A stretch of 64,000 nucleotides of DNA from Lewinellaceae bacterium SD302. GTDB taxonomy: Bacteria > Bacteroidota > Bacteroidia > Chitinophagales > Saprospiraceae. The stretch lies in assembly GCA_002591745.1 (NCBI GenBank), contig PDLQ01000005.1, positions 1 through 64,000 on the forward strand, in the 5' to 3' direction. Position numbers and translations under genes: made by a program. Numbering within the stretch: the stretch's first letter is position 1; the number at the start of each line of letters is the position of its first letter. Shown here piece by piece: positions 1 through 64,000 of this stretch. The notes below the pieces were generated by a model. The model was not told the DNA's origin, did not search any database, and worked only from the letters and a program-made list of their open reading frames with translations.

Positions 1-205
1 AGCAGATCGATTCCTGCGGCATTCACAAGGTCGATCCAAAAGTACTAAGGCGGGGTGCCCCTGGGTGATTGCCTGCTTGGAAAAGTTCGATAGTGCATCC
101 GCAGCTTATCAGAGAGAAAGCGCCATCAAGCGGAAGAAGTCCAGGAAGTTTATCGAGCAACTCTGTAAAAGCTACGTATCCAACCCCTTCCCCATGCCTG
201 CATAG
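1..205 (+). CDS. GIY-YIG endonuclease domain protein, copy 1 (5' truncated by window edge)
   Basis: This is the 3' part of a small GIY-YIG (URI-type) nuclease gene; the reading frame enters at base 2 and ends with TAG at 203-205. The visible residues (ADRFLRHS..., then a Lys/Arg-rich helix with AIKRKKSRKF) match the two complete copies downstream almost exactly, so this is the first visible unit of a tandem array. The catalytic GIY and YIG-like strands lie upstream of the window. Single-domain GIY-YIG proteins of about 90 residues are common in Bacteroidota; whether they act in repair, in mobility or not at all is not established for this group. Confidence 0.8.
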   Translation, partial: ADRFLRHSQGRSKSTKAGCPWVIACLEKFDSASAAYQRESAIKRKKSRKFIEQLCKSYVSNPFPMPA

Positions 206-267
206 ATAGTGAGACTTTGCGTCCCGCCTAAGCGGGAAGGTCGCCGGTTCGACTCCGGCATTCTCCA
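206..267 (+). repeat. tRNA-3'-half-like element, copy 1
   Basis: Directly after the GIY-YIG stop lie a small hairpin (CCCGC CTAA GCGGG, like a long variable arm), a perfect T-arm-like hairpin (GCCGG TTCGACT CCGGC, 243-259) and an acceptor-like ATTCTCCA. No matching 5' half (GGAGAAT plus D-arm) is present, so this is not a functional tRNA. The antisense translation gives a peptide of the NAGVEPATFPLR type that I recall from many spurious database proteins, which suggests that the element is widespread. Confidence 0.6.
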
Positions 268-270
268 CTA

Positions 271-308
271 AAAGCTCGTTCCATTTTTTCTGGAACGGGC
301 TTTTTTTT
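271..308 (+). terminator. Intrinsic terminator of GIY-YIG cassette 1
   Basis: Stem AGCTCGTTCCA / TGGAACGGGCT with a T-rich loop, followed by a run of eight T. Confidence 0.8.
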
Positions 309-327
309 ATTAGCACCTATACACTAA

Positions 328-600
328 ATGTACTTCGTTTACATCCTTTACTCTCCTTCCAGGAACAGGTATTACGTTGGCTATACAGGCCAATTAGCAG
401 ATCGATTCCTACGGCATTCACAAGGTCGATCCAAAAGTACTAAGGTGGGGTGCCCTTGGGTGATCGCCTGCTTGGAAAAGTTCGACAGTGCATCCGCAGC
501 TTATCAGAGAGAAAGCGCCATCAAGCGGAAGAAGTCCAGGAAGTTTATCGAGCAACTCTGTAAAAGCTACGTATCCAACCCCTTCCCCATGCCTGCATAG
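328..600 (+). CDS. GIY-YIG endonuclease domain protein, copy 2
   Basis: A complete 90-residue single-domain GIY-YIG protein. The hallmark strands are visible as VYILYSP (residues 4-10) and YYVGYTG (15-21), followed by an Arg in LADRFLRH and a conserved Glu near YQRESAIKRKK, the layout of the UvrC/URI nuclease fold. It differs from copy 3 at very few positions (V versus A near residue 40, and the last residues), so the duplication is recent or the copies are kept alike by conversion. It sits in a 394-bp unit with a tRNA-like 3' half just after its stop and a terminator hairpin on each side. A homing or self-spreading role is possible but unproven. Confidence 0.85.
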   Translation: MYFVYILYSPSRNRYYVGYTGQLADRFLRHSQGRSKSTKVGCPWVIACLEKFDSASAAYQRESAIKRKKSRKFIEQLCKSYVSNPFPMPA

Positions 601-662
601 ATAATGAGACTTTGCGTCCCGCCTAAGCGGGAAGGTCGCCGGTTCGACTCCGGCATTCTCAA
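601..662 (+). repeat. tRNA-3'-half-like element, copy 2
   Basis: Same element as at 206-267, again immediately after a GIY-YIG stop codon. T-arm-like hairpin at 638-654. The acceptor-like end reads ATTCTCAA here instead of ATTCTCCA, so this copy has decayed at one base. Confidence 0.6.
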
Positions 663-664
663 CT

Positions 665-702
665 AAAAGCTCGTACCATTTTTTTGGAACGGGCTTTTTT
701 TA
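665..702 (+). terminator. Intrinsic terminator of GIY-YIG cassette 2
   Basis: Same hairpin as at 271-308 with small changes (AGCTCGTACCA / TGGAACGGGCT), followed by a T run. Confidence 0.75.
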
Positions 703-721
703 TTAGCACCTAATACACTAA

Positions 722-994
722 ATGTACTTCGTTTACATCCTTTACTCTCCTTCCAGGAACAGGTATTACGTTGGCTATACAGGCCAATTAGCAGATCGAT
801 TCCTGCGGCATTCACAAGGTCGATCCAAAAGTACTAAGGCGGGGTGCCCCTGGGTGATCGCCTGCTTGGAAAAGTTCGACAGTGCATCCGCAGCTTATCA
901 GAGAGAAAGCGCCATTAAGCGGAAGAAGTCCAGGAAGTTTATCGAGCAACTCTGTAAAAGCTACGTATCCAACCCCTTTCCCTTGCCTGTATAG
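722..994 (+). CDS. GIY-YIG endonuclease domain protein, copy 3
   Basis: A complete 90-residue GIY-YIG protein, near-identical to copy 2, with the same VYILYSP and YYVGYTG strands and the same Arg and Glu signatures. Its start lies 394 bases after that of copy 2, which gives the period of the tandem repeat. It is the last unit: after its tRNA-like tail the sequence departs from the repeat and enters a different terminator and the PorE-like gene. The upstream spacing (terminator, then about 20 bases, then ATG) is the same for copies 2 and 3, so the promoter is either very short or lies upstream of the array. Confidence 0.85.
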   Translation: MYFVYILYSPSRNRYYVGYTGQLADRFLRHSQGRSKSTKAGCPWVIACLEKFDSASAAYQRESAIKRKKSRKFIEQLCKSYVSNPFPLPV

Positions 995-1056
995 ATAATG
1001 AGACTTTGCGTCCCGCCTAAGCGGGAAGGTCGCCGGTTCGACTCCGGCATTCTCCA
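995..1056 (+). repeat. tRNA-3'-half-like element, copy 3
   Basis: Same element after the third GIY-YIG gene; T-arm-like hairpin at 1032-1048 and the intact ATTCTCCA end at 1049-1056. The tandem repeat ends here, exactly at the acceptor-like end, as expected if this 3' end acts as a junction or attachment point. Confidence 0.6.
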
Positions 1057-1062
1057 CTTTCG

Positions 1063-1102
1063 AAAGGCTTACTCGATGACGAGTAAGCCTTTTCGTTTTT
1101 TT
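1063..1102 (+). terminator. Intrinsic terminator after GIY-YIG cassette 3
   Basis: Perfect 13-bp stem (1063-1075 with 1080-1092), loop ATGA, then CG and a T run at 1096-1102. The loop ATG is in frame with the next gene, which makes it an unlikely start codon. Confidence 0.85.
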
Positions 1103-1165
1103 AGGAAATGTAGATCATTGCGCCAGCATTTAACGTTATCAGACAAGACCCAAACCATTTCCTCC

Positions 1166-3109
1166 GTGCGATCGTCCGTTAGCGTCTTGCTTATACTCTT
1201 GTTTTACTTCACTGCTACTTTGCCAGCCAATGCCCAACTAGGCTATGAGCGAATTGCGGATATCACTAAGAAAAAGGACCGCTCACTACTTTACGAAGCC
1301 CGGCAGCTGATCGGGATGAAAAACTATGACCCGGCTATTCCGCTGCTGGATGAACTGGTGAAGCGTAACCCGCTGAACATCGATCTGATCTATATGCGCG
1401 GCACCATTCAGAAAGACCGCAAGAACTACGATGCGGCCATTTCCGACCTGGAGGCAGGCATAAAACTGGCTGCGGATTATAACGTCGGGGTGTTTATGGA
1501 ACTTGGGAAAATTTACCAGTTGGCGGGGAGATCGGATGAGGCCATTGATGCTTACGAAGACTTCCTGCGTCGTGCTGGGCCAACCGACCCGGCTTACAAA
1601 AAGGTGGAAGACCTGCTTGCCCGCGCCAGAGTAGCCCGGGAACTGATGGCTAACCCGGTCCCCTTTAATCCGGAACCCCTGCCAGGAGCGGTGAATACCA
1701 AGCAACACGATGAGTATTTTCCTAATCTCGACGTGGATGGAAAGCGGATGATCTTCGTGCGTAACCTTAACCATAACCACGAAGATTTTTATGAGTCATT
1801 TTTACAAGAAGACGGAAATTGGTCCGCTCCTCAGCCACTGGAATACATCAACAGTGAATTCAATGAAGGGGCACAAACGGTAAGTGCAGATGGCAGCTTG
1901 ATCGTCTATACCATTTGCAATAAACCCGGTGGACTAGGAGAGTGTGATCTTTACTTTACGGAACGAAAAAGGGGAGAATGGACGCCAGTAACTAATATGG
2001 GGCGGCGGGTTAACAGTCGTTTCCGGGAAACCCAACCTACGCTCAGCGCCGATGGGAAGCTACTGTTTTTCGCTTCTAATCGACCCGGTGGGGTAGGGAA
2101 GCAAGACTTATGGGGATCAGCACGCAATGAGCAGGGCTTCTGGTCACAGGCCGTCAACCTGGGGAAAACGATCAATTCTGCGGGTGACGATATATTCCCC
2201 TTTTTTCATCCCGACGGCAAGACGCTTTATTTCACTTCCGACGGCCATCCCGGGATGGGAGACCGCGACCTCTTCCTGGTACGTTTGCAAGACAATAATA
2301 CCTGGACCGAACCGCAGAATTTGGGCTACCCGATCAACACGCCAGATCGGGAAACAAACATTTTTATCGACCTGGCGGGGTCACGGGCCTTTTTTGCCAA
2401 AGAACCGAGTGCTGATTTTGAGGGGCGGAACGTAGACATCTACACCTTTGAACTCCCCGAATCTGCCCGCCCAATCCCAGCCACTTACGTCCGCGCAACG
2501 GTAGTAGATGCCACGACCCAAGAACCATTGCTGGCTAGTGTACGCCTGCGGCCGGTAAGCGCCAGCACCGCGCCCAAGACTTATCAAACGGACGAAAAGG
2601 GGAGTTTCCTCATTGTGTTACCCACAGGTAAGAACTACGCCCTGAGTGTCGATCAGGAAGGCTACTTTCCCTATAGTGCCCAATTCAGCCTGGATGAAGG
2701 CGGTGCGCCGGAGGAACCCTTCGAAGTTCGCATCGAGCTACAGCCAGCCCTGCCTGACGGACTCGTGAAAGACCAGTCCATTGTCCTCCGCAACGTACTC
2801 TTCGAATCCGGATCGGCTGATTTACTGGATGTTTCCTTTCCTGAGTTGGATCGTCTTTACGACTTGCTGAACCGTCTACCTGATCTTCGCATTGAACTCG
2901 GCGGTCATACGGATAACGTCGGCTCCGATACTGATAATCAGATACTAAGCGAGGCGCGTGCCAAGGCCGTGCGCCAGTACCTGATGGAAAAGGGAATTCC
3001 GGCCGAACGTCTTGAATACCGTGGTTACGGAGAGAGTCAGCCGGTCGCCGATAACCAGACTAGTGCCGGCAGAGCGGAGAACAGAAGGACCGAATTCAAG
3101 GTCTTGTAG
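1166..3109 (+). CDS. PorE-like TPR / beta-propeller / CRD / OmpA protein
   Basis: The domain order is that of PorE, the T9SS protein thought to anchor the secretion complex to peptidoglycan: N-terminal TPR repeats (about residues 30-160), a PD40/WD40-like propeller (about 170-430, with repeated DLYFTERK and FFASNRPGG-type blades), a carboxypeptidase-regulatory-like fold (VRATVVDATTQEPL), and a C-terminal OmpA domain with GGHTDNVGSDTDNQ and NRRTEF. The same frame is open from ATG 998, but that start lies in the repeat and ATG 1076 is in a terminator loop. GTG 1166 gives a textbook signal peptide (hydrophobic LLILLFYFTATL, then ANAQ), so I prefer it; TTG 1118 is an alternative. There is no lipobox Cys. 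Proteins of this architecture are numerous in the phylum, so a strict PorE role is inferred from the domains and from the nearby PorU-like gene. Confidence 0.8.
   Translation: MRSSVSVLLILLFYFTATLPANAQLGYERIADITKKKDRSLLYEARQLIGMKNYDPAIPLLDELVKRNPLNIDLIYMRGTIQKDRKNYDAAISDLEAGIKLAADYNVGVFMELGKIYQLAGRSDEAIDAYEDFLRRAGPTDPAYKKVEDLLARARVARELMANPVPFNPEPLPGAVNTKQHDEYFPNLDVDGKRMIFVRNLNHNHEDFYESFLQEDGNWSAPQPLEYINSEFNEGAQTVSADGSLIVYTICNKPGGLGECDLYFTERKRGEWTPVTNMGRRVNSRFRETQPTLSADGKLLFFASNRPGGVGKQDLWGSARNEQGFWSQAVNLGKTINSAGDDIFPFFHPDGKTLYFTSDGHPGMGDRDLFLVRLQDNNTWTEPQNLGYPINTPDRETNIFIDLAGSRAFFAKEPSADFEGRNVDIYTFELPESARPIPATYVRATVVDATTQEPLLASVRLRPVSASTAPKTYQTDEKGSFLIVLPTGKNYALSVDQEGYFPYSAQFSLDEGGAPEEPFEVRIELQPALPDGLVKDQSIVLRNVLFESGSADLLDVSFPELDRLYDLLNRLPDLRIELGGHTDNVGSDTDNQILSEARAKAVRQYLMEKGIPAERLEYRGYGESQPVADNQTSAGRAENRRTEFKVL
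1214..1222 (+). repeat. GCTACTTTG word, inside the PorE-like gene
   Basis: Context ACTGCTACTTTGCCAGCC; codons for TATLPA in the signal peptide. Confidence 0.8.
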
Positions 3110-3116
3110 ACTATAT

Positions 3117-3147
3117 TTGCTAAAATTGTTAGATTAGTCTAACTTTG
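3117..3147 (+). promoter_or_regulatory. Bacteroidota-type promoter for the metal permease
   Basis: TTG at 3117-3119, 20-base spacer, and TAACTTTG at 3140-3147, a full match to the phylum consensus TTG-N17-23-TAnnTTTG. The ATG at 3155 is only about 7 bases past the -7 box, so the transcript would be leaderless or nearly so. Confidence 0.65.
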
Positions 3148-3154
3148 TGTTTCT

Positions 3155-4414
3155 ATGCAAGAAACTCTTTCCCTCTTTTCGGAAGTTTACATTCTCCGCG
3201 CTCTGGCCGCCAGTAGCATGGTTGGTCTTATGTGTGGCGTCTTAGGCTGCTTCATCGTGTTGCGCAACATGAGTCTGGTCGGGGATGCCCTGGCCCACGC
3301 GATTTTACCGGGAGTGGTGATCGCCTTTATGGTAGTCGGATACAGCGCCATGGGCTTCTTCGTGGGGGCGGTGGTAGCCGGGCTGACAACCGCAGCCGGT
3401 ATCACCTGGATCCAGCAAAAAGTAAAAACGAAGAACGATGCGGCAGTTGGCATAGTCTTCACCTCCATGTTCAGTTTGGGGGTGATTCTGATCAGTCGCA
3501 TCAGTAAGAACGACGGAGTTCACCTCGACCTCAAGGATTTTCTGTTCGGTAGCGCACTGGGTGTGAGTGATACCGATCTGTTGCTGACGGGGCTGGTAAT
3601 GACCTACGTATTGGTGAGTGTAGCCGTTTTTTACCGCTACCTCTTCGCCAGTACCTTTCAGGACGTGGTGGCTCAAACCATGGGCATCAGTGTAAAGCTG
3701 ATGCATTATTTCCTGATGCTTTTGCTCAGTTTTGCCGTGGTGGCGGCTTTGCAAACCGTAGGGGTTATTCTGGTGGTTGCCATGCTAATTACCCCGGCAG
3801 CCACAGCTTTGTTACTGGCCAAACGCTTGCAGCGAGTTATTTTTATTGCGGGATTCCTGGGGTTGCTGGCCGCAAACGTGGGCATGGCCGTTGCCGTGAT
3901 CTTCGATACGCCCCCCGGACCGGCCATGGCATTGGTGGCCTTTGCGCTTTACCTGCTGGCCGTAGTCTTTTCGCCTCGAAAAGGACTGGTGGTACAGGCC
4001 CGTAACCGCTACAACCGCGAATTACAGACCGAACGCGAAGACATCCTCAAGCAAGCTTTCCGGATGGACCAACGTGGTGGCATTACTCCCGCCGGCATAC
4101 GTGAACGATTGGGCCTGAGCAAGCGCCGCTGGAACGCTCACCTCAACGCCATGAAACGCAAGGGCTGGCTCAACGACATCAATACTCTGGACATCAGTGA
4201 CCGCGGTATGATCATGGCACTCAGCCTGGTGCGGGCTCACCGCCTTTGGGAAACCTATCTCCAGCAACAGGTGGGCCTCAGTGAAGACCAGATTCATGAT
4301 GAAGCCGAACGCCTCGAACACCTCCTCACCGAAGAGTTTCTCGACCGCGTTGATCGCGAACTCGGTTACCCGACCCAGGATCCGCATGGCTCACCGATTC
4401 CACCGAGGAGCTAG
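3155..4414 (+). CDS. Metal ABC transporter permease (ABC-3 family) fused to a DtxR-type domain
   Basis: Residues 1 to about 275 form a multi-helix ABC-3 (ZnuB/MntB/SitC) permease: VLRNMSLVGDALAHAILPG is the family signature, followed by several hydrophobic segments. Residues from about 290 to the end are not membrane-like: a winged-helix-like stretch (ITPAGIRERLGLSKRRWNAHL) leads into the metal-binding/dimerisation domain of DtxR/MntR repressors, with RAHRLWETYL, then DEAERLEHLL and GYPTQDPHGSPIPP. The likely substrate is Mn, Zn or Fe. No ATPase or binding-protein gene is adjacent, so the partners are elsewhere. The fused domain could sense cytoplasmic metal and gate the transporter; DNA binding by a membrane-tethered regulator is less likely. 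The TAG stop is also the first codon of a palindrome array. Confidence 0.85.
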   Translation: MQETLSLFSEVYILRALAASSMVGLMCGVLGCFIVLRNMSLVGDALAHAILPGVVIAFMVVGYSAMGFFVGAVVAGLTTAAGITWIQQKVKTKNDAAVGIVFTSMFSLGVILISRISKNDGVHLDLKDFLFGSALGVSDTDLLLTGLVMTYVLVSVAVFYRYLFASTFQDVVAQTMGISVKLMHYFLMLLLSFAVVAALQTVGVILVVAMLITPAATALLLAKRLQRVIFIAGFLGLLAANVGMAVAVIFDTPPGPAMALVAFALYLLAVVFSPRKGLVVQARNRYNRELQTEREDILKQAFRMDQRGGITPAGIRERLGLSKRRWNAHLNAMKRKGWLNDINTLDISDRGMIMALSLVRAHRLWETYLQQQVGLSEDQIHDEAERLEHLLTEEFLDRVDRELGYPTQDPHGSPIPPRS

Positions 4415-4660
4415 ACGCTCGTTCTTCGCTTTTAGACGCCTGCGGCTTTTGGACGGCGCAAGCGCCTTTTAGGGTCATGGAATCCGAGACAGAAGATTTA
4501 GCCTCTGATTCAAGTTATCCCATAAAAGCGAGGAACGAGTGTCCAAAAGGGCTTTAGCCCGTCCAAAAGCCGAAGGCGTCCAAGAGGAGCTTGCGACGTC
4601 CAAGAGCGCGCAGCGCGTCCAGAAGCCGCAGGCGTCTAAAAGCGAGGAACGAGCGTCCCA
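4412..4660. repeat. Mosaic palindrome array A
   Basis: Left half (4412-4473) reads from the stop codon as TAGACG-, TTAGACG- and TTTGGACG-linked short palindromes (CTCGTTCTTCGC, CCTGCGGC, GCGCAAGCGC). Right half (about 4518-4660) is in the opposite orientation: GCGAGGAACGAG, GGGCTTTAGCCC, GCCGAAGGC, GGAGCTTGCGAC, GCGCGCAGCGCG and GCCGCAGGC, each followed by GTCCAAA/G or a variant. An open frame through it (4539-4790) is low-complexity and taken as non-coding. Confidence 0.75.
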
Positions 4661-4788
4661 ATCTCCGCCACTACCTCAACCACACCTACCGCCCCGGCAA
4701 GGCCCACCACCCCCGGCTAAACAACTTAAAAACTTAAATATGTTAAAACTACCTTTATTGCGTGTAGTTTTCTCATTTATACCTAGAT

Positions 4789-4822
4789 GACGCCGCGGCT
4801 CAGGTCGTTCGGCGTCTTTTTT
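4789..4822 (+). terminator. Intrinsic terminator
   Basis: Stem GACGCCG (4789-4795) with CGGCGTC (4810-4816), then six T (4817-4822). It would stop transcription from the permease direction before porU. Confidence 0.7.
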
Positions 4823-4924
4823 ATGCCCATTAACGACGGGAGGTAGTTTTTTTCATCGAAGCCTTGGCCTGCAGTAAGCTAGCGGCCGCCCGATTGCGTT
4901 ATCTTGGTGATGATTTCAAACAGT

Positions 4925-4933
4925 GCTACTTTG
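4925..4933 (+). repeat. GCTACTTTG word, intergenic, left arm of pair
   Basis: Context CAGTGCTACTTTGCTAGG; inverted partner at 5032-5040. Confidence 0.8.
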
Positions 4934-5031
4934 CTAGGAAAGAGATACTAGATTATAGATGCCAGACACTAGACTGTATTCATGACGTTGTCTGGTGTCT
5001 AGCGTCTTACATCTAGCGTCTTTCTGCCTGG

Positions 5032-5040
5032 CAAAGTAGC
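5032..5040 (-). repeat. GCTACTTTG word, intergenic, right arm of pair
   Basis: Minus-strand reading CATTGCTACTTTGCCAGG; 19 bases before the porU start. Confidence 0.8.
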
Positions 5041-5058
5041 AATGCTCCAATTCAACCT

Positions 5059-8000
5059 ATGATGTTTTCCCGCTCGCAACTTACCTTATCAATTCTGTTC
5101 CTGACCCTAGTAAGTCTTTCGGCTCAAATACCCACCATAAATGGTGATACGCTGTATGGCCGTGAGTGGATCAACCCGGACGGCGCTGATTATTTGCGGG
5201 TTTCCGTTACGGAGGAAGGCTTTTACCGGCTTAGTCCACAGGAAATTGGCTTGGCGGGTTTTCAGTTTACCAGTACCCCGGCGGAAGACTGGCGACTCTG
5301 GTTGAGGGGTGAACAGGTACCCATTTTTGTTAATGATCAGGGCATCTGGTTCTGGGGTGACAAGAACAGGGGGGAGTTGGATCGCCATCTTTTTGCCACT
5401 CCCGAGGCCGATCAATTGAATCCGGCTTACAGCATGTACAATGATACGGCCGTTTACTTTCTGGGGCTGGCCGTGGATGAAGCGCCGAACCTTTACGCTG
5501 AAACAACAGCGGGAAATACGAGTGGACTAAGTGCGGAACCCAACGTTTTTCGTACTGCTCAGCGGGTATTTAATGAGTTTTCCAACAAGGAATTCATTCG
5601 TACTCAGGGTATCAGCATCTTTTATTCCCACTACGATACGGGTGAGGGCTACGGCAGCCGCTCCATCAACGATCTGCTGAGTTTCAACGGAGAGACCACA
5701 ACACCTTTTGAACTGGAACTGGATGGTTTGGCAACGAGTGGGCCACCGGCCGCAGCGAGCGTTCGTTTTGGTCTTGGATTTGACGCTCACAATCAGCAGT
5801 TAACAATCGAGGGACAGGACCTGGGGAATGTAGTGCAGGGAAACTGGTCGGTGCAGGAGTTGAGCGGGATCTTTACGCCCGGCGGCACTTCTATAAGTGG
5901 CAGTCTGACCGGTTCGGGCGGTGATCGCGACAAGGCAAACCTCGCCGTGGTAACGATCGATTATCCTGCCGTTACGGACTTGACCGAAGGTGGCTTTGCC
6001 TTTACTTTGCCGGCTAATGCCAGTGATCGTCGCCTCAACTTTTCTGGTAGCGGCAGCGGTAATTATGCCCTAATCAATCATTCTGCCGAGACGATATCCT
6101 TTTCGACTGCCAGCCCTGATTTTCGAATCCCGGCCACCAACGAATCCCAGCAATTTTACATCGTCGATCTGGGCGAATCGCTTTCGGCTATCAGCCTGGA
6201 AAGAGTAAGCCTGAACGATCTTCGCCCGAGCCAGTCAGTGGACTTTTTGATCATCACTTCCGTGCGCCTTCGCTCCGACGGCAGTGGTGACGATCCCATT
6301 CAGGAATACGCGGATTATCGCCGGTCTATCACGGGTGGTGGCCACCGGGTTCAGCTGATCAATGTAGAAGATCTATACGACACATATGCTTATGGGATAA
6401 ATCGCCATCCGTTGGCCATTCGTAACTACCAGGCTGATTTGCGAAAGCTTTATCCCGGACTCCGCTACCTCTTCCTTATCGGTAAAGGCAGGGAATATTC
6501 GGATATGCGTACCGAGGACCAATTGGCTACGGCCGAGGAGACTTTCTTCGTGCCCAGCTTCGGTTTACCCGCCAGTGATAACCTGATTTCGGCGGACGTG
6601 GATGGCATAGTACCGAAATTAGCTACCGGCCGGCTCAGTGTAATTAATGCTGATGAAGTAGCCCTTTACCTGGATAAGGTCCGGGGTTTCGATGAACAGG
6701 TAAACCTGCCACAAAACCTAGAGGATAAGGACTGGCTCAAGCAAATCGTGCACCTCAGTGGCGGCGGTTTACCGACCGAACAACTCTCTATTCGTAACCT
6801 GCTACAGAACATGGAGTTCGAGGTGGAGAACAATGAGTTCGCCGGCTCCGTCAGCAGCTTTTTCAAAACCAGCAGCGACCCGATCGAGGAAAGTCGGGAA
6901 CAAGCAATCTTTAACCGGATCAACGAAGGCACATCCATCGTTACTTTCTTTGGCCACTCCAGTAGCCAGGGCTTCGATTTTAATATCGACAATCCGGAGA
7001 ACTACCTGAACGAAGATCGCTACCCGCTGATGCTGTCGCTGGGCTGTTACAGCGGAGATGCATTCACTTCTCTGCGTAGTATCGGTGAGCGTTTTGTCTT
7101 GCTGCCCAACAAGGGGGCCATCGCTTTTGGCGCATCCAAAGGGTTGGGCTACATCCCTGTATTGGGGGCCTTCGGCCGTAAATACTACGACCTGATGGGC
7201 GGTGAGTTGTATGGCCGTGGTATCGGCGAGATACTGAATGGGAGTATCAATCATTTCAAGAATCAGGGTAGCTTTTCCTACCGGATTTTGTTAGAGCAAT
7301 TTAGTCTGAACGGCGACCCGTCGATTCGTCTACACCCTCAGCCAGGGCCGGATTTAGTTTTTGATCCGGCCTCCGTAGAATTCGAGCCAAGGGTGATTCC
7401 CGCCCAGCAAGACAGTTTTACGGTGCGGATGCGACTGGTCAATATCGGCCGCGGAACGGAGCAGGAGCATACACTCCGGCTGCGCCAATTATTACCCAAC
7501 GGCAACGAACTTCCCCTGGGGGAATACCGCGTTCAGTTGAAGGGCTACGACGAGCAGGTTGAGCTGCGCCTGCCAAACAACGGTTTTATGGCCGTAGGTT
7601 CCAATCGCCTGCTGGCTACGCTGGATAACGCCAACGAAGTGAGTGAACAGCCGCTTCCCTCCGCCGAAGCCAATAATGAATTACAGCGCAACGGCGAGGC
7701 GGGCGTGCCCTTCTTCATCGTAGCCAATACGGCCCGGCCGGCTTATCCGCCACCCTACGCTTTATACGAGGGCAGCGAAACTGTTCAATTAGTAGCTTCC
7801 ACCACTAATCCATTAGCTAGTGAGCAGCGCTACTTTCTGCAACTGGATACCAGCCAGCTATTTGCAACGCCTGTGGCTACTACGGAGATTACCCAGTCGG
7901 GCGGTTTACTGAATTGGTCGCCCCAGGTCAACTGGCAAGATAGTACCGTCTACTATTGGCGCATTAGCCCGGACAGTATCTACAACGAGGGCCAGGGATT

Positions 8001-10083
8001 CATCTGGAACCAAAGCTCTTTTACCTTCCTGACTGATAATCAGCAGCCGGGCTGGGCCGTGGCTCACCAGGGGCAGTTCAACGAAGGAAGCCTGACCAAT
8101 ATTCGCAGCGAGGTAGACCGCAATAACTGGACTTTTTCCCGTACGCTCAATGACGTTAGAATCCGTGCCAAAGTTTATGACCCCAACGATGAACCCCAGT
8201 GGATTTTTAATGGGCAGGTCTTCGGCTCTCCTCATCCCTGGGTGACGACCAACGGTATCCAGGTACTGGTGATCGACTCTACCAATAATGATAACTGGAT
8301 GAATAGTCCCGGAGACGGTTCCTACGGTAGTCTGACGCACGCCGGACCCCGCTCACCCTGGAGTTTCGATACCCGTACCCCGGAAGGACGTGCCGGACTG
8401 ATCGACTTCATCGAGAACGGGATACCGACCGGAAAATACGTCACCCTCTGGACGGCCCAACGCGGCGCCGAACTCGACTATGGTGCTGGCGAGTGGATTA
8501 GCGATAGTACGACCTTGGGCAAAACCATTTTTGGTGCTCTGGAAGCCGAAGGGGCCGAACAGGCGCGCCAACTGATCAATCTTGGTCCGGTACCGTACGT
8601 TTTTGCCTTCCAGAAAGGCATTGGCCCCCTCGGTGAAGTCGTGGCCGAAAGCCAGGAGGACATTGCCGACGTCACCGTAGCTATTGAGGAGAACTGGGAC
8701 CAAGGTAGCTGGACGAGTCCAACCATCGGACCGGCCATCAGCTGGGACAAACTGGAATTCGCCCTGGAACCGGCTTCAATCGGTTCGGAAGACTCCATTA
8801 TCCTGCGCGTTTACGGATTCGGCGGGGTAGGGGACAATACCGTATTGCTACGCAACCGATCCCTGAACCTGGGCTCCAGTAACTATTTCACCGAAGACCT
8901 GGCCGATATCAACGTAGATAACTACCCTTATCTCCGCGCCGAATTACTACTCTTTGATGAGGCCGAACGCAGTGTGCTGACGCCTCGCCAACTCTACTTT
9001 CATTACCAGGACGGTGTAGACGTAGCCATTGATCCGGCCGTAGCTTTTGGTGGTAGTCTCGATAGTTTGCAGCAAGGAGAGGAACTGCAACTGGAGATCG
9101 GCTATCGCAATATTTCTCGTCGTGATATGGATAGTCTGCTGGTTAAATTCACCGTTAGCGGCGACGGTGGAATCAGCCGGACCGAGAGCCTGCGCCAGCC
9201 ACCATTACCCGCGGGTGCTACGGGAACGCTGAACTTCAGTACCCCGACCGTCGATCTAAGGGGTAACGTTCAATTCCAACTGCAACTAAACCCGAATCAG
9301 GACCAAACCGAAGGCATAATTTTTAACAACGATTTACTCAAAGAGTACTTTTTCGGTCAGGACCGGACCGCTCCGGTTCTCAACCTTTATTTCGACGGGG
9401 TGAGCATTCGCGATGGAGATATCGTGAGCGCCAGACCCGAAATTCTGATTGAACTGAGGGATGAGAACGAGTATTTACTGCTCAATGATTCTTCGGCCTT
9501 TACCCTCAATTTGCTCTATCCGGACGGGACGGGTGAATTTATTGCCAATGGCGATCCACGGATAGAATTTCAGCCGGCTTCGGGTAGTAATGACAACCGG
9601 GCCAGGGTTCTGTTTCGCCCGGAATTTGCCCAGGATGGCCAGTACAGCCTCAGCATCCAGGCTGGGGACCGCAGCGGTAACGCAAGTGGCCGTACGGAGT
9701 TGATCAGAGAGTTCGAGGTGATTACCGAGCAGCGGGTAGCCAATGTTTTCAACTACCCCAACCCCTTTGTGGACCGTACCCAATTCGTCTACACCCTCAC
9801 CGGCGACGCTCCGCCAGAAGTCTTCCGTATCCAGATCATGACCATCAGCGGCCGGGTGGTCTACGACGTTGACCTGGCTCAACAGGAACAACTCAAAATT
9901 GGCACCCACCGCACCCGCTTTAGTTGGGATGGTACCGATGAATACGGCGATCAACTGGCCAACGGCGTCTATCTCTACCGCGTCATCACCCGGGATGCTA
10001 ACGGAGAAGAACTAGAAAAACACGATAATGGAACGGATCAGTTTTTCCGGAACCGGATGGGTAAGCTGGTCATCTTAAGGTAG
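5059..10083 (+). CDS. porU: Type IX secretion sortase PorU-like, C25-family cysteine peptidase
   Basis: PorU removes the C-terminal sorting domain of T9SS cargo and attaches the cargo to the cell surface. The 1674-residue product has a signal peptide (LSILFLTLVSLSAQ), an N-terminal beta-rich region, and a gingipain-like C25 peptidase core. The catalytic dyad is visible as FFGHSS (His633) and LGCYSG (Cys663). Long beta-sandwich regions follow, and the end (NYPNPF near residue 1570, then NGVYLYRV) resembles a FlgD-like or sorting-type domain. It is longer than P. gingivalis PorU (about 1160 residues) and closer in size to the PorU2-type proteins of other Bacteroidota classes, so PorU2 is the alternative name. 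It stands alone on its strand, and a PorE-like gene lies 2 kb upstream. A T9SS cargo gene sits at 45.4-46.9 kb. Confidence 0.75.
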   Translation: MMFSRSQLTLSILFLTLVSLSAQIPTINGDTLYGREWINPDGADYLRVSVTEEGFYRLSPQEIGLAGFQFTSTPAEDWRLWLRGEQVPIFVNDQGIWFWGDKNRGELDRHLFATPEADQLNPAYSMYNDTAVYFLGLAVDEAPNLYAETTAGNTSGLSAEPNVFRTAQRVFNEFSNKEFIRTQGISIFYSHYDTGEGYGSRSINDLLSFNGETTTPFELELDGLATSGPPAAASVRFGLGFDAHNQQLTIEGQDLGNVVQGNWSVQELSGIFTPGGTSISGSLTGSGGDRDKANLAVVTIDYPAVTDLTEGGFAFTLPANASDRRLNFSGSGSGNYALINHSAETISFSTASPDFRIPATNESQQFYIVDLGESLSAISLERVSLNDLRPSQSVDFLIITSVRLRSDGSGDDPIQEYADYRRSITGGGHRVQLINVEDLYDTYAYGINRHPLAIRNYQADLRKLYPGLRYLFLIGKGREYSDMRTEDQLATAEETFFVPSFGLPASDNLISADVDGIVPKLATGRLSVINADEVALYLDKVRGFDEQVNLPQNLEDKDWLKQIVHLSGGGLPTEQLSIRNLLQNMEFEVENNEFAGSVSSFFKTSSDPIEESREQAIFNRINEGTSIVTFFGHSSSQGFDFNIDNPENYLNEDRYPLMLSLGCYSGDAFTSLRSIGERFVLLPNKGAIAFGASKGLGYIPVLGAFGRKYYDLMGGELYGRGIGEILNGSINHFKNQGSFSYRILLEQFSLNGDPSIRLHPQPGPDLVFDPASVEFEPRVIPAQQDSFTVRMRLVNIGRGTEQEHTLRLRQLLPNGNELPLGEYRVQLKGYDEQVELRLPNNGFMAVGSNRLLATLDNANEVSEQPLPSAEANNELQRNGEAGVPFFIVANTARPAYPPPYALYEGSETVQLVASTTNPLASEQRYFLQLDTSQLFATPVATTEITQSGGLLNWSPQVNWQDSTVYYWRISPDSIYNEGQGFIWNQSSFTFLTDNQQPGWAVAHQGQFNEGSLTNIRSEVDRNNWTFSRTLNDVRIRAKVYDPNDEPQWIFNGQVFGSPHPWVTTNGIQVLVIDSTNNDNWMNSPGDGSYGSLTHAGPRSPWSFDTRTPEGRAGLIDFIENGIPTGKYVTLWTAQRGAELDYGAGEWISDSTTLGKTIFGALEAEGAEQARQLINLGPVPYVFAFQKGIGPLGEVVAESQEDIADVTVAIEENWDQGSWTSPTIGPAISWDKLEFALEPASIGSEDSIILRVYGFGGVGDNTVLLRNRSLNLGSSNYFTEDLADINVDNYPYLRAELLLFDEAERSVLTPRQLYFHYQDGVDVAIDPAVAFGGSLDSLQQGEELQLEIGYRNISRRDMDSLLVKFTVSGDGGISRTESLRQPPLPAGATGTLNFSTPTVDLRGNVQFQLQLNPNQDQTEGIIFNNDLLKEYFFGQDRTAPVLNLYFDGVSIRDGDIVSARPEILIELRDENEYLLLNDSSAFTLNLLYPDGTGEFIANGDPRIEFQPASGSNDNRARVLFRPEFAQDGQYSLSIQAGDRSGNASGRTELIREFEVITEQRVANVFNYPNPFVDRTQFVYTLTGDAPPEVFRIQIMTISGRVVYDVDLAQQEQLKIGTHRTRFSWDGTDEYGDQLANGVYLYRVITRDANGEELEKHDNGTDQFFRNRMGKLVILR

Positions 10084-10091
10084 GTGGCTAA

Positions 10092-10100
10092 CAAAGTAGC
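10092..10100 (-). repeat. GCTACTTTG word, between porU and Wzt gene ends
   Basis: Minus-strand reading ATTGCTACTTTGTTAGCC; between convergent stops. Confidence 0.8.
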
Positions 10101-10130
10101 AATAGTCTTGGAGTAATGCCGCTTCGATTG

Positions 10131-11311
<1,181 letters not shown>

Positions 11312-11315
<4 letters not shown>

Positions 11316-12142
11316 AAATGATCGGCTGCGTAGCGCTCAACGCGGTGAAAAAGGTAGAGTCCGGTAATAAATAAGGTGATGAGTACGGGCAAGCCAAGCC
11401 ACACTACGGGCGAGGGGGCGGGTAAACCTAGCAGGGACCACTTGAAGCCCTCGATGAGACCAACCAAAGGATTTAGGCAGTAGATACCTTGCCATTGAGC
11501 TGGAATTTGACTTAACGGATAGGCGATCGGAACCGCAAAGAGGCCAAGACGCAGGAGTACCGGTACGACGAAACGAAAATCCCGAAACCGAATGGTCAAC
11601 GCACTGATCCAGGTGCCGGCGGTAAACGCGGTGAGGATAAGTAGCGGAAATAAGAAAATTAATCCGTAAAGCTGGGAGGGTGCCCACCAGGTCTGGATCA
11701 ATAACATAAGTAGGACCAAAAGTAAGCTGACCACCAGATCGGGCAAGCTGGCCACTACGGCCGAGGCGGGTAAAGCCAGGCGGGGAAAATAAATCTTACG
11801 CACCATGTTTTGGTTGCCCATTAAGGATTCTCCGGCCCGGCTGGCGGCTTCGGCAAAAAAGGTCCAGCCCAATATACCCGCGGCTGCGTAGAGTAGGGGA
11901 GGAGTGCCTTGGGTACCTACTCCCGCAACCCGATTGAAGACAAAAGAGAGGATAAGCAAATTGACCAGAGGGTTGAAAAATGCCCAGGTCACCCCAACGA
12001 AAGTCTGGGCGTAGCGCACCCTGAAATCCCGCCAGGCCAGGAGACCAACCAATTCACGGTGATCCATCAACTCTTTTGCCTTGGTCACGAAGGAACGACC
12101 AGCGGGGGTAATGATTTTTTGAACTTTTGTCGGGGATGACAT
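11312..12142 (-). CDS. ABC exporter permease, Wzm/TagG type
   Basis: A 276-residue ABC-2 permease with about six hydrophobic segments (LLILSFVFNRV, LVVSLLLVLLMLLI, LPVLITLFITGLYLF) and the conserved WRDFRVRYAQTFVG / AFFNPLVNL start of the polysaccharide-exporter family. It forms the membrane channel for the ATPase that follows it with a 4-base overlap. Four glycosyltransferase genes lie just beyond, so the likely cargo is a lipid-linked surface glycan made by them. No operon partner is visible upstream within 270 bases. Confidence 0.9.
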
Positions 12143-12414
12143 GGAGCAAAGGTAAGAACCACCAGCTTAGGCGCGACAAAGATGGCAAGGCCTTACACGG
12201 ATGATCTATAAGGAGAGGACGGTGGTTTTGATATTCCAACACGCCGGCGGACGCTACTTTTCGGCTGCCCAAAGTTATTGATATACCAGAATTATTCCAC
12301 TATTCAAAACAACCCGCTCTTCGGCGGGACAATCGGTAGCTCAACTTTACTTCTGCCCTTCTGCTTCTTCCGCATGAAACCGCAGCGCGTTAGCTGGTTC
12401 GTAAGTCTGGGTTG

Positions 12415-13371
12415 TTAGACTTTAAATTGATGTAGCCATTCGGTGGGTAAACAGCAGCTAACGAAATTTCGTAATCTCTCCGTTTGCCTAAAACCTAAGT
12501 AAGGATACAGTAGCGTTACTTTAGTAGCGATATTTACATCTACCGGGGGGCGTCCGTCGGGAAATGACCGGGCATAACGTTTCGCCGCCGCATTAATATC
12601 ATAGGTGGCCAGCATACGGAGAGCGGCCAGTTCACAAGAATGAAAAAACCTGGCGTGGTCGGTCCAGTATGCTGGCCGTTCGGAACTCAGGTACTGGTTG
12701 ACAGACCAGTGAAAATCGGCCTTGCGTATTAATCGGGCCACCGGCTTGCGAGTCGTAACCCGCTCGGCGTCGTGGTGCCGGTAGTGAGTAAGGATAACGG
12801 GGTCGAGAACGTATGGCGTTGCATTCTTTAATAAGCGAAAGTGTAAGTCTGGATCGGTATTGTCGGGCAGGGCTTCGTTCCAGCCGCCAATCTTTTCCAG
12901 GGCCTCGCGGTGGATAAGGTTGGCGGAGGTGTAGCCGATTTCAAAATTATGGACCAGCCCACACCAGGGATCTGGATTTGGAATACTGTCTTCGGTGGAG
13001 CCATCAGGGTAGTGATGACGATAAGCGGAGATGACCCAGCGGGTGTCTTCTTTAATTTGCTTGATCTGGTGACTGATCCTGGTGGTGTCAATCTGGTCAT
13101 CAGCATCCAGAAAGGCAATCCATTCTCCGCTGGCCATTGCCAATCCAGTATTGCGGGCTTGGCTGCAGCCTTGGCGAACGGCGTTTGTGGCGATGATTTT
13201 AGCGGGGTAATCCCTGACAAAGCGACGAATGATCTCGGCAGTTCCGTCCGTGGAATTGTTGTCGACTATAATAATTTCAGTATCTGGATAGTCCTGTTGC
13301 AGAGCGGAGTAAATGGCCCGCGCTAAAAAACTTTCGGCGTTGTAAGCCGGGATGATAATCGATACCTTCAC
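12415..13371 (-). CDS. Glycosyltransferase, family 2 (GT-A fold)
   Basis: N-terminal VSIIIPAYNAESFL is the nucleotide-sugar binding start of GT2 enzymes; IIIVDNNSTDGT follows, and the metal-binding motif is DADD at residues 89-92. It is 318 residues long. It transfers a sugar from a nucleotide donor to a growing glycan; donor and linkage cannot be told. It starts 20 bases from a divergent glycosyltransferase gene, so the two probably share a short regulatory region. Its role in making the substrate of the Wzm/Wzt-type exporter is inferred from position. Confidence 0.85.
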   Translation of the reverse strand: MKVSIIIPAYNAESFLARAIYSALQQDYPDTEIIIVDNNSTDGTAEIIRRFVRDYPAKIIATNAVRQGCSQARNTGLAMASGEWIAFLDADDQIDTTRISHQIKQIKEDTRWVISAYRHHYPDGSTEDSIPNPDPWCGLVHNFEIGYTSANLIHREALEKIGGWNEALPDNTDPDLHFRLLKNATPYVLDPVILTHYRHHDAERVTTRKPVARLIRKADFHWSVNQYLSSERPAYWTDHARFFHSCELAALRMLATYDINAAAKRYARSFPDGRPPVDVNIATKVTLLYPYLGFRQTERLRNFVSCCLPTEWLHQFKV

Positions 13372-13390
13372 CGTGGCAAATTAAGGACAA

Positions 13391-14290
13391 ATGAATCAAA
13401 GTCTGCTCATCTGCATTTGTACCTACCGTCGTGAGGAATTGCTGGCCCAGTGCCTGCAAAGCCTGCGGAGTGCGGGTAACGTGTGTAGGGTACTGGTCGT
13501 TGATAACGCGGACTCCGGAGCTTGTCGGGAAATCTGCCGTCAATATGAAGTAGACTACGTAGCTGAGAAAGATCTTGGGCTGAGTAAGGCCCGCAATCGG
13601 GGATTGCAGGAATGTCAGGAGGATTGGATATTGTACCTGGATGACGATGCCACCGTTCGGAAACAAACCATCGAATACCTGAAGAAGCGCGTCAATACCG
13701 CAGTTGTCTCCATCGCTGCCATTGGCGGCCGCTACGAACACTATTACCGAAAAACCCCACCTGCCTGGATCAAGCAAATGGCTGGCGTAGGCAACTCTCC
13801 CGACGATGGGATGAGCGATTATGGCCCTCTACCCGCCGACAGTTATCTCTCGGGCGGTATTTTCTGCGTTCGCCTTTCTGCCCTGCTGGCCGTCGATGGA
13901 TTTCGCAGCAGGATGGGTATGCAGGGGAGCAAGATGGCATACGGAGAAGAGGATGATGTACAGGACCGGCTTCGTACCGCCGGCTACACTATTGCTTACG
14001 CCCCTGAGGTCGTCATTGACCATCTCTACCACGAGCGAAAATTTAGTTTGGCTACTCAGTTAAGGATGCGTTACGCTTACGGAATTGCCAATCGTCGTCG
14101 TGGTACGACCCGTAGTTGGCTGGCTGGGCTGTGTGCCTGTTTATTCTACCGGTTCCCTTATCACCTTGGTCGTTGGTTGATAAAACACCGAGACTGGGCC
14201 TGGCAGCGAGTACTGCTGGAATTGTTTGGCCCGCTTGCTTACTGGTGGGGAACGGTGCCACCGGTTTTCAAAGGAGATGATAGAGGGTAG
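13391..14290 (+). CDS. Glycosyltransferase, family 2
   Basis: A 299-residue GT2 enzyme: LLICICTYRREELL at the start, then VLVVDNADSG, LSKARNRGL and the acidic metal-binding motif LDDDA (84-86). A conserved EEDDVQDRLRTAGY stretch in the second half is typical of the acceptor side. A hydrophobic, aromatic tail (LFYRFPYHLGRWLI) may associate with the membrane. It is divergent from the preceding glycosyltransferase, and its last 23 bases overlap the 3' end of the convergent glycosyltransferase gene at 14268-15152, an unusually deep tail-to-tail overlap. Confidence 0.85.
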   Translation: MNQSLLICICTYRREELLAQCLQSLRSAGNVCRVLVVDNADSGACREICRQYEVDYVAEKDLGLSKARNRGLQECQEDWILYLDDDATVRKQTIEYLKKRVNTAVVSIAAIGGRYEHYYRKTPPAWIKQMAGVGNSPDDGMSDYGPLPADSYLSGGIFCVRLSALLAVDGFRSRMGMQGSKMAYGEEDDVQDRLRTAGYTIAYAPEVVIDHLYHERKFSLATQLRMRYAYGIANRRRGTTRSWLAGLCACLFYRFPYHLGRWLIKHRDWAWQRVLLELFGPLAYWWGTVPPVFKGDDRG

Positions 14291-15152
14291 AGAAAAACTG
14301 TCGGACCTGCCGCCAACCACCGGTCGTTATGGCCTTGCTCAACAGTTGTATTGCCTGGCTTCGCTCTCCCGCCAGTGCCGCCTGCCGCGCAGCGTGAAAC
14401 CACTGATGAGCCAGTAGGTTTTGGTAGGTTCTTGGTGGTACCCTTTGGTCTACTCCGGGCTCCGCGTAAGCATTATGGATGATTTTGATTCTTTCCTTCG
14501 TTCTTTCTATTCCTCCTTCCACCAGGGTGCGATTGGTTTCGTGTTGGCGATAGATCACAGTGGGCTTGCCGGGAATTTGCAGCAGCGGATATTTGATTAG
14601 AACCCTGCTTACCCATTCAAAATCTTCGATGATACGCGGTGCCGGATCAATGGGGGAGTGTGTGATCACTGAGCGGGGAAATGCGAGCGACGTGATACCG
14701 CAGGGAGATTGCCAGTACTGAAACAGGCCGTCATCCGTATTATTGAAATTGGGATAAGTAACGATGCGATCGTCGGTGTAGCGGCCGGCCAGGGGCGTTC
14801 TGACAACGGATTCCGGAAAATCATGGGCTTCCAGATAATCGGCCAAGGTCGCCAGGTGGTCCGGCAGGAAATAATCGTCGTCGTCAAGAAAGCACAGGTA
14901 GCGGCCGGTGGATTGCTTAGCTCCCGATTTCCTGGCGGCGGCGGGACCCTGGTTATCCTGGCGAAGTAGTTTGATGCGTTGGTCAGTAGAGAGCCACCTA
15001 CTCAGATCAAGCGGTTTCCTGGAGCCGTCGTCTACCACCAGCAATTCCCAATCGGACCAGGATTGTACAACCACGCTTTCAATGGCCGCAGCCAATAATT
15101 TTGGTCGTTGGTAGGCTGGAATGATCACAGAGAAAAGAGGCCGTTCATCCAT
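14268..15152 (-). CDS. Glycosyltransferase, family 2
   Basis: A 294-residue GT2 enzyme: FSVIIPAYQRPKLL, then LLVVDDGSRKP, GPAAARKSGA and the DDDD motif at 90-93. It overlaps the upstream GT4 gene by 8 bases and is therefore translated with it. Its 3' end overlaps the convergent glycosyltransferase by 23 bases. It probably adds one residue of the surface glycan exported by the nearby ABC system; donor and acceptor are unknown. Confidence 0.85.
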   Translation of the reverse strand: MDERPLFSVIIPAYQRPKLLAAAIESVVVQSWSDWELLVVDDGSRKPLDLSRWLSTDQRIKLLRQDNQGPAAARKSGAKQSTGRYLCFLDDDDYFLPDHLATLADYLEAHDFPESVVRTPLAGRYTDDRIVTYPNFNNTDDGLFQYWQSPCGITSLAFPRSVITHSPIDPAPRIIEDFEWVSRVLIKYPLLQIPGKPTVIYRQHETNRTLVEGGIERTKERIKIIHNAYAEPGVDQRVPPRTYQNLLAHQWFHAARQAALAGERSQAIQLLSKAITTGGWRQVRQFFSTLYHLL

Positions 15153-16305
15153 TGGTCCTGGATTGCAGTGCTAAGGCATAGACTTCGCTGAAGGCATCCC
15201 GGATGGCGGACTCCCCGCATATTTCGACGGTCCTCTTTCTAATGCCAGGGCCGTCAAAGCCTTTGTATTTATTTACTATTTCTAATAATGCGGTGGTCAT
15301 GGCTGATTCATCGCTCACCGGAACTAGAATGCCATTCTCGGGACTTATCAATTCCGGCAGGCCCCCGACGGGTGTCGCGATGCAGGGCCGTCCGGAACTC
15401 AGTGCTTCCAGGATGACCACTGGTTGGTTCTCCACATTACTGAAAAGTACGAAAGCGTGAGCAGACCGGATGAGGGTGGCAATCTCCGTTTCACTGTGTG
15501 GCCCCGATAGTTCGATAGCTTCGGGCTTCAGCTTCAATTCAGCAATGCTACTTTGCCAGTCCGTCAAATTACCATCGCCGGCCAACCTTAATTTCAGTGG
15601 GTGGGCACTTAGTTCGGTAGCGGATTTAAATGCTCGCAGCAGACCACTTACGTTTTTATGCCAATCGCGAAAATTGGAGATGTGGAGAAAGGTAAAGGGT
15701 GGTTGTTTCGGAGGCTTCGTATAGTGAAAAACTTCAGTATTTACCACATTGCCCACGGTTCGGTAGCGCCCGTGTAGACCGTGTTGATCTTGCATGGTCT
15801 TCCCCAGTGCAGTGGTTACCGGCAGCATAAAAGCAGCTCGCCGCACCGCCCACCGCCCCAGGACACCCCGCAGGCCCGGAAGCGCATCTGACGACCAATA
15901 AGCCGTGCTGTGTTCCGTCACTACGAACGGTACGCCCGTAAACAGGTGGTAAAATCCGGCAACAATCCCGGCATCCAGTAAAACATGGGCGTGCACGATG
16001 GTGGGCTGGCCAAATTGCTTCCGGTAATTCTCCAAGCCCATTCGCCAGGCCTTAGCCCGTAACCAGATCCTTTGCCAGGAAGGGGTAGCTTCATTCTGAC
16101 CGAAATAAACCGTGAGACCCGCATAATCCTCTTTCTGCCAATTCTCTACCTTAAATTGCCTACGGGCCAACTGAGGATCAGCCTGGATGTTGAGCACGAA
16201 AAGTTCGTGTGCGCTAGCTACCGTCCTGGCATGCTTCTCCACGAAGTTGCCGTGGGTAGGGTGTACCCGCGTCGGGAACCAACTGGCCAGGAAAAGTACG
16301 CGCAT
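15145..16305 (-). CDS. Glycosyltransferase, family 4 (GT-B fold)
   Basis: A 386-residue GT4/group 1 enzyme. The N-terminal domain starts MRVLFLASWFPTRVHPTHG and carries HAHVLLDAG. The C-terminal domain has FLHISNFRDWHKN, LAGDG and the donor-binding stretch AFVLFSNVENQPVVILEAL, where the ExxxxxxxE pattern of GT4 is seen as E.QPVVILE. It retains the sugar configuration in this family. It is the first gene of a two-gene unit with the GT2 enzyme that overlaps it by 8 bases. A GCTACTTTG word lies within its codons (15547-15555). Confidence 0.85.
   Translation of the reverse strand: MRVLFLASWFPTRVHPTHGNFVEKHARTVASAHELFVLNIQADPQLARRQFKVENWQKEDYAGLTVYFGQNEATPSWQRIWLRAKAWRMGLENYRKQFGQPTIVHAHVLLDAGIVAGFYHLFTGVPFVVTEHSTAYWSSDALPGLRGVLGRWAVRRAAFMLPVTTALGKTMQDQHGLHGRYRTVGNVVNTEVFHYTKPPKQPPFTFLHISNFRDWHKNVSGLLRAFKSATELSAHPLKLRLAGDGNLTDWQSSIAELKLKPEAIELSGPHSETEIATLIRSAHAFVLFSNVENQPVVILEALSSGRPCIATPVGGLPELISPENGILVPVSDESAMTTALLEIVNKYKGFDGPGIRKRTVEICGESAIRDAFSEVYALALQSRTNG
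15547..15555 (+). repeat. GCTACTTTG word, inside the GT4 gene
   Basis: Context CAATGCTACTTTGCCAGTCC; encodes DWQSSIA on the opposite strand. Confidence 0.8.
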
Positions 16306-16331
16306 GGGGTAAAGATAGGACGCTTCGATTT

Positions 16332-16472
16332 AGGAGGGGCTGCGCCCCTGTAGATGTTTTACTCGTAGACGCCTTTTGCCTGTGTACGGGCATAAGCCCT
16401 TACGGGGGAGCTTGAAATAGAGTTTTTTCACATGACCACCACAAGCGGGGAACGAGCGTCCAATCCCCTCCG
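16332..16472. repeat. Mosaic palindrome array B (degenerate)
   Basis: Contains GGGGCTGCGCCCC, TAGACGCC, GGGCATAAGCCC and AGCGGGGAACGAGCGTCCAA, the same kinds of module as arrays A, C, D and E, but more decayed. It lies between two divergent genes instead of after a stop codon. Confidence 0.5.
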
Positions 16473-16573
16473 CTCGCCCCATAAACCCCACCATATCCTA
16501 AAGCAGTGAAATAATCCGCCTGTCATTGCGTATTTTTCCGGTTCTACCACGAATTTTTACAAGAAATATTCTC

Positions 16574-17410
16574 ATGAAAAGACGACACATATACTTCACC
16601 CTACTGGTCATTTTAGGCCTCGGCTCCACCCTTGCCGCCCAGTGCCCGCCACCGGGGACGGTCTTTACCAAGCAGGCCCAGATCGACGCCATGCGTACCC
16701 AATACCCCAGCTGTAGCCGTTTGGAAGGCAACCTGGTTATCCAGGAAGCTCAGCCGGGAGCAGTAACTAGCCTAGAGGGACTCTCCGGATTGAATGATGT
16801 TACGGGTGACGTGGTGATCCGCCGTGTACGTGACCTGGCCAGCCTTGTCGGATTGGATAACCTCCAGCGGATTGGTGGAGAACTCAATATTCAGGGCAAT
16901 CCTCGCCTGACCAACTTCAACGGTCTGGGCAGTCTCACGAGCGTTGGTAGTCAAACCATCATCGCCAATAACGTAAACCTGAGTGACCTGAGCGGTCTGG
17001 AAAGCCTGACCATCATCAACGGCTCCCTTTACCTGCGCCGTAACGTAAAACTCAGCAGACTCAACGGACTGGCTAGTTTGACTTCCATCGTCGGCGACCT
17101 GGTCATCAGCGGCAACCCAACCCTTCTTTCCCTGGACGGACTGGCCAGTCTTACAAACATCGGGACAACTTCCCCGCGCGCTCAACTACAGATCACCGAT
17201 AACCCTAGTCTGCAAGATCTTAGTGGATTAGGACAACTGAATTTCTCGGCCCTCACTTATCTGGAAATCACCAACTGCCCCAGTCTCAGTGGTTCCGGCC
17301 GTAGTGGTGAGAGTCTCTGTCGTTACCTGAGCAGCGCCGGTAGAGCAAGGGTGTACGGAAATGGAGCGGGATTTGATAGCGTAGAGGTACTGCGCTCCGG
17401 CTGTAATTAG
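16574..17410 (+). CDS. Secreted leucine-rich (receptor L-domain-like) repeat protein
   Basis: The chosen ATG at 16574 gives a clear signal peptide (MKRRHIYFTLLVILGL, cleavage after LAA); the frame is open 16 codons further up, without merit. The mature part repeats a beta-helix-like unit of about 24 residues: LEGLSGLNDVTGDVVI, LVGLDNLQRIGGELNI, FNGLGSLTSVGSQTII, LSGLESLTIINGSLYL, LNGLASLTSIVGDLVI and LDGLASLTNI. This pattern resembles receptor L-domains and LRR proteins of marine Bacteroidota. There is no T9SS tail or lipobox, so it is probably periplasmic or released. Function is unknown. Its stop codon runs straight into palindrome array C. Confidence 0.75.
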   Translation: MKRRHIYFTLLVILGLGSTLAAQCPPPGTVFTKQAQIDAMRTQYPSCSRLEGNLVIQEAQPGAVTSLEGLSGLNDVTGDVVIRRVRDLASLVGLDNLQRIGGELNIQGNPRLTNFNGLGSLTSVGSQTIIANNVNLSDLSGLESLTIINGSLYLRRNVKLSRLNGLASLTSIVGDLVISGNPTLLSLDGLASLTNIGTTSPRAQLQITDNPSLQDLSGLGQLNFSALTYLEITNCPSLSGSGRSGESLCRYLSSAGRARVYGNGAGFDSVEVLRSGCN

Positions 17411-17621
17411 ACGTTGCTAGCGCTCCTTTGGACGCTTTGCTTTTGGACGGCCTTCGGCTCTTGGACGATCGCTGAAGCGATCTTTTGGAGGAACTGGTTA
17501 CGAAGACCGAAGCTTCTAGTTTCGATACCGTTTCACCCAAAAGCGAGGAACGAGCGTATAAAAGGAGCGACAGCGATCGTCCAAGAGCCGAAGGCGTCCA
17601 ATATGCCGAAGGCCGTCTATT
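17408..17621. repeat. Mosaic palindrome array C
   Basis: Left half (17408-17490) starts at the TAG of the upstream gene and carries GGACG-linked modules GCTAGCGCTCC, CTTTGC, GGCCTTCGGC and GATCGCTGAAGCGATC. Right half (17530-17621) is inverted: GCGAGGAACGAGCG, GGAGCGACAGCGATCGTCCAAG, GCCGAAGGCGTCCAA, GCCGAAGGCCGTCTA. It reaches the stop codon of the convergent TolC gene, so each half follows one gene. Confidence 0.75.
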
Positions 17622-18961
17622 TATCTAACAATCTGCCCGGTCAACCGCAGCAGTTCCGTCTCCGTTGTTTTCAAATTTAGCAGCGCGTTGAGTCTTTGAA
17701 AAGTGGCGTCGAGGTAATTGAGCTGTATTTGCCGGTAATCGAAACTATTGATCACGCCGCCACTAAGGCGTTCGCGGGCGATTTCCAGGTTACTGGCGGC
17801 GTTCTCAATTCGCGCATCGGTCAGGCTCAGCAGTTCGGCCTGATTGTCGTAGGTAGCCAGGGTATTGTTGAGAAGGATTTGGAGATCCTGTTTATTGGCT
17901 TCGTAGTTGAGTTGGGCGTTGATCTCCTGGAGCTGGGCGATCTCGATCCGTCGCTTGCGGGCTCCACCGTCGTAGAGGAGGTAGTTAACACCAATGCCGA
18001 CGTTACCGAGAAAGGTGCGGGCGGCCACACCCGGTAGTTCCTGTTCGCGGGTGGGTTGGTCGCCACCAAAATCAAAGGTCTGAGTGCCCGTTTGTACATC
18101 GAAAGAGTAGCTGAGACCGGCGTTGAGTGCTATATTCGGTGCATTGGCAGTTTCGGCCAGTTTGGTATTGTAGTTGGCCAGATCGCGATTGATAAGCAAG
18201 TTCTGCAGGCTACGGTTATTCGCCAAAAGTTGCTGAGTAAGGGCGGTGCGATCGTAAGGAGCGGGCAGGAAGTCCAGCTGATCGGTGAGGCGAACGTCCA
18301 GCTCAGGATCGCTTTCTCCCATCACCTGTAGCAGGCTCCGTACGGCATTCTTGTAGGATACCTGTTGGGTCAGTAAATTCGTAGAATCGTTCAGATAAGC
18401 ATCCCGGGCCTGTAGGCTGGCGAAACTTCCACCCTGACCATATTCGCGGCGCAGGTCCTGGTAGTCGATCTGGTCGCGACTGAGGTCCAGCACATCCTGT
18501 AGTACCTCAATCCTCTCCCGTTGCACCAGGGCGTTGTAATAGGCCCGAATCACGTTTTGCGAGGTGTTTTCCACGGCCAGCATCAATTGCCCTTCCGTGA
18601 GGTCAACACGGCGGGCGGACTGCTCCTTGGTCAGTTCAACCCGGTGGCCGTTAAAGAGCGTCCAGTTAAAATTAGCCGCCGGGGCCACGCTGTAAGTCGT
18701 CGTGTTGCTCTGGGAGACGATACTGGCCGGGTTCGTGTTGTCGCGGTAGCTTAGGCCGGGCGAGACACTCAGGTTGATCGTCGGATATTTACCGGCCAGC
18801 GCCCAACTATCCTGGGCTTCGGAAACGGCCACTTCGTTGGTCGCAATCCGGATTTGATAGTTGTTTTCCAGACCGCGTTGGACCGCGTCACTTAGGGAAA
18901 GTGGAAGTTCCTGGGCGGTAAGACCAGCGGAGATCATTAAGAGAAAGAAAAAATATTTCAT
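17621..18961 (-). CDS. TolC-family outer-membrane efflux protein
   Basis: A 446-residue TolC/OEP protein with a signal peptide (FFFLLMISAGLTAQ). Long alternating helical stretches (ALVQRERIEVLQDVLDLSRDQ and, in the second half, RKRRIEIAQLQEINAQL) mark the two OEP repeats that form the periplasmic tunnel. It is the last gene of the order adaptor, RND pump, GtrA-like, TolC on this strand, so it should be the outer-membrane exit duct of that pump. The gap to the GtrA gene is 12 bases. The substrate is unknown. Confidence 0.9.
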   Translation of the reverse strand: MKYFFFLLMISAGLTAQELPLSLSDAVQRGLENNYQIRIATNEVAVSEAQDSWALAGKYPTINLSVSPGLSYRDNTNPASIVSQSNTTTYSVAPAANFNWTLFNGHRVELTKEQSARRVDLTEGQLMLAVENTSQNVIRAYYNALVQRERIEVLQDVLDLSRDQIDYQDLRREYGQGGSFASLQARDAYLNDSTNLLTQQVSYKNAVRSLLQVMGESDPELDVRLTDQLDFLPAPYDRTALTQQLLANNRSLQNLLINRDLANYNTKLAETANAPNIALNAGLSYSFDVQTGTQTFDFGGDQPTREQELPGVAARTFLGNVGIGVNYLLYDGGARKRRIEIAQLQEINAQLNYEANKQDLQILLNNTLATYDNQAELLSLTDARIENAASNLEIARERLSGGVINSFDYRQIQLNYLDATFQRLNALLNLKTTETELLRLTGQIVR

Positions 18962-18973
18962 TGGTTCTTTTTG

Positions 18974-19435
18974 TTAGCCATCCAACAGATCTGGATGCTC
19001 ATCTTTAACCGCTTCAATGCGTTTTTCACGTGTGGCACCTTCGAAGGCCATGCGCTTCAGGTAAAAGTTGTAGAAGAAAATCAGGAAAGTTGCCAGTCCT
19101 TTGATCAGCCACTCGCGGGTCATGATGCCGGGGATCTGATGAAATAACCAGACCAGTCCGGCGTCCAGCGCCATGCCGCCCAAAGAGACCATCATCGAGA
19201 GCAAGAAGGCCTTTTGTACGGAGCGGTTCAGGTCGAAAACGAAGTAGCGTTGCATGACGAAATTGGCCAGCGTCGCGCAGGTATAGGCGAAAATCGTTGC
19301 GGGTAGATAATGCAAATAGCGGTCCACCAACAACAGATAAAGCCCATAGTTGATACTGGTGGCAATTAGCCCGGTAATGGCGAAAGGGATCTTTTCGGTA
19401 ACGAAGAAATAACCTTTCTTGATTAGTGGATGCAT
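18974..19435 (-). CDS. GtrA-family membrane protein
   Basis: A small four-helix GtrA/DPMS-like protein of about 153 residues: IPFAITGLIATSINYGLYLL, YLPATIFAYTCATLANFVMQRYFVF (with the family NF...RYFVF motif), LLSMMVSLGGMALDAGL and a final FLIFFYNFYLKR. GtrA proteins move lipid-linked sugars or serve as partners of glycosyltransferases. I chose ATG 19435 over the TTG at 19450, because the TTG lies inside a GCTACTTTG word. It is placed between an RND pump and its TolC, an unexpected site for this family, so it may have been inserted into the operon. Confidence 0.85.
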   Translation of the reverse strand: MHPLIKKGYFFVTEKIPFAITGLIATSINYGLYLLLVDRYLHYLPATIFAYTCATLANFVMQRYFVFDLNRSVQKAFLLSMMVSLGGMALDAGLVWLFHQIPGIMTREWLIKGLATFLIFFYNFYLKRMAFEGATREKRIEAVKDEHPDLLDG

Positions 19436-19447
19436 CTTTTTTCCTAG

Positions 19448-19456
19448 CAAAGTAGC
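19448..19456 (-). repeat. GCTACTTTG word, just before the GtrA gene
   Basis: Minus-strand reading CCTTGCTACTTTGCTAGG; 12 bases before the ATG. Confidence 0.8.
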
Positions 19457-19476
19457 AAGGTTTTAGTTAAATCCGA

Positions 19477-22400
19477 TTAATGAAGGGTTTCTTTATAGGC
19501 CGGCTCCACCTCGTGGTATTCCGGGGCTTTTTCTTTCAGGTTGGTCATCCGGAACCAATTGCGCCGGCCCCGGTTAACCAAGACCAGTAATGCCGGTAGC
19601 AGCAATAATAAAACCACGGTAGCGGCCAGGAGACCAAAAGCTACCGAAATGGCCATCGGAATCAGGAATTGCGCCTGCAGGCTCTTTTCAAAAAGCAGGG
19701 GCGTAAGTCCGGCAAATGTCGTCAGGGAGGTCAGTACGATGGGGCGGAAACGACTACGGCCGGCCTCGTAAAGGGCATCCATCATCGGCATTCCTTCCCG
19801 CAGGTTATCGTTGTAGGTGGCTACGAGTACCAGCCCGTCGTTGACAATGATCCCGATCAGCGCGATGATGCCCAGGAAACTGAACAGCGAAATTGGCGCG
19901 CCCATGAGCCAGTGACCAAAAACCACGCCGATAAAACCGAAGGGTAACAGCGCGAAGAGCGAAGCGGCTTGCATGATACTTCTGAAGGTAATCGCCACCA
20001 CGAAGAACATCAATAGCAGCACGACCGGAATTACCCGCTGAACGGAAGTGATCGACTTTTGCTGCTGGCGGACCTGCCCGTCGGGTACGGTGGCTACGCC
20101 AGGGTATTCAGCCAGTACCCGCGGAAGGATTTCGCCCTGAATCTGGGTGGTAACGTCAGTGACGGATACGGCGTTATTAGCCACGTCGGCCTCGACTTTT
20201 ACCTCCCGGCGGCCGTCGGTATGGTTGATCGCGATGACGCCCCGTTGCAATTCCAGCTCCGCTAGTTCGGAGACGGGGTAGTTGCTGCCGTCGGGCAAGC
20301 GGATGCGCATGCGGTTCAGGTCAGTCAGGCTTCGGCGGTCGCTTTCAGCGAAGCGGGTCCAGACCCTGATCTCGTCTTCGCCCCGTTGCAGTCGTTGAGC
20401 TTCGAAACCGAAGAAACCGGCCCGTACCTGACCAACGATGTTCTGAAGATCCAGCCCCAGGTATTTGGCTTTTTCCTTCAGGCTGATGTTGATCTCCCGG
20501 AGACCTTCCTGGTTATTGTCGACCACGTCGGAGAGTTCAGCCATTTTCATGAGTTCAGCCTTAACCGCCTGAGTGGCTTCTTCTAACTGTTTGATGTCGC
20601 TACCGACCAAGGAAACGGAAACCGGCTTACCAAAGACAGAACTGCCGCCGAAAGACAGCACTTCCGCTTCGTCGATCGGGCCGGTAGCTTCCCGCAGGGC
20701 GTTGGCTACGTCACGCAGACCGATATCACCACGGAATTCACCGGGCAGAAGTGCCACCGTCGCAGTACCCTGGTAAGTAGTAGGACCGACGCTTAGTTCC
20801 ACTCGTTCGATAATTTCCTCGCCTTCGGGCAGGCGCTTGCTGATCTCTTCGTTAACCTCGGCGGCGGCCACCTCTATTTTTTTAAGAATGCCGAGGGTGA
20901 CGTCTTCCGGGGTGCCGGCTGGAAGTTGCAGGGTTACGGCAATATCGTCCCGCTCAATGACCGGGAAGAAAGTCGTTTTGACAAAACCTCCACCAACTGC
21001 CCCGAAGGATAACATGAGCACCGCAATACTGGCTGCGAAAGTGATGAACTTCTCCCGCATGGCAAAGCGTAGAGCCGGAGAGTAAAGTTTATCCCGCAAC
21101 CAGGCCATCAGGTCCTCAAATTTGCGTTGCACGAAGTTGGGCTTGGCATCGGGGTCTAGGGCTTTGGAGTGAGCCACGTGGGTAGGTAGGATCACTGCAC
21201 CTTCAACGAGGCTGAAGACGAGGGAAAAGATGACCACCAGCGCCATCTCACTAAAGAAATCGCCCAGCTGCCCGTCGATGAACAAAAAGCTGGAAAAGGC
21301 GATGACCGTAGTGATGATGGCCGCGAAAACAGCCGGTAACACTTGCATGGTACCATTAAGAGCTGCCTTATTGCGTTCTTCTCCTTTTTCGTGATTAGAG
21401 TAGATATTCTCACCGATCACGATGCCATCGTCTACGAGGATACCGATCACGATGATCATCCCGAACAGAGAGATAACGTTCAGGGTGACGTCCAGGGCAT
21501 TGGCCAGGATGAACATGCCCGCAAAACTGATCGGAATGGATAAAGCTACCCACCAGGCTAACCGCCAGTGCAGAAACATGGCCAAGAGTAGGATGACAAT
21601 GATGAATCCCTGAATACCATTGGATTGCAGGGTGTTGATCCGCTGCCGAAGCGTAATACTGGCGTCATTGACAATAGTCGCCTGGATGTTCTCATTGGCG
21701 GCATTCCAGTCGGCCAGGTAAGCCTTAACCGTATCGGTGATGTAGAGCATGTCCTCTTCCAGGGTATTCTGTACCTGGACGGAGACGGCCGGCTGACCAT
21801 CCAGGAAGCTGCTATTGGGCTGGTCGGCGAACTGATCCTTGATGTCGGCGATCTGGTAGAGTTTTACCTGGCCGCCACCGGGCGTGGTTTTTACAACGAT
21901 GTCACGAAGACCTTCGGCGTAATAATTCTTGTTGCGGGCACGGAGCAGCAGTTCTTCCTGCTGACCTTTGATGGTGCCACCGGTGACATCCACATTGGTA
22001 CGGCTTACGGCATTGGCCGCTTCCTGAAAGGTGATGTTATAGGCTTGTAGGTCGGATTCGCGAAAGGCAATTTCGATCTCTTCATCGGGGAAGCCACCTA
22101 GAGTGATCTGTGAGACGCCATCAATGGCCATCAACTCGTCTTCGATCTGGCGGGCTTTTGTTTTCAGGGCCAATAAGTCTACGCCGTCACCACTTAGTGA
22201 AAAGGTAAGGGCCCGGCCGAGCTGTTCCTGTTTATAGACAACCGGCGGTTCAATACCCACCGGGAAGCTACTGATCTGGTCCACCGCATTTTTGACGTCG
22301 TTGAGTACCAGGTCTGCGTCGTAGTCCTTGAGGACTTCCACGGTAACACTGCCAGAGTTTTCGCGACTGATACTGGTGTAGCGTTCCACGCCAGTAAGTC

Positions 22401-22620
22401 CTTTCAGGTTCTCTTCGATCTTGTTGACGATGCCTTCCTCTACTTCTTCGGGGCTGGCACCGGGGTAGATGACCTGAATACTGATGATCCGGCTGGGAAA
22501 TTCCGGAAAGAAGGTCGACTTCATCTGCAAAAGACTGAAACCGCCGATCAGGAGCAGGCCCGCCATCAGCAGATTCGCCGCCACCGGATATTTGATAAAG
22601 TAACTGATGAATGATTTCAT
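19477..22620 (-). CDS. RND-family efflux pump (AcrB/HAE1-like)
   Basis: A 1047-residue inner-membrane RND transporter, the usual length for the family. The first helix (YPVAANLLMAGLLLIGGFSLL) is followed by the first periplasmic domain (STFFPEFPS, IQVIYPGASPEEVEEGI). Then come a helix cluster with DDGIVIGENIYSNHEKG, a second periplasmic domain, and a final helix cluster with GIIVNDGLVLV. It uses the proton gradient to expel small molecules from the periplasm or inner membrane through the adjacent adaptor and TolC. The acidic residues in the middle helices are those expected for the proton relay. Drug-type (HAE) is more likely than heavy-metal type, but this is not settled. Confidence 0.9.
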   Translation of the reverse strand: MKSFISYFIKYPVAANLLMAGLLLIGGFSLLQMKSTFFPEFPSRIISIQVIYPGASPEEVEEGIVNKIEENLKGLTGVERYTSISRENSGSVTVEVLKDYDADLVLNDVKNAVDQISSFPVGIEPPVVYKQEQLGRALTFSLSGDGVDLLALKTKARQIEDELMAIDGVSQITLGGFPDEEIEIAFRESDLQAYNITFQEAANAVSRTNVDVTGGTIKGQQEELLLRARNKNYYAEGLRDIVVKTTPGGGQVKLYQIADIKDQFADQPNSSFLDGQPAVSVQVQNTLEEDMLYITDTVKAYLADWNAANENIQATIVNDASITLRQRINTLQSNGIQGFIIVILLLAMFLHWRLAWWVALSIPISFAGMFILANALDVTLNVISLFGMIIVIGILVDDGIVIGENIYSNHEKGEERNKAALNGTMQVLPAVFAAIITTVIAFSSFLFIDGQLGDFFSEMALVVIFSLVFSLVEGAVILPTHVAHSKALDPDAKPNFVQRKFEDLMAWLRDKLYSPALRFAMREKFITFAASIAVLMLSFGAVGGGFVKTTFFPVIERDDIAVTLQLPAGTPEDVTLGILKKIEVAAAEVNEEISKRLPEGEEIIERVELSVGPTTYQGTATVALLPGEFRGDIGLRDVANALREATGPIDEAEVLSFGGSSVFGKPVSVSLVGSDIKQLEEATQAVKAELMKMAELSDVVDNNQEGLREINISLKEKAKYLGLDLQNIVGQVRAGFFGFEAQRLQRGEDEIRVWTRFAESDRRSLTDLNRMRIRLPDGSNYPVSELAELELQRGVIAINHTDGRREVKVEADVANNAVSVTDVTTQIQGEILPRVLAEYPGVATVPDGQVRQQQKSITSVQRVIPVVLLLMFFVVAITFRSIMQAASLFALLPFGFIGVVFGHWLMGAPISLFSFLGIIALIGIIVNDGLVLVATYNDNLREGMPMMDALYEAGRSRFRPIVLTSLTTFAGLTPLLFEKSLQAQFLIPMAISVAFGLLAATVVLLLLLPALLVLVNRGRRNWFRMTNLKEKAPEYHEVEPAYKETLH

Positions 22621-22665
22621 CGCTGGGTAATTGGTAAGTGAGCTGGCGGCGAGAACGTCGACCTT

Positions 22666-22674
22666 GCTACTTTG
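22666..22674 (+). repeat. GCTACTTTG word, between RND adaptor and pump
   Basis: Context CCTTGCTACTTTGTTAGTC, in the sense opposite to the operon. Confidence 0.8.
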
Positions 22675-22699
22675 TTAGTCAAAAAACAATTGGCTGTGC

Positions 22700-23824
22700 T
22701 TACTCGCTTTTCTCTACGAACATACCATCATAGGCACCCGCGATGGTATTGGTGACCAGGTTCGTGCCATCCGCCAGGCCGCTGACGACCACGGTTTCCC
22801 GGTCGTACTTGAGGACGTTGACGGGGGTCAGTTGCAGAATCGTATCCTGTACGAGGGTATAGACGGCGCGTTGGTCAATGAGTAAGTTGCGATCGATCTC
22901 TACTGCATCGGCCAGGGTTTTAGCGTCGGCTTCTCCCCGGAGGTACATGCCTTCGCGGAGATTCTCGCCGCTTACGCCAATGAAAACTTCCACGGTTTGG
23001 GAGCCCGGGTCGATCTGATCACTGATCCGCTTGATGGTGCCCGTCCAGTTGCCCTGAATGTCCTCACTTCTTAGCTGCACTTTGCCGCCGGTTTTGAGGA
23101 AGTCGAGCTGGGAAAGCGGAACGGTGGCGACCAGTTCATAGGAGCCGGTTGCCATTAGCTCGCCGATCTGTTGACCGGTGCGAACGACCGCTCCCACGTC
23201 GATATTGGAACTGGTGAGTACACCGCTGAAAGGAGCGGGAATAACGAATTTACTCAGCCGTTCTTCCACACTTTTGATGTTGTAGTACTGGGTGTAGAGG
23301 TTGCGGCCGGAGACGAAGAGCTTCTCGGAGCGGTTGTCGGCTTCGGGGAGTTCCTTGATCGGAGCGTCAACGTTAAATTCGGCGAGGTAGCTATCCCATT
23401 TTTCGAAACTGGCTGGGTAATCGATTTTGAGATCCGGCATCATCATGGCGATGGAATTTAGCAGAGTAGCTTTTTGGGCTTGCAGGCTGAGGCGGGTTTC
23501 GGTATCGTCGATGCGCAAGAGGGGAGCGCCCTTAGGAAAGTAGGTGCCCACTTTGAAAGGTCGGCCGGTGGCTTTAAGCGTGCCGGTCACCTCGCTGAAC
23601 AGGCCGATCTTATTGAAAGCCTGTAACCTGCCCTGCACGTCCAGTTTGGTAGAAACGGCTTGGTTGCTGATGGCTTTGGTTTCTACTTTTTTGCGGCGAA
23701 CCTGTTCCTGACGAACTGGAGGCTCCGGCTTCTGGGCGGTCAGGAATTTCATGCCGAAGTAGCCGCCGATCAGCAAAAGGATGCCGACCACAATGCCGAT
23801 GAGGCGCCGTTGCGATTTAGTCAT
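22700..23824 (-). CDS. RND efflux periplasmic adaptor (HlyD/AcrA type)
   Basis: A 374-residue membrane-fusion protein: one N-terminal helix (LIGIVVGILLLIGGYFGMKFL) anchors it, then a lipoyl/barrel-sandwich half (KLDVQGRLQAFNKIGLFSEVTG) with a helical hairpin and the returning half (VIPAPFSGVLTSSNIDVGAVVRTGQQIG). The beta-barrel and membrane-proximal domain follow. It links the RND pump gene that follows to the TolC channel. It is the first gene of the operon; no clear promoter motif was seen in the 200 bases upstream. Confidence 0.9.
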   Translation of the reverse strand: MTKSQRRLIGIVVGILLLIGGYFGMKFLTAQKPEPPVRQEQVRRKKVETKAISNQAVSTKLDVQGRLQAFNKIGLFSEVTGTLKATGRPFKVGTYFPKGAPLLRIDDTETRLSLQAQKATLLNSIAMMMPDLKIDYPASFEKWDSYLAEFNVDAPIKELPEADNRSEKLFVSGRNLYTQYYNIKSVEERLSKFVIPAPFSGVLTSSNIDVGAVVRTGQQIGELMATGSYELVATVPLSQLDFLKTGGKVQLRSEDIQGNWTGTIKRISDQIDPGSQTVEVFIGVSGENLREGMYLRGEADAKTLADAVEIDRNLLIDQRAVYTLVQDTILQLTPVNVLKYDRETVVVSGLADGTNLVTNTIAGAYDGMFVEKSE

Positions 23825-24218
23825 GTTAGAGGTGGTTAATGTGGGGTTCTGAAAAGTTGCCAGAAATACTTGCTACGGAACCACATAAAGAGGAGGGAAG
23901 TTTTTGGAAAGGGACAAAATCTACGCAGTTAATGAGATTATACAGCCAGCATGTCAATTATTCCATCTCAATCGTGTCATCGATTCTGGCGAGCAGAAAA
24001 CTTCCCCATTTATCTCTAATCATACTTGGTAAGAGGCAGAAACGGAGCCCCGCGTCGCTCTACGTTGAAATTACCATCCTGGTTAATGAGTCGCGAAGGC
24101 CGGCTTGTCGACCGGAGCTTGTCGCCTAGCCCTGAATCGCCGGAAAAATCTTCTTGCGAGTCGTTATCCCGATTACAAGGCCGGAGTCGGCTGGCCAGTT
24201 CATCTAGCGATAAAAAAA
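23825..24218. other. Intergenic stretch upstream of the efflux operon
   Basis: Nearly 400 bases with no gene I can support. Bases 24088-24125 (GTCGCGAAGGCCGG..., CGGAGCTTGTCGCC) recall single modules of the mosaic palindrome arrays, but without the constant linker. It must contain the promoter of the efflux operon on the minus strand and the tail of the TIGR03643-like gene. Confidence 0.5.
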
Positions 24219-24452
24219 TTAGCGTTTACTGATCTTGTTCTTGGTAATGGTGCGTTGCATCCGACTCTTGAAACGCATTACTTCCTCAGACCGTTTGGCC
24301 AAGTGCTTGGTGCCCCGGCCGCTGACCCTGGCCCGCCAGTTGCGCCAGGACTTCGGTTTCAACTCCCGGCGCATCAATTGAATGACTTCTCCTTCCCGCA
24401 GGCCGAACTGCACCTCAATAGCGTCAAAAGGTGTTCGGTCCTCCCAGGCCAT
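24219..24452 (-). CDS. TIGR03643/DUF2805-family protein, start uncertain
   Basis: MAWEDRTPFDAIEVQFGL, then EVIQLMRRELKP and WRARVSGRGTKH match the small basic family TIGR03643 (DUF2805), whose function is unknown. Family members normally begin about 12 residues earlier with a helix of the SIDRIIE type. That helix and about 20 more plausible residues are present in frame here up to about 24,552, but no ATG, GTG or TTG occurs before the in-frame TAA. The gene may therefore start at the internal ATG 24452, use a rare start codon, or have lost its start. Confidence 0.65.
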   Translation of the reverse strand: MAWEDRTPFDAIEVQFGLREGEVIQLMRRELKPKSWRNWRARVSGRGTKHLAKRSEEVMRFKSRMQRTITKNKISKR

Positions 24453-24721
24453 TTCGATAATACGGTCTATTGAGCGTTCGGGGAGAAGGAGGTCGGGGCG
24501 GCCCTTGCGTTTGATCTTGCGAACGCGGTCTTCCTGATCTTGGTAGTTGAGGGTATCGTCGTGGATAACTGTTTATTTGGTCTAACGGGCATTGAGGTCT
24601 TTGGTTTATCGGGAACAGGAGACAGGAGCGCTGTGCTTTAAGGATCAGGACACCTGGCTCCTATCTTCTGAAGCCGAGGCAGCACAGCGACCGAAGGCCA
24701 CCCCAGCTCTAATTTCCAAAC

Positions 24722-25174
24722 TCAGAGCTCATCCGGCGCAACTTTTCCGCCCCTCAATTCTTCGTTTTCCGTAAACTGTACGATCATCATCCGGCAGGGT
24801 TCATTGTTGAGCACCCCGGAGCGGTGACCTTTTTCGTCATTAGTGCCCTGGTCGGCTCCGAAACTCAGTTCACCCGTTCTCATCTCTACCCGTTGGCCGT
24901 CCATCGTTTCCACCCACCAGCCACCACTGAGGGGAATGATCCACTGGGGCTGAGGGTTTTCGTGCCAGTCTCCATCGAAATCGGCGGGAAGTTCACTGAA
25001 AATGACTTTGCTGGCCCCTTGCATTAGGTTATTGTTCCATTGTTCACCGCTACCGCCGCCCATACTTTCCAGTTCGAAACCGGTAAGCTGGCGTCTACGC
25101 TGGCGACTGACACCGTTTTCGTCAGTGTAAACATGCCAGTAATCTATGGTGGGTTTTTTATTTTTGTCAGCCAT
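24722..25174 (-). CDS. Cupin-like protein
   Basis: From ATG 25174 the product is 150 residues: MADKNKKPTIDYWHVYTDENG, a beta-rich core with WHENPQPQWIIPLSGGWWVET (His plus PxxQxxxxxxG of a cupin first motif) and MRTGELSFGADQ (the DLxxGD-like second motif), and a short acidic tail. It would bind a metal or a small ligand in a double-stranded beta-helix. The frame is open to 25324, but the extra 50 residues look like translated intergenic sequence. No neighbour hints at a substrate. Confidence 0.65.
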   Translation of the reverse strand: MADKNKKPTIDYWHVYTDENGVSRQRRRQLTGFELESMGGGSGEQWNNNLMQGASKVIFSELPADFDGDWHENPQPQWIIPLSGGWWVETMDGQRVEMRTGELSFGADQGTNDEKGHRSGVLNNEPCRMMIVQFTENEELRGGKVAPDEL

Positions 25175-25359
25175 GGTTTTATTTGATACTACCATTTCGG
25201 CCTGACTTTTGTGCGGACCGCGGAAAGGAAAACAGCTAAAGCTATGTTCAACAAAGCTGAGGACCGCGGTGGCGATCAGCGAAGCTGTAGCAGCAGTGAT
25301 TTTAGTTAAGCAAGACGATTGCACTTAACTACATGCTCGGAAATCCCAGGCAAAGTGTC

Positions 25360-25857
25360 TTACAGGAAATCCGAGGAAAAGCCGAGGGGGAGTAGATCCG
25401 CCGCCGAATCCAGTACGTAAAAAGGCCCTACTTCCGCTCTGAGGATAATTCGCATACGGTGGCCGTGGCGTTGTTCGTGCTCCGCGAGTACCTGGCGGCA
25501 GGCACCACAGGGGCTGGCGGGTTCGGCCAGTACTTGACTAGGGCTTTTTACGGTGATCGCCATGGCTACCACCTTAGCCGTTGGTTGTCGGCTGGCGGCG
25601 GCAGCCAGAGCAGCCCGTTCGGCGCAAAGGCACATGGGGTAGGCCGCGTTTTCAGTGTTGCAGGCACTTACTACTTCTCCGTTCTCCAACCGTGCGGCGG
25701 CGGCTACCTGAAAACGGCTATAGGGTGAATAGGATTCGGGTAAAGCAGCAGCGGCTATTTCGTATAGTTCTTGATCGGCGGCCGAAAGATCGGTGGGCCG
25801 GGCAAATACATCATATTCCAGGGAAATCGACTTCTTGATGGTAGAGATTTTCACCAA
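25360..25857 (-). CDS. cdd: Cytidine deaminase
   Basis: It converts cytidine and deoxycytidine to uridine forms in pyrimidine salvage. The zinc site is complete: C78-A-E80, in which Glu80 is the proton shuttle, and P-C117-G-A-C120-R-Q. The substrate-binding SPYSRFQVAAAA and NTENAAYPMCLCAERAAL stretches are typical of the homotetrameric class. At 165 residues it is slightly longer than the usual 130-160 because of an N-terminal extension. It is a single gene, 60 bases from the M23-like gene's stop. Confidence 0.92.
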   Translation of the reverse strand: MVKISTIKKSISLEYDVFARPTDLSAADQELYEIAAAALPESYSPYSRFQVAAAARLENGEVVSACNTENAAYPMCLCAERAALAAAASRQPTAKVVAMAITVKSPSQVLAEPASPCGACRQVLAEHEQRHGHRMRIILRAEVGPFYVLDSAADLLPLGFSSDFL

Positions 25858-25917
25858 AAATAGGCGTTAATTATTTTATCGTGTCTATTTGCCATATCCA
25901 GTACCCGGGGTGATCAT

Positions 25918-26658
25918 TTAGGGCATGGTAGCTGTGCGGACCAAAACAGCCGGGTCAATGCAGAGCAGCAAACCATCTTCCAGGGTCACTTCGCTGAAAA
26001 CTCCCGGAAAGTCTCCCCGGTATTCAAGCATGTCCAGCACTAACTGAAAATGAAGATGGGGCGGCCAGTTCCCGTTATCCTCCCGATCACCGAATTTCGC
26101 TAAGGCGTGGCCCGCCGGAACGGTTTGGCCTTTTTTCAAGCCCGTTAGCGATGCTCGGCTGAGGTGTCCGTATAGCGTATAAAAGGTCAGGTCAGGGAGG
26201 GGGGAATGCTCGAGGATAATGGTCGCGCCGTAGCTGCCCTCGGCCGGGTCATACGCGAAACTGTGAATGCGAGCTTCCAACGGAGTGTAGATGCCGGTCT
26301 CCACTGGTCCCCAAATATCGTAACCCAGGTGAATATCACGGATCGGGCCACTGGCCAGGTATTGCTCTGCCTGATAGACGCTTCTCTTTTCCTTAAAGCC
26401 ACCCACGGCATATTTGACTTTGGCAGCGGCGATTTGCTGGTTGACGTAATTTTCTAGCGGAGCGGGTTGGCGAAATATGTTTCCGAAGTCAGGAACCGAG
26501 TGGTCGTGATCTAAGCGCAGGAGAGTTGTGTTGTTTTCCAGGTCACTGATAATTGGCCGCGGGGAGGCGGTTTTCAGCCACTGGTAAAAGACTTTGCGTT
26601 TCTCAGACAGGTATACTCGTTGTTTTGGGCTTAGCAATTCTTGTTTTTTATCGACCAA
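25918..26658 (-). CDS. M23-family peptidase-like protein (LytM fold)
   Basis: The C-terminal two thirds form a LytM/M23 domain: HLGYDIWGPVETGIYTPL (H-x-G-x-D, first zinc ligands), then GATIILEHS, FYTLYGHL and, near the end, PPHLHFQL (HxH). These are the zinc ligands of DD-metalloendopeptidases that cut peptide cross-links in peptidoglycan. No signal peptide is evident. The frame is open to 27009, but that part is antisense to the oxidoreductase gene, so I place the start at TTG 26658; TTG 26637 is possible. It is divergent from the gene starting at 26743. The absence of a secretion signal suggests a non-cell-wall role or a missed start. Confidence 0.7.
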   Translation of the reverse strand: MVDKKQELLSPKQRVYLSEKRKVFYQWLKTASPRPIISDLENNTTLLRLDHDHSVPDFGNIFRQPAPLENYVNQQIAAAKVKYAVGGFKEKRSVYQAEQYLASGPIRDIHLGYDIWGPVETGIYTPLEARIHSFAYDPAEGSYGATIILEHSPLPDLTFYTLYGHLSRASLTGLKKGQTVPAGHALAKFGDREDNGNWPPHLHFQLVLDMLEYRGDFPGVFSEVTLEDGLLLCIDPAVLVRTATMP

Positions 26659-26742
26659 AATAGTGCTTTTAGAGATTGCTTTACCGGGGGTGTAAAACCT
26701 AATTGCCCTGGTCGGTGTCTCAAGAGCAGTAAATATTACATT

Positions 26743-27426
26743 ATGACTCCACCCAAAAGTTTTTCCGTCATCATTACCGGCTCCACTGGTATGGTAGGGG
26801 AAGGCGTACTGATCGAGTGCCTGGAACACCCGGCCGTAACAGAAGTGCTGGTCGTTAATCGCCGGCCACTGGATCGCAAGCATCCGAAACTGAAGGAAGT
26901 AATTCATAAAGATTTTACTGACTTCAGTCCAATCTCCAATCAACTGTCTGGTTATGATGCTTGCTTTCACTGTATGGGCGTTTCCAGCATCGGGATGGAC
27001 GAGGAGCAATACACTAAATTGACTTACGGAATCACCAGATCACTGGTGGATACGGTCTACGCAGGAAATCCAGACACCGTTTTCAATTACGTTAGCGGAG
27101 AAGGTACGGACCGGGAGCAAAGCGGTAGTACTATGTGGGCCAGGGTGAAGGGCCGCACCGAACAAATGATCCTGGACCGGGGCTTTCGGGATGCCTATAT
27201 GTTCCGGCCCGGCGCGATCGTGCCGGAGAAAGGGGTGAAGTCCCGGACCGGATGGGTCAATACACTGCTTTGGGTCACCCAGCCGCTATATCCCTGGTTC
27301 CGTAAAATGGACAGTATCACGACGAGTGATCGAATCGGACTGGCCATGATCAATTCGGTCTTAAAACCCTGGGATAAAAAAACGTTGAAAAACCAGGACA
27401 TCAACGAGTTGGCTCTTCGGGGGTAG
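26743..27426 (+). CDS. NAD(P)-binding Rossmann-fold oxidoreductase/epimerase-like protein
   Basis: SVIITGSTGMVGEGVLIECL at residues 7-26 is the dinucleotide-binding TGxxGxxG loop of the short-chain dehydrogenase/NmrA-type group, with VLVVNRRPLDRK as the ribose-binding strand. Later FNYVSGEGTD and FRPGAIVP match the atypical SDR proteins related to HTATIP2. Substrate unknown. ATG 26743 is preferred to the upstream open frame from 26641, which overlaps the divergent gene's start. The 3' end is only 8 bases from the convergent hsdR stop. Confidence 0.8.
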   Translation: MTPPKSFSVIITGSTGMVGEGVLIECLEHPAVTEVLVVNRRPLDRKHPKLKEVIHKDFTDFSPISNQLSGYDACFHCMGVSSIGMDEEQYTKLTYGITRSLVDTVYAGNPDTVFNYVSGEGTDREQSGSTMWARVKGRTEQMILDRGFRDAYMFRPGAIVPEKGVKSRTGWVNTLLWVTQPLYPWFRKMDSITTSDRIGLAMINSVLKPWDKKTLKNQDINELALRG

Positions 27427-27434
27427 GTGCGATA

Positions 27435-30400
27435 TCAGGCCGTCATCCCACGATCCTTTAAAATTCGGATTAAGCGCCGTGCTTGTGCATCATCAAAAAT
27501 ACCCGTGATGCCACCATCGTGTAGGTCCGTAAAGGGAGCTTTGAAAAGCATTTTTGGTTCGATCTTACCATTCAGACTGAGATAGCTGATAATATAATCC
27601 ACAAAAGTAATTTGGTTGGCATTTAACGGGGCAGTCCGCAAAAAATCGGCAAAAGCATCCCTTGCTGCGCTCTCTTCCATGCCTAATAAGCTGCCGACGA
27701 AGGTGCTAAGGGGGCTTTCACCGAAAACGGATTGAAAGGTCTCCAAGTTAGTAAAGGAACACTCCCTGAAAAGCAGTTCATTCAGGGCATTCAGTTCATC
27801 AGCCGTAATTGGTAGGTTGTTCCGAAGTTTTCGAATGGTCACATGATGGCTATTCTCACGTAAATAAGCTTCGACACGGCGGCGATAAATGATACTGCCA
27901 GAACCACTGGTAACAGCGCTGCCAGCTTCCGTAGGCAGGTGCGTATCGCTAAAGTTTGTGTAAGCGGGGCGGCGACCTTGACCACTTAAGTACTGCAGCA
28001 ACTCACGGATGTCACGACGGATGCGGTCCAATTCATTCTGGGTTATATCAACGTAGAAGTCTGGTTGGGTCAGTCCTTCGATGAGTAGCGATTGTTCCAT
28101 TACTTCGGGTACGCTGTATTTTCGTTGTAACTGGTCGGCTATCCGCATCAATTTTTCCTGAAATTGTTGGCGACGCACCAGATTGCCTCGGGCGGCTTCT
28201 AATTGAATATTGAGCATTAAAAGGTCAAACCGTCGGGCGGATTCATCGACCTCTTCTGGTAAAATCAGCGGAGCGACGTAAACGGAAAGCTGGCCTACGT
28301 CATCGTTACTTAGGACGTTCCAACGATCACGATCCGCAAAATTATCAAGGTGCTGCCTTTGACGTCTCACCCGGAAGCGCCGCATCTGATCCTTGCCGCG
28401 AAGTTCACTCAACTGAGCGTGCAGGAGATCTTTTAATTCATTTGCAAGACGAGCATTTTCGAGGTCACCGGATTGGAGTAATAATTGACTTAAGTGAAGC
28501 CGGGTACGAAATATTTGTTCGGTCAGTGAAGGAGGCTGCTCGCTTTCGTACCCTCTTTCATTTACTGCGAAAAAGTCAAAATTTTGACATACGTCGAAAA
28601 TCAAGAATTCTTCCTTCGGTGCACCGGGGCCGAAAACGTCGGGAGAGAGCCTTGTTCCACGCCCGATCATCTGCCAAAACTTGGCGTAGGAACGCACTAC
28701 TTTGAAAAAGACCAGATTAAGTATTCGGGGGGCATCGATCCCAGTATCCATCATATCTACCGAGACGACAACCTGCGGCATTTTCTCTTCGTACTCATTA
28801 CAAAAATTATCTATCAGCGTATCAGCGTGAGATATGTCGTTATGAACACATTCTATAAAGTCTGGTGGTAATTCCGGATAACGTTCGCGCATACAGTCAA
28901 CGATAAACTCGGCATGGCGTTTGTTGACCGCGAAAATGATGGTACGACCCAATTTATCACCACCCTCAATTCGTAGACCTCTCTCCATCAATTCGTCGAG
29001 CACCTTACTAACCGTGTCACGATTAAACAACCACTTGTTCATCGCGCCGGCGGCGATCTCTTCTGGTAGTATTCCGGTAGTCTCGTCCCGAAATTCTTCC
29101 TCATACGCTGCCTTCTCTCGTTCGCTTAATTCAGCGTAGCGGATACCTTCGCGTAAAAATCTGGTCGCAACGTCGAGGTTGCGATAATTGACCAGGTACC
29201 CCTGTTCCACGGCTCGTTCTAAAGGATATTCAAAAGTAGGATCTTCGTTATTACAACCGAATAATTCAAAAGTATTGTGATCGATGGCCGATTTGGGTGT
29301 TGCCGTCAGTGCCACGACTAACGCATCGAAATAATCGAAGATCGCACGGTAACGGTTGTAAACACTGCGGTGAGCTTCGTCCACGATAATCAGGTCGAAA
29401 TGTCCAACGCCGAATAGTGGGCCATCGTCTTCATTTCCGATCCCGTCGATACGGTTTAGCATTGTCGGATAAGTACTAAACACCAGACGAGCATCCGGAA
29501 TGTATCGTTCTTCCGACAAATTCACGGCGCTGAATTGTGGCAGAAATTCGTTAAAGCGCTTTTTAGCCTGCCGAACCAATGCATTGCGATCGGCCAGGAA
29601 AAGAATTTTTTTGGCCCAACCGTTATTGCCCATTATCTCAACGAGGGATACGGCCGTTCGCGTCTTACCCGAGCCGGTAGCCATTACCAGTAAAGCTGCT
29701 CTTCGGTTTCCTCTTAAGCCATTAGAGGCATTACCAACCGGAGCATCGTTCAATTGACCGTTACCGGAAGGCTCTTTGTGGTTTTTTGGACCGGAAAGTA
29801 CTGAACTAGAAACGCCCACGACGAAACTTTCGGCAACCCTTCGGATAGCTTCCTGCTGATAATCCCGGCCGGCGATATCGGCCCTGGGGCTCAATTGACG
29901 CAGGTCTGCCCGATCTTGCCGCTGTTGAATACGCCAATGTAGAGCAGCTTTGCTTAAAAAACCGGATACCTCACGGGGAGCGCTGTAAAATTCGTCGTCC
30001 CATAACATCGTCCGGTAGCCATTGGTGTAGAAGATCAAGGGGCGTCGGCCAAATTCACTTTCCAGGGCATTGGCGTAGAGCCTGGCTTGGTGACGGCCGG
30101 CTTCCGGTTCCTTGCCAGTGCGTTTAGCCTCCACCAGGGCTAAAGGGCGCCCATCGTCTCCCCAAAGCACGTAATCCACGTAGCCTTTACCATTCTTGCT
30201 GCTACTGCTGGGGGGCATGCCAGTAACGGGGTACTCCAGCTCGTACCCATCGCGTAAGTCTGTCCAGCCAGCTTCAGCCAGGGCGGCGTCAATCAAGTGC
30301 TTGCGGGTTTCGACTTCACTGAACCCACTGCTGACCTCGAGGGGGCGACTGTCCTTGCGGGCTTTAACTTTTGCTCGCTGAGCTTTTATTTTTGCACTCA

Positions 30401-30995
30401 GTCGTTCACGTTCCGCGGCATTTTCACGAGCCGTGGCTTCCAGTTTTTCCTGGCTGCTCTTTAAGCGGTTGAAATTCACTTCCAGCTTTTCGCCGGTTTT
30501 AATGGCTTCTTCCAGCATGGCGCGCAGACGGCGGTTGCGTTCGCGAACGGCAATTACCTCGTTTTCCCGGGGTAGTAGGTTCTCGTCCGGTAACAGCGGC
30601 GGCAGTGGATCGGGTAGGGTGGAACTGTACTTAACGGCAAACCAGCGCAAAAAAGGGTAAAGGTACTGCCAACCGCGAAGGGCTTCGCGTGAAGTCACCT
30701 TGTTACGACCGGCGTGAGCAGCGGTATTACCGTGCTTGCGAATTACGTGCAACCCGTCAATCAATTGGTCCGGGAGAAGGCTTACCAACTCTGGTTGCGT
30801 CAGCAGATTGTTCAACTTGGCATTATACGGGACCCTCAGTAGCTCTAGTTCATAAATCGCATGCACGGCCTCTTCCAGGGAAAGGCGAGCGTACTGGAGA
30901 GAAGATACCGGTTCGAGGTAGACCCTTTCTTCGACTCGCCGCGCTTTAGCGTGAAGATCCGGCCAGGGGGATTTCAGAAAATTGAAGTTGGACAA
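27435..30995 (-). CDS. hsdR: Type I restriction enzyme, R subunit (HsdR)
   Basis: 1186 residues. An N-terminal DUF4145-like helical region (to about 130) and a coiled coil precede a restriction-nuclease domain (LIDAALAEAGWTDLRDGYELEY, then VDYVLWGDDGRPLALVEAKR, the D...ExK active site). The helicase motor has Walker A in ATGSGKTRTA (Lys444), DEAH in VDEAHRS, TATP, and the arginine-finger motif MIGRGTRL. An EcoEI-type C-terminal domain ends the protein and should bind the methylase core. It translocates and cuts unmodified DNA. It is the last gene of the hsdM-hsdS operon, 40 bases after the CHAT gene, not next to hsdS as is usual. Confidence 0.92.
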   Translation of the reverse strand: MSNFNFLKSPWPDLHAKARRVEERVYLEPVSSLQYARLSLEEAVHAIYELELLRVPYNAKLNNLLTQPELVSLLPDQLIDGLHVIRKHGNTAAHAGRNKVTSREALRGWQYLYPFLRWFAVKYSSTLPDPLPPLLPDENLLPRENEVIAVRERNRRLRAMLEEAIKTGEKLEVNFNRLKSSQEKLEATARENAAERERLSAKIKAQRAKVKARKDSRPLEVSSGFSEVETRKHLIDAALAEAGWTDLRDGYELEYPVTGMPPSSSSKNGKGYVDYVLWGDDGRPLALVEAKRTGKEPEAGRHQARLYANALESEFGRRPLIFYTNGYRTMLWDDEFYSAPREVSGFLSKAALHWRIQQRQDRADLRQLSPRADIAGRDYQQEAIRRVAESFVVGVSSSVLSGPKNHKEPSGNGQLNDAPVGNASNGLRGNRRAALLVMATGSGKTRTAVSLVEIMGNNGWAKKILFLADRNALVRQAKKRFNEFLPQFSAVNLSEERYIPDARLVFSTYPTMLNRIDGIGNEDDGPLFGVGHFDLIIVDEAHRSVYNRYRAIFDYFDALVVALTATPKSAIDHNTFELFGCNNEDPTFEYPLERAVEQGYLVNYRNLDVATRFLREGIRYAELSEREKAAYEEEFRDETTGILPEEIAAGAMNKWLFNRDTVSKVLDELMERGLRIEGGDKLGRTIIFAVNKRHAEFIVDCMRERYPELPPDFIECVHNDISHADTLIDNFCNEYEEKMPQVVVSVDMMDTGIDAPRILNLVFFKVVRSYAKFWQMIGRGTRLSPDVFGPGAPKEEFLIFDVCQNFDFFAVNERGYESEQPPSLTEQIFRTRLHLSQLLLQSGDLENARLANELKDLLHAQLSELRGKDQMRRFRVRRQRQHLDNFADRDRWNVLSNDDVGQLSVYVAPLILPEEVDESARRFDLLMLNIQLEAARGNLVRRQQFQEKLMRIADQLQRKYSVPEVMEQSLLIEGLTQPDFYVDITQNELDRIRRDIRELLQYLSGQGRRPAYTNFSDTHLPTEAGSAVTSGSGSIIYRRRVEAYLRENSHHVTIRKLRNNLPITADELNALNELLFRECSFTNLETFQSVFGESPLSTFVGSLLGMEESAARDAFADFLRTAPLNANQITFVDYIISYLSLNGKIEPKMLFKAPFTDLHDGGITGIFDDAQARRLIRILKDRGMTA

Positions 30996-31035
30996 AACGA
31001 CGAGAGAAATTTATAGCGAGAGTAAAATAAGTAAA

Positions 31036-34000
31036 TTAAAATTGAGCGGCAAAACGATTGACACAAAGTAAACTTCCCCAGCATTGAATGGCCTGATATT
31101 GATGACCGAACTGACCAGAGACACAGGACCTTTGCACCTCGGAAAGCGCAGCTCCGGTCGATGCACCCGCCTTGGTCAGTCGGTATATTTGCTCAACGAG
31201 TAGCGGTGAAAGCCGATCGGATAAAGGGAATAACATCGAAATGACGGTTGAAGCACCCGCATTTAGAAAAGCCAGGGCGACGCTGTCAACACCCCAACCC
31301 GCGTAGGCAGCACCGTCTGCCCCGGAACAAGCCGAAACAAATACGTTGGTTCCCCGCAATTTAAGGGAGCGTAGCTCCGATACTGTAATAATGCCTCCGG
31401 GAGCACTTGGATAATGTAGCACGCTTTCCGGATAACGGCTTTCAAGGTGACCGAGATAATGTAAATAAGCCGGCTGTACTCGTTTGATGTATAGATTCAC
31501 CTGTTCAAGAATATCCTGAGAAGGATCATTCACCGTACTGATGCTTGCAGGCAGTATTTTTTTGATCACCTCAATTTCGGCATCTCCCGCCGAGAGGTCA
31601 GCAAGTCCAAAATCCGAAGGATAACGGGTCGCCCCAAAAATCAGTGCGCTTTTATCGTTTTTCCGTTCAGGCTCTGAGGTATGGATGCCGCCGTAGATGC
31701 TTAGGTCGAATGCTTCGATCAGACGAGTGGATTCTTCAGCTTCTGCAAATAAGGCCCCAAAGGGTAGCGCACCCAATATATAATTAGGGGATATGATCAA
31801 CTCCCTGAGACCGGCTAGTTTTAAAGGCAGAGGTAGCAATACCTTTGAGAGTAGTGAGAATAGCTCGTTTTTCAAATTGATCTTAGCCGGTGATTGAAAC
31901 CTTTCGGGTTGGGCGGCCAAAAAATGAGCGTAACGGATCATCCATGGGTAGGGACTTTGGTAATTCTTGTCTCTTTCTCCCGGACTTCTTAGCGTCCGTT
32001 TTTGAAATATTTCCAGGGCTTCTAAAAGTGATACTGAAATATCTTCGCGGGCTATTTCATTTAATTCCTGCCTCAATACTTTTAGGCAAGGTGATTTTTG
32101 CCGCCGGTCTACAGACAGCTGGAAGACGAAAAATCGCTCTTGCCGAATCCCCGAATAAGCAAGAATACTTTGATCCGGATTCAAACGGGGCAAAGGCAGT
32201 TGCTCGATTTTATTTCTAGCCAAGCCACTCAGTGCCTCCTCTTTATTCAGCAAGAGCCGCAGGGCATTCCACTCGTCTCCCCGCGCTATGAATACTTCCA
32301 CCAGCAACTCGATCAGGGTAAACCATTCGTCACTGAGGTACTTTCGCTCCGTCGGAGTATCGGTGGCACCAAAGGTATTGGTAAGCAAATCCAGTGCTGC
32401 CCATAAATAAGGTTCCGCCTTTTCTGGATGGTCCCAGTCGATGTACAGCACCCCCAAATTATATAGGGCCGTTATCTCCTGTTGGCTGATCTTCGATTTA
32501 CGATCGACTTCCAGCCCCTGAAGGTATAATGCCTCCGCCCCAGGGTAGTTCTTGTCGAGGTGCTCGATCAACCCCAGGTTGGAATAAGCACTACTGGCGT
32601 AATGGAACAAATGGGGATGCTCACCAATCAGGTCGATAACCTTTTTGTAATTGGTAATGGCCCGCTCTCGCTCACCCAACTCTTGCTGGCAGTCGGCCAG
32701 GAGATTAAGGTAGGTGGCGTATAAGTGAATGGTTTGCTCAGGTGGCTGCATTGCCCGTAATCGGTCATAACTATCCTGGTAAGCATTGAGCTTAGCTTCG
32801 CAGATCGCTTTTTCAACCGTAATGAACGGAAGGTTATGGGTCCACCCCTGCTCAACGGCGATTTGCTCCGCCCGATCGTACATCTCCATCGCCCGTTCCA
32901 CCAAATTGAGGTTGAGCAAGGTCTGGGCGTATTCAAAACAAAAATCAAAGGCCAAATGATCGGGCAACTGGCTTCCAAACTCATTCCAATGCATGCGGGC
33001 GTGTTCGAAAAGACGAGCGTCAGGCATTTGTTCAGCCGCCTTGGTCAACAGGGCGTAGAAGCGCTGTATTAACTCTGCGTCATTATACGCTAAGACCCTG
33101 TCTTCAATAGGTTGTAAGACTTTCGCGCAGTGTCCGAAGCGATTGGAACCATCCAGAATTTGGGCGATGTCGACCGTAATATCCAGTTGAGCGTACTCAT
33201 TCTCCGCTATCGTCGCCATTTCTACCGCTCGTTCAGCAATCGGTAAAGCTTCGTCGTAGTAATAAAAGTCAGCCAGGGCCTGAAAACTTTTTTCGAGGAC
33301 AACTAGATGAAAATTTTCGTCGTAGCGGGCCGTCGATTCCAATTTGCTGAATATTTTCAGTGAACGTTCGACTTCCCCCTGGATCAACGCCCGCACGCCA
33401 TCGTAAAACAGCCGCAAGGAGGTCACCCGTTCCTCTCCCTCTGGCGGCTCACTCAGGATATCTTTAAAATCGATTAATCGTGCTTCCAGTAAATCATATT
33501 CCTGCTTTTGGTAATAGACCTCTAACTCATTCAGGCAGGTGTAGGCTATCGTCGCCCGAAAATCATCCCCGTTTTGGGTAGCTAATAGCAACGAACGAAC
33601 CGATTTTGAGAATTCAACCAGTTCATCGAATCGCTTATGCGCCAGCAGGTGGGCGGCCAGGTCCCGGTATTGGTGAAAAAGGAAATCCGCCCGCCGGTTT
33701 TCTACGGCCCGGCGCATCACTTGATTCAATAATCGGTCTCCGTCATCCTGATTTTGGACGTACTTATCCAGGGCGGTATAATAGGCTTCGTGCAAACGGT
33801 TCCGATTCAGCAGATCGGGCCAGATTTCAACCCGTAGCGCGTCGGCCGCCGCATATTCCGATTGCTCCATCAGCAGCCGGCAAATTTCCACCTGGACCGA
33901 TATGCGCAGGTCTTCCTCTCCGGGAGGCACCTCGTCCAGGGCTTTGCGGAATAGTCTGAGCGCCCGTTCGTAATTTTCAGTTTCACTCAGTGCATCGGCG

Positions 34001-34143
34001 AGATAGTAATGGGTGAAAAACCTTTCTATGGCTTCCGTCTCCGGCGTCAGGGCGCGGTAATGGATATCCCAAGCGTCCAGGGCGGACTCGAAATCACCTT
34101 CCCCCGTTAACCGCAGGGCCTCATTGTAGGAAGGAGGCAGCAC
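31036..34143 (-). CDS. TPR-CHAT protein (caspase-like peptidase with TPR sensor region)
   Basis: 1035 residues with no signal peptide. Residues 1 to about 650 are tandem TPR-like helices (for example YASSAYSNLGLIEHLDKNYPGAEALYLQGL and ALYNLGVLYIDWDHPEKAEPYL, each a helix pair). From about 780 to the end lies a CHAT (caspase HetF-associated with TPRs) domain with the catalytic His899 in YLHYLGHL and Cys939 in FVSACSGADG, 40 residues apart, as in active members. CHAT proteases in known bacterial immunity cut partner proteins (the CRISPR type III-E partner, gasdermin operons). Here the gene sits inside a type I restriction operon, one base after a small membrane-protein gene, which may be its substrate or partner. 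That pairing is inferred, not shown. Confidence 0.88.
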   Translation of the reverse strand: MLPPSYNEALRLTGEGDFESALDAWDIHYRALTPETEAIERFFTHYYLADALSETENYERALRLFRKALDEVPPGEEDLRISVQVEICRLLMEQSEYAAADALRVEIWPDLLNRNRLHEAYYTALDKYVQNQDDGDRLLNQVMRRAVENRRADFLFHQYRDLAAHLLAHKRFDELVEFSKSVRSLLLATQNGDDFRATIAYTCLNELEVYYQKQEYDLLEARLIDFKDILSEPPEGEERVTSLRLFYDGVRALIQGEVERSLKIFSKLESTARYDENFHLVVLEKSFQALADFYYYDEALPIAERAVEMATIAENEYAQLDITVDIAQILDGSNRFGHCAKVLQPIEDRVLAYNDAELIQRFYALLTKAAEQMPDARLFEHARMHWNEFGSQLPDHLAFDFCFEYAQTLLNLNLVERAMEMYDRAEQIAVEQGWTHNLPFITVEKAICEAKLNAYQDSYDRLRAMQPPEQTIHLYATYLNLLADCQQELGERERAITNYKKVIDLIGEHPHLFHYASSAYSNLGLIEHLDKNYPGAEALYLQGLEVDRKSKISQQEITALYNLGVLYIDWDHPEKAEPYLWAALDLLTNTFGATDTPTERKYLSDEWFTLIELLVEVFIARGDEWNALRLLLNKEEALSGLARNKIEQLPLPRLNPDQSILAYSGIRQERFFVFQLSVDRRQKSPCLKVLRQELNEIAREDISVSLLEALEIFQKRTLRSPGERDKNYQSPYPWMIRYAHFLAAQPERFQSPAKINLKNELFSLLSKVLLPLPLKLAGLRELIISPNYILGALPFGALFAEAEESTRLIEAFDLSIYGGIHTSEPERKNDKSALIFGATRYPSDFGLADLSAGDAEIEVIKKILPASISTVNDPSQDILEQVNLYIKRVQPAYLHYLGHLESRYPESVLHYPSAPGGIITVSELRSLKLRGTNVFVSACSGADGAAYAGWGVDSVALAFLNAGASTVISMLFPLSDRLSPLLVEQIYRLTKAGASTGAALSEVQRSCVSGQFGHQYQAIQCWGSLLCVNRFAAQF

Positions 34144-34144
34144 G

Positions 34145-34558
34145 CTAGGAATTCTCTACATAGGAAATGTCCGCAATCCGCTCCGGGTTGAGGTCGAGTT
34201 CCACCACGGTATTCTGGTGGTTTTCAGGACGATAATCATCCAGTGGGATCACGATTTTAGACGCCCTGGTGTCGGTAGCAGTCGCTTTTAGGTTGATGAT
34301 GATGTTTCCACCCGGTCCCGCTTTTTTCGCTTCCTGGCGGCTGAGGTACACCGAGACCAGCACCGTGATCAGACTCGCCAGCACGGTACCGCCGGTCTGA
34401 ATAATGGCGGCCAGAATCGTGGGGTCCGATAAAGCACTGCGGAAAGTTTCCGGATTGTCCAGGGTGGTCAGCGGCAGATCGGTCTTGCTTTGTCGCGCGA
34501 TCGCTTTTTCCAGCTCGTCCTTCGATAGGGTGTCGGAGAAAATAGGGATGGTGGCCAT
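34145..34558 (-). CDS. Small single-helix membrane protein, partner of the CHAT gene
   Basis: 137 residues from ATG 34558 (the frame is open to 34657 but overlaps hsdS). Residues 1-45 are polar with an acidic/basic helix (KDELEKAIARQSK). Residues 47-72 form one strong transmembrane helix (PTILAAIIQTGG, then LASLITVLVSVYLS). The tail (80-137) is beta-like and charged, ending ADISYVENS. No family is recognised. Its stop is followed after one base by the CHAT start, so the two are almost certainly translated together. A membrane effector, a protease substrate or a membrane anchor for the CHAT protein are the options; none can be chosen from sequence alone. Confidence 0.75.
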   Translation of the reverse strand: MATIPIFSDTLSKDELEKAIARQSKTDLPLTTLDNPETFRSALSDPTILAAIIQTGGTVLASLITVLVSVYLSRQEAKKAGPGGNIIINLKATATDTRASKIVIPLDDYRPENHQNTVVELDLNPERIADISYVENS

Positions 34559-34616
34559 GGCGGAGCGTTTTTGGTTTACAAGCTCTAAAGTTAATGAACG
34601 GATGCGCTTTCCCGGG

Positions 34617-35804
34617 CTACCCGAAAACTTCTTGCAGCTTTCCGTTGAAAAGATCATCGGCCTCCGCCAGGGCTGCCTCCGTTTTTGCCTTTAGTTTCTC
34701 AATAACGGCAATGCGCGCGGCGAATTCGTTTTGGAGGGAGAGGGGGACTTTAAATAGGGGGTAGGATCTGATGTCGTTAAAATTTAAGCCCGCTTTAACT
34801 CCACCTTTATTGAGGCTATTAAATAATTTTCTTCCACCAAGTGATGCTATATAAGCGCTTACATATTTAGGGTTCCAATTTTCATTTAAGCGCAAAATTG
34901 CTAAGTGTTGACTGATGTGTGCTTTTGGTAGTGAATCAGGTATTACCGTCGAACGTCCTAAATCTGCGGTAATACTCAAAATAACATCCCCAGCCCTTAC
35001 GGTTGTTCTATTTGCTTCGGTAGAATCTGGTGCGTTAACTAATTGTAGATCCTCGCTACGAAATTGATCATATCCTATATTTTGGATTCTCAGAAAGATG
35101 TCACCTTTTGTACTATAATATTTTGCCCAACCTCTTGACCCGCTGGTTAGAAAATTCAAACAAGTTTTCAATCTAGTAATTGTCCACCCCTTCTCATTCA
35201 AAACCGGATCCCCGAACATCTCCAAAAACAAACTCTCCCCCAGGGCGCTGTACTCGGCCAGTTCGGCCCGCAGTAGCTGGCGGTTGCGGTCGATAAGGTC
35301 TAGGGTTTTTGAAATAACTTTTTGACTTTCTACCTTAGGGAGTGATATTTTGACCTTTTTTATATGCGTAGGTCCAAAATTTAGTTGGGCTGATCCGGTA
35401 ATTAGACGTTGTATTTGACTTTTAAACTGTCTTGATTTTAGAAAGTAGTAGAAGTATTTAATATAAAGTTTTTCGGACTCGAGAGACCTGAATCTCATCG
35501 TGCTTGTATTGAGGCATAATGGTAGGTGGTGATTTTTAACGAAAGCAATTTTACCATCAAATTTTTCTACTACTATTCCAGAACAAGCAATTAATAAATC
35601 GCCTTCTTTAATTAAAAAGTGTTTATACTTATTAAAAGCTTCTTCTTCTGATATGTATTTATCAGTAGTGCTTAAGTCAATTATGTTATTGTTTATGTTT
35701 CCACCATTGAGGAGTTTAATGCCATGGCCGCGAAATTGCCATTTTCTAACTCCTGGCCCCTCTTGAAAAAAAACGACTTCCGGCAGTTTAAATACTTTCC
35801 TCAT
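34617..35804 (-). CDS. hsdS: Type I restriction enzyme, S subunit (HsdS)
   Basis: 395 residues with two target-recognition domains, each followed by a conserved helical spacer: LDLIDRNRQLLRAELAEYSAL with LFLEMFGDP in the middle and AVIEKLKAKTEAALAEADDLFNGKL at the end. It chooses the two-part DNA site of the complex. The target-recognition regions (about 34,780-35,160 and 35,330-35,760) are clearly richer in A/T than the spacers and neighbours, a sign of domain exchange. It overlaps hsdM by 4 bases. The recognition site cannot be predicted from the sequence. Confidence 0.92.
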   Translation of the reverse strand: MRKVFKLPEVVFFQEGPGVRKWQFRGHGIKLLNGGNINNNIIDLSTTDKYISEEEAFNKYKHFLIKEGDLLIACSGIVVEKFDGKIAFVKNHHLPLCLNTSTMRFRSLESEKLYIKYFYYFLKSRQFKSQIQRLITGSAQLNFGPTHIKKVKISLPKVESQKVISKTLDLIDRNRQLLRAELAEYSALGESLFLEMFGDPVLNEKGWTITRLKTCLNFLTSGSRGWAKYYSTKGDIFLRIQNIGYDQFRSEDLQLVNAPDSTEANRTTVRAGDVILSITADLGRSTVIPDSLPKAHISQHLAILRLNENWNPKYVSAYIASLGGRKLFNSLNKGGVKAGLNFNDIRSYPLFKVPLSLQNEFAARIAVIEKLKAKTEAALAEADDLFNGKLQEVFG

Positions 35805-37321
35805 TCTCCCATCATTTTTTCCAACTCCTCTAATACTTCAAAACGCTCCTGTTCCAGTTCTTTGAGCCGCTGGATGATGACGGCCGGCGGGTCGTAGTCC
35901 ACGGGTTCGTAGACGATCTCCTTGTAGCGGTTGATGCTCAGATCGTAGTCGTTATCTACGATCTCTTGTTTGGGCACCAGGAAGCTCTGGTCGGTACGGG
36001 CGCGGTCGGTTTCGGCGGCCAAAGCATGGAAGCGGTTTTCCAGGTCCGGCAGGTCGTTTTCGGTCGTTGACTGCCGTTTGTCATCCAGGCTGAATCCGTC
36101 GGCTTGCAAATCGTAGAACCAGACCTGATCGGTGCCGCCGGTACCGGTCTTGGTGAAGATCAGGATGGCCGTACTCACCCCGGCGTAGGGTTTGAAAACG
36201 CCGCCGGGCAAAGAGACCACGGCGCTTAGCTTGTGCTTCTCGATCAGCTCGGCGCGGATGGCCTTATGGGCTTTGGAACTGCCGAACAGTACGCCATCGG
36301 GCACGATCACCGCGGCCCGCCCGCCGGTAGCCAGCATCCGCAACATCAGGCTGAGAAAGAGCAGTTCGGTCTTCTTGGTCTTGGCCGTGTCCAGCAGGCT
36401 GCTTTCCACGGCATCGTAGTCCAGGCTGCCTTTAAAGGGCGGGTTGGCCAGGATTAGGCTGTAAAGGTCGCGCTGGTCAGCGTTGCGTTCGCTCAGGGCG
36501 TCGCGTTCCAGCAGGTTGGGGGCCTCGATGCCGTGAAGTTGCAGGTTCATGGCCCCGATCCGCAGCATACTGGGGTCGATCTCCACGCCGTTGAACATCC
36601 GGTTATTGAAGTGGTCGCGAAAAGTTTTGTCGTTGAACCACTCCGGCTTTTCGTCGTGCAGATACTCTCCGGCAGACACCAGGAAACCCGCCGTTCCGCA
36701 ACTCGGGTCGCAGATGGTATCCAGCCTGTCGGGTTGCATCATCCGGACCATGCTGCGGATAATGTGGCGGGGTGTTCTGAACTGCCCGTTGCGGCCGGCA
36801 CTGGCAATCTTGCTCAGCATGTATTCGTAGAGGTCGCCCTTGGTATCGCGATCAGCCATTTCGATCTTGCCGATCTCGGTCACCACCTGGTCCAGTAACC
36901 GGGGCTTGCCGATCATGAAGGTGGCACCCTTCATGTGCTGGCTGAAAACGCCCCCGGCCCGGCCGACCTCCTTCATTTTGTCAAAAGCGGTTAGGTAGCG
37001 CGGCTCGCTACCGGGCTTGGCTTTTTCGGCCTCCGTACGTACGTCCACGCCACGGGTAAAGACCTCGAAGAGCCGGTCCGGCCCGAAGTTGCTGAATACA
37101 TTCCAGCGCAGCGGCCTTTCTTCCGGGGGGTAGATGGGGTTCTCCGGTGGTTCGCCCAGGATGCTGGCCTGTTTTTCCTGCCTGAGCTGGCGTTCATCCA
37201 GCCGGCGTAGAAACAGCAGATAGGTAAATTGCTCGATCACGGTCAGGGCGTTGGTCAGTCCGCCGTTGGCAAAGTGATTCCAGATCTGGTCGACCTGACT
37301 TTTAAGGGTGCCGGTAATCAT
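35801..37321 (-). CDS. hsdM: Type I restriction enzyme, M subunit (HsdM, N6-adenine methylase)
   Basis: 506 residues, full length. The N-terminal helical domain (QVDQIWNHFANGGLTNALTVIEQFTYLLFLRRLDE) is typical of HsdM. FRTPRHIIRSMVRMM leads to the AdoMet-binding motif DPSCGTAGF and the adenine-methylase catalytic motif LANPPF. Two copies with HsdS methylate the host's own sites and guide HsdR. It is the first gene of the five-gene operon; no clear TTG/TAnnTTTG promoter was found in the 240 bases before it. Confidence 0.95.
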   Translation of the reverse strand: MITGTLKSQVDQIWNHFANGGLTNALTVIEQFTYLLFLRRLDERQLRQEKQASILGEPPENPIYPPEERPLRWNVFSNFGPDRLFEVFTRGVDVRTEAEKAKPGSEPRYLTAFDKMKEVGRAGGVFSQHMKGATFMIGKPRLLDQVVTEIGKIEMADRDTKGDLYEYMLSKIASAGRNGQFRTPRHIIRSMVRMMQPDRLDTICDPSCGTAGFLVSAGEYLHDEKPEWFNDKTFRDHFNNRMFNGVEIDPSMLRIGAMNLQLHGIEAPNLLERDALSERNADQRDLYSLILANPPFKGSLDYDAVESSLLDTAKTKKTELLFLSLMLRMLATGGRAAVIVPDGVLFGSSKAHKAIRAELIEKHKLSAVVSLPGGVFKPYAGVSTAILIFTKTGTGGTDQVWFYDLQADGFSLDDKRQSTTENDLPDLENRFHALAAETDRARTDQSFLVPKQEIVDNDYDLSINRYKEIVYEPVDYDPPAVIIQRLKELEQERFEVLEELEKMMGE

Positions 37322-37487
37322 TGGGTAGGGGATTAAGCTTGGTTGGCCGCCAATTTATCATTTACTTTCAGGACTGTGGTGATTAATCCGAAATTTTAGG
37401 TGGGTAGTTTTTCACTGTCTTCAGCCCGGCCCGTATCAATCGATCATGTCAATTATCCGTAGCTGTTTTTTGGCTGACAAAGTAGCC

Positions 37488-37496
37488 GTGTTTGCC
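37488..37496 (-). repeat. GCTACTTTG word upstream of the serine hydrolase
   Basis: Minus-strand reading CACGGCTACTTTGTCAGCC; pairs in outward orientation with 37540-37548. Confidence 0.8.
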
Positions 37497-37539
37497 GATC
37501 GAACAAGCACCGATTCCCTCACCTTATACTACCAACCTT

Positions 37540-37548
37540 GCTACTTTG
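37540..37548 (+). repeat. GCTACTTTG word, 11 bases before the serine hydrolase ATG
   Basis: Context CCTTGCTACTTTGAAGTCC. Confidence 0.8.
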
Positions 37549-37559
37549 AAGTCCTTATT

Positions 37560-38870
37560 ATGAAATTCTGGTATAAATCCCTGGCCTTTGTCCTTCTTGC
37601 CGCATTAATGATCTACCCCTGGCAAAACGGGGGCGGCTATCCGGTGATGGACGGGGTAAATAAGACTAATATTCGCCGGCTGGTCCGCCTGGAACGGATG
37701 GACTCCGCCAAGTTCGTACGTACGCTGCCCTACGGCGCCCGCCACGGTTTGCAATACGTAAGACTGAACCTGATGGACCGGCCGATCGACTCCAACCTGA
37801 TCGACCGGGATGCGGAACTGGAAGCCGACCTGGAACGTCTGATCCCCAACCGAGGCCGGGCTTATTCCGTAGCCCTGATGGACATTACCGAAGGCCGCGA
37901 ACCCCGCTACGCCGAACGCAACGCTACTCTGGGCTACCAACCCGGCAGCGTCGGTAAACTGGCCGTAGTGACCGCCTTTATGTGTGAGTTGGAAAATGTG
38001 TTCGTAGACGACGTGGAAGCCCGCTGGGATATGATGCGCAACAAAGTAGTGCGCGGCGGCGAATTTGCGGTCTATGACCATCATACTATCCCCGAATACG
38101 ACCCGGAAACCGAGCGTTACAGCCGGCCGAGGGTAAATCAGAATCACGAGTTCAGCCTCTACGAATGGGTAGACCATATGCTGAGCGTGAGTAACAACGG
38201 CGCGGCCAGCGTGGTCTGGCGGGAAGCCATACTGATGCGGGCATTCGGGACTAAATACCCCGAACTCACCCAGGAAGAAGCCGACCAGTACTTCAAGGAT
38301 ACGCCCCGCGGTGAATTGCGCGACATCGGAGAAAACGTAGTCAATGAACCCCTGCGTCACCTGGGCATCAAGCACGAGGAATGGCGGTTGGGTACCATGT
38401 TTACTCGCGGAGCCAGTGCCATCGTACCGCCCAAGGGCGGCAGTATCGGTACCCCCCGCGGGCTGATGAAATGGATGGTCGCCCTGGAAAGCGGTGACGT
38501 GGTAGATGCAGCCAGTAGTCTGGAGATCAAGCGCCTGATGTACATGACCGACCGCCGCATCCGCTACGCCCACGCCCCGGCCCTGGATAGTGCGGCCGTT
38601 TACTTTAAATCCGGCTCCCTTTACGGTTGTAAACCCGGCACGAGTTGCGGCAAGTACAAGGGCAACCGGATGAATTACATGAATTCCCTTTGCATCGTGG
38701 AGCAACCCGATGGAACCCGCTACCTGGTAGCCCTGGAAACGAATGTACTGAGTCGTAACTCGGCTTATGATCATCAGGTGTTGGCTACGCGGATCGATAA
38801 ACTGGTGCGAACCAGTGCCGATGAGGCGGAAGGAGAGAATTTGCCGGAAAATATTTCTACGGGGGAGTAG
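37560..38870 (+). CDS. Serine hydrolase of the beta-lactamase/PBP superfamily
   Basis: 436 residues from ATG 37560, which is preceded by a GCTACTTTG word and opens with a membrane or signal segment (FVLLAALMIYPW). The three motifs of the penicilloyl serine transferase fold are present: SxxK as S130-V-G-K133, SxN as S211-N-N213, and KSG at 350-352 (KTG equivalent). It could be a D,D-peptidase or a class A-like enzyme; length and a Cys-rich loop (YGCKPGTSCGK) are unlike classical beta-lactamases, so resistance should not be assumed. It stands alone. Its stop codon merges into palindrome array D. Confidence 0.75.
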   Translation: MKFWYKSLAFVLLAALMIYPWQNGGGYPVMDGVNKTNIRRLVRLERMDSAKFVRTLPYGARHGLQYVRLNLMDRPIDSNLIDRDAELEADLERLIPNRGRAYSVALMDITEGREPRYAERNATLGYQPGSVGKLAVVTAFMCELENVFVDDVEARWDMMRNKVVRGGEFAVYDHHTIPEYDPETERYSRPRVNQNHEFSLYEWVDHMLSVSNNGAASVVWREAILMRAFGTKYPELTQEEADQYFKDTPRGELRDIGENVVNEPLRHLGIKHEEWRLGTMFTRGASAIVPPKGGSIGTPRGLMKWMVALESGDVVDAASSLEIKRLMYMTDRRIRYAHAPALDSAAVYFKSGSLYGCKPGTSCGKYKGNRMNYMNSLCIVEQPDGTRYLVALETNVLSRNSAYDHQVLATRIDKLVRTSADEAEGENLPENISTGE

Positions 38871-38982
38871 TGGACGGGCTGCGCCCTTTTGGACGCTTGG
38901 CTTCGCCTCGCTTGTGGACGGGCTAAAGCCCTTGTAGACGCTCGTTCCTCGCTTTTGGACGTCGCTACGCTCCTTTTGGAGT
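38868..38982 (+). repeat. Mosaic palindrome array D
   Basis: Begins at the TAG stop of the serine hydrolase gene and runs in one orientation: GGGCTGCGCCC, GCTTGGCTTCGCCTCGC, GGGCTAAAGCCC, CTCGTTCCTCGC and TCGCTACGCTCC, joined by TTTTGGACG, TTGTGGACG or TTGTAGACG. It lies between two convergent genes. Confidence 0.75.
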
Positions 38983-39011
38983 TGGACTTAACTTTTACTG
39001 CTTCAATGTTC

Positions 39012-39722
39012 CTAAAGGGCGATGCCGAGGCGGAAACCCAGGGCTATTTCGAGGATGCCGGAATTTCCTTCCGCTTGTTCGTCGGAAGATAGGCCCCATT
39101 CTTCGTCTGGCGGATCGAAAGTTTGGACTTGATTAACGGGGTTGAGATAAGTGATTTGACGTAATCCATAGCCGATGCCTGCGTACATATCCGCATAAAA
39201 TATTTTACCGATGGCTAATTGATAACCCGCCTTGAAAATACCACTGATGCGAAGACGCCTTTGGGTAGTCGCATCGACGTCGTAACGTTTCCCATCTGAA
39301 GCGGGATAGGTGACCCCTTCCAGATCCAATTCTGATACGGTGATGGGAAACTCAAAACCTGCGTAGCCAAAACGGTTAGGTTTACCCTGATTCAATGTTT
39401 GTGGTAAATGGTAGCGGAATTCCGGGCGAATCCCCATGGTAATATCTGCTTTCTTCAGACCGGAGAAAAGCGGATGATTATTGCCTTTTCCGTATTCCAG
39501 GTCCAACACCAGACTCGTTGACCTTAGATTCACCCAAATGCCGGCGCGTACGCGCGGGCGTCGGTTGATGATGGATAGCGGGGCGAGGTGAAAGCCCAAT
39601 CGGTGTTCCTTAGCCATTTCGCTTACGTCGGCTACTTCAGTAGCGCTCGCGGTGCCGTTTTGTCCGTACAATCCGCCAGAAAGAAGCAGTAGAAGTGATA
39701 ATATGGAGATGGATGTTTTCAT
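39012..39722 (-). CDS. Putative outer-membrane beta-barrel protein
   Basis: 236 residues with a signal peptide (ISILSLLLLLSGGLYGQ). The mature part alternates short amphipathic strands (AGIWVNLRSTSLVLDLEYG, ADITMGIRPEFRYHL, FYADMYAGIGYGLRQI) and ends in a strand-like FRLGIAL, as small outer-membrane barrels do. No family is recognised with confidence. It is the last gene of a tightly packed four-gene unit with two lipoproteins and a metalloprotease (gaps of 9-10 bases). A pore or anchor for these surface proteins is possible. Confidence 0.6.
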   Translation of the reverse strand: MKTSISILSLLLLLSGGLYGQNGTASATEVADVSEMAKEHRLGFHLAPLSIINRRPRVRAGIWVNLRSTSLVLDLEYGKGNNHPLFSGLKKADITMGIRPEFRYHLPQTLNQGKPNRFGYAGFEFPITVSELDLEGVTYPASDGKRYDVDATTQRRLRISGIFKAGYQLAIGKIFYADMYAGIGYGLRQITYLNPVNQVQTFDPPDEEWGLSSDEQAEGNSGILEIALGFRLGIAL

Positions 39723-39731
39723 ATTGATTTA

Positions 39732-40394
39732 TTATTCCTCCACTACAAAAGATCTCGTTCCACCTTTTGCGTAGCCTTCGTAATCTACTAATTCTAGAAG
39801 ACTTTCAACTTGTGTTGATCTATAGATTTCGTTAAACTCTTCTTCATGCGTTAGCGTATTGCGATAGCTTACATATAATGTTACGCGTTTTTTATCTCCA
39901 CATTGATAGACGAACGGATGGTCACTACTAAGTAATGAATTTAAACTTGATCCAAAGTTAACTCGAAAGGTTCCTGGTTCTTTTACAACAAGTTTTGCAC
40001 TAAAAGAATATGAATCTTCATTTTCAAAAAATATTATTGGATAGCTTCGAGCAGTTGGTAACGGTAATGTCGAGACTTCTCCAACTGTCGCATCTAAGAA
40101 TATATCTATGTCAAATAACTGTGACTCTCCAGAAATGTTAGAGAGCTTAATTTCAGTAAAGAAATTAAATCCTTCTAAGTAGGCCTTTTTGTTAGTCTCA
40201 AAGATTTCGATGTCTTTACCAAAATTGGCGGAAAGCAAAATGGTATCAATGGTCGTGATCGTATCGCTAGGCACGGTAATGTTTACTGGAATAATGAGTT
40301 CTACGTTCGGACCGAATTGGTCGGGTTTGCAGTTGTCACAGCTTACTAAAAAAAACAGGTTTGTCATAATGACGACAAGAACTAAACTCTTCAT
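39732..40394 (-). CDS. Putative surface lipoprotein (paralogue of the next gene)
   Basis: 220 residues with a lipoprotein signal (FFLVSC, lipidated Cys) followed by CDNCKPDQFGPNVELIIPV. The neighbouring gene has CSECEPDRYGPNVTMILPV at the same place, and both share GFNFFTE/NFNFFTE and the HPFVYQC motif, so they are tandem duplicates that have diverged. They are all-beta with two Cys near the N-terminus and one near the end. No known domain. Its DNA is clearly more A/T-rich than the surrounding genes. Confidence 0.65.
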   Translation of the reverse strand: MKSLVLVVIMTNLFFLVSCDNCKPDQFGPNVELIIPVNITVPSDTITTIDTILLSANFGKDIEIFETNKKAYLEGFNFFTEIKLSNISGESQLFDIDIFLDATVGEVSTLPLPTARSYPIIFFENEDSYSFSAKLVVKEPGTFRVNFGSSLNSLLSSDHPFVYQCGDKKRVTLYVSYRNTLTHEEEFNEIYRSTQVESLLELVDYEGYAKGGTRSFVVEE

Positions 40395-40404
40395 TTACAG
40401 AATC

Positions 40405-41079
40405 TTACTCAATTACAACAAAAGCGCGCCCTCCAATACTTGAAAACCTCTCATAGTCATACACAGTACTAAGATATTCTATCGGAGAAGTCAAAAATAT
40501 ATCCTGAAATTCCCTCTCGTTAGTTTCACTGCTTTGATACTCTATTTCAATACGTACTCTTCTTTTGTCTTCGCATTGATATACAAATGGATGCTCATAA
40601 AATTCATAATTACCAACATTCGTTCCCATCGCTAAAAAATATTTTCCAGACTCATTGAATACTATATCAGCTTCGAAGGAATAGAAATTTTCCGATTCAA
40701 GATAAGTTATGGGATAAACAGCAGCTGTTGTCAGAGGTAGAAAATCTACTTCGCCGATTATCTCAAATATGTCAATATCGAGGTTGAAATCTTCTTCTAG
40801 ACCTGATATTTCTGAGATATTAAGTTCGGTGAAAAAGTTGAAATTTTCCAATAAAATATTTTGATCATTATTTTTAATTTTGATTTCTTTTGGGAAAGTC
40901 AACTGTATGGAGATCGTGTCACCTACAATTAACGTGTCCATTGATATTTCAGTAACAACAGGTAATATCATTGTTACATTCGGTCCATACCTATCAGGTT
41001 CGCATTCACTACAACCAGATTCAAGCGAAATGGCTACTAATAGATAAGTCAATGTGAACAAATGCTTTTTAAAATCCAT
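40405..41079 (-). CDS. Putative surface lipoprotein (paralogue)
   Basis: 224 residues; N-terminus hydrophobic (LFTLTYLLVAISLESGC, lipobox-like). It is a paralogue of the gene at 39732-40394: same Cys pattern, DRYGPNV, NFNFFTE, HPFVYQC and a C-terminal RAFVVIE/RSFVVEE. Its start overlaps the end of the metalloprotease gene by 11 bases, so the two are probably translated together. A/T-rich. No function can be given; a chaperone or inhibitor of the neighbouring protease is one possibility. Confidence 0.65.
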   Translation of the reverse strand: MDFKKHLFTLTYLLVAISLESGCSECEPDRYGPNVTMILPVVTEISMDTLIVGDTISIQLTFPKEIKIKNNDQNILLENFNFFTELNISEISGLEEDFNLDIDIFEIIGEVDFLPLTTAAVYPITYLESENFYSFEADIVFNESGKYFLAMGTNVGNYEFYEHPFVYQCEDKRRVRIEIEYQSSETNEREFQDIFLTSPIEYLSTVYDYERFSSIGGRAFVVIE

Positions 41080-43299
41080 AGGAATCGTATAGGTCGTTCA
41101 TAGCATCAAATTCTGGACAGCCAATAGGAATACCTGCCGTTTGAATCAGATCTTGTCGATACTCGTTGATATTAGTTGGTGCCAGATTTAATGCATCAAA
41201 TAGTTGGAGTAGTGTATAACCCGAACATTCATCTTCAACTAAAAATGTTGCTCCTAATGGATCTGCAGGGTCAGGAGGTTCATTTGTGGTTATATCCGTT
41301 GCGGCCATGTTGTCATCTAGCAGATCAAAGAACAAACCTTCGGGAATAAATGGAGTGTTGCTGCCATTCCAGAACAATAATATCTCTCCACGATTTAAAT
41401 ACCTGCCTGCTTGACCTACGCCATTATTAGAATGTAGTAACCCATATTTCTCATCAGAAACAAGATGCTCCACCGTTTCAGCTAAACCTTCGATGATGGC
41501 AGTCCGTCCGGCACCATCACGAAAACCCTCTCCGTAGGGCTGGACTTCTCCATCCTCAAATCCTTCTACGATATAAAATAAATTATTTCGCCACCAATTC
41601 TGGCCAAGAATGGCATACTGAGAGACGTGGGCCATTTCGTGGTAAACTACCCTTCTTTTCTGATCGGAAGGTTCTTCTTCTCCAAAATGAAGGAAGACAT
41701 CCGGTTTACTAACTTCAATGTAATTAGTCAGTAAAGAAATAAGAATGGCTTCGGTTAGGTTCTCAGAAAAAGCATAAATGTACTGTAGGGTTAGCGGAAA
41801 GGAAACACCATCATCCTCATCGATTTCTTCAAACATTGGGGCTGCATTGAGCCCTTCGTCGATATCGTGAATTAAAATCGAAAAATTTCCCGGGCTGGGT
41901 AAATTTGTGAAATCGTAATGTTCGTGAACCCCATTATTCGTTATGGCTGCCACGTATGTCTGTTCGTGGATACTTGACTCATCGCCGTCTTGAAAAATTG
42001 TTAAACACTGATTATTCCACGTTTTGCTTGTGCTTCGAACCAACCAAGTGTACTTGACCGGCTTCAAGAATGCATTCCAAAAACGCGCTCCACGAATCGC
42101 CCGAATGACGTGCCGATCGCTCACACGATCCTTGAACACTATCCGAATTTTTAGCCCCCTGACATTATATTTTCGATCGATCTTCCAGCAGCCGTTGTCG
42201 TCTGTATCGGTATCCTCCCAGCGAAAACCAAACCAGCGTAAAGTGGTTTTTACTTTTATCCTTCGTACAGCCTCTTCCCCTAGTTGCGTATCGTTCACTT
42301 TTATTACTCCACCGGGTCTTTTTTTGTTTTCGAAAACGTTACAACCACACCTGCTAACCTGCCCCGGAGGCGGCTCGGAACCCGGAGGCGGCGGTGGGGG
42401 CGGACAATTACACCTCCATTCACAAATACTCGGGTTCGAGGGCAATGGGAATACGTAGGCCGTGCAGCCCAGACCACAATCTGGTTCAGTAGGTGGGTTG
42501 ACTTCCAGGCAGATTTCCTGGGAATCAAATTCACCATCGTAGCCCATGTAACTGTCCAAGATGTAAGCCGGGAAATTACGTCGATTGGCAGATTCGCCGG
42601 GGTCTACCGTTTCAGGTAAAGTTTCCGCTGCTGTATTTGGGTCGCAAGTCAGGCTTTCGTCCTCCAAACATTTTGGCCAGGCTGGGCAATCCGGATGACA
42701 GTTGCCATCGATGGCTTCGTACTTGGTCTCATTGCCAGAAATCACGTAGGCGGCAAAAGTCAAACGGCTTTCGTAAGGAGGAATGATCATCTGATCCAAC
42801 ACCTCATAATTGGCTACGGGAATAGTGAGGTTTTGATAGTCATCATAAGTAATAGCGCCGTACTCCGGCTGAGGGGTGTTTTCGGGAATCAGCGAGTCAA
42901 TGTAGGGTTCTTCACCATCATAAAGTATTTCCCGATGAAGTGGATCGGTGTCGAATTCATAATCGTGTTCCTCCTCAAAATCTGCCATTGCAGCTACTTC
43001 CGCCCAATCGGTGTAGTTCATTTTGAGATATACGTGTGTGGGCGGTACGTTCGGTGGAAACGTTATGCCGAGTGCGTTGGCCGCAGTTTTAATATTTGAT
43101 ATTTCGTAAGGATTATTTAATTCCTGACCATAAATAGAAGGACCAGGGCCGTTGAGAATTCCATCGGGCGGATTGCCGTTACGAAAATCTACGCCAGGTT
43201 TCGGTTCGTCGACTTCCAATTGCAAATCGCGCTCACAGCCGAAGAACGCGACTAGGCAAATAAAGACTAATAAAGCGGGGGGGGGGTAAGGTGTTTCAT
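41069..43299 (-). CDS. Putative lipoprotein zinc metalloprotease, signal peptide frameshifted at a G10 tract
   Basis: The main frame (open from 43225) codes for a large protein with a Pro-rich, Cys-rich middle (CNCPPPPPPPG, RCGCNVF) and, in the last third, YHEMAHVSQY, a zincin HExxH site, followed by EGLAETVEHL as a plausible third-ligand region. Just upstream the same frame reads ALLVFICLVAFFGC, a good lipoprotein signal with a lipobox, but the natural ATG at 43297-43299 (MKHLTP) is out of frame with it because of ten G (43277-43286, C on the coding strand). Eight or eleven would restore a complete lipoprotein. So as printed the gene is either switched off or miscounted at the homopolymer. 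Confidence 0.7.
43277..43286 (-). repeat. Homopolymeric G10 tract within the signal-peptide codons
   Basis: Ten consecutive G on the plus strand. The start ATG is at 43297-43299, and the open frame with the lipobox resumes after the tract; only tract lengths of 8, 11 and so on join them. Confidence 0.85.
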
Positions 43300-43576
43300 G
43301 TAATAGGTTCTAATTGCTGCTAAAACTATTCCCTAAATATGGTAATTACAAACGCAGTGTTGTTAAAGTCGGCCGGATGACGATAAATCAAACAACCAAA
43401 CACGACAATATTTTCATGCAGATGGAGCGGAAGGGCAGAAGATGAATTTATACTCTATTCCGACGGCCCGACGGGGCCTGCTTTCCGCTGATGGCGTAAA
43501 ATGTTCTTCAGTCCTTGAATAAAGCCTGCTCACTGCAAATTGTCGCTTCGGTAAAGTTAGGGGGGTGAGAAGCGTT

Positions 43577-45172
43577 CTACAACTCACTCGTCGTATGAAA
43601 CTCCACCTCCGGGTGGGCATCCTTCGTACTCTGTAAAGTCCAGGCACTTTCGGCCAGGAAGACCAGCCGGTCCTCGGTATCCCGAGCGATGTTACTCCGC
43701 CGCCGCTCTTCGAAAGCTTTCAGGGCTTTTTCATCCTCGCTGGTCACCCAGAGGGCTTTGTGGAGACTGATCGGCTCGTAGACTGCCGTGGCCCCGTATT
43801 CGTGTTCCAGCCGGTACTGGATAACGTCGAACTGCAGTGCCCCCACCGTACCGATGATCTGGGCGTTGTCCGCCTGGCGGGTGAAGAGCTGGGCGACGCC
43901 CTCTTCCATAAGCTGAGAAAGACCCTTGGCCAACTGCTTGCTCTTCATCGGGTCGCCGTTGATGACGCGGCGGAATTGCTCCGGACTGAAACTCGGGATG
44001 CCCTTGAAGTGCAATTCTTCGCCCTCGGTGAGGGTGTCGCCGATCTTGAAGTTGCCGCTGTCGTAAAGCCCCACCACGTCGCCGGCAAAGGCTTCGTCCA
44101 CCACCTCTTTCTTAGCAGCCATGAAGCTGGTCGGGTTGCTGAATTTCAGTTTCTTTTCCTGGCGGACGTGCAAATAATTGGTGTTCCGCTCGAAGGTGCC
44201 GCTGCAAATACGCAGGAAGGCGATCCGGTCGCGGTGCTTCGGGTCCATATTGGCGTGGATCTTGAAGACGAAGCCGCTAAAATTATCTTCGTTGGGTTTA
44301 ACGAGGCGCTCTTCGGCGTTGCGGGCCTGGGGCGGCGGGGCGATCTCCACGAAACAGTCCAGCAATTCTTTTACCCCGAAGTTATTAATGGCCGAGCCGA
44401 AGAAAACCGGACTCAGGTCACCGGCCAGATACTTTTCGCGATCGAAAACGGGGTAAACCTCCTCGATCATGTTTACTTCCTCTCGCAGCTCTTCGGCGGC
44501 TTCTTCGCCCACCAGTTCGTCCAGTTCCGGGTTATTTAGATCGGTAAAGGCGATCACCTCTTCGGGGCGGCCCTGTTTTTTCTTGCCGGGGCTGAAGAGT
44601 ACCAGCCGCTGTTCGTATAGACTGTAAACGCCCTGGAATCGGTCGCCCATCCCGATCGGCCAGCTCAGTGGGCGTACGGTCAGGCCCAGTTTTTGCTCCA
44701 CCTCGTCCAGCAGGTCAAATGCCTCCTTACCCGGCCGGTCCATCTTGTTGATGAACACAATTACCGGCGTTTTGCGCATCCGGCAGACCTGCACCAGCTT
44801 TTCGGTTTGCTCCTCCACACCCTTGGCTACGTCGATGACCACGATCACGCTGTCTACTGCCGTCAGCGTCCGGTAAGTGTCTTCGGCGAAATCCTTGTGA
44901 CCCGGCGTATCCAGGATGTTGACCTTGCAATTGCTGTAATCAAAAGCCATCACCGAGGTAGCTACGGAGATGCCCCGTTGCCGCTCGATGTCCATAAAGT
45001 CACTGGTAGCACCTTTCTTGATCTTGTTGCTCTTCACGGCCCCGGCCTCCTGAATGGCCCCGCCGAAGAGCAGGAGTTTCTCGGTCAGCGTTGTCTTGCC
45101 GGCATCCGGGTGGGAGACGATTCCGAAAGTGCGGCGGCGGGCAATTTCCTTAGTTTGAGTAGCTGCGGACAT
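43577..45172 (-). CDS. prfC: Peptide chain release factor 3
   Basis: A translational GTPase that releases RF1/RF2 from the ribosome. G1 is [10 protein letters not shown], the switch region [18 protein letters not shown]3 DTPGHKDF and G4 [17 protein letters not shown] in the middle is characteristic of RF3. From ATG 45172 it is 531 residues, the usual RF3 length. The frame is open to 45286, but the added part runs into the inverted-repeat element, so I reject it. It stands alone on its strand. Confidence 0.95.
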
Positions 45173-45226
45173 GCGTGGTTGGCGGTTGATCTTGAAAACA
45201 GTTGACTCGGGGACGATGGAAGCTTT

Positions 45227-45235
45227 GCTACTTTG
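45227..45235 (+). repeat. GCTACTTTG word, left arm of inverted repeat
   Basis: Context CTTTGCTACTTTGAAGTCC; partner at 45347-45355. Confidence 0.8.
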
Positions 45236-45346
45236 AAGTCCAAAAGAACATAGATAATAGAATATTGAAAATAGACTGCTGCTCAATCATGCAAACTACG
45301 CGTACACGCAAAAGCGGCATTTGTCAGCGAAGCGGTCTTTTGACTT

Positions 45347-45355
45347 CAAAGTAGC
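45347..45355 (-). repeat. GCTACTTTG word, right arm of inverted repeat
   Basis: Minus-strand reading CATTGCTACTTTGAAGTC. Confidence 0.8.
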
Positions 45356-45408
45356 AATGTTCTCCCCTAACCCGAGTCGAAAATGCCCGCAAAGATACGG
45401 AATGGAAA

Positions 45409-46893
45409 TTAGTGTTTTAACCAGCGGGCGAGATACCTTTTTCCGTTGCTGATGAGGGTGGTACTATACCAACCGGGGCCAAGTTGACTGACGTCGATTA
45501 CATCATTTTCGTTCAGACGTTGAGTCAGGAGAGTCCGGCCCAGGCCATCTTGGATGAACATTTCTGTATTCTGACGATTCAGCCCGGCGGGTGGCTGTAA
45601 GTAGAGCCAATCCTGGGTGGGGTTGGGAAATACCCAGAGCGGTAACGTTACCAATTGTTGATCTCTGGTGCTTACAGTGAGGATAGAGTCAGGGAAGACC
45701 AGACCTGTGGTGTCGCCATTAATGATGGACCCGACTTGTTCGCGATAAAGCTCAACATCAGCGTATATTATGGTAGACAAACTGAGTTCGCCGCGGCCGG
45801 CAGCGAAAGATTGCTGGTAGGCCTCTAAACCGGTATTCGTTTCCAGCTCGTCCTGATGATCAATAATTTGAAAAGAGCTGCCTTCCCAGTTCTCGTCGAG
45901 ACGGCCGACTATCCGAGTCTCCTCTGTATTTTCAAGAAGCTCCAAATCGCTTCGCTGGTAGGTAGCAAAACTGCCATCAAGGAAACCGTCACTGAGTTCC
46001 ACCAAGTCGTGCGGATTAAGCACCAATTCGTGAGGGAAACTTTCGAGTGCAGGATAGTTACCGAGCAAATAGGTGACGGTTTCAAAAGTATCGAGGTAAA
46101 CATCTGGCGGTGGAGGGAAGAGCATGTCAATCCAATAAGTATAGCTTAACCTATGAACATCGTAAACGTAGGAACTATCCGTCTCGCTCTTGTTCAGAAT
46201 CTCAATAGACGTAAGGGTGTAGCGAGTACTACTGAAGCCGCCTGCTGAACTATTGTAATAAAAACGGTCGCCGGGGCTGAAATCGAAAATTCGACTAAAA
46301 CCTAATCCTGTATCACCAATTTCCAGTTCCTTAATTCCCGATAAGCGATAGATTGTTTCATCTTCGCCAGAACGAAATTCGACAATGCCATATATCTTGG
46401 CCCAACGGATGGTATCCGCCGCGGAGGTAGCAAAGGTCATGACTGAATCTACCAGACCCGGTAAGATTTCCTGCTCACTACGACTTAAAATGATGGCGCT
46501 GGTGCCGTCAGACTCATTGAAGATCCAGTCCTCACCTACGCCGAGATCATAGCGGAAAATACGGTGACTTCCATCCTTGCGGAGGGTTTGCCAACCATTG
46601 TCCACCGCCCGGTAATTTAGTCCGAGGAACTGTTCTTGGTTTCTTAAAAAAGTACAGCCATCTGCTCCACTACATTCTCCTTCTTGGCGAACGACGGTAT
46701 TGAGATGAAAAATTTGTTCGCCAGTGATCACGTCGAATCTGACGCTGTCAATATACATACCTGCAGCTACCAATTCGCCATCGTCTTCGTAGTAGGCATT
46801 ACGGTATTCAGGGTGGACTAGATGCCAGCCCTGCGCCAAAGGGATATTCAAGGGGAGTAATATCAAAAGTATTCCGAGGAGAGCGAGCTTCAT
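45409..46893 (-). CDS. Secreted protein with T9SS C-terminal sorting tail
   Basis: 494 residues with a signal peptide (LALLGILLILLPLNIPLA). The end is a Por-secretion tail: LWVFPNPTQDWLYL, then MFIQDGLGRTLLTQRL, VIDVSQLGPGWYSTTLI and a closing basic RYLARWLKH, as in type A sorting domains. It is thus a likely substrate of the PorU-like sortase at 5.1-10.1 kb. The central 400 residues are beta-rich with no domain I recognise. Confidence 0.8.
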   Translation of the reverse strand: MKLALLGILLILLPLNIPLAQGWHLVHPEYRNAYYEDDGELVAAGMYIDSVRFDVITGEQIFHLNTVVRQEGECSGADGCTFLRNQEQFLGLNYRAVDNGWQTLRKDGSHRIFRYDLGVGEDWIFNESDGTSAIILSRSEQEILPGLVDSVMTFATSAADTIRWAKIYGIVEFRSGEDETIYRLSGIKELEIGDTGLGFSRIFDFSPGDRFYYNSSAGGFSSTRYTLTSIEILNKSETDSSYVYDVHRLSYTYWIDMLFPPPPDVYLDTFETVTYLLGNYPALESFPHELVLNPHDLVELSDGFLDGSFATYQRSDLELLENTEETRIVGRLDENWEGSSFQIIDHQDELETNTGLEAYQQSFAAGRGELSLSTIIYADVELYREQVGSIINGDTTGLVFPDSILTVSTRDQQLVTLPLWVFPNPTQDWLYLQPPAGLNRQNTEMFIQDGLGRTLLTQRLNENDVIDVSQLGPGWYSTTLISNGKRYLARWLKH

Positions 46894-46994
46894 AATCAGA
46901 GGGTTGGTTCAGGTATATGATTCTGAGAAAATAAAGACTTATTTACAATTGACCTGATTTCATATAGGTTAGAGTTAAATAAAACTCCAAAAAT

Positions 46995-47585
46995 CTATTT
47001 TTTAGTAATCTCTTCAACGCCTTCATAAAGCTCACCCATGCTCACCGTAACGTCCACGGAGGCCAGTTCAATACGCTCATTTAATTCCCGGTACTCGAAA
47101 ATTTTGAAAATATCCCCCTGTGCATACCGCCGATGCAAGGTCACGGAAAGCTGATCCTGTTCGATGATCAAATATTCTAACAAACTTGGCAAAGAACGAT
47201 AGAGGCGGAACTTCTCACTGCGATCGTAATTGGCGGTGCTCTTAGAGATGACCTCTACGATGAGAACTGGATTGTTGAAGGCACCGGCAGTATCACTAAG
47301 GCGGGTTGGTTTTTCGCAGAAGACGGAAAGGTCAGGGTAAACATAGGTAAGTCCTGGCTTGATTTCAATTTTGGTGTCACTGGGGTAAACAATGCACTGG
47401 CGGTCATTTTCAATTAGTCCACGTGTAATGGCCCTGGAAAGATTTGCTTGTAGACGCAGGTGCTTATCCGAAGCCCCGGCCATAGCAAATACCTCTCCCT
47501 TATGGTACTCGTATTTCGCCTGGTTAGCGATTTCGAGTTCCAAATACTGTTCTATACTCAATCCTTTTAGTTGCGGCTGGCCCAT
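46995..47585 (-). CDS. Uma2/DUF820-family putative endonuclease
   Basis: 197 residues from ATG 47585. LSIEQYLELE, EYHKGEVFAMAGAS, YVYPDLSVF and VLIVEVISKST show the PD-(D/E)xK-like core of Uma2 proteins (D in YPDL, E in VEV). These occur in many copies in cyanobacteria and Bacteroidota, with uncertain roles. The upstream open frame to 47678 overlaps the groEL terminator and is rejected. It is not linked to an obvious partner. Confidence 0.85.
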   Translation of the reverse strand: MGQPQLKGLSIEQYLELEIANQAKYEYHKGEVFAMAGASDKHLRLQANLSRAITRGLIENDRQCIVYPSDTKIEIKPGLTYVYPDLSVFCEKPTRLSDTAGAFNNPVLIVEVISKSTANYDRSEKFRLYRSLPSLLEYLIIEQDQLSVTLHRRYAQGDIFKIFEYRELNERIELASVDVTVSMGELYEGVEEITKK

Positions 47586-47663
47586 TTGACTTGTGATTAG
47601 TCCAATATACAAATTATAACACTCTAATTTACGTGAATAGTTTGTAGCACCTGCCAAATAAAG

Positions 47664-47692
47664 AAACCCCGCCGACAAAGCCGGCGGGGTTT
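47664..47692 (-). terminator. Terminator downstream of groEL
   Basis: Stem AAACCCCGCCG (47664-47674) with CGGCGGGGTTT (47682-47692). On the minus strand the stem is followed by TTTCTTTATTT. It ends the groES-groEL transcript 25 bases after the groEL stop. Confidence 0.85.
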
Positions 47693-47717
47693 CCCGTAGA
47701 TTCGATGGGGCCTGAGC

Positions 47718-49478
<1,761 letters not shown>

Positions 49479-49481
49479 TCA

Positions 49482-49748
49482 TTAGTCGAGAATGACCAGA
49501 ATATCGTCTTCCCGCATGATCAGCAGATCTCTTCCTTCGTGGCTGATCTCCTGGCCGGCGTACTTGCCGTAAAGCACGATGTCACCCGGTGCAACTGTCA
49601 TCAGGTTACCGTCCTTGCCTGGGCCTACGGCTACAACTTCTCCGCGCTGTGGTTTCTCCTTGGCGGTGTCTGGAATGATGATTCCTCCTTTGGTGGTTTC
49701 CTCGGCTGAGGCCGGCTTTACCACTACACGATCGTTAATCGGCTTCAT
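49482..49748 (-). CDS. groES: Co-chaperonin GroES
   Basis: 88 residues, of normal length: [32 protein letters not shown] (the mobile loop), GKYAGQEI and the end ILVILD. It caps the GroEL ring. It is the first gene of the groES-groEL pair. A GCTACTTTG word lies 70 bases upstream on the coding strand. No CIRCE-type operator (TTAGCACTC-N9-GAGTGCTAA) was seen upstream. Confidence 0.97.
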
Positions 49749-50175
49749 ATACAGTATGGTTTTTTAATTAGTTAAATGCTTGTTCTCGAGTGTTCGCAGC
49801 GGATATTTTATGGTTAGCAAAGTAGCAGTGCTGGAAAAGCAGGACAAGTGATCGCCTTCCTGACCAACCAATACTACTGGCTAAGCTCTCCGCGTTAGAA
49901 CGCTACGCGTATTACCAAGACCGTGCCACCCGCTTCTGACTGACAAAGTGACGGTTTACAGCGAACTTGTCCGCCGAAACGGACCGGAGGACTTTATTCG
50001 ACGGCCGACCGGATATTCAAATTTTGTCCCGATAAGCTTTTAAGGTAATCCGGACCGCACCGGCGGGCGAGCTCGATCATTGCTACATTGATAGCCAAAA
50101 TCCTTCTTAACTTCGCCCTCACAACCCTCAATCCATCTTTCCCCAACCCCTCAGTCCTTATATACCTTATATACC
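49749..50175. other. Divergent intergenic region, groES / rfbB
   Basis: 427 bases without a supportable gene. It contains a GCTACTTTG word at 49818-49826 and a one-mismatch version (ATTGCTACATTGATAGCC) at 50079-50096. It must hold the promoters of groES (minus) and rfbB (plus), but I see no clear -7/-33 pair. Confidence 0.6.
49818..49826 (-). repeat. GCTACTTTG word upstream of groES
   Basis: Minus-strand reading CACTGCTACTTTGCTAACC. Confidence 0.8.
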
Positions 50176-51234
50176 ATGTCCAAAACCATCTTAATTACCG
50201 GCGGTGCCGGCTTCATCGGTTCCCACCTTATTGAATTGATGGTAAGAAAGTACCCGGATTACCGGATCGTAAATGCTGACGCCCTGACCTACGCCGGTAA
50301 TCTGGAGAACCTGTCCGGGATTGACAAAGCGGAGAACTATAGTTTCGAAAAAGTTGATATACAGGACGTCGCAGCCGTAAATGCCCTCTTTGACAAATAT
50401 GCTTTCGATGGCGTCATTCACTTGGCTGCCGAGAGTCACGTTGATCGCTCTATTGAAAGCCCCACGGAGTTTATTCTGACCAACGTACTCGGTACGGTTA
50501 ATCTGCTCAACGCTGCCCGCAACAGTTGGGGAGAAGGAGCAGAAGGCAAACTTTTTTACCATGTAAGCACCGACGAGGTCTACGGCTCTCTGGGCGACAC
50601 CGGCTACTTCCACGAAGAAACGCCTTATGATCCCCGTTCGCCATATTCGGCCAGCAAGGCCAGCAGCGACCACTTCGTACGGGCTTACTACCACACTTAT
50701 AAGTTGCCGGTAGTGATCAGTAACTGCTCCAATAACTACGGTCCCTATCAATTCCCGGAGAAACTATTGCCCTTGATGATCAATAACATCAAGAATCAGC
50801 AATCACTGCCGGTTTACGGCGACGGACAAAATGTCCGGGACTGGCTCTGGGTCGGCGATCACTGTACGGCCATCGACCAGATTTTCCACGGCGGCCGGGT
50901 AGGGGAGACCTACAACATCGGCGGCCACAATGAGCGCAAGAACCTGGAGATCGTCCACGCTCTCTGTGATATCCTCGACCGCAAGCTCGACCGCCCGGAG
51001 GGTAAGAATCGTGAACTCATCACCTTCGTCACCGACCGGAAGGGGCACGACCGCCGTTACGCCATCGATAGCAGCAAACTTCAGGGTGAACTGGGCTGGA
51101 AACCGACCGTCAGCGTAGAAGAGGGACTGGAAAAAACCATCGACTGGTACCTCGCCAATCAGGAATGGATGGACCGGGTAACGAGTGGGGCTTATCAGGG
51201 GTATTACGAGCGGATGTATAGTGGTCGGGAATAG
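50176..51234 (+). CDS. rfbB: dTDP-glucose 4,6-dehydratase
   Basis: It makes dTDP-4-keto-6-deoxyglucose for rhamnose-type sugars in surface glycans. NAD-binding ILITGGAGFIGSHL at the start, AESHVDRSIE, the catalytic STDEVYG and YSASK (Tyr, Lys), and SNNYGPYQFPEKLLPL are RmlB signatures. 352 residues, full length. It is a single gene here; the other dTDP-sugar genes are not in the window. It probably feeds the glycosyltransferases at 12-16 kb. Confidence 0.95.
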   Translation: MSKTILITGGAGFIGSHLIELMVRKYPDYRIVNADALTYAGNLENLSGIDKAENYSFEKVDIQDVAAVNALFDKYAFDGVIHLAAESHVDRSIESPTEFILTNVLGTVNLLNAARNSWGEGAEGKLFYHVSTDEVYGSLGDTGYFHEETPYDPRSPYSASKASSDHFVRAYYHTYKLPVVISNCSNNYGPYQFPEKLLPLMINNIKNQQSLPVYGDGQNVRDWLWVGDHCTAIDQIFHGGRVGETYNIGGHNERKNLEIVHALCDILDRKLDRPEGKNRELITFVTDRKGHDRRYAIDSSKLQGELGWKPTVSVEEGLEKTIDWYLANQEWMDRVTSGAYQGYYERMYSGRE

Positions 51235-51237
51235 TTT

Positions 51238-51425
51238 TAGTCGGGAGTCGGGAGTCGGGAGTCGGGAGTGGGTTTAGTCGGGAGTATAGAGTCGCTTGAC
51301 CAGCAAATAACTCCAGACTCTTGACTTATCGACTCTCGACTTATCAACTCCCTACTTTCGACTCTTGACTTATCAACTCCCGACTAAATTACTCCTGACT
51401 GAGCAACTCCCCACTGAACCGACTC
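51238..51425. repeat. Low-complexity GGGAGTC / GACTCCC inverted array
   Basis: Starts with four consecutive GTCGGGA units, then turns into the complementary sense (ACTCTTGACTTATCG, CAACTCCCGACT and variants) for about 120 bases. The whole could fold back into an imperfect long hairpin. Confidence 0.7.
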
Positions 51426-51427
51426 AC

Positions 51428-52063
51428 CTACTGAACCAACTTTCTAACTTCCTCTCCGCAACTTTCGGTTGGTATCGCCCAGTCGTTATCCTGATATTTC
51501 CAGCAGTCGCCATAAACGTTGCAGTAGCACATGGTGACCATGAATTTATCACCTATTTCGTCGAGTAGAGCCAGGGGGATGTTGCTGATGTCAACGGTAA
51601 GCTCAAAGATTAGTATTTCTTTACCAGCGGGGATGACACCATCGGTCATCATATTGCTCTGGCGATTAAATATTCTAAGTTCGGGGTGTAGGCTATGGAC
51701 TTGATCGGCCAGTTCATCGGCGTCCACGGCTACTGAATCGTAGTAAAGTTGGAGATCGGCGAGGAAAGCCGGGCCGATACCATCATTAGCCATGGAAAAG
51801 GTCACAGTCAATAAACTATCGTTCTTATACGAAAGGTTGAGGTTGGTAGACATATAGGGAAGCACAGACGCCGATTTTTGGGCCATGGCCACTTCCTGTT
51901 GCTGCTGCAGAATACTCGTCTCCCGTACGGCTACCAAAGTACCGATGAGGCTGACGGCCAACGCAATCATGGCAATGATGTCTGAACGGTCTAGATTAAT
52001 CCGGTCCCAATAAGACTTGGTAGGTTCCGTTTTTTCTTTTTGGGGCGGTTGTTCCTGCTGCAT
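51428..52063 (-). CDS. Membrane-anchored protein of unknown function
   Basis: 211 residues. A polar N-terminus with a charged run (QPPQKEKTEPTKSYWDRI), one transmembrane helix (IIAMIALAVSLIGTLVAV), a short coiled segment (ILQQQQEVAMAQ) and a beta-rich outer domain with three Cys (CYC, GDC). No family recognised. It follows the TM2-domain gene at a gap of 18 bases on the same strand, so they are probably cotranscribed. Confidence 0.6.
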   Translation of the reverse strand: MQQEQPPQKEKTEPTKSYWDRINLDRSDIIAMIALAVSLIGTLVAVRETSILQQQQEVAMAQKSASVLPYMSTNLNLSYKNDSLLTVTFSMANDGIGPAFLADLQLYYDSVAVDADELADQVHSLHPELRIFNRQSNMMTDGVIPAGKEILIFELTVDISNIPLALLDEIGDKFMVTMCYCNVYGDCWKYQDNDWAIPTESCGEEVRKLVQ

Positions 52064-52081
52064 ACGTCCAAAATAAAGACA

Positions 52082-52861
52082 TTAGCTCAGAATTTTCTCC
52101 TTTTGTTCGGCAAACTCGGCTTCGGTGATGATTCCCTGTTCCCGCAATTTGCCCAGTTTGCGGATGCGCGTGACTAGGTCGTCCTCGGCTACGGGAATGT
52201 CCTTGATGTCCGGAAGATCCAGTCTGATCTCTTCCGGCTCGGCCATATTGATCTCAATGGGGGCCATCGGCGCGTCCAGTAATAACTGTTGGCGGTAATT
52301 CTGGTTTTTAAAGGCCTGGTACAAAGACTGAGCGCGCAGCCATTCCAGGGCCGGATGAGTATCGATCCGCTTTGGCTCAGGCAAGCCATAGGAAACGGCC
52401 AGTTCTAAATGATGCAGCGCCGGAATGAGCGCGTGGGATTTGCTGTAGGCACAGGCCAGGTTAAAGTGAACGCCGGGGTCGGAAGCATTGACCTCCAGCG
52501 CATCCCGGAAGGCTTCGGTGGCCAGGTCGTAATCGCCACTGCGAAAGTACTCTACGCCCTCGGCCTTCAGATCAGCTACGTTGGCGGGAGCAGTGACTTT
52601 AGTGTGGTGCTTATTGTATTTGGCGTTGAAACGATCTTTCGGCATAACCAGAAATATGAGCCCCTCGATGGCAGCGCTGAGGAACAACATACCCAGTAAG
52701 AAACCGGCGGCGTCTTCGTTCGACTCAATCGTAATCAACGTTAAAAGAACAAATGCGGCAAAGCGCAGAATGCCAAAGAAACGTTGACCCAAGTAAAATC
52801 GATGTAGCCCAAATCCACCCAGAATAATGGCCAGAATGCCTGCGGTATATTTATTTAACAT
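52082..52861 (-). CDS. TM2-domain protein with TPR and SHOCT segments
   Basis: 259 residues. Residues 1-75 form a TM2 domain: YTAGILAIILGGFGLHRFYLGQ and a second hydrophobic stretch. TPR-like helices follow (AEGVEYFRSGDYDLATEAFRDAL, VHFNLACAYS). The end, TRIRKLGKLREQGIITEAEFAEQKEKIL, is a SHOCT-type motif (short C-terminal oligomerisation helix). Role unknown; proteins of this plan are thought to be membrane scaffolds. Confidence 0.75.
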   Translation of the reverse strand: MLNKYTAGILAIILGGFGLHRFYLGQRFFGILRFAAFVLLTLITIESNEDAAGFLLGMLFLSAAIEGLIFLVMPKDRFNAKYNKHHTKVTAPANVADLKAEGVEYFRSGDYDLATEAFRDALEVNASDPGVHFNLACAYSKSHALIPALHHLELAVSYGLPEPKRIDTHPALEWLRAQSLYQAFKNQNYRQQLLLDAPMAPIEINMAEPEEIRLDLPDIKDIPVAEDDLVTRIRKLGKLREQGIITEAEFAEQKEKILS

Positions 52862-52920
52862 AGCCCCGCTAAGTTAAGGCGCAGTCTGGAAATGATGATA
52901 GGATTTCGACGAACGGCGGG

Positions 52921-53158
52921 GGATGGACGGCCGTTGGCCTCGTGGACGGGCTAAAGCCCTTTTAGACGCCTTCGGCTTGTGGACGGCCTTCGGCCTTGTG
53001 GATGTCGCTGCGCGACTTGTGGACGATCGCTGGAGCGATCTTGTGGGAGAAGTCCAGCTCCTTCCACCAGCGAGCAACGAGCGTTTACAAGCCACAGGTG
53101 TCCACAAGGCCAGCGGCCTTCCACCAGCGAGGCACGAGCGTCCACAAACGCTGTGTCT
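52921..53158. repeat. Mosaic palindrome array E
   Basis: Left half (52921-53044): GGACGG, GGCTAAAGCCC, CCTTCGGC, GGCCTTCGGCC, TCGCTGCGCGA and ATCGCTGGAGCGATC, joined by TTGTGGACG-type linkers. Right half (53062-53158), inverted: GCGAGCAACGAGCG, GCCACAGGTGTCCACAAG, GGCCAGCGGCC, GCGAGGCACGAGCGTCCACAA; it ends at the stop codon of the DUF4197 gene. Confidence 0.75.
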
Positions 53159-53894
53159 AATTATCCTGTTTAGCAAACACTTTCCGCAGTAACTCCGTCT
53201 GCCGCAGGGCCGGGTTATCACGCAGTGCGGCTTCCTTCTCCTCCACTTTGCCGAACATGCCGACGAGAGCCTTGTCGGTGACGTGTTCGTCGAGTTCGGG
53301 GTTGACGTCTTTGGTCAGGGGAAGCTTGTTGTAGGTGTTGACAGCCTTGCGCCAGTATTCGCGGGCGTTAACTTCGTCGAGGCTGGACTGGATGACGGGT
53401 AAGAAAGCGGCCATTAAGGCAGATTTGGTGGTGCCTTCCAGGTAGCGGGTAGCTGCGTCGTCTTCGCCCATGAGGATATTCATGGCATCTTTAAAAGTAA
53501 GGCCGGTAATCGCGTCCAGGAAGATCGGTTTGGCCTTGGCGGCGGCGATCTCGGCAGCTTCGTTCATTTTGTCAATCAGGTCCTGTTCCACATTCTGGAA
53601 ACCGGGAACCATTTTGAGTTTGCTCACCACTTGCTGGGCTTCCTCGGGCACCAGGATTTTATACGGACTGGCAAAGTAGCCGTGTTTTTGGTTCAGGGAA
53701 GTAACGGCTTCTCCGACCCCCACTTCCAGGGCTTCTTTAAGGGCATTACCGACCTCTTCGTCGGAGAGCGGATTTCCGCCACTTAAGACATTATCTGCCT
53801 TGTCCTTCAGTTTGCCGAGGGTCTTACCGAACTGGGCCTGGGCCGGGATTTGAAAGAGAGAGAGAATGAGTAGAAAAATGAAATATCGTTTCAT
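53157..53894 (-). CDS. DUF4197-domain secreted protein
   Basis: 245 residues from ATG 53894: signal peptide (YFIFLLILSLFQIPAQA), then LSDEEVGNALKEALEVGVGEAV, YKILVPEEAQQV and MNEAAEIAAAKAKPIFLDAI, typical of DUF4197, a helical periplasmic family of unknown role in Bacteroidota and Proteobacteria. A GCTACTTTG word lies within the codons of HGYFAS (53672-53680). The stop codon abuts array E. Confidence 0.85.
   Translation of the reverse strand: MKRYFIFLLILSLFQIPAQAQFGKTLGKLKDKADNVLSGGNPLSDEEVGNALKEALEVGVGEAVTSLNQKHGYFASPYKILVPEEAQQVVSKLKMVPGFQNVEQDLIDKMNEAAEIAAAKAKPIFLDAITGLTFKDAMNILMGEDDAATRYLEGTTKSALMAAFLPVIQSSLDEVNAREYWRKAVNTYNKLPLTKDVNPELDEHVTDKALVGMFGKVEEKEAALRDNPALRQTELLRKVFAKQDN
53672..53680 (-). 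repeat. GCTACTTTG word, inside the DUF4197 gene
   Basis: Minus-strand reading CACGGCTACTTTGCCAGTCC; encodes HGYFASP. Confidence 0.8.
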
Positions 53895-53952
53895 GGTGGT
53901 TGATCTTCGGGTTAATCGAAAGCGTCGATAATATGTGAGCATTACTAGCATT

Positions 53953-53961
53953 GCTACTTTG
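53953..53961 (+). repeat. GCTACTTTG word upstream of the DUF4197 gene
   Basis: Context CATTGCTACTTTGGCAGC. Confidence 0.8.
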
Positions 53962-54072
53962 GCAGCAAAAATACCGCAGCCATACTCTTAACGACAATTC
54001 GGGATTGCAAGTTATTTCTTAAGACGCTGGAAAAGGAGAGATGGTTACGGTTTTGGGAATTGTTTAACAGGA

Positions 54073-54165
54073 AATAATGATCTAATGAGTCAATGATCTA
54101 ATGAGTCAATGCGAGAATTAGTTGATGATTTAATGATGCAATCGTGGCATTAGATCATTCAATCA
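54073..54165. repeat. Low-complexity AATGA-word repeat before ahcY
   Basis: AATGATCTAATGAGTC occurs twice in a row, then related words (GATGATTTAATGATGCAAT) and the complementary CATTAGATCATTCAATCATC. Same character as the groES-groEL spacer repeat. Confidence 0.65.
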
Positions 54166-54192
54166 TCAACTCACTGTCTCACTAAATTTTAG

Positions 54193-54200
54193 TACCTTTG
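54193..54200 (+). promoter_or_regulatory. Probable -7 promoter box of ahcY
   Basis: TACCTTTG matches TAnnTTTG. The -33 region has no exact TTG at the expected distance, only CTG at 54174-54176. The ATG is 26 bases downstream. Confidence 0.45.
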
Positions 54201-54225
54201 CGCCTCCAAAAATAACCTCAATACT

Positions 54226-55539
54226 ATGGCTTCCACCGAAGTTCAAGCGAACTACAAAGTAAAAGATATCAATCTGGCCGCCTGGGGCCGCAAGGAGATC
54301 ACCCTGGCCGAAGCGGAAATGCCCGGCCTCATGGCCCTGCGCGAGCAGTATGGCGAAAGTAAGCCGCTGGCTGGTGCCCGCATCGCCGGCTGTCTGCACA
54401 TGACCATTCAAACCGCCGTTTTGATCGAAACGCTGGTAGAATTGGGTGCCGACGTCACCTGGTCCAGCTGTAACATTTTTTCTACTCAGGACCACGCCGC
54501 CGCAGCCATCGCTGCCGCCGGTGTTCCCGTTTTTGCCTGGAAAGGTATGACTGAGGAAGAATTTACCTGGGCCATCGAGCAGACACTCTTTGCTTTTAAA
54601 GACGGACAGCCGCTGAACATGATCCTCGATGACGGTGGTGACCTGACCAACATGGTATTGGACGACCACCCCGAATTGGTAGAGGCGATCAAAGGCCTGT
54701 CCGAAGAAACCACCACCGGTGTTCACCGCCTGTACGAGCGTGTGAAAAATGGCACCCTGACCATGCCGGCTATCAACGTGAACGATAGTGTGACCAAGTC
54801 GAAGTTCGACAACAAGTACGGCTGTAAAGAATCTGCAGTAGACGCTATTCGCCGCGCCACGGACGTAATGATGGCTGGCAAAGTAGCTATCGTTGCCGGT
54901 TACGGAGACGTGGGTAAAGGTACCGCCGCTTCCCTGCGTGGAGCCGGTTGCCGCGTGATCGTCACCGAGATCGACCCGATCTGTGCCCTGCAAGCTGCCA
55001 TGGACGGATTTGAGGTTAAACGTATGGACAACGCGGTTCACCGCGCCGACATCATCGTTACCGCCACTGGTAACTTCAATATCCTTACCGGCCGTCATTT
55101 CGAGGCTATGAAGGACAAGGTGATCGTTTGTAACATCGGTCACTTCGATAACGAGATCGACATCGCCTGGCTGAACGACAACCACGGCGACAGCAAAGAC
55201 AATATCAAGCCACAGGTGGATATGTACACCGTCAACGGTAAAGACATCATCATCCTGGCCGAAGGCCGTCTGGTAAACCTGGGCTGTGCTACCGGTCACC
55301 CTTCTTTCGTAATGTCGAACAGCTTCACCAACCAGGTACTGGCTCAGCTGGAACTGTGGAAGAACAGCGACAACTACGAAAACAAGGTATACATGCTGCC
55401 TAAGCACCTGGATGAGCAGGTAGCCCGCCTTCACCTCAGCAAGATCGGCGTAGAGCTGGAAGACCTGAGCGAAGAGCAGGCCGAGTACATCGGTGTGGAA
55501 GTAGCCGGCCCCTTCAAGCCGGAGTACTACCGTTACTAG
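54226..55539 (+). CDS. ahcY: Adenosylhomocysteinase
   Basis: It splits S-adenosylhomocysteine into adenosine and homocysteine and so removes the product inhibitor of methylases. 437 residues; [19 protein letters not shown], the NAD-binding [19 protein letters not shown] and the C-terminal [10 protein letters not shown] are diagnostic. It lies alone, with a promoter box before it and a hairpin terminator after it. A GCTACTTTG word (54889-54897, minus sense) falls within the AGKVAI codons of the NAD loop. Confidence 0.97.
54889..54897 (-). repeat. GCTACTTTG word, inside ahcY
   Basis: Plus strand reads GGCTGGCAAAGTAGCTATCG, codons for AGKVAI of the NAD loop. Confidence 0.8.
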
Positions 55540-55608
55540 ATAGTGCAAGGTCGCGTTAGACTGAAACCGACCGGCTAAGGCCAGATCGTTGTTTTAACCT
55601 AGCACTAC

Positions 55609-55639
55609 AAGCCCGATCTCCAGTAAGGAGATCGGGCTT
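55609..55639 (+). terminator. Terminator of ahcY
   Basis: 12-bp stem AAGCCCGATCTC / GAGATCGGGCTT with a 7-base loop, then AATTTATTTT. Confidence 0.85.
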
Positions 55640-55662
55640 AATTTATTTTGCAGACACCACAT

Positions 55663-56061
55663 CTACCAACCCTCAATTGGCAGTAAGGTTACGTAAATGT
55701 CTTTATTGCCTTTGACACTTCCGGTCTGAATATCTACTGATATCCGGTTAACGGACTGGTTATCAATTGACCATTTATTTCCGGAATCTTTGATGTTAAC
55801 CATGCCGACGATGACATTTTGGTCAGAAAGCAGTGTGAGGGTGAACTCACTTACGTTACCGAAGCAAAAGCCTGAGTTCTTGGCTTCGATGTACTGAGGC
55901 CCAGCAATTGGCAGACTACCGTTAGCGGGTACTGTGCCGCCGTTAAAGAGTTCAAGATTGGACCCTCCACCGGTATTGTGCATACACTTGTCGTTTACGA
56001 TATGTGAGGTTACCAGTTTAGAGGAATTGTTGAGGATTTGCAAAAATGCTCCTTTACCCAT
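55663..56061 (-). CDS. Small protein of unknown function, partner of the next gene
   Basis: 132 residues, no signal peptide; all-beta in appearance with Cys in DKCMHNTGG and SGFCFGN. The pattern of a compact beta-sandwich recalls small lipid-binding or toxin-like modules, but I do not recognise a family. It follows the larger orphan gene on the same strand with a gap of 11 bases, so the pair is an operon. Both genes are more A/T-rich than their neighbours. Confidence 0.6.
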   Translation of the reverse strand: MGKGAFLQILNNSSKLVTSHIVNDKCMHNTGGGSNLELFNGGTVPANGSLPIAGPQYIEAKNSGFCFGNVSEFTLTLLSDQNVIVGMVNIKDSGNKWSIDNQSVNRISVDIQTGSVKGNKDIYVTLLPIEGW

Positions 56062-56072
56062 GACGTTAATCT

Positions 56073-57296
56073 TTAATTATTTGGTACGATAGATATTGCT
56101 AGTGGGAAATACAGTCCTTCTATTTTTTGTAATCCAGCCGTAACCCGAAAGAGGTTATTAGAACATTGCGAGTTGTAATTGTTCTTGTTTTCGGAATTTA
56201 ATCGATTGTACATATCGTGGTACGCATCGGGGCCGATAGCTAAAGGTGCTGTATTAATAGTTGTCGGATCCGTTAAAGAGCGGGAGATTACGATTGCCGT
56301 TTCATCGGCCACGTCTCCTTCGTGTTGAGATACAGACATAACGATTCCCATGTCCTTGTACTCGTGGGTATTGGTGAAAGACAGGAATCTATAATAATAG
56401 AGAGCACTGTTTGAAGTTCCCACGCTTGCGCTCGTTTTTCCGGCCGCCGGAATGGTAAGTGTCTTTAGCCCATTGGTAGAAGTGTTTTTCTGTGGGAAAC
56501 TACCCAGCCACCCGACCGTCAGGTCTACTGGAAATGGACAAGCATTGACGACAACCGCATTGAGGTGAAATTTATTGGTGAAAAACTCGTAGATGAAAAG
56601 ACCAATCGCTGCAATTCCACCGATGGTGACCATGATCGAAGCGGCTTGGTCAAACACCAGAACTGCTTCAATTGCCGTCCCGCCGGAATCCGTAATGGTT
56701 TCGGATTCTTCCGCAATTTCCGCCATATTATCCTCTACATCTTGTTGCAATGATTCCTGTATGTCATAGACATCTTCGGAGGAATAGTCTTTTGCATCCC
56801 AATTGCTGTAAGTTCTTTGTAGAAATTTAACGCCTTGCTTAACGGCAAAGCTAGCCAGTCTGCCGGCAAATTTTTCTATCACATCTGGCGATGCCGTTTC
56901 TCCTTCCAAAGACATGTTATACAGGGCCAGTTTGGAGAGTGATGGAATATCAACGAACATGGCTTTATCCGGCGTTGAGTACTCGATCTGAAAGGAACCG
57001 AACGGGCCGTTGGCCGGAGCGGTCTCGAAAATAGTAGCAGTTATTGTAACGGAACCATTTACAAGCTCTCCGGTACTGGCACTGGCGGAACCCGGTGAGT
57101 TTGAATATTTGAAGACAGCGTCTCCTTTTGAAGTTATCTCCTTCCGTAAATCATTAAAGTGCTCTAAAATAGACCAAAATTGATCACTTCCTTTATTACC
57201 ACCCGTAGCGGAAACAAAAAGATCGACAAATTCATCACCTCCCTTGAAAGGGATCCCTTCCGTTACCGGGGTGAGTTTTAATTTATGTGTTGCCAT
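56073..57296 (-). CDS. Orphan protein with one central transmembrane helix
   Basis: 407 residues from ATG 57296 (MATHKLKLTPVTEG). The frame is open to 57449; that longer start cannot be excluded. The first 150 residues are beta-rich with VNGSVTITATIFETAPA. A long helical stretch (VYDIQESLQQDVEDNMAEIAEE) precedes a hydrophobic helix (ASIMVTIGGIAAIGLFIYEFF), and a second beta-rich region ends the protein. There is no signal peptide. The plan (beta, amphipathic helix, hidden hydrophobic helix, beta) is seen in pore-forming proteins, but there is no family match I can name. It is coupled to the small gene after it. Confidence 0.6.
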   Translation of the reverse strand: MATHKLKLTPVTEGIPFKGGDEFVDLFVSATGGNKGSDQFWSILEHFNDLRKEITSKGDAVFKYSNSPGSASASTGELVNGSVTITATIFETAPANGPFGSFQIEYSTPDKAMFVDIPSLSKLALYNMSLEGETASPDVIEKFAGRLASFAVKQGVKFLQRTYSNWDAKDYSSEDVYDIQESLQQDVEDNMAEIAEESETITDSGGTAIEAVLVFDQAASIMVTIGGIAAIGLFIYEFFTNKFHLNAVVVNACPFPVDLTVGWLGSFPQKNTSTNGLKTLTIPAAGKTSASVGTSNSALYYYRFLSFTNTHEYKDMGIVMSVSQHEGDVADETAIVISRSLTDPTTINTAPLAIGPDAYHDMYNRLNSENKNNYNSQCSNNLFRVTAGLQKIEGLYFPLAISIVPNN

Positions 57297-57554
57297 TAGC
57301 TTTACTTTAAGCTCTCGCAATGAAAGCGCATTAAGAAAATCATATACTAATGGAGGAAGTAAGAGTTTGTCTGGATTTCTATTTCCTGAAAAACAAGCCT
57401 TTATGAACCTGACGTCACCAAAATAGATCGTTTGACCCGCCAAGCTCACAATTTTATGGTATAGTCAGAACCATAAATCATTGTTTTTCAGTTCATAGCA
57501 ATTCCCAAACAAACTCTAACTGAAACCTAAATCTAATAAAATACAACGTAGCAA

Positions 57555-58526
57555 CTAAATACCGTGATATTCTGCCCGCAACTGCTCCAAGTTTACCGCC
57601 ACCACACCTGGTTTTTCAATGACTTGTCCACCGGCTAAATTGGCAAGAATGGCTAATTGTTCCAGTTCCATTCCCGCAGCCATGCCCGCGCCCGCTACGC
57701 TGATGACGCTATCTCCGGCTCCGGAAACATCCCGGATTTGACGGGGCAGCGTAGGGTAGATAGCGGATTTTTCACCGTCGTTGATGTAAACCCCGTGCTC
57801 GGCCAGAGTGATCATGGTGGCCCGGTGATTCAGTTTTTCTTTGATGATGTTGTTGGCCCGGTCCAGGCATTCAAGGGTGGGGTCGATCTTAAAGTCTAAC
57901 TGCGCCTGAATCTCCCGGAGGTTGGGCTTGAACAGGTCGACGCCCCGGTAAGCCCAGAAATTGTGGTCTTTGGGGTCTACGATGGTCGGGATGTTCAAGT
58001 TTCGGGCCATTTCCAGCATTGCTTCTATGATAGCCAAACTCAGAACTCCTTTGTTGTAGTCCTGGAAGATGATTAGATCTGTCTTTTCCTCCTCCAGAAT
58101 TTTCTTGACTGCAATTCTTAAATTGTCGTTTTCTTTTTCGGAAAGATCGAAAGTGTCTTCCCGGTCGGCGCGCAGGAGTTGTTGGTTTTGGGCAACTACC
58201 CGGGTTTTAACCGTGGTTTGCCGCTGATCGCTGATGATGAGACCACGCTCACTCAATCCCCGGTCTTTCAGTAAACTACTGAAAACACGGCCGTTATCAT
58301 CAGCGCCGACTACACTAACCACTTCAGGTGTAACCCCCAGTGCTTGCAGGTTCAATACCACATTAGCCGCCCCACCTAATCGATTTTCTTCTCTTTCCAA
58401 ACGAATAACCGGCACCGGTGCTTCGGGGCTGACCCGGCTGACGGTGCCACTGAGGTAGCGATCGATCATTACGTCGCCGATCACCATTATTTTGAGGTGA
58501 GAAAAGTCGGGGAGTTGGAGGCTCAT
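57555..58526 (-). CDS. D-glycero-beta-D-manno-heptose-7-phosphate kinase (RfaE1/HldE kinase domain)
   Basis: 323 residues of the PfkB/ribokinase fold: IMVIGDVMIDRYLSGTVSRVSPEAPVPV is the HldE/RfaE1 signature, followed by ENRLGGAANV and the anion-hole motif SGAGDSV near the end. It phosphorylates heptose-7-phosphate at C1 for ADP-heptose and LPS-core synthesis. Unlike E. coli HldE it lacks the C-terminal nucleotidyltransferase, which must be a separate gene elsewhere. Alone on its strand. Confidence 0.85.
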   Translation of the reverse strand: MSLQLPDFSHLKIMVIGDVMIDRYLSGTVSRVSPEAPVPVIRLEREENRLGGAANVVLNLQALGVTPEVVSVVGADDNGRVFSSLLKDRGLSERGLIISDQRQTTVKTRVVAQNQQLLRADREDTFDLSEKENDNLRIAVKKILEEEKTDLIIFQDYNKGVLSLAIIEAMLEMARNLNIPTIVDPKDHNFWAYRGVDLFKPNLREIQAQLDFKIDPTLECLDRANNIIKEKLNHRATMITLAEHGVYINDGEKSAIYPTLPRQIRDVSGAGDSVISVAGAGMAAGMELEQLAILANLAGGQVIEKPGVVAVNLEQLRAEYHGI

Positions 58527-58619
58527 GGTGCGAAGGTACGAAGGGAACTACAAGAACACTAAAGCGTACGAGGGTACACTAGCGTTTATGGATCCTGTAC
58601 CCATTTATTTTGTGATCAT

Positions 58620-59504
58620 TTACTTGCTGCGCCATTTCCGGTATACCCAAACAACCGGTACCAGCAGGAGTAGCAAAGGCCAGATGCTCAACACTCCCAG
58701 CAATAATCCTTTGACAATGTATAGTCCGTTGCCCAGGGCGTCCATGATCTCGTGACCGAAGTGACGAACGTAGGTAGGGGGCACGTCACGCACCTCCTGA
58801 GTTTCATAGATGCTGAGGGTGAAGGTGCTCATGCTCACTTGGTCGCGGAGATAACGGAGGCGGCCTTCTTTGGCTTCGATCTCCTCGGTGATGCGGCGGA
58901 TTTTATCTTCGGCGGCCAGAATGTCTTCCACTTTTTTGGCGCGTTTGCGCAGGATGTCAATGTAACGGTCACGTACTTCCCGCTTGGTGGCCAGCCGGCT
59001 TTCAAGGTCGAGCCATTCCGTACTTACGTCCATGCTGTTGAGTGACTGACTCTCCAGGAAATTGCCGATCTCCAGGATGCGATTGACGGAGCCGGTGAAG
59101 TTGTTGACGGGCAAACGCAGGGTGAGCGTGGCTGTTTTGCGGTAGGTATCGTCGCGCATTTCCTGGTTGCTGAGAAAGCCGCCGGTGAGTTCCACGATGC
59201 GGTTGATGCGGGCCAGGGCGTCTTCCAGGCTATCGACCCGCATCCGGGCCTCGGCGGTGTAGATGATCTTGCGGTTGCCGGCTTGTTCTATTTTGGGCAA
59301 CTCAGCACTTTCGCCGGCTGGGGGTGGGGGAGGTGGGCTGGTGGAGGGAGCGGTTACTTGATCGAGATCCATCTCTTGTTTTAAAGAGGATTCAGTCTTC
59401 TCGTAATCATAACTGTCGATGGAAGCGGAAGTAGCTCCTTCGTAGTTTTCACTACAGCCGAAGAAGGTCAGTAACAGGGTGAGGGTGCAAATAATTTTGG
59501 GCAT
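58620..59504 (-). CDS. DUF4349-domain lipoprotein
   Basis: From ATG 59504: a lipoprotein signal (TLTLLLTFFGC), a flexible linker (TAPSTSPPPPPPAG), then the DUF4349 domain (IIYTAEARMRVDSLEDALARI, GGFLSNQEM, LTLRLPVNNF) with a long coiled coil (KVEDILAAEDKIRRITEEIEAKEGRL) and a C-terminal membrane helix (LLLGVLSIWPLLLLLVPVVWVY). Role unknown. Anchoring at both ends suggests it bridges or stays on one membrane through lipid and helix. Confidence 0.85.
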   Translation of the reverse strand: MPKIICTLTLLLTFFGCSENYEGATSASIDSYDYEKTESSLKQEMDLDQVTAPSTSPPPPPPAGESAELPKIEQAGNRKIIYTAEARMRVDSLEDALARINRIVELTGGFLSNQEMRDDTYRKTATLTLRLPVNNFTGSVNRILEIGNFLESQSLNSMDVSTEWLDLESRLATKREVRDRYIDILRKRAKKVEDILAAEDKIRRITEEIEAKEGRLRYLRDQVSMSTFTLSIYETQEVRDVPPTYVRHFGHEIMDALGNGLYIVKGLLLGVLSIWPLLLLLVPVVWVYRKWRSK

Positions 59505-59637
59505 CTGAGCTTGTTTTCCTCTTTGATGCCAAATTAAAGACGATTGCACAGCGGGAAGCGGGTGTTTGCAAATCGTTTGCAATTGGAAAAACCTCCTGGT
59601 TCAGTATCTTACCCCTACACTTTGAAAATCCATATCT

Positions 59638-62600
59638 ATGCGTTTACCCCTTAGTCTTCTGCTTCTGTTCTTCGTTGGCACTGCTACCCCGTCCGCCCAA
59701 AGTTCAGGCCGGGCAGGTTTGCTAACCAGCCAAAGCTATGATCCGGATCGCTATGCCTCCCTGGAATTCAGGAATATCGGGCCTTTTCGGGGAGGGAGAA
59801 GCGCGGCGGTAACCGGTGTGCCGGGAAAACCTTTGCTCTATTACTTCGGCGCTACGGGCGGTGGTGTCTGGAGGACCAAGGACGGCGGACAGAGCTGGGA
59901 GAACATCAGTGATGGACATTTCGGTGGTTCTATCGGGGCCGTAGCGGTCAGTGAATCTGACCCGAATACGATCTACGTGGGTGGCGGAGAGAAAACCGTA
60001 CGTGGTAACGTTTCCTACGGTTACGGTGTTTGGAAAACCGAAGATGGTGGCAAGAACTGGAGTGATATGGGACTGGCAGACAGTCGCCACATCTCTCGTA
60101 TCCGTATCCATCCGCGTGATAAAAACCTGGCTTACGCAGCCGTGATGGGCGATCTGTTCAAAAGTAGCGAAACCCGTGGCGTTTACCGTACTACAGACGG
60201 TGGCCAAAACTGGGAACGCATCCTGTTCGCCAATGCTGACGCTGGCGCCGTGGATCTGGTCATGGACCCTAATAACCCGAACGTACTATTTGCCTCTACC
60301 TGGCGCATCCGCCGGACACCCTACAGCCTGGAAAGTGGGGGAGAAGGCTCTTCACTCTGGCGCTCTACCGACGGTGGCGATAACTGGGAGGAACTAAAAG
60401 AAAAACCCGGCCTGCCCGAAGGCACCTGGGGCATCAACGCCGTAGCCGTTTCGCCGGTGGATGGCAATCGTATCTACAGCATCATTGAAAACAAGGATGG
60501 TGGCGTTTTCGTCTCCAACGATGGCGGCGATACCTGGAAAAAAACCAACAGTGACCGTAATCTACGCCAGCGCGCCTGGTATTACACCCGCATCTACGCC
60601 GACCCTCAGGACATTGATGGCGTCTACGTGATGAACGTAAGCTACCAACACAGCGTAGACGGAGGTCGTAGCTTTAAAAGTAAGCGTGCCCCCCACGGCG
60701 ATCATCATGACTTATGGATTGCCCCCGAAGACCCGGAACGGATGATCATCGGCGACGATGGTGGAGCTCAGGTAACTTTCGATCAGGGCGAAAACTGGAG
60801 CACTTACCACAATCAACCGACCAGTCAGTTTTACCGGGTAACTACCGATAATCATTTCCCTTACCGTATTTATGGTGCCCAACAGGATAACAGTACGGTA
60901 CGAATCGACCATCGTGGCCGTGGCCGCTACCTGGGGGAATCCAACTGGGAAAGCACGGCTGGTGGTGAAAGCGCCCACATTGCGCCAGATCCGAATAACC
61001 CGGACATCGTCTACGGCGGCAGCTACGGCGGGTTTCTGACGCGTTATGATCACGAGACTGGTCAGCGACGCGGCGTCAACGTCTGGCCGGATAACCCGAT
61101 GGGCCACGGAGCGGAGGGCATGAAATACCGCTTTCAATGGAATTTTCCGATTTTCTTCGGGGCTAAAAACCAGCTTTACGCTACCTCTAATCAAGTCCAC
61201 CGCAGTACCAATGAAGGTCAGAGCTGGGAGATCATCAGCCCGGACCTGACGCGAGCCGAAGCCGAGAAGTTGAAATCCAGTGGTGGTCCGATTACCCAGG
61301 ATAATACCAGTGTGGAGTATTACGCCACCATCTTTGCCGCAGCGGAGGATGAAAAAGAACCGGGCGTGATCTGGGCGGCCAGCGACGATGGGCTGGTTCA
61401 CGTTACTCGCAATGACGGCGGGGACTGGACCGACGTGACTCCCGCCGCCGCACCCAAGTACACGATGTGGAACAGCGTACGCGTTAGCCCCTTCGATAAA
61501 GGCCACGTTTACCTGGCCGGAACTCAGTATAAGCTGGGCGATTATACGCCTTACCTTTTTAAATCCACGGACTACGGCCAGAGCTGGCAACGTATCGACG
61601 GTGGTATCCCCCGCGATCATTTTACCCGCGTATTACAGCCCGACCACAAACGCAGAGGCTTGCTTTACGCCGGCACCGAGAGTGGACTTTACATCAGCTT
61701 CAACGACGGCAAAAACTGGGAGCCCTTTCAGCAGAACCTGCCCATTGTACCCATTACCGACTTGGCCTGGAAAAACGATAACCTGATCGTAGCTACCCAG
61801 GGCCGTAGCTTCTGGATACTGGACGATCTGACCCCACTGCACCAACTTGATGATGCCGTCAATACGACCGATCTGCAACTGTACGCACCTACCAGGGCCT
61901 ACCGTATGGGCGGTGCCGGACCAGATGCCAAAGCCAGTAAGACTGCGGGAATGAACCACCCCGGCGGTGTAACCTTTCACTATTACCTGGACGAGGAAAT
62001 TTACACCGATACGCTGGAAGCTAAATTTCACGTCATATCGGCGGCAAATGACACCATTCGAAGTTGGTCGACCAAGGGCAAAGGCAAGGATAAGTTGGAA
62101 CTGGAAGCCGGTAGTCACCGCCTGCACTGGGACCTTTATTACCCTGGTGGTACCCGCGTAGACGGTATGATACTGTGGTGGGCGGGACTGGGTGGTCCGA
62201 TGGCCATGCCCGGAAAGTACACCGCTAGCCTGGAATACGGAGACATGATGAAAACCGTTCCCTTTGAGATAGCTCCCGATGAGCGTGTTGAAGCCAGTGA
62301 TGCCGACCTGAAAGCCCAGTTCGACTTTATGCTGGAAGTCCGCGACAAGGTCAGCGAAGCCCACCAGGCAATCATTGATTTACGTAAAGTCCGGAGTCAG
62401 ATCAATACTTTCCAGGGGATGTTGAAGGGTGGCTATCAAAGTAGCAATGCCGACGAAAACAGCGAGCTGATCGCCTACGGAGATAGTCTGACCGGTCGGC
62501 TCACGGAAGTGGAGGAAGCCCTTTACCAAACCAAGAACCGTAGCGGCCAGGATCCTCTGAACTTCCCAATCCGTCTGAACAACAAACTGGCCCACCTCAA

Positions 62601-62787
62601 CAGTATTGCCGGCATCGGTTCTTACCGGCCTACCGAACAACTCTACGCCGTAAAGGAAGAACTGACCGCCGCCATCGATGCCGAACTGGCCAAGTACCGG
62701 GATACGATCGAGAAAATGGTGCCGGCCTATAATGAGATGGTGCGGAAGGCAAAACTGGATGTGATTTTGGTGCCGGCGGAGGAATAG
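59638..62787 (+). CDS. Secreted sortilin/BNR-repeat beta-propeller protein
   Basis: 1049 residues with a signal peptide (LPLSLLLLFFVGTATPSA). Many blades carry the sortilin/VPS10-like or BNR signature: VWRTKDGGQSWENIS, VWKTEDGGKNWSDM, VYRTTDGGQNWERI, LWRSTDGGDNWEEL, VFVSNDGGDTWKK, LFKSTDYGQSWQRI and others. This is the large exported glycosyl-hydrolase-like propeller of marine Bacteroidota. The last 200 residues (RSQINTFQGMLKGGYQ and on) are helical. No T9SS tail is visible. Substrate and reaction are unknown. A GCTACTTTG word (62437-62445) lies in the helical end. Confidence 0.85.
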   Translation: MRLPLSLLLLFFVGTATPSAQSSGRAGLLTSQSYDPDRYASLEFRNIGPFRGGRSAAVTGVPGKPLLYYFGATGGGVWRTKDGGQSWENISDGHFGGSIGAVAVSESDPNTIYVGGGEKTVRGNVSYGYGVWKTEDGGKNWSDMGLADSRHISRIRIHPRDKNLAYAAVMGDLFKSSETRGVYRTTDGGQNWERILFANADAGAVDLVMDPNNPNVLFASTWRIRRTPYSLESGGEGSSLWRSTDGGDNWEELKEKPGLPEGTWGINAVAVSPVDGNRIYSIIENKDGGVFVSNDGGDTWKKTNSDRNLRQRAWYYTRIYADPQDIDGVYVMNVSYQHSVDGGRSFKSKRAPHGDHHDLWIAPEDPERMIIGDDGGAQVTFDQGENWSTYHNQPTSQFYRVTTDNHFPYRIYGAQQDNSTVRIDHRGRGRYLGESNWESTAGGESAHIAPDPNNPDIVYGGSYGGFLTRYDHETGQRRGVNVWPDNPMGHGAEGMKYRFQWNFPIFFGAKNQLYATSNQVHRSTNEGQSWEIISPDLTRAEAEKLKSSGGPITQDNTSVEYYATIFAAAEDEKEPGVIWAASDDGLVHVTRNDGGDWTDVTPAAAPKYTMWNSVRVSPFDKGHVYLAGTQYKLGDYTPYLFKSTDYGQSWQRIDGGIPRDHFTRVLQPDHKRRGLLYAGTESGLYISFNDGKNWEPFQQNLPIVPITDLAWKNDNLIVATQGRSFWILDDLTPLHQLDDAVNTTDLQLYAPTRAYRMGGAGPDAKASKTAGMNHPGGVTFHYYLDEEIYTDTLEAKFHVISAANDTIRSWSTKGKGKDKLELEAGSHRLHWDLYYPGGTRVDGMILWWAGLGGPMAMPGKYTASLEYGDMMKTVPFEIAPDERVEASDADLKAQFDFMLEVRDKVSEAHQAIIDLRKVRSQINTFQGMLKGGYQSSNADENSELIAYGDSLTGRLTEVEEALYQTKNRSGQDPLNFPIRLNNKLAHLNSIAGIGSYRPTEQLYAVKEELTAAIDAELAKYRDTIEKMVPAYNEMVRKAKLDVILVPAEE
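62437..62445 (-). repeat. GCTACTTTG word, inside the sortilin-like gene
   Basis: Plus strand reads GGCTATCAAAGTAGCAATG, codons for GYQSSNA. Confidence 0.8.
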
Positions 62788-62852
62788 TGGGCGGTACGCC
62801 GCTCGTGAAACACCCTTCCCGAGAATGAACTAACCAGATTACCTAAACCCAT

Positions 62853-64000
62853 ATGAAGTTCAGTTTTTTTAATAGCGGGAAGTTTTGGAAACGATTTGCG
62901 TTGTTCGCCTTCGCGCTGCCCGTAATATTGATCGGTAGCTTGATCCTGATCATTTATCTGCAGCAAGACAAACTGGTTCAGGGGGAAATAGACGCCCTAA
63001 ATGAAACCCACAACGGGCTAATTGAAATCGGGGATACCCACTTGGCTCCATTTGCCAACTTCCCCTACATCTCTATTAAGGTAGACGACTTCAAGGTTTA
63101 CGAATCGAAAGAAGAAGATGCTTCCGTTATTTTGGATGTAGCGGACATATACGTAGGGTTCAATATGTGGGATATCGTGGCTGCTAAATATGACGTGCAA
63201 AAGTTGCTGGTTGAAGATGGATTTTTCAATGTCATCGAACATAAAGACGGTACTACCAATATCGGAAATGCACTTGCTTCTTCAAATCAGACAGCCGAGC
63301 AAGAAGAGCCACTTGATATTTATCTGAAAAACATTGAACTCAAAAATTTAGACATTCACGAACTCTTTGAAGCAGACAGCCTTGATATTGAAACTTTTAT
63401 TTACTGGGCTAAAAGCGGAATCAAAACGGGCAATGATCAAATTGCTGCTCACATTGACACCGAGTTCGAACTCAATATCATCGAAGGCCGAGATACGAGT
63501 TTTATCAAGAAGAAGCACTTTGAGTTTCATACGGATATCATGTTCAATGAGCTTTCCGGTTTGCTTGAAATAGCACCGTCAGGCATTAAGATGGAAAACG
63601 GTGATTTCATGTTTCATGGCAGCATTGAAACAAAGCAGGATATGACATTGGATTTGCACGTCAACGGTAGCAAGCCAAATTTCGATATGCTTATTGCCTT
63701 TGCTCCTGAAAACCTCATTCAGCTACTGGAGCAATATGAGAATGCGGGTGATTTTTATTTCCTTGCGGATGTGGTCGGCCCTGCGGCTAATGGCCAGATG
63801 CCCTTCATCGATGTACAGTTCGGAGCAGATGAGGCCTTTATGGAAAACGTAGATGTAGGAAAACGAGTAGACAAACTCGGTTTCAAAGGGCACTTTACCA
63901 ATGGAGAGAAAAAGTCGCTTGAAACGATGGAGTTCTCTATTGTAGACTTTACTTCAAAGTTGGAAAAAGGCAGTTTTATTGCTTCGGTTTTTGTGCAGAA
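62853..64000 (+). CDS. AsmA-family protein, 3' end beyond the window
   Basis: The frame is open from ATG 62853 to the last base. The product starts with one membrane helix (RFALFAFALPVILIGSLILIIYL), followed by beta-rich AsmA-like sequence (GLIEIGDTHLAPFANFPYISIKVDDFKVYE, then IYVGFNMWDIVAAKYDVQKLLVEDGFFNV). AsmA/TamB-like proteins span the periplasm and affect outer-membrane lipid and protein traffic. About 380 residues are visible; such proteins are usually 800 or more. It lies 65 bases after the sortilin-like gene and on the same strand. Confidence 0.85.
   Translation, partial: MKFSFFNSGKFWKRFALFAFALPVILIGSLILIIYLQQDKLVQGEIDALNETHNGLIEIGDTHLAPFANFPYISIKVDDFKVYESKEEDASVILDVADIYVGFNMWDIVAAKYDVQKLLVEDGFFNVIEHKDGTTNIGNALASSNQTAEQEEPLDIYLKNIELKNLDIHELFEADSLDIETFIYWAKSGIKTGNDQIAAHIDTEFELNIIEGRDTSFIKKKHFEFHTDIMFNELSGLLEIAPSGIKMENGDFMFHGSIETKQDMTLDLHVNGSKPNFDMLIAFAPENLIQLLEQYENAGDFYFLADVVGPAANGQMPFIDVQFGADEAFMENVDVGKRVDKLGFKGHFTNGEKKSLETMEFSIVDFTSKLEKGSFIASVFVQ

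Follow-up and report, generated by a model that had tools for sequence, protein, structure and literature searches.

Copies of the word and gene content of the window

The window analyzed here, a 64,000-nt stretch of contig PDLQ01000005.1 from Lewinellaceae bacterium SD302, contains 17 copies of the 9-bp word GCTACTTTG, its top over-represented 9-mer. The expected number was 0.46, the mean of 100 dinucleotide-preserving shuffles of the window (maximum 4); an earlier note on this DNA quoted a chance value of about 0.5 copies. All 17 copies reported there exist, with two positions amended (37488 should be 37478 and 54889 should be 54879). The copies, and the longest word-free stretch found in a 664-kb sample, are as follows:

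1214..1222, +, copy inside ORF 998-3109 (OmpA/TPR/PD40 protein), close to the 5' end
4925..4933, +, intergenic copy, inverted pair with 5032
5032..5040, -, intergenic copy immediately upstream of ORF 5059-10083, inverted pair with 4925
10092..10100, -, copy flanked by convergent genes
10516..10524, +, copy within ABC-transporter gene 10131-11315, encoding NKVA
15547..15555, +, copy within glycosyltransferase gene 15145-16305
19448..19456, -, intergenic copy
22666..22674, +, intergenic copy, the final one ahead of the word-free stretch
22675..37477, no strand, longest interval free of the word in the 664-kb sample, a restriction island
37478..37486, -, intergenic copy, inverted (divergent) pair with 37540
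37540..37548, +, intergenic copy, paired with 37478
45227..45235, +, intergenic copy, inverted pair with 45347, 1-nt-spacer form AAGTCC
45347..45355, -, intergenic copy, 1-nt-spacer form AAGTC, paired with 45227
49818..49826, -, intergenic copy
53672..53680, -, copy within DUF4197 gene 53157-53951, encoding GYFA
53953..53961, +, intergenic copy at the start of ORF 53157-53951
54879..54887, -, copy within S-adenosylhomocysteinase gene 54226-55539, encoding GKVA
62437..62445, -, copy within ORF 59638-62787, encoding QSS

Six copies (1214, 10516, 15547, 53672, 54879, and 62437) lie in genes, as the note had it; the simple gene caller did not predict the gene part or ORF in which the copies at 1214 and 15547 lie. 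Pfam matches supported five of the six word-bearing ORFs, all those scanned (every one but 59638-62787). The word-free stretch harbors type I restriction-modification genes (27435-30995, 34617-35804, and 35801-37321) and a CHAT/TPR gene (31036-34143).

Abundance and extended motif

Uptake words are known from the Neisseriaceae (DUS) and the Pasteurellaceae (USS). Across the 5.48-Mb SD302 genome GCTACTTTG occurred 1,533 times (770 and 763 copies by strand), compared with 80 copies (43 and 37) of the reversed-pattern control, and, like DUS and USS, it is strongly over-represented on both strands. Many of these copies lie in genes. The count sets aside the earlier caveat that the rest of the genome might show only the expected number.

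The core is embedded in a longer motif of about 22 bp, approximately RRCAYTGCTACTTTG(N)YAGYCAAAA, which has an A-rich end. From 124 copies in 444 kb of the genome the consensus was RRCA(T/C)T-GCTACTTTG-N-Y-AG-Y-C-AAAA; the similar flanks described previously are real, although they had been drawn roughly. Spacing and context were examined in a sample of 192 of the 1,533 copies (664 kb), in which the AGY block followed the core after a spacer of 2 nt (n = 120) or 1 nt (n = 49), with neither form present in 23 of 192 copies. Pasteurellaceae USS are unrelated in sequence but likewise have a 9-bp core with an extended flank, present in about 1,500 copies; the USS flank includes an A/T-rich part.

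Location of copies and origin of coding copies by substitution

The density of GCTACTTTG was nearly sevenfold higher between genes (9.58 per 10 kb) than within them (1.40 per 10 kb). Such a preference would be expected of a transcription or RNA signal, be it a promoter, operator, or terminator, and divergent gene pairs had somewhat more of the intergenic copies than their length would predict (38 of 114, with approximately 27 expected). However, 76 of the 192 sampled copies were genic, few intergenic copies lay between convergent genes (7 of 114), and those between co-directional genes were sense in 22 cases and antisense in 16 (p 0.42). The promoter reading was rejected on this orientation count and the many genic copies. 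Terminator stems were rejected as well: only 3 of the 31 neighboring pairs less than 400 bp apart lie within 40 bp, so few pairs can form such stems. Overall, a transcription or RNA signal is very unlikely. Coding copies favored the ends of genes (18, 9, 7, 7, and 14 of 55), and a gene-end bias is also described for Pasteurellaceae uptake words (PMC2346458).

A further reading is that a REP/MITE-like short mobile element has spread in the SD302 species, as a burst restricted to one species might suggest. The flanks of the copies are, however, graded rather than a fixed unit and are not identical over tens of bases, contrary to the mobile-element outcome that the note had said would defeat its idea. 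The alignment was ungapped across the word in 10 of the 12 alignable coding copies, often with changed residues; at 53672 relatives encode GYYG or GYYA at the site without a gap, and in S-adenosylhomocysteinase the ungapped alignment has the same residues, GKVA, in 19 relatives. Because most copies in conserved genes align ungapped to relatives, the copies in the conserved genes tested arose, on sequence comparison, via substitution and not by mobile-element insertion. Like DUS and USS, the word has copies both in and between genes, and the coding copies tested arose by mutation; on these coding copies, REP/MITE insertion was rejected. As same-strand spacing is also regular and congeners have a matching word system, a mobile element is the least credible of the explanations weighed.

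Strand-specific spacing

The 'several inverted pairs' mentioned in the note proved an understatement, as 40 of the 42 neighbors less than 800 bp apart in the 664 kb were inverted. Same-strand pairs within 2 kb numbered 8, compared with 56.9 expected (label-shuffle P 0.0005), and opposite-strand pairs numbered 64, compared with 55.6 expected, without avoidance. Each strand therefore carries a separate, evenly spaced set of GCTACTTTG copies, and the even spacing that the note proposed to test holds on each strand separately. Most close pairs were 40 to 400 bp apart. In a congener with a different word (G002), same-strand pairs numbered 0 and opposite-strand pairs 14, with 9.7 expected for each. 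None of the control words was as extreme in strand exclusion (0 of 651 and 0 of 1,466). In another congener (G005) the exclusion was weak (4 same-strand and 11 opposite-strand pairs, P 0.06). A one-directional action of the word, with a range of 2 to 3 kb, is probable.

Even spacing per strand, the inversion of close neighbors, and the intergenic preference would also suit an orientation-dependent chromosome-organising word to which a nucleoid or segregation protein binds and which sets domain boundaries. On the strand symmetry that the note proposed to test, the strands were balanced along a 360-kb stretch (56 and 45 copies), also in 60-kb steps; with no strand bias there, GCTACTTTG is not KOPS-like, and a KOPS-type polar word was rejected. 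The site of an essential chromosome protein should, moreover, not differ at some 1,500 places between congeners. We consider a chromosome-organising role improbable.

The main rival of an uptake word is a Chi-like recombination site, which an AddAB/RecBCD-type nuclease would read one way at breaks, with each strand needing a regular supply. Chi sites are, like GCTACTTTG, frequent and present on both strands, and they are directional, as GCTACTTTG probably is; a one-way reader would select just the combination of strand-specific exclusion and balanced strands, and the reach of a few kilobases fits. Against this, the motif is approximately 22 bp long, is nearly sevenfold denser between genes, and differs between congeners, whereas known Chi sites are short, at 5 to 8 nt, are shared within genera, and are not known to be species specific within a genus. 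A Chi-like function is thus unlikely, if somewhat less so than the chromosome-organising one.

Words in congeners and other relatives

None of the 20 congeners searched had an excess of GCTACTTTG like that of SD302. Most carry another word, CGCAGGTGC, in up to 1,491 copies, and the two share a skeleton; from their sequences they look like dialects, that of SD302 looking derived. Four congeners (G009, G012, G017, and G020) yielded weak words only, in 100 kb each. Candidate words rejected as local repeats were AATCGAGAATC in G005, a single local tandem array, and, in G015, CTTATGTCC (6 of 7 copies) together with CTTCTACATA. Outside the genus, no dispersed word was identified in 40 kb of G050 or in 60 kb of G080, where the enriched words were mostly on one strand and within approximately 17 kb. 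The count of CGCAGGTGC relative to its reversed pattern also reaches ratios of 2 to 3 outside the genus; such a ratio alone is therefore no evidence of a word. With balanced strands and no congener sharing GCTACTTTG, the segregation half of the note's 'uptake or segregation word' is unlikely in its KOPS form, and uptake is the better-supported half.

Competence genes and a candidate receptor

The competence genes suggested for checking were found in part: ComEC is present in all 21 genomes of the genus and DprA in SD302, but no convincing type IV pilus or type II secretion ATPase was identified, PF00437 matches being short and marginal. Judged on PF00437, there is no convincing sign here of the type IV pilus machinery that accompanies the Neisseriaceae DUS together with its receptor, ComP. 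ComP of Neisseria is a pilin. It is the DUS receptor (PMC3868556).

Of the 21 genomes in the genus, only that of SD302 gave a Pfam match to DUF5689; the 20 congeners gave none. The SD302 gene directly follows an outer-membrane barrel gene and is predicted to encode a surface lipoprotein, the candidate receptor, whose three DUF5689 domains are modeled as tandem OB folds. The DUF5689 structure model resembles OB-fold nucleic-acid binders; a PDB sequence search with a DUF5689 alignment (39 of the 120 homologs listed, out of 263) gave no match at E ≤ 0.1. Partial matches of the barrel in congeners were N-terminal. At the corresponding loci of G005 and G007 the protein after a receptor of 930 to 960 residues is another one than DUF5689, and that of G003 has a 675-residue receptor with no DUF5689-like neighbor among ORFs of at least 250 aa.

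A genome can have a word without DUF5689, and DUF5689 does not suffice for one: most of the 20 congeners, all lacking DUF5689, carry a strong word, and DUF5689 is frequent beyond the genus (62 of 79 relatives), yet the G080 and G050 samples had no dispersed word. Its candidate link to GCTACTTTG comes from one lineage. Riemerella (Flavobacteriaceae) is transformed with ComEC and DprA and has an adjacent DUF5689 protein and barrel, alike in DUF5689 and adjacency, and the pair is essential for transformation there (PMC8459023). R. columbina prefers its own DNA, and the available part of that account reports no such word, a k-mer count having given A-rich strings (PMC7965970).

A probable directional DNA-uptake word

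We consider it probable that GCTACTTTG is a directional recognition sequence of the DNA-uptake type and that its host belongs to a naturally transformable lineage of the Bacteroidota. DNA with the motif of approximately 22 bp would be preferred by a DNA receptor at the surface, and conspecific DNA would be taken up and recombined; molecular drive, together with selection for self-recognition, would thereby let the motif accumulate. If recognition is directional, each copy would serve one side, or one strand, of the DNA over approximately 2 to 3 kb; a nearby second copy on the same strand would then add nothing, whereas one on the opposite strand would. The finding that the largest gap between copies in the 664-kb sample is a restriction island is in keeping with the uptake reading. 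From the dialects we infer that the ancestral word of the genus was of the GGCGCGGnCGCAGGTGCARnG type and that the SD302 lineage switched to GGCTRnCAAAGTAGCAATG, a switch presumably accompanied by a different receptor.

The matches listed from the open-access literature contained neither an uptake word for this group nor a strand-exclusion rule. Neisseriaceae DUS also occur in hundreds to thousands of copies, on both strands and with an intergenic preference, and their species dialects share a core, as set out in the available text of PMC3630211, which has no description of same-strand exclusion. They differ in that their sequence is unrelated, the host here is a member of the Bacteroidota with no convincing type IV pilus ATPase, and more positions of the core vary between the dialects described here. 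Regarding USS, close pairs in Haemophilus overlap and form terminators (PMC7811141), and here they are mostly 40 to 400 bp apart. Orientation was reported to be without effect on uptake in Haemophilus (PMC1939737), an observation that speaks against a direction of uptake.

A more specific and distinctly tentative proposal, which we hold to be rather doubtful as a whole, is pilus-independent directional uptake of self-DNA, in which the DUF5689 OB-fold lipoprotein would read the asymmetric word of about 22 bp and feed DNA one-sidedly to a TonB-type barrel. This polarity would yield two independent strand ladders, and a change of receptor would have rewritten approximately 1,500 sites into a new dialect in one species.

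If the uptake reading is true, the genus-wide dialects, including the complete switch in one species, would add the Bacteroidota as a third, independent case of uptake words and provide a natural experiment on the joint change of recognition words and receptors. Polarity and reach (approximately 2 to 3 kb) would be readable from the footprint that they leave in the strand-specific spacing, and the DUF5689 lipoprotein would offer a concrete surface-receptor candidate for type IV pilus-free transformation, a point left open by the Riemerella work.

Abundance and extended form of the word

The window contains 17 copies of the 9-mer GCTACTTTG, where only 0.46 would be expected; the count of 17 in an earlier note was confirmed, although two of its printed positions were 10 bp off. 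Using the reversed pattern as a built-in control, it was found that the whole genome (5,478,864 bases, 147 contigs) harbors 770 + 763 copies, or one per 3.6 kb, compared with 43 + 37 for the control. The genome-wide count proposed in the earlier note thus bore out the excess, and the word is real and present genome-wide.

The consensus from 124 copies in 444 kb was RRCA(T/C)T-GCTACTTTG-NYAG(C/T)C-AAAA, with columns −6 to −1 and 9 to 18 carrying approximately 10.6 bits beyond the fixed core and conservation declining further out. In a 664-kb sample of the genome with 192 copies, the AGY block was separated from the core by a spacer of two possible lengths, either 2 nt (120 copies) or 1 nt (49 copies, often reading AAGTC), and the remaining 23 copies showed neither. 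Exact TGCTACTTTG was observed 167 times against 2.8 expected, and its single-mismatch forms were barely in excess (78 observed, 60 expected); therefore, recognition of the word seems sharp.

Distribution and dialects in relatives

Across 20 congeners (G001 to G020), GCTACTTTG reached at most 81 copies, close to the control, with a top ratio of 46 to 18 (G009). Among 79 further relatives, the highest count was 228, with a control of 118 (G037); the top ratios, approximately eight-fold, occurred at low counts (50 to 6 in G090), and four- to five-fold ratios were seen in G080 (127 to 27) and G050 (114 to 27). The longer pattern TGCTACTTTGNYAG had 836 matches in this genome and six or fewer in any other of 398 family genomes. 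Among the genomes searched, the word is confined to this species. The naming of homologous proteins indicates that the genome belongs to Saprospiraceae.

De novo counting in a congener identified a different dispersed word, CGCAGGTGC, with 1,337 copies in G002, 1,478 in G005, 1,491 in G006, and 1,374 in G014 (controls, 22 to 64); in the SD302 genome it is at control level (37 versus 38). It was at least 2.6 times the control in 17 of the 20 congeners and at least 4.8 times in 14, near two-fold in G004 and G007, and absent from G001, of which only the larger ratios count because ratios of 2 to 3 were also seen outside the genus. Variant words occur in some of the weaker congeners: G012, G016, and G019 carry CGCGGGTGC, G001 carries GGAGCGCAGGTA, and G007 may carry GGAGCGCGGG. 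In G019, another string, ACAAAAGCACAAAA, is enriched as well, being present in at least 10 different kilobases of 200 kb (L105 to L109 and L153 to L157). Other repeats seen in congeners were a local tandem array of AATCGAGAATC units in G005 (contig C1, 21633-22640; approximately 1600-2650 of stretch L022) and an inverted repeat, CTTATGTCC...GGACATAAG, in three near-identical copies approximately 1 kb apart in G015 (contig C2; L030, 13253-15582).

Aligned by eye on the same strand, the motifs of this genome (TTTTGGCTRnCAAAGTAGCAATG) and of the congeners (GGGCGCGGnCGCAGGTGCARnG) share a skeleton that starts with GGC, a spacer, and C, continues with AG between two bases on either side, and ends with GC(A), a purine, any base, and G, suggesting that GCTACTTTG and CGCAGGTGC are apparently dialects of one genus-wide recognition system. 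In an S-adenosylhomocysteinase tree (one gene, 20 genomes, midpoint root), this genome belongs to a clade of 11, where its branching relative to G015 and the nine remaining members is not resolved. The CGCAGGTGC-type word occurs in this clade and in the other one, so that GCTACTTTG would seem to be the derived form, provided that this genome's own branch does not bear the true root.

Placement and origin of copies

In the 664-kb sample, which holds 192 of the 1,533 copies and in which a simple purpose-written gene caller missed some ORFs, word density was 9.58 per 10 kb between genes versus 1.40 per 10 kb within them. In-gene copies were concentrated toward gene ends (18, 9, 7, 7, and 14 by quintile; n = 55). 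Among the in-gene copies of the 664-kb sample there was no strong preference for gene strand (43 versus 33).

For 17 of the 55 coding copies, the surrounding pieces served as queries against two congeners, and 30 loci were kept. Twelve copies were alignable (at least 48% identity), one via the same gene as another; three weaker alignments (<43% identity) and one not spanning the word were set aside, and six pieces had no alignment among the kept loci. No gap crossed the word in 10 of the 12, while the other two had gaps in or beside it, both in poorly conserved stretches. In S-adenosylhomocysteinase the word is spelled by synonymous codons, the residues being identical and ungapped in all 19 aligned relatives, one of which (G016) has the identical 9-mer at that site. 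In several proteins the word altered residues, e.g., NKVAE compared with SRVEE and RRVDE in relatives. Hence, the coding copies tested originated by substitution, in some cases with a cost to the protein.

Strand-specific spacing

Of neighbors less than 800 bp apart in the 664 kb, 40 of 42 were inverted. Same-strand pairs within 2 kb numbered 8, against 56.9 under uniform placement (50.8 without the four 20-kb pieces) and 35.0 predicted by label shuffling (P = 0.0005, the floor of 2,000 shuffles); opposite-strand pairs numbered 64, against 55.6 predicted. The same-strand deficit was about half at 2 to 3 kb and had gone at 3 to 4 kb, and spacing on either strand alone was regular, with gaps averaging 6.5 and 7.0 kb (CV, 0.49 and 0.57). 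As opposite-strand pairs more than 500 bp apart were close to expectation, the alternation comes mainly from same-strand exclusion.

The pattern recurred in G002 with its different word, where 9.7 pairs of either kind were expected but none was found on the same strand and 14 on opposite strands (shuffle P = 0.0005). It was weaker in G005 (4 and 11, approximately 12.5 expected of each; shuffle P = 0.06). No control 7-mer was as extreme among 651 in this genome or 1,466 in G002. In the simplest reading, the action of each copy would reach approximately 2 to 3 kb and be limited to one side or one strand. Divergent-to-convergent ratios in this genome (19:12 below 500 bp, 5:7 at 0.5 to 1 kb, and 16:5 at 1 to 2 kb) are too mixed to set the direction of action.

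Associated genes and likely function

Three loci were noted:

Window 22675-37477: longest word-free stretch of the sample; a CHAT/TPR gene flanked by type I restriction-modification genes (hsdR, hsdS, and hsdM matches)
Window 5059-10083: large peptidase of the C25 family (gingipain-type fold), bearing an FlgD-like Ig domain at its C terminus
L183 (contig C115 of this genome) 5673-10601: barrel ORF, then a three-domain DUF5689 lipoprotein

The first is likely a defense island, and recently gained DNA would be expected to lack the word; this gap is a single example, the sample holding twelve others of more than 8 kb. C25-family peptidases with such a C-terminal domain are often type IX secretion exports. 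The barrel and DUF5689 pair, of which the lipoprotein is the candidate surface DNA receptor, was absent from the 20 other genomes of the genus searched, and one word copy sits between its two genes.

Uptake words with dialects are known in Pasteurellaceae and have also been described for Neisseriaceae (PMC3630211). For R. columbina (Bacteroidota), a preference for its own DNA was reported, and k-mer counts gave A-rich strings (PMC7965970). No uptake word of this kind was found for Bacteroidota in the literature searched, and the portions examined of the Haemophilus and Neisseria uptake-word literature make no mention of strand-specific spacing. Of the functions considered for the word, recognition during DNA uptake ranks first and, in our judgment, is probable; its main rival, that the word controls recombination in a Chi-like manner, appears improbable. 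The word itself is apparently one dialect of a genus-wide system whose spacing is strand-specific.
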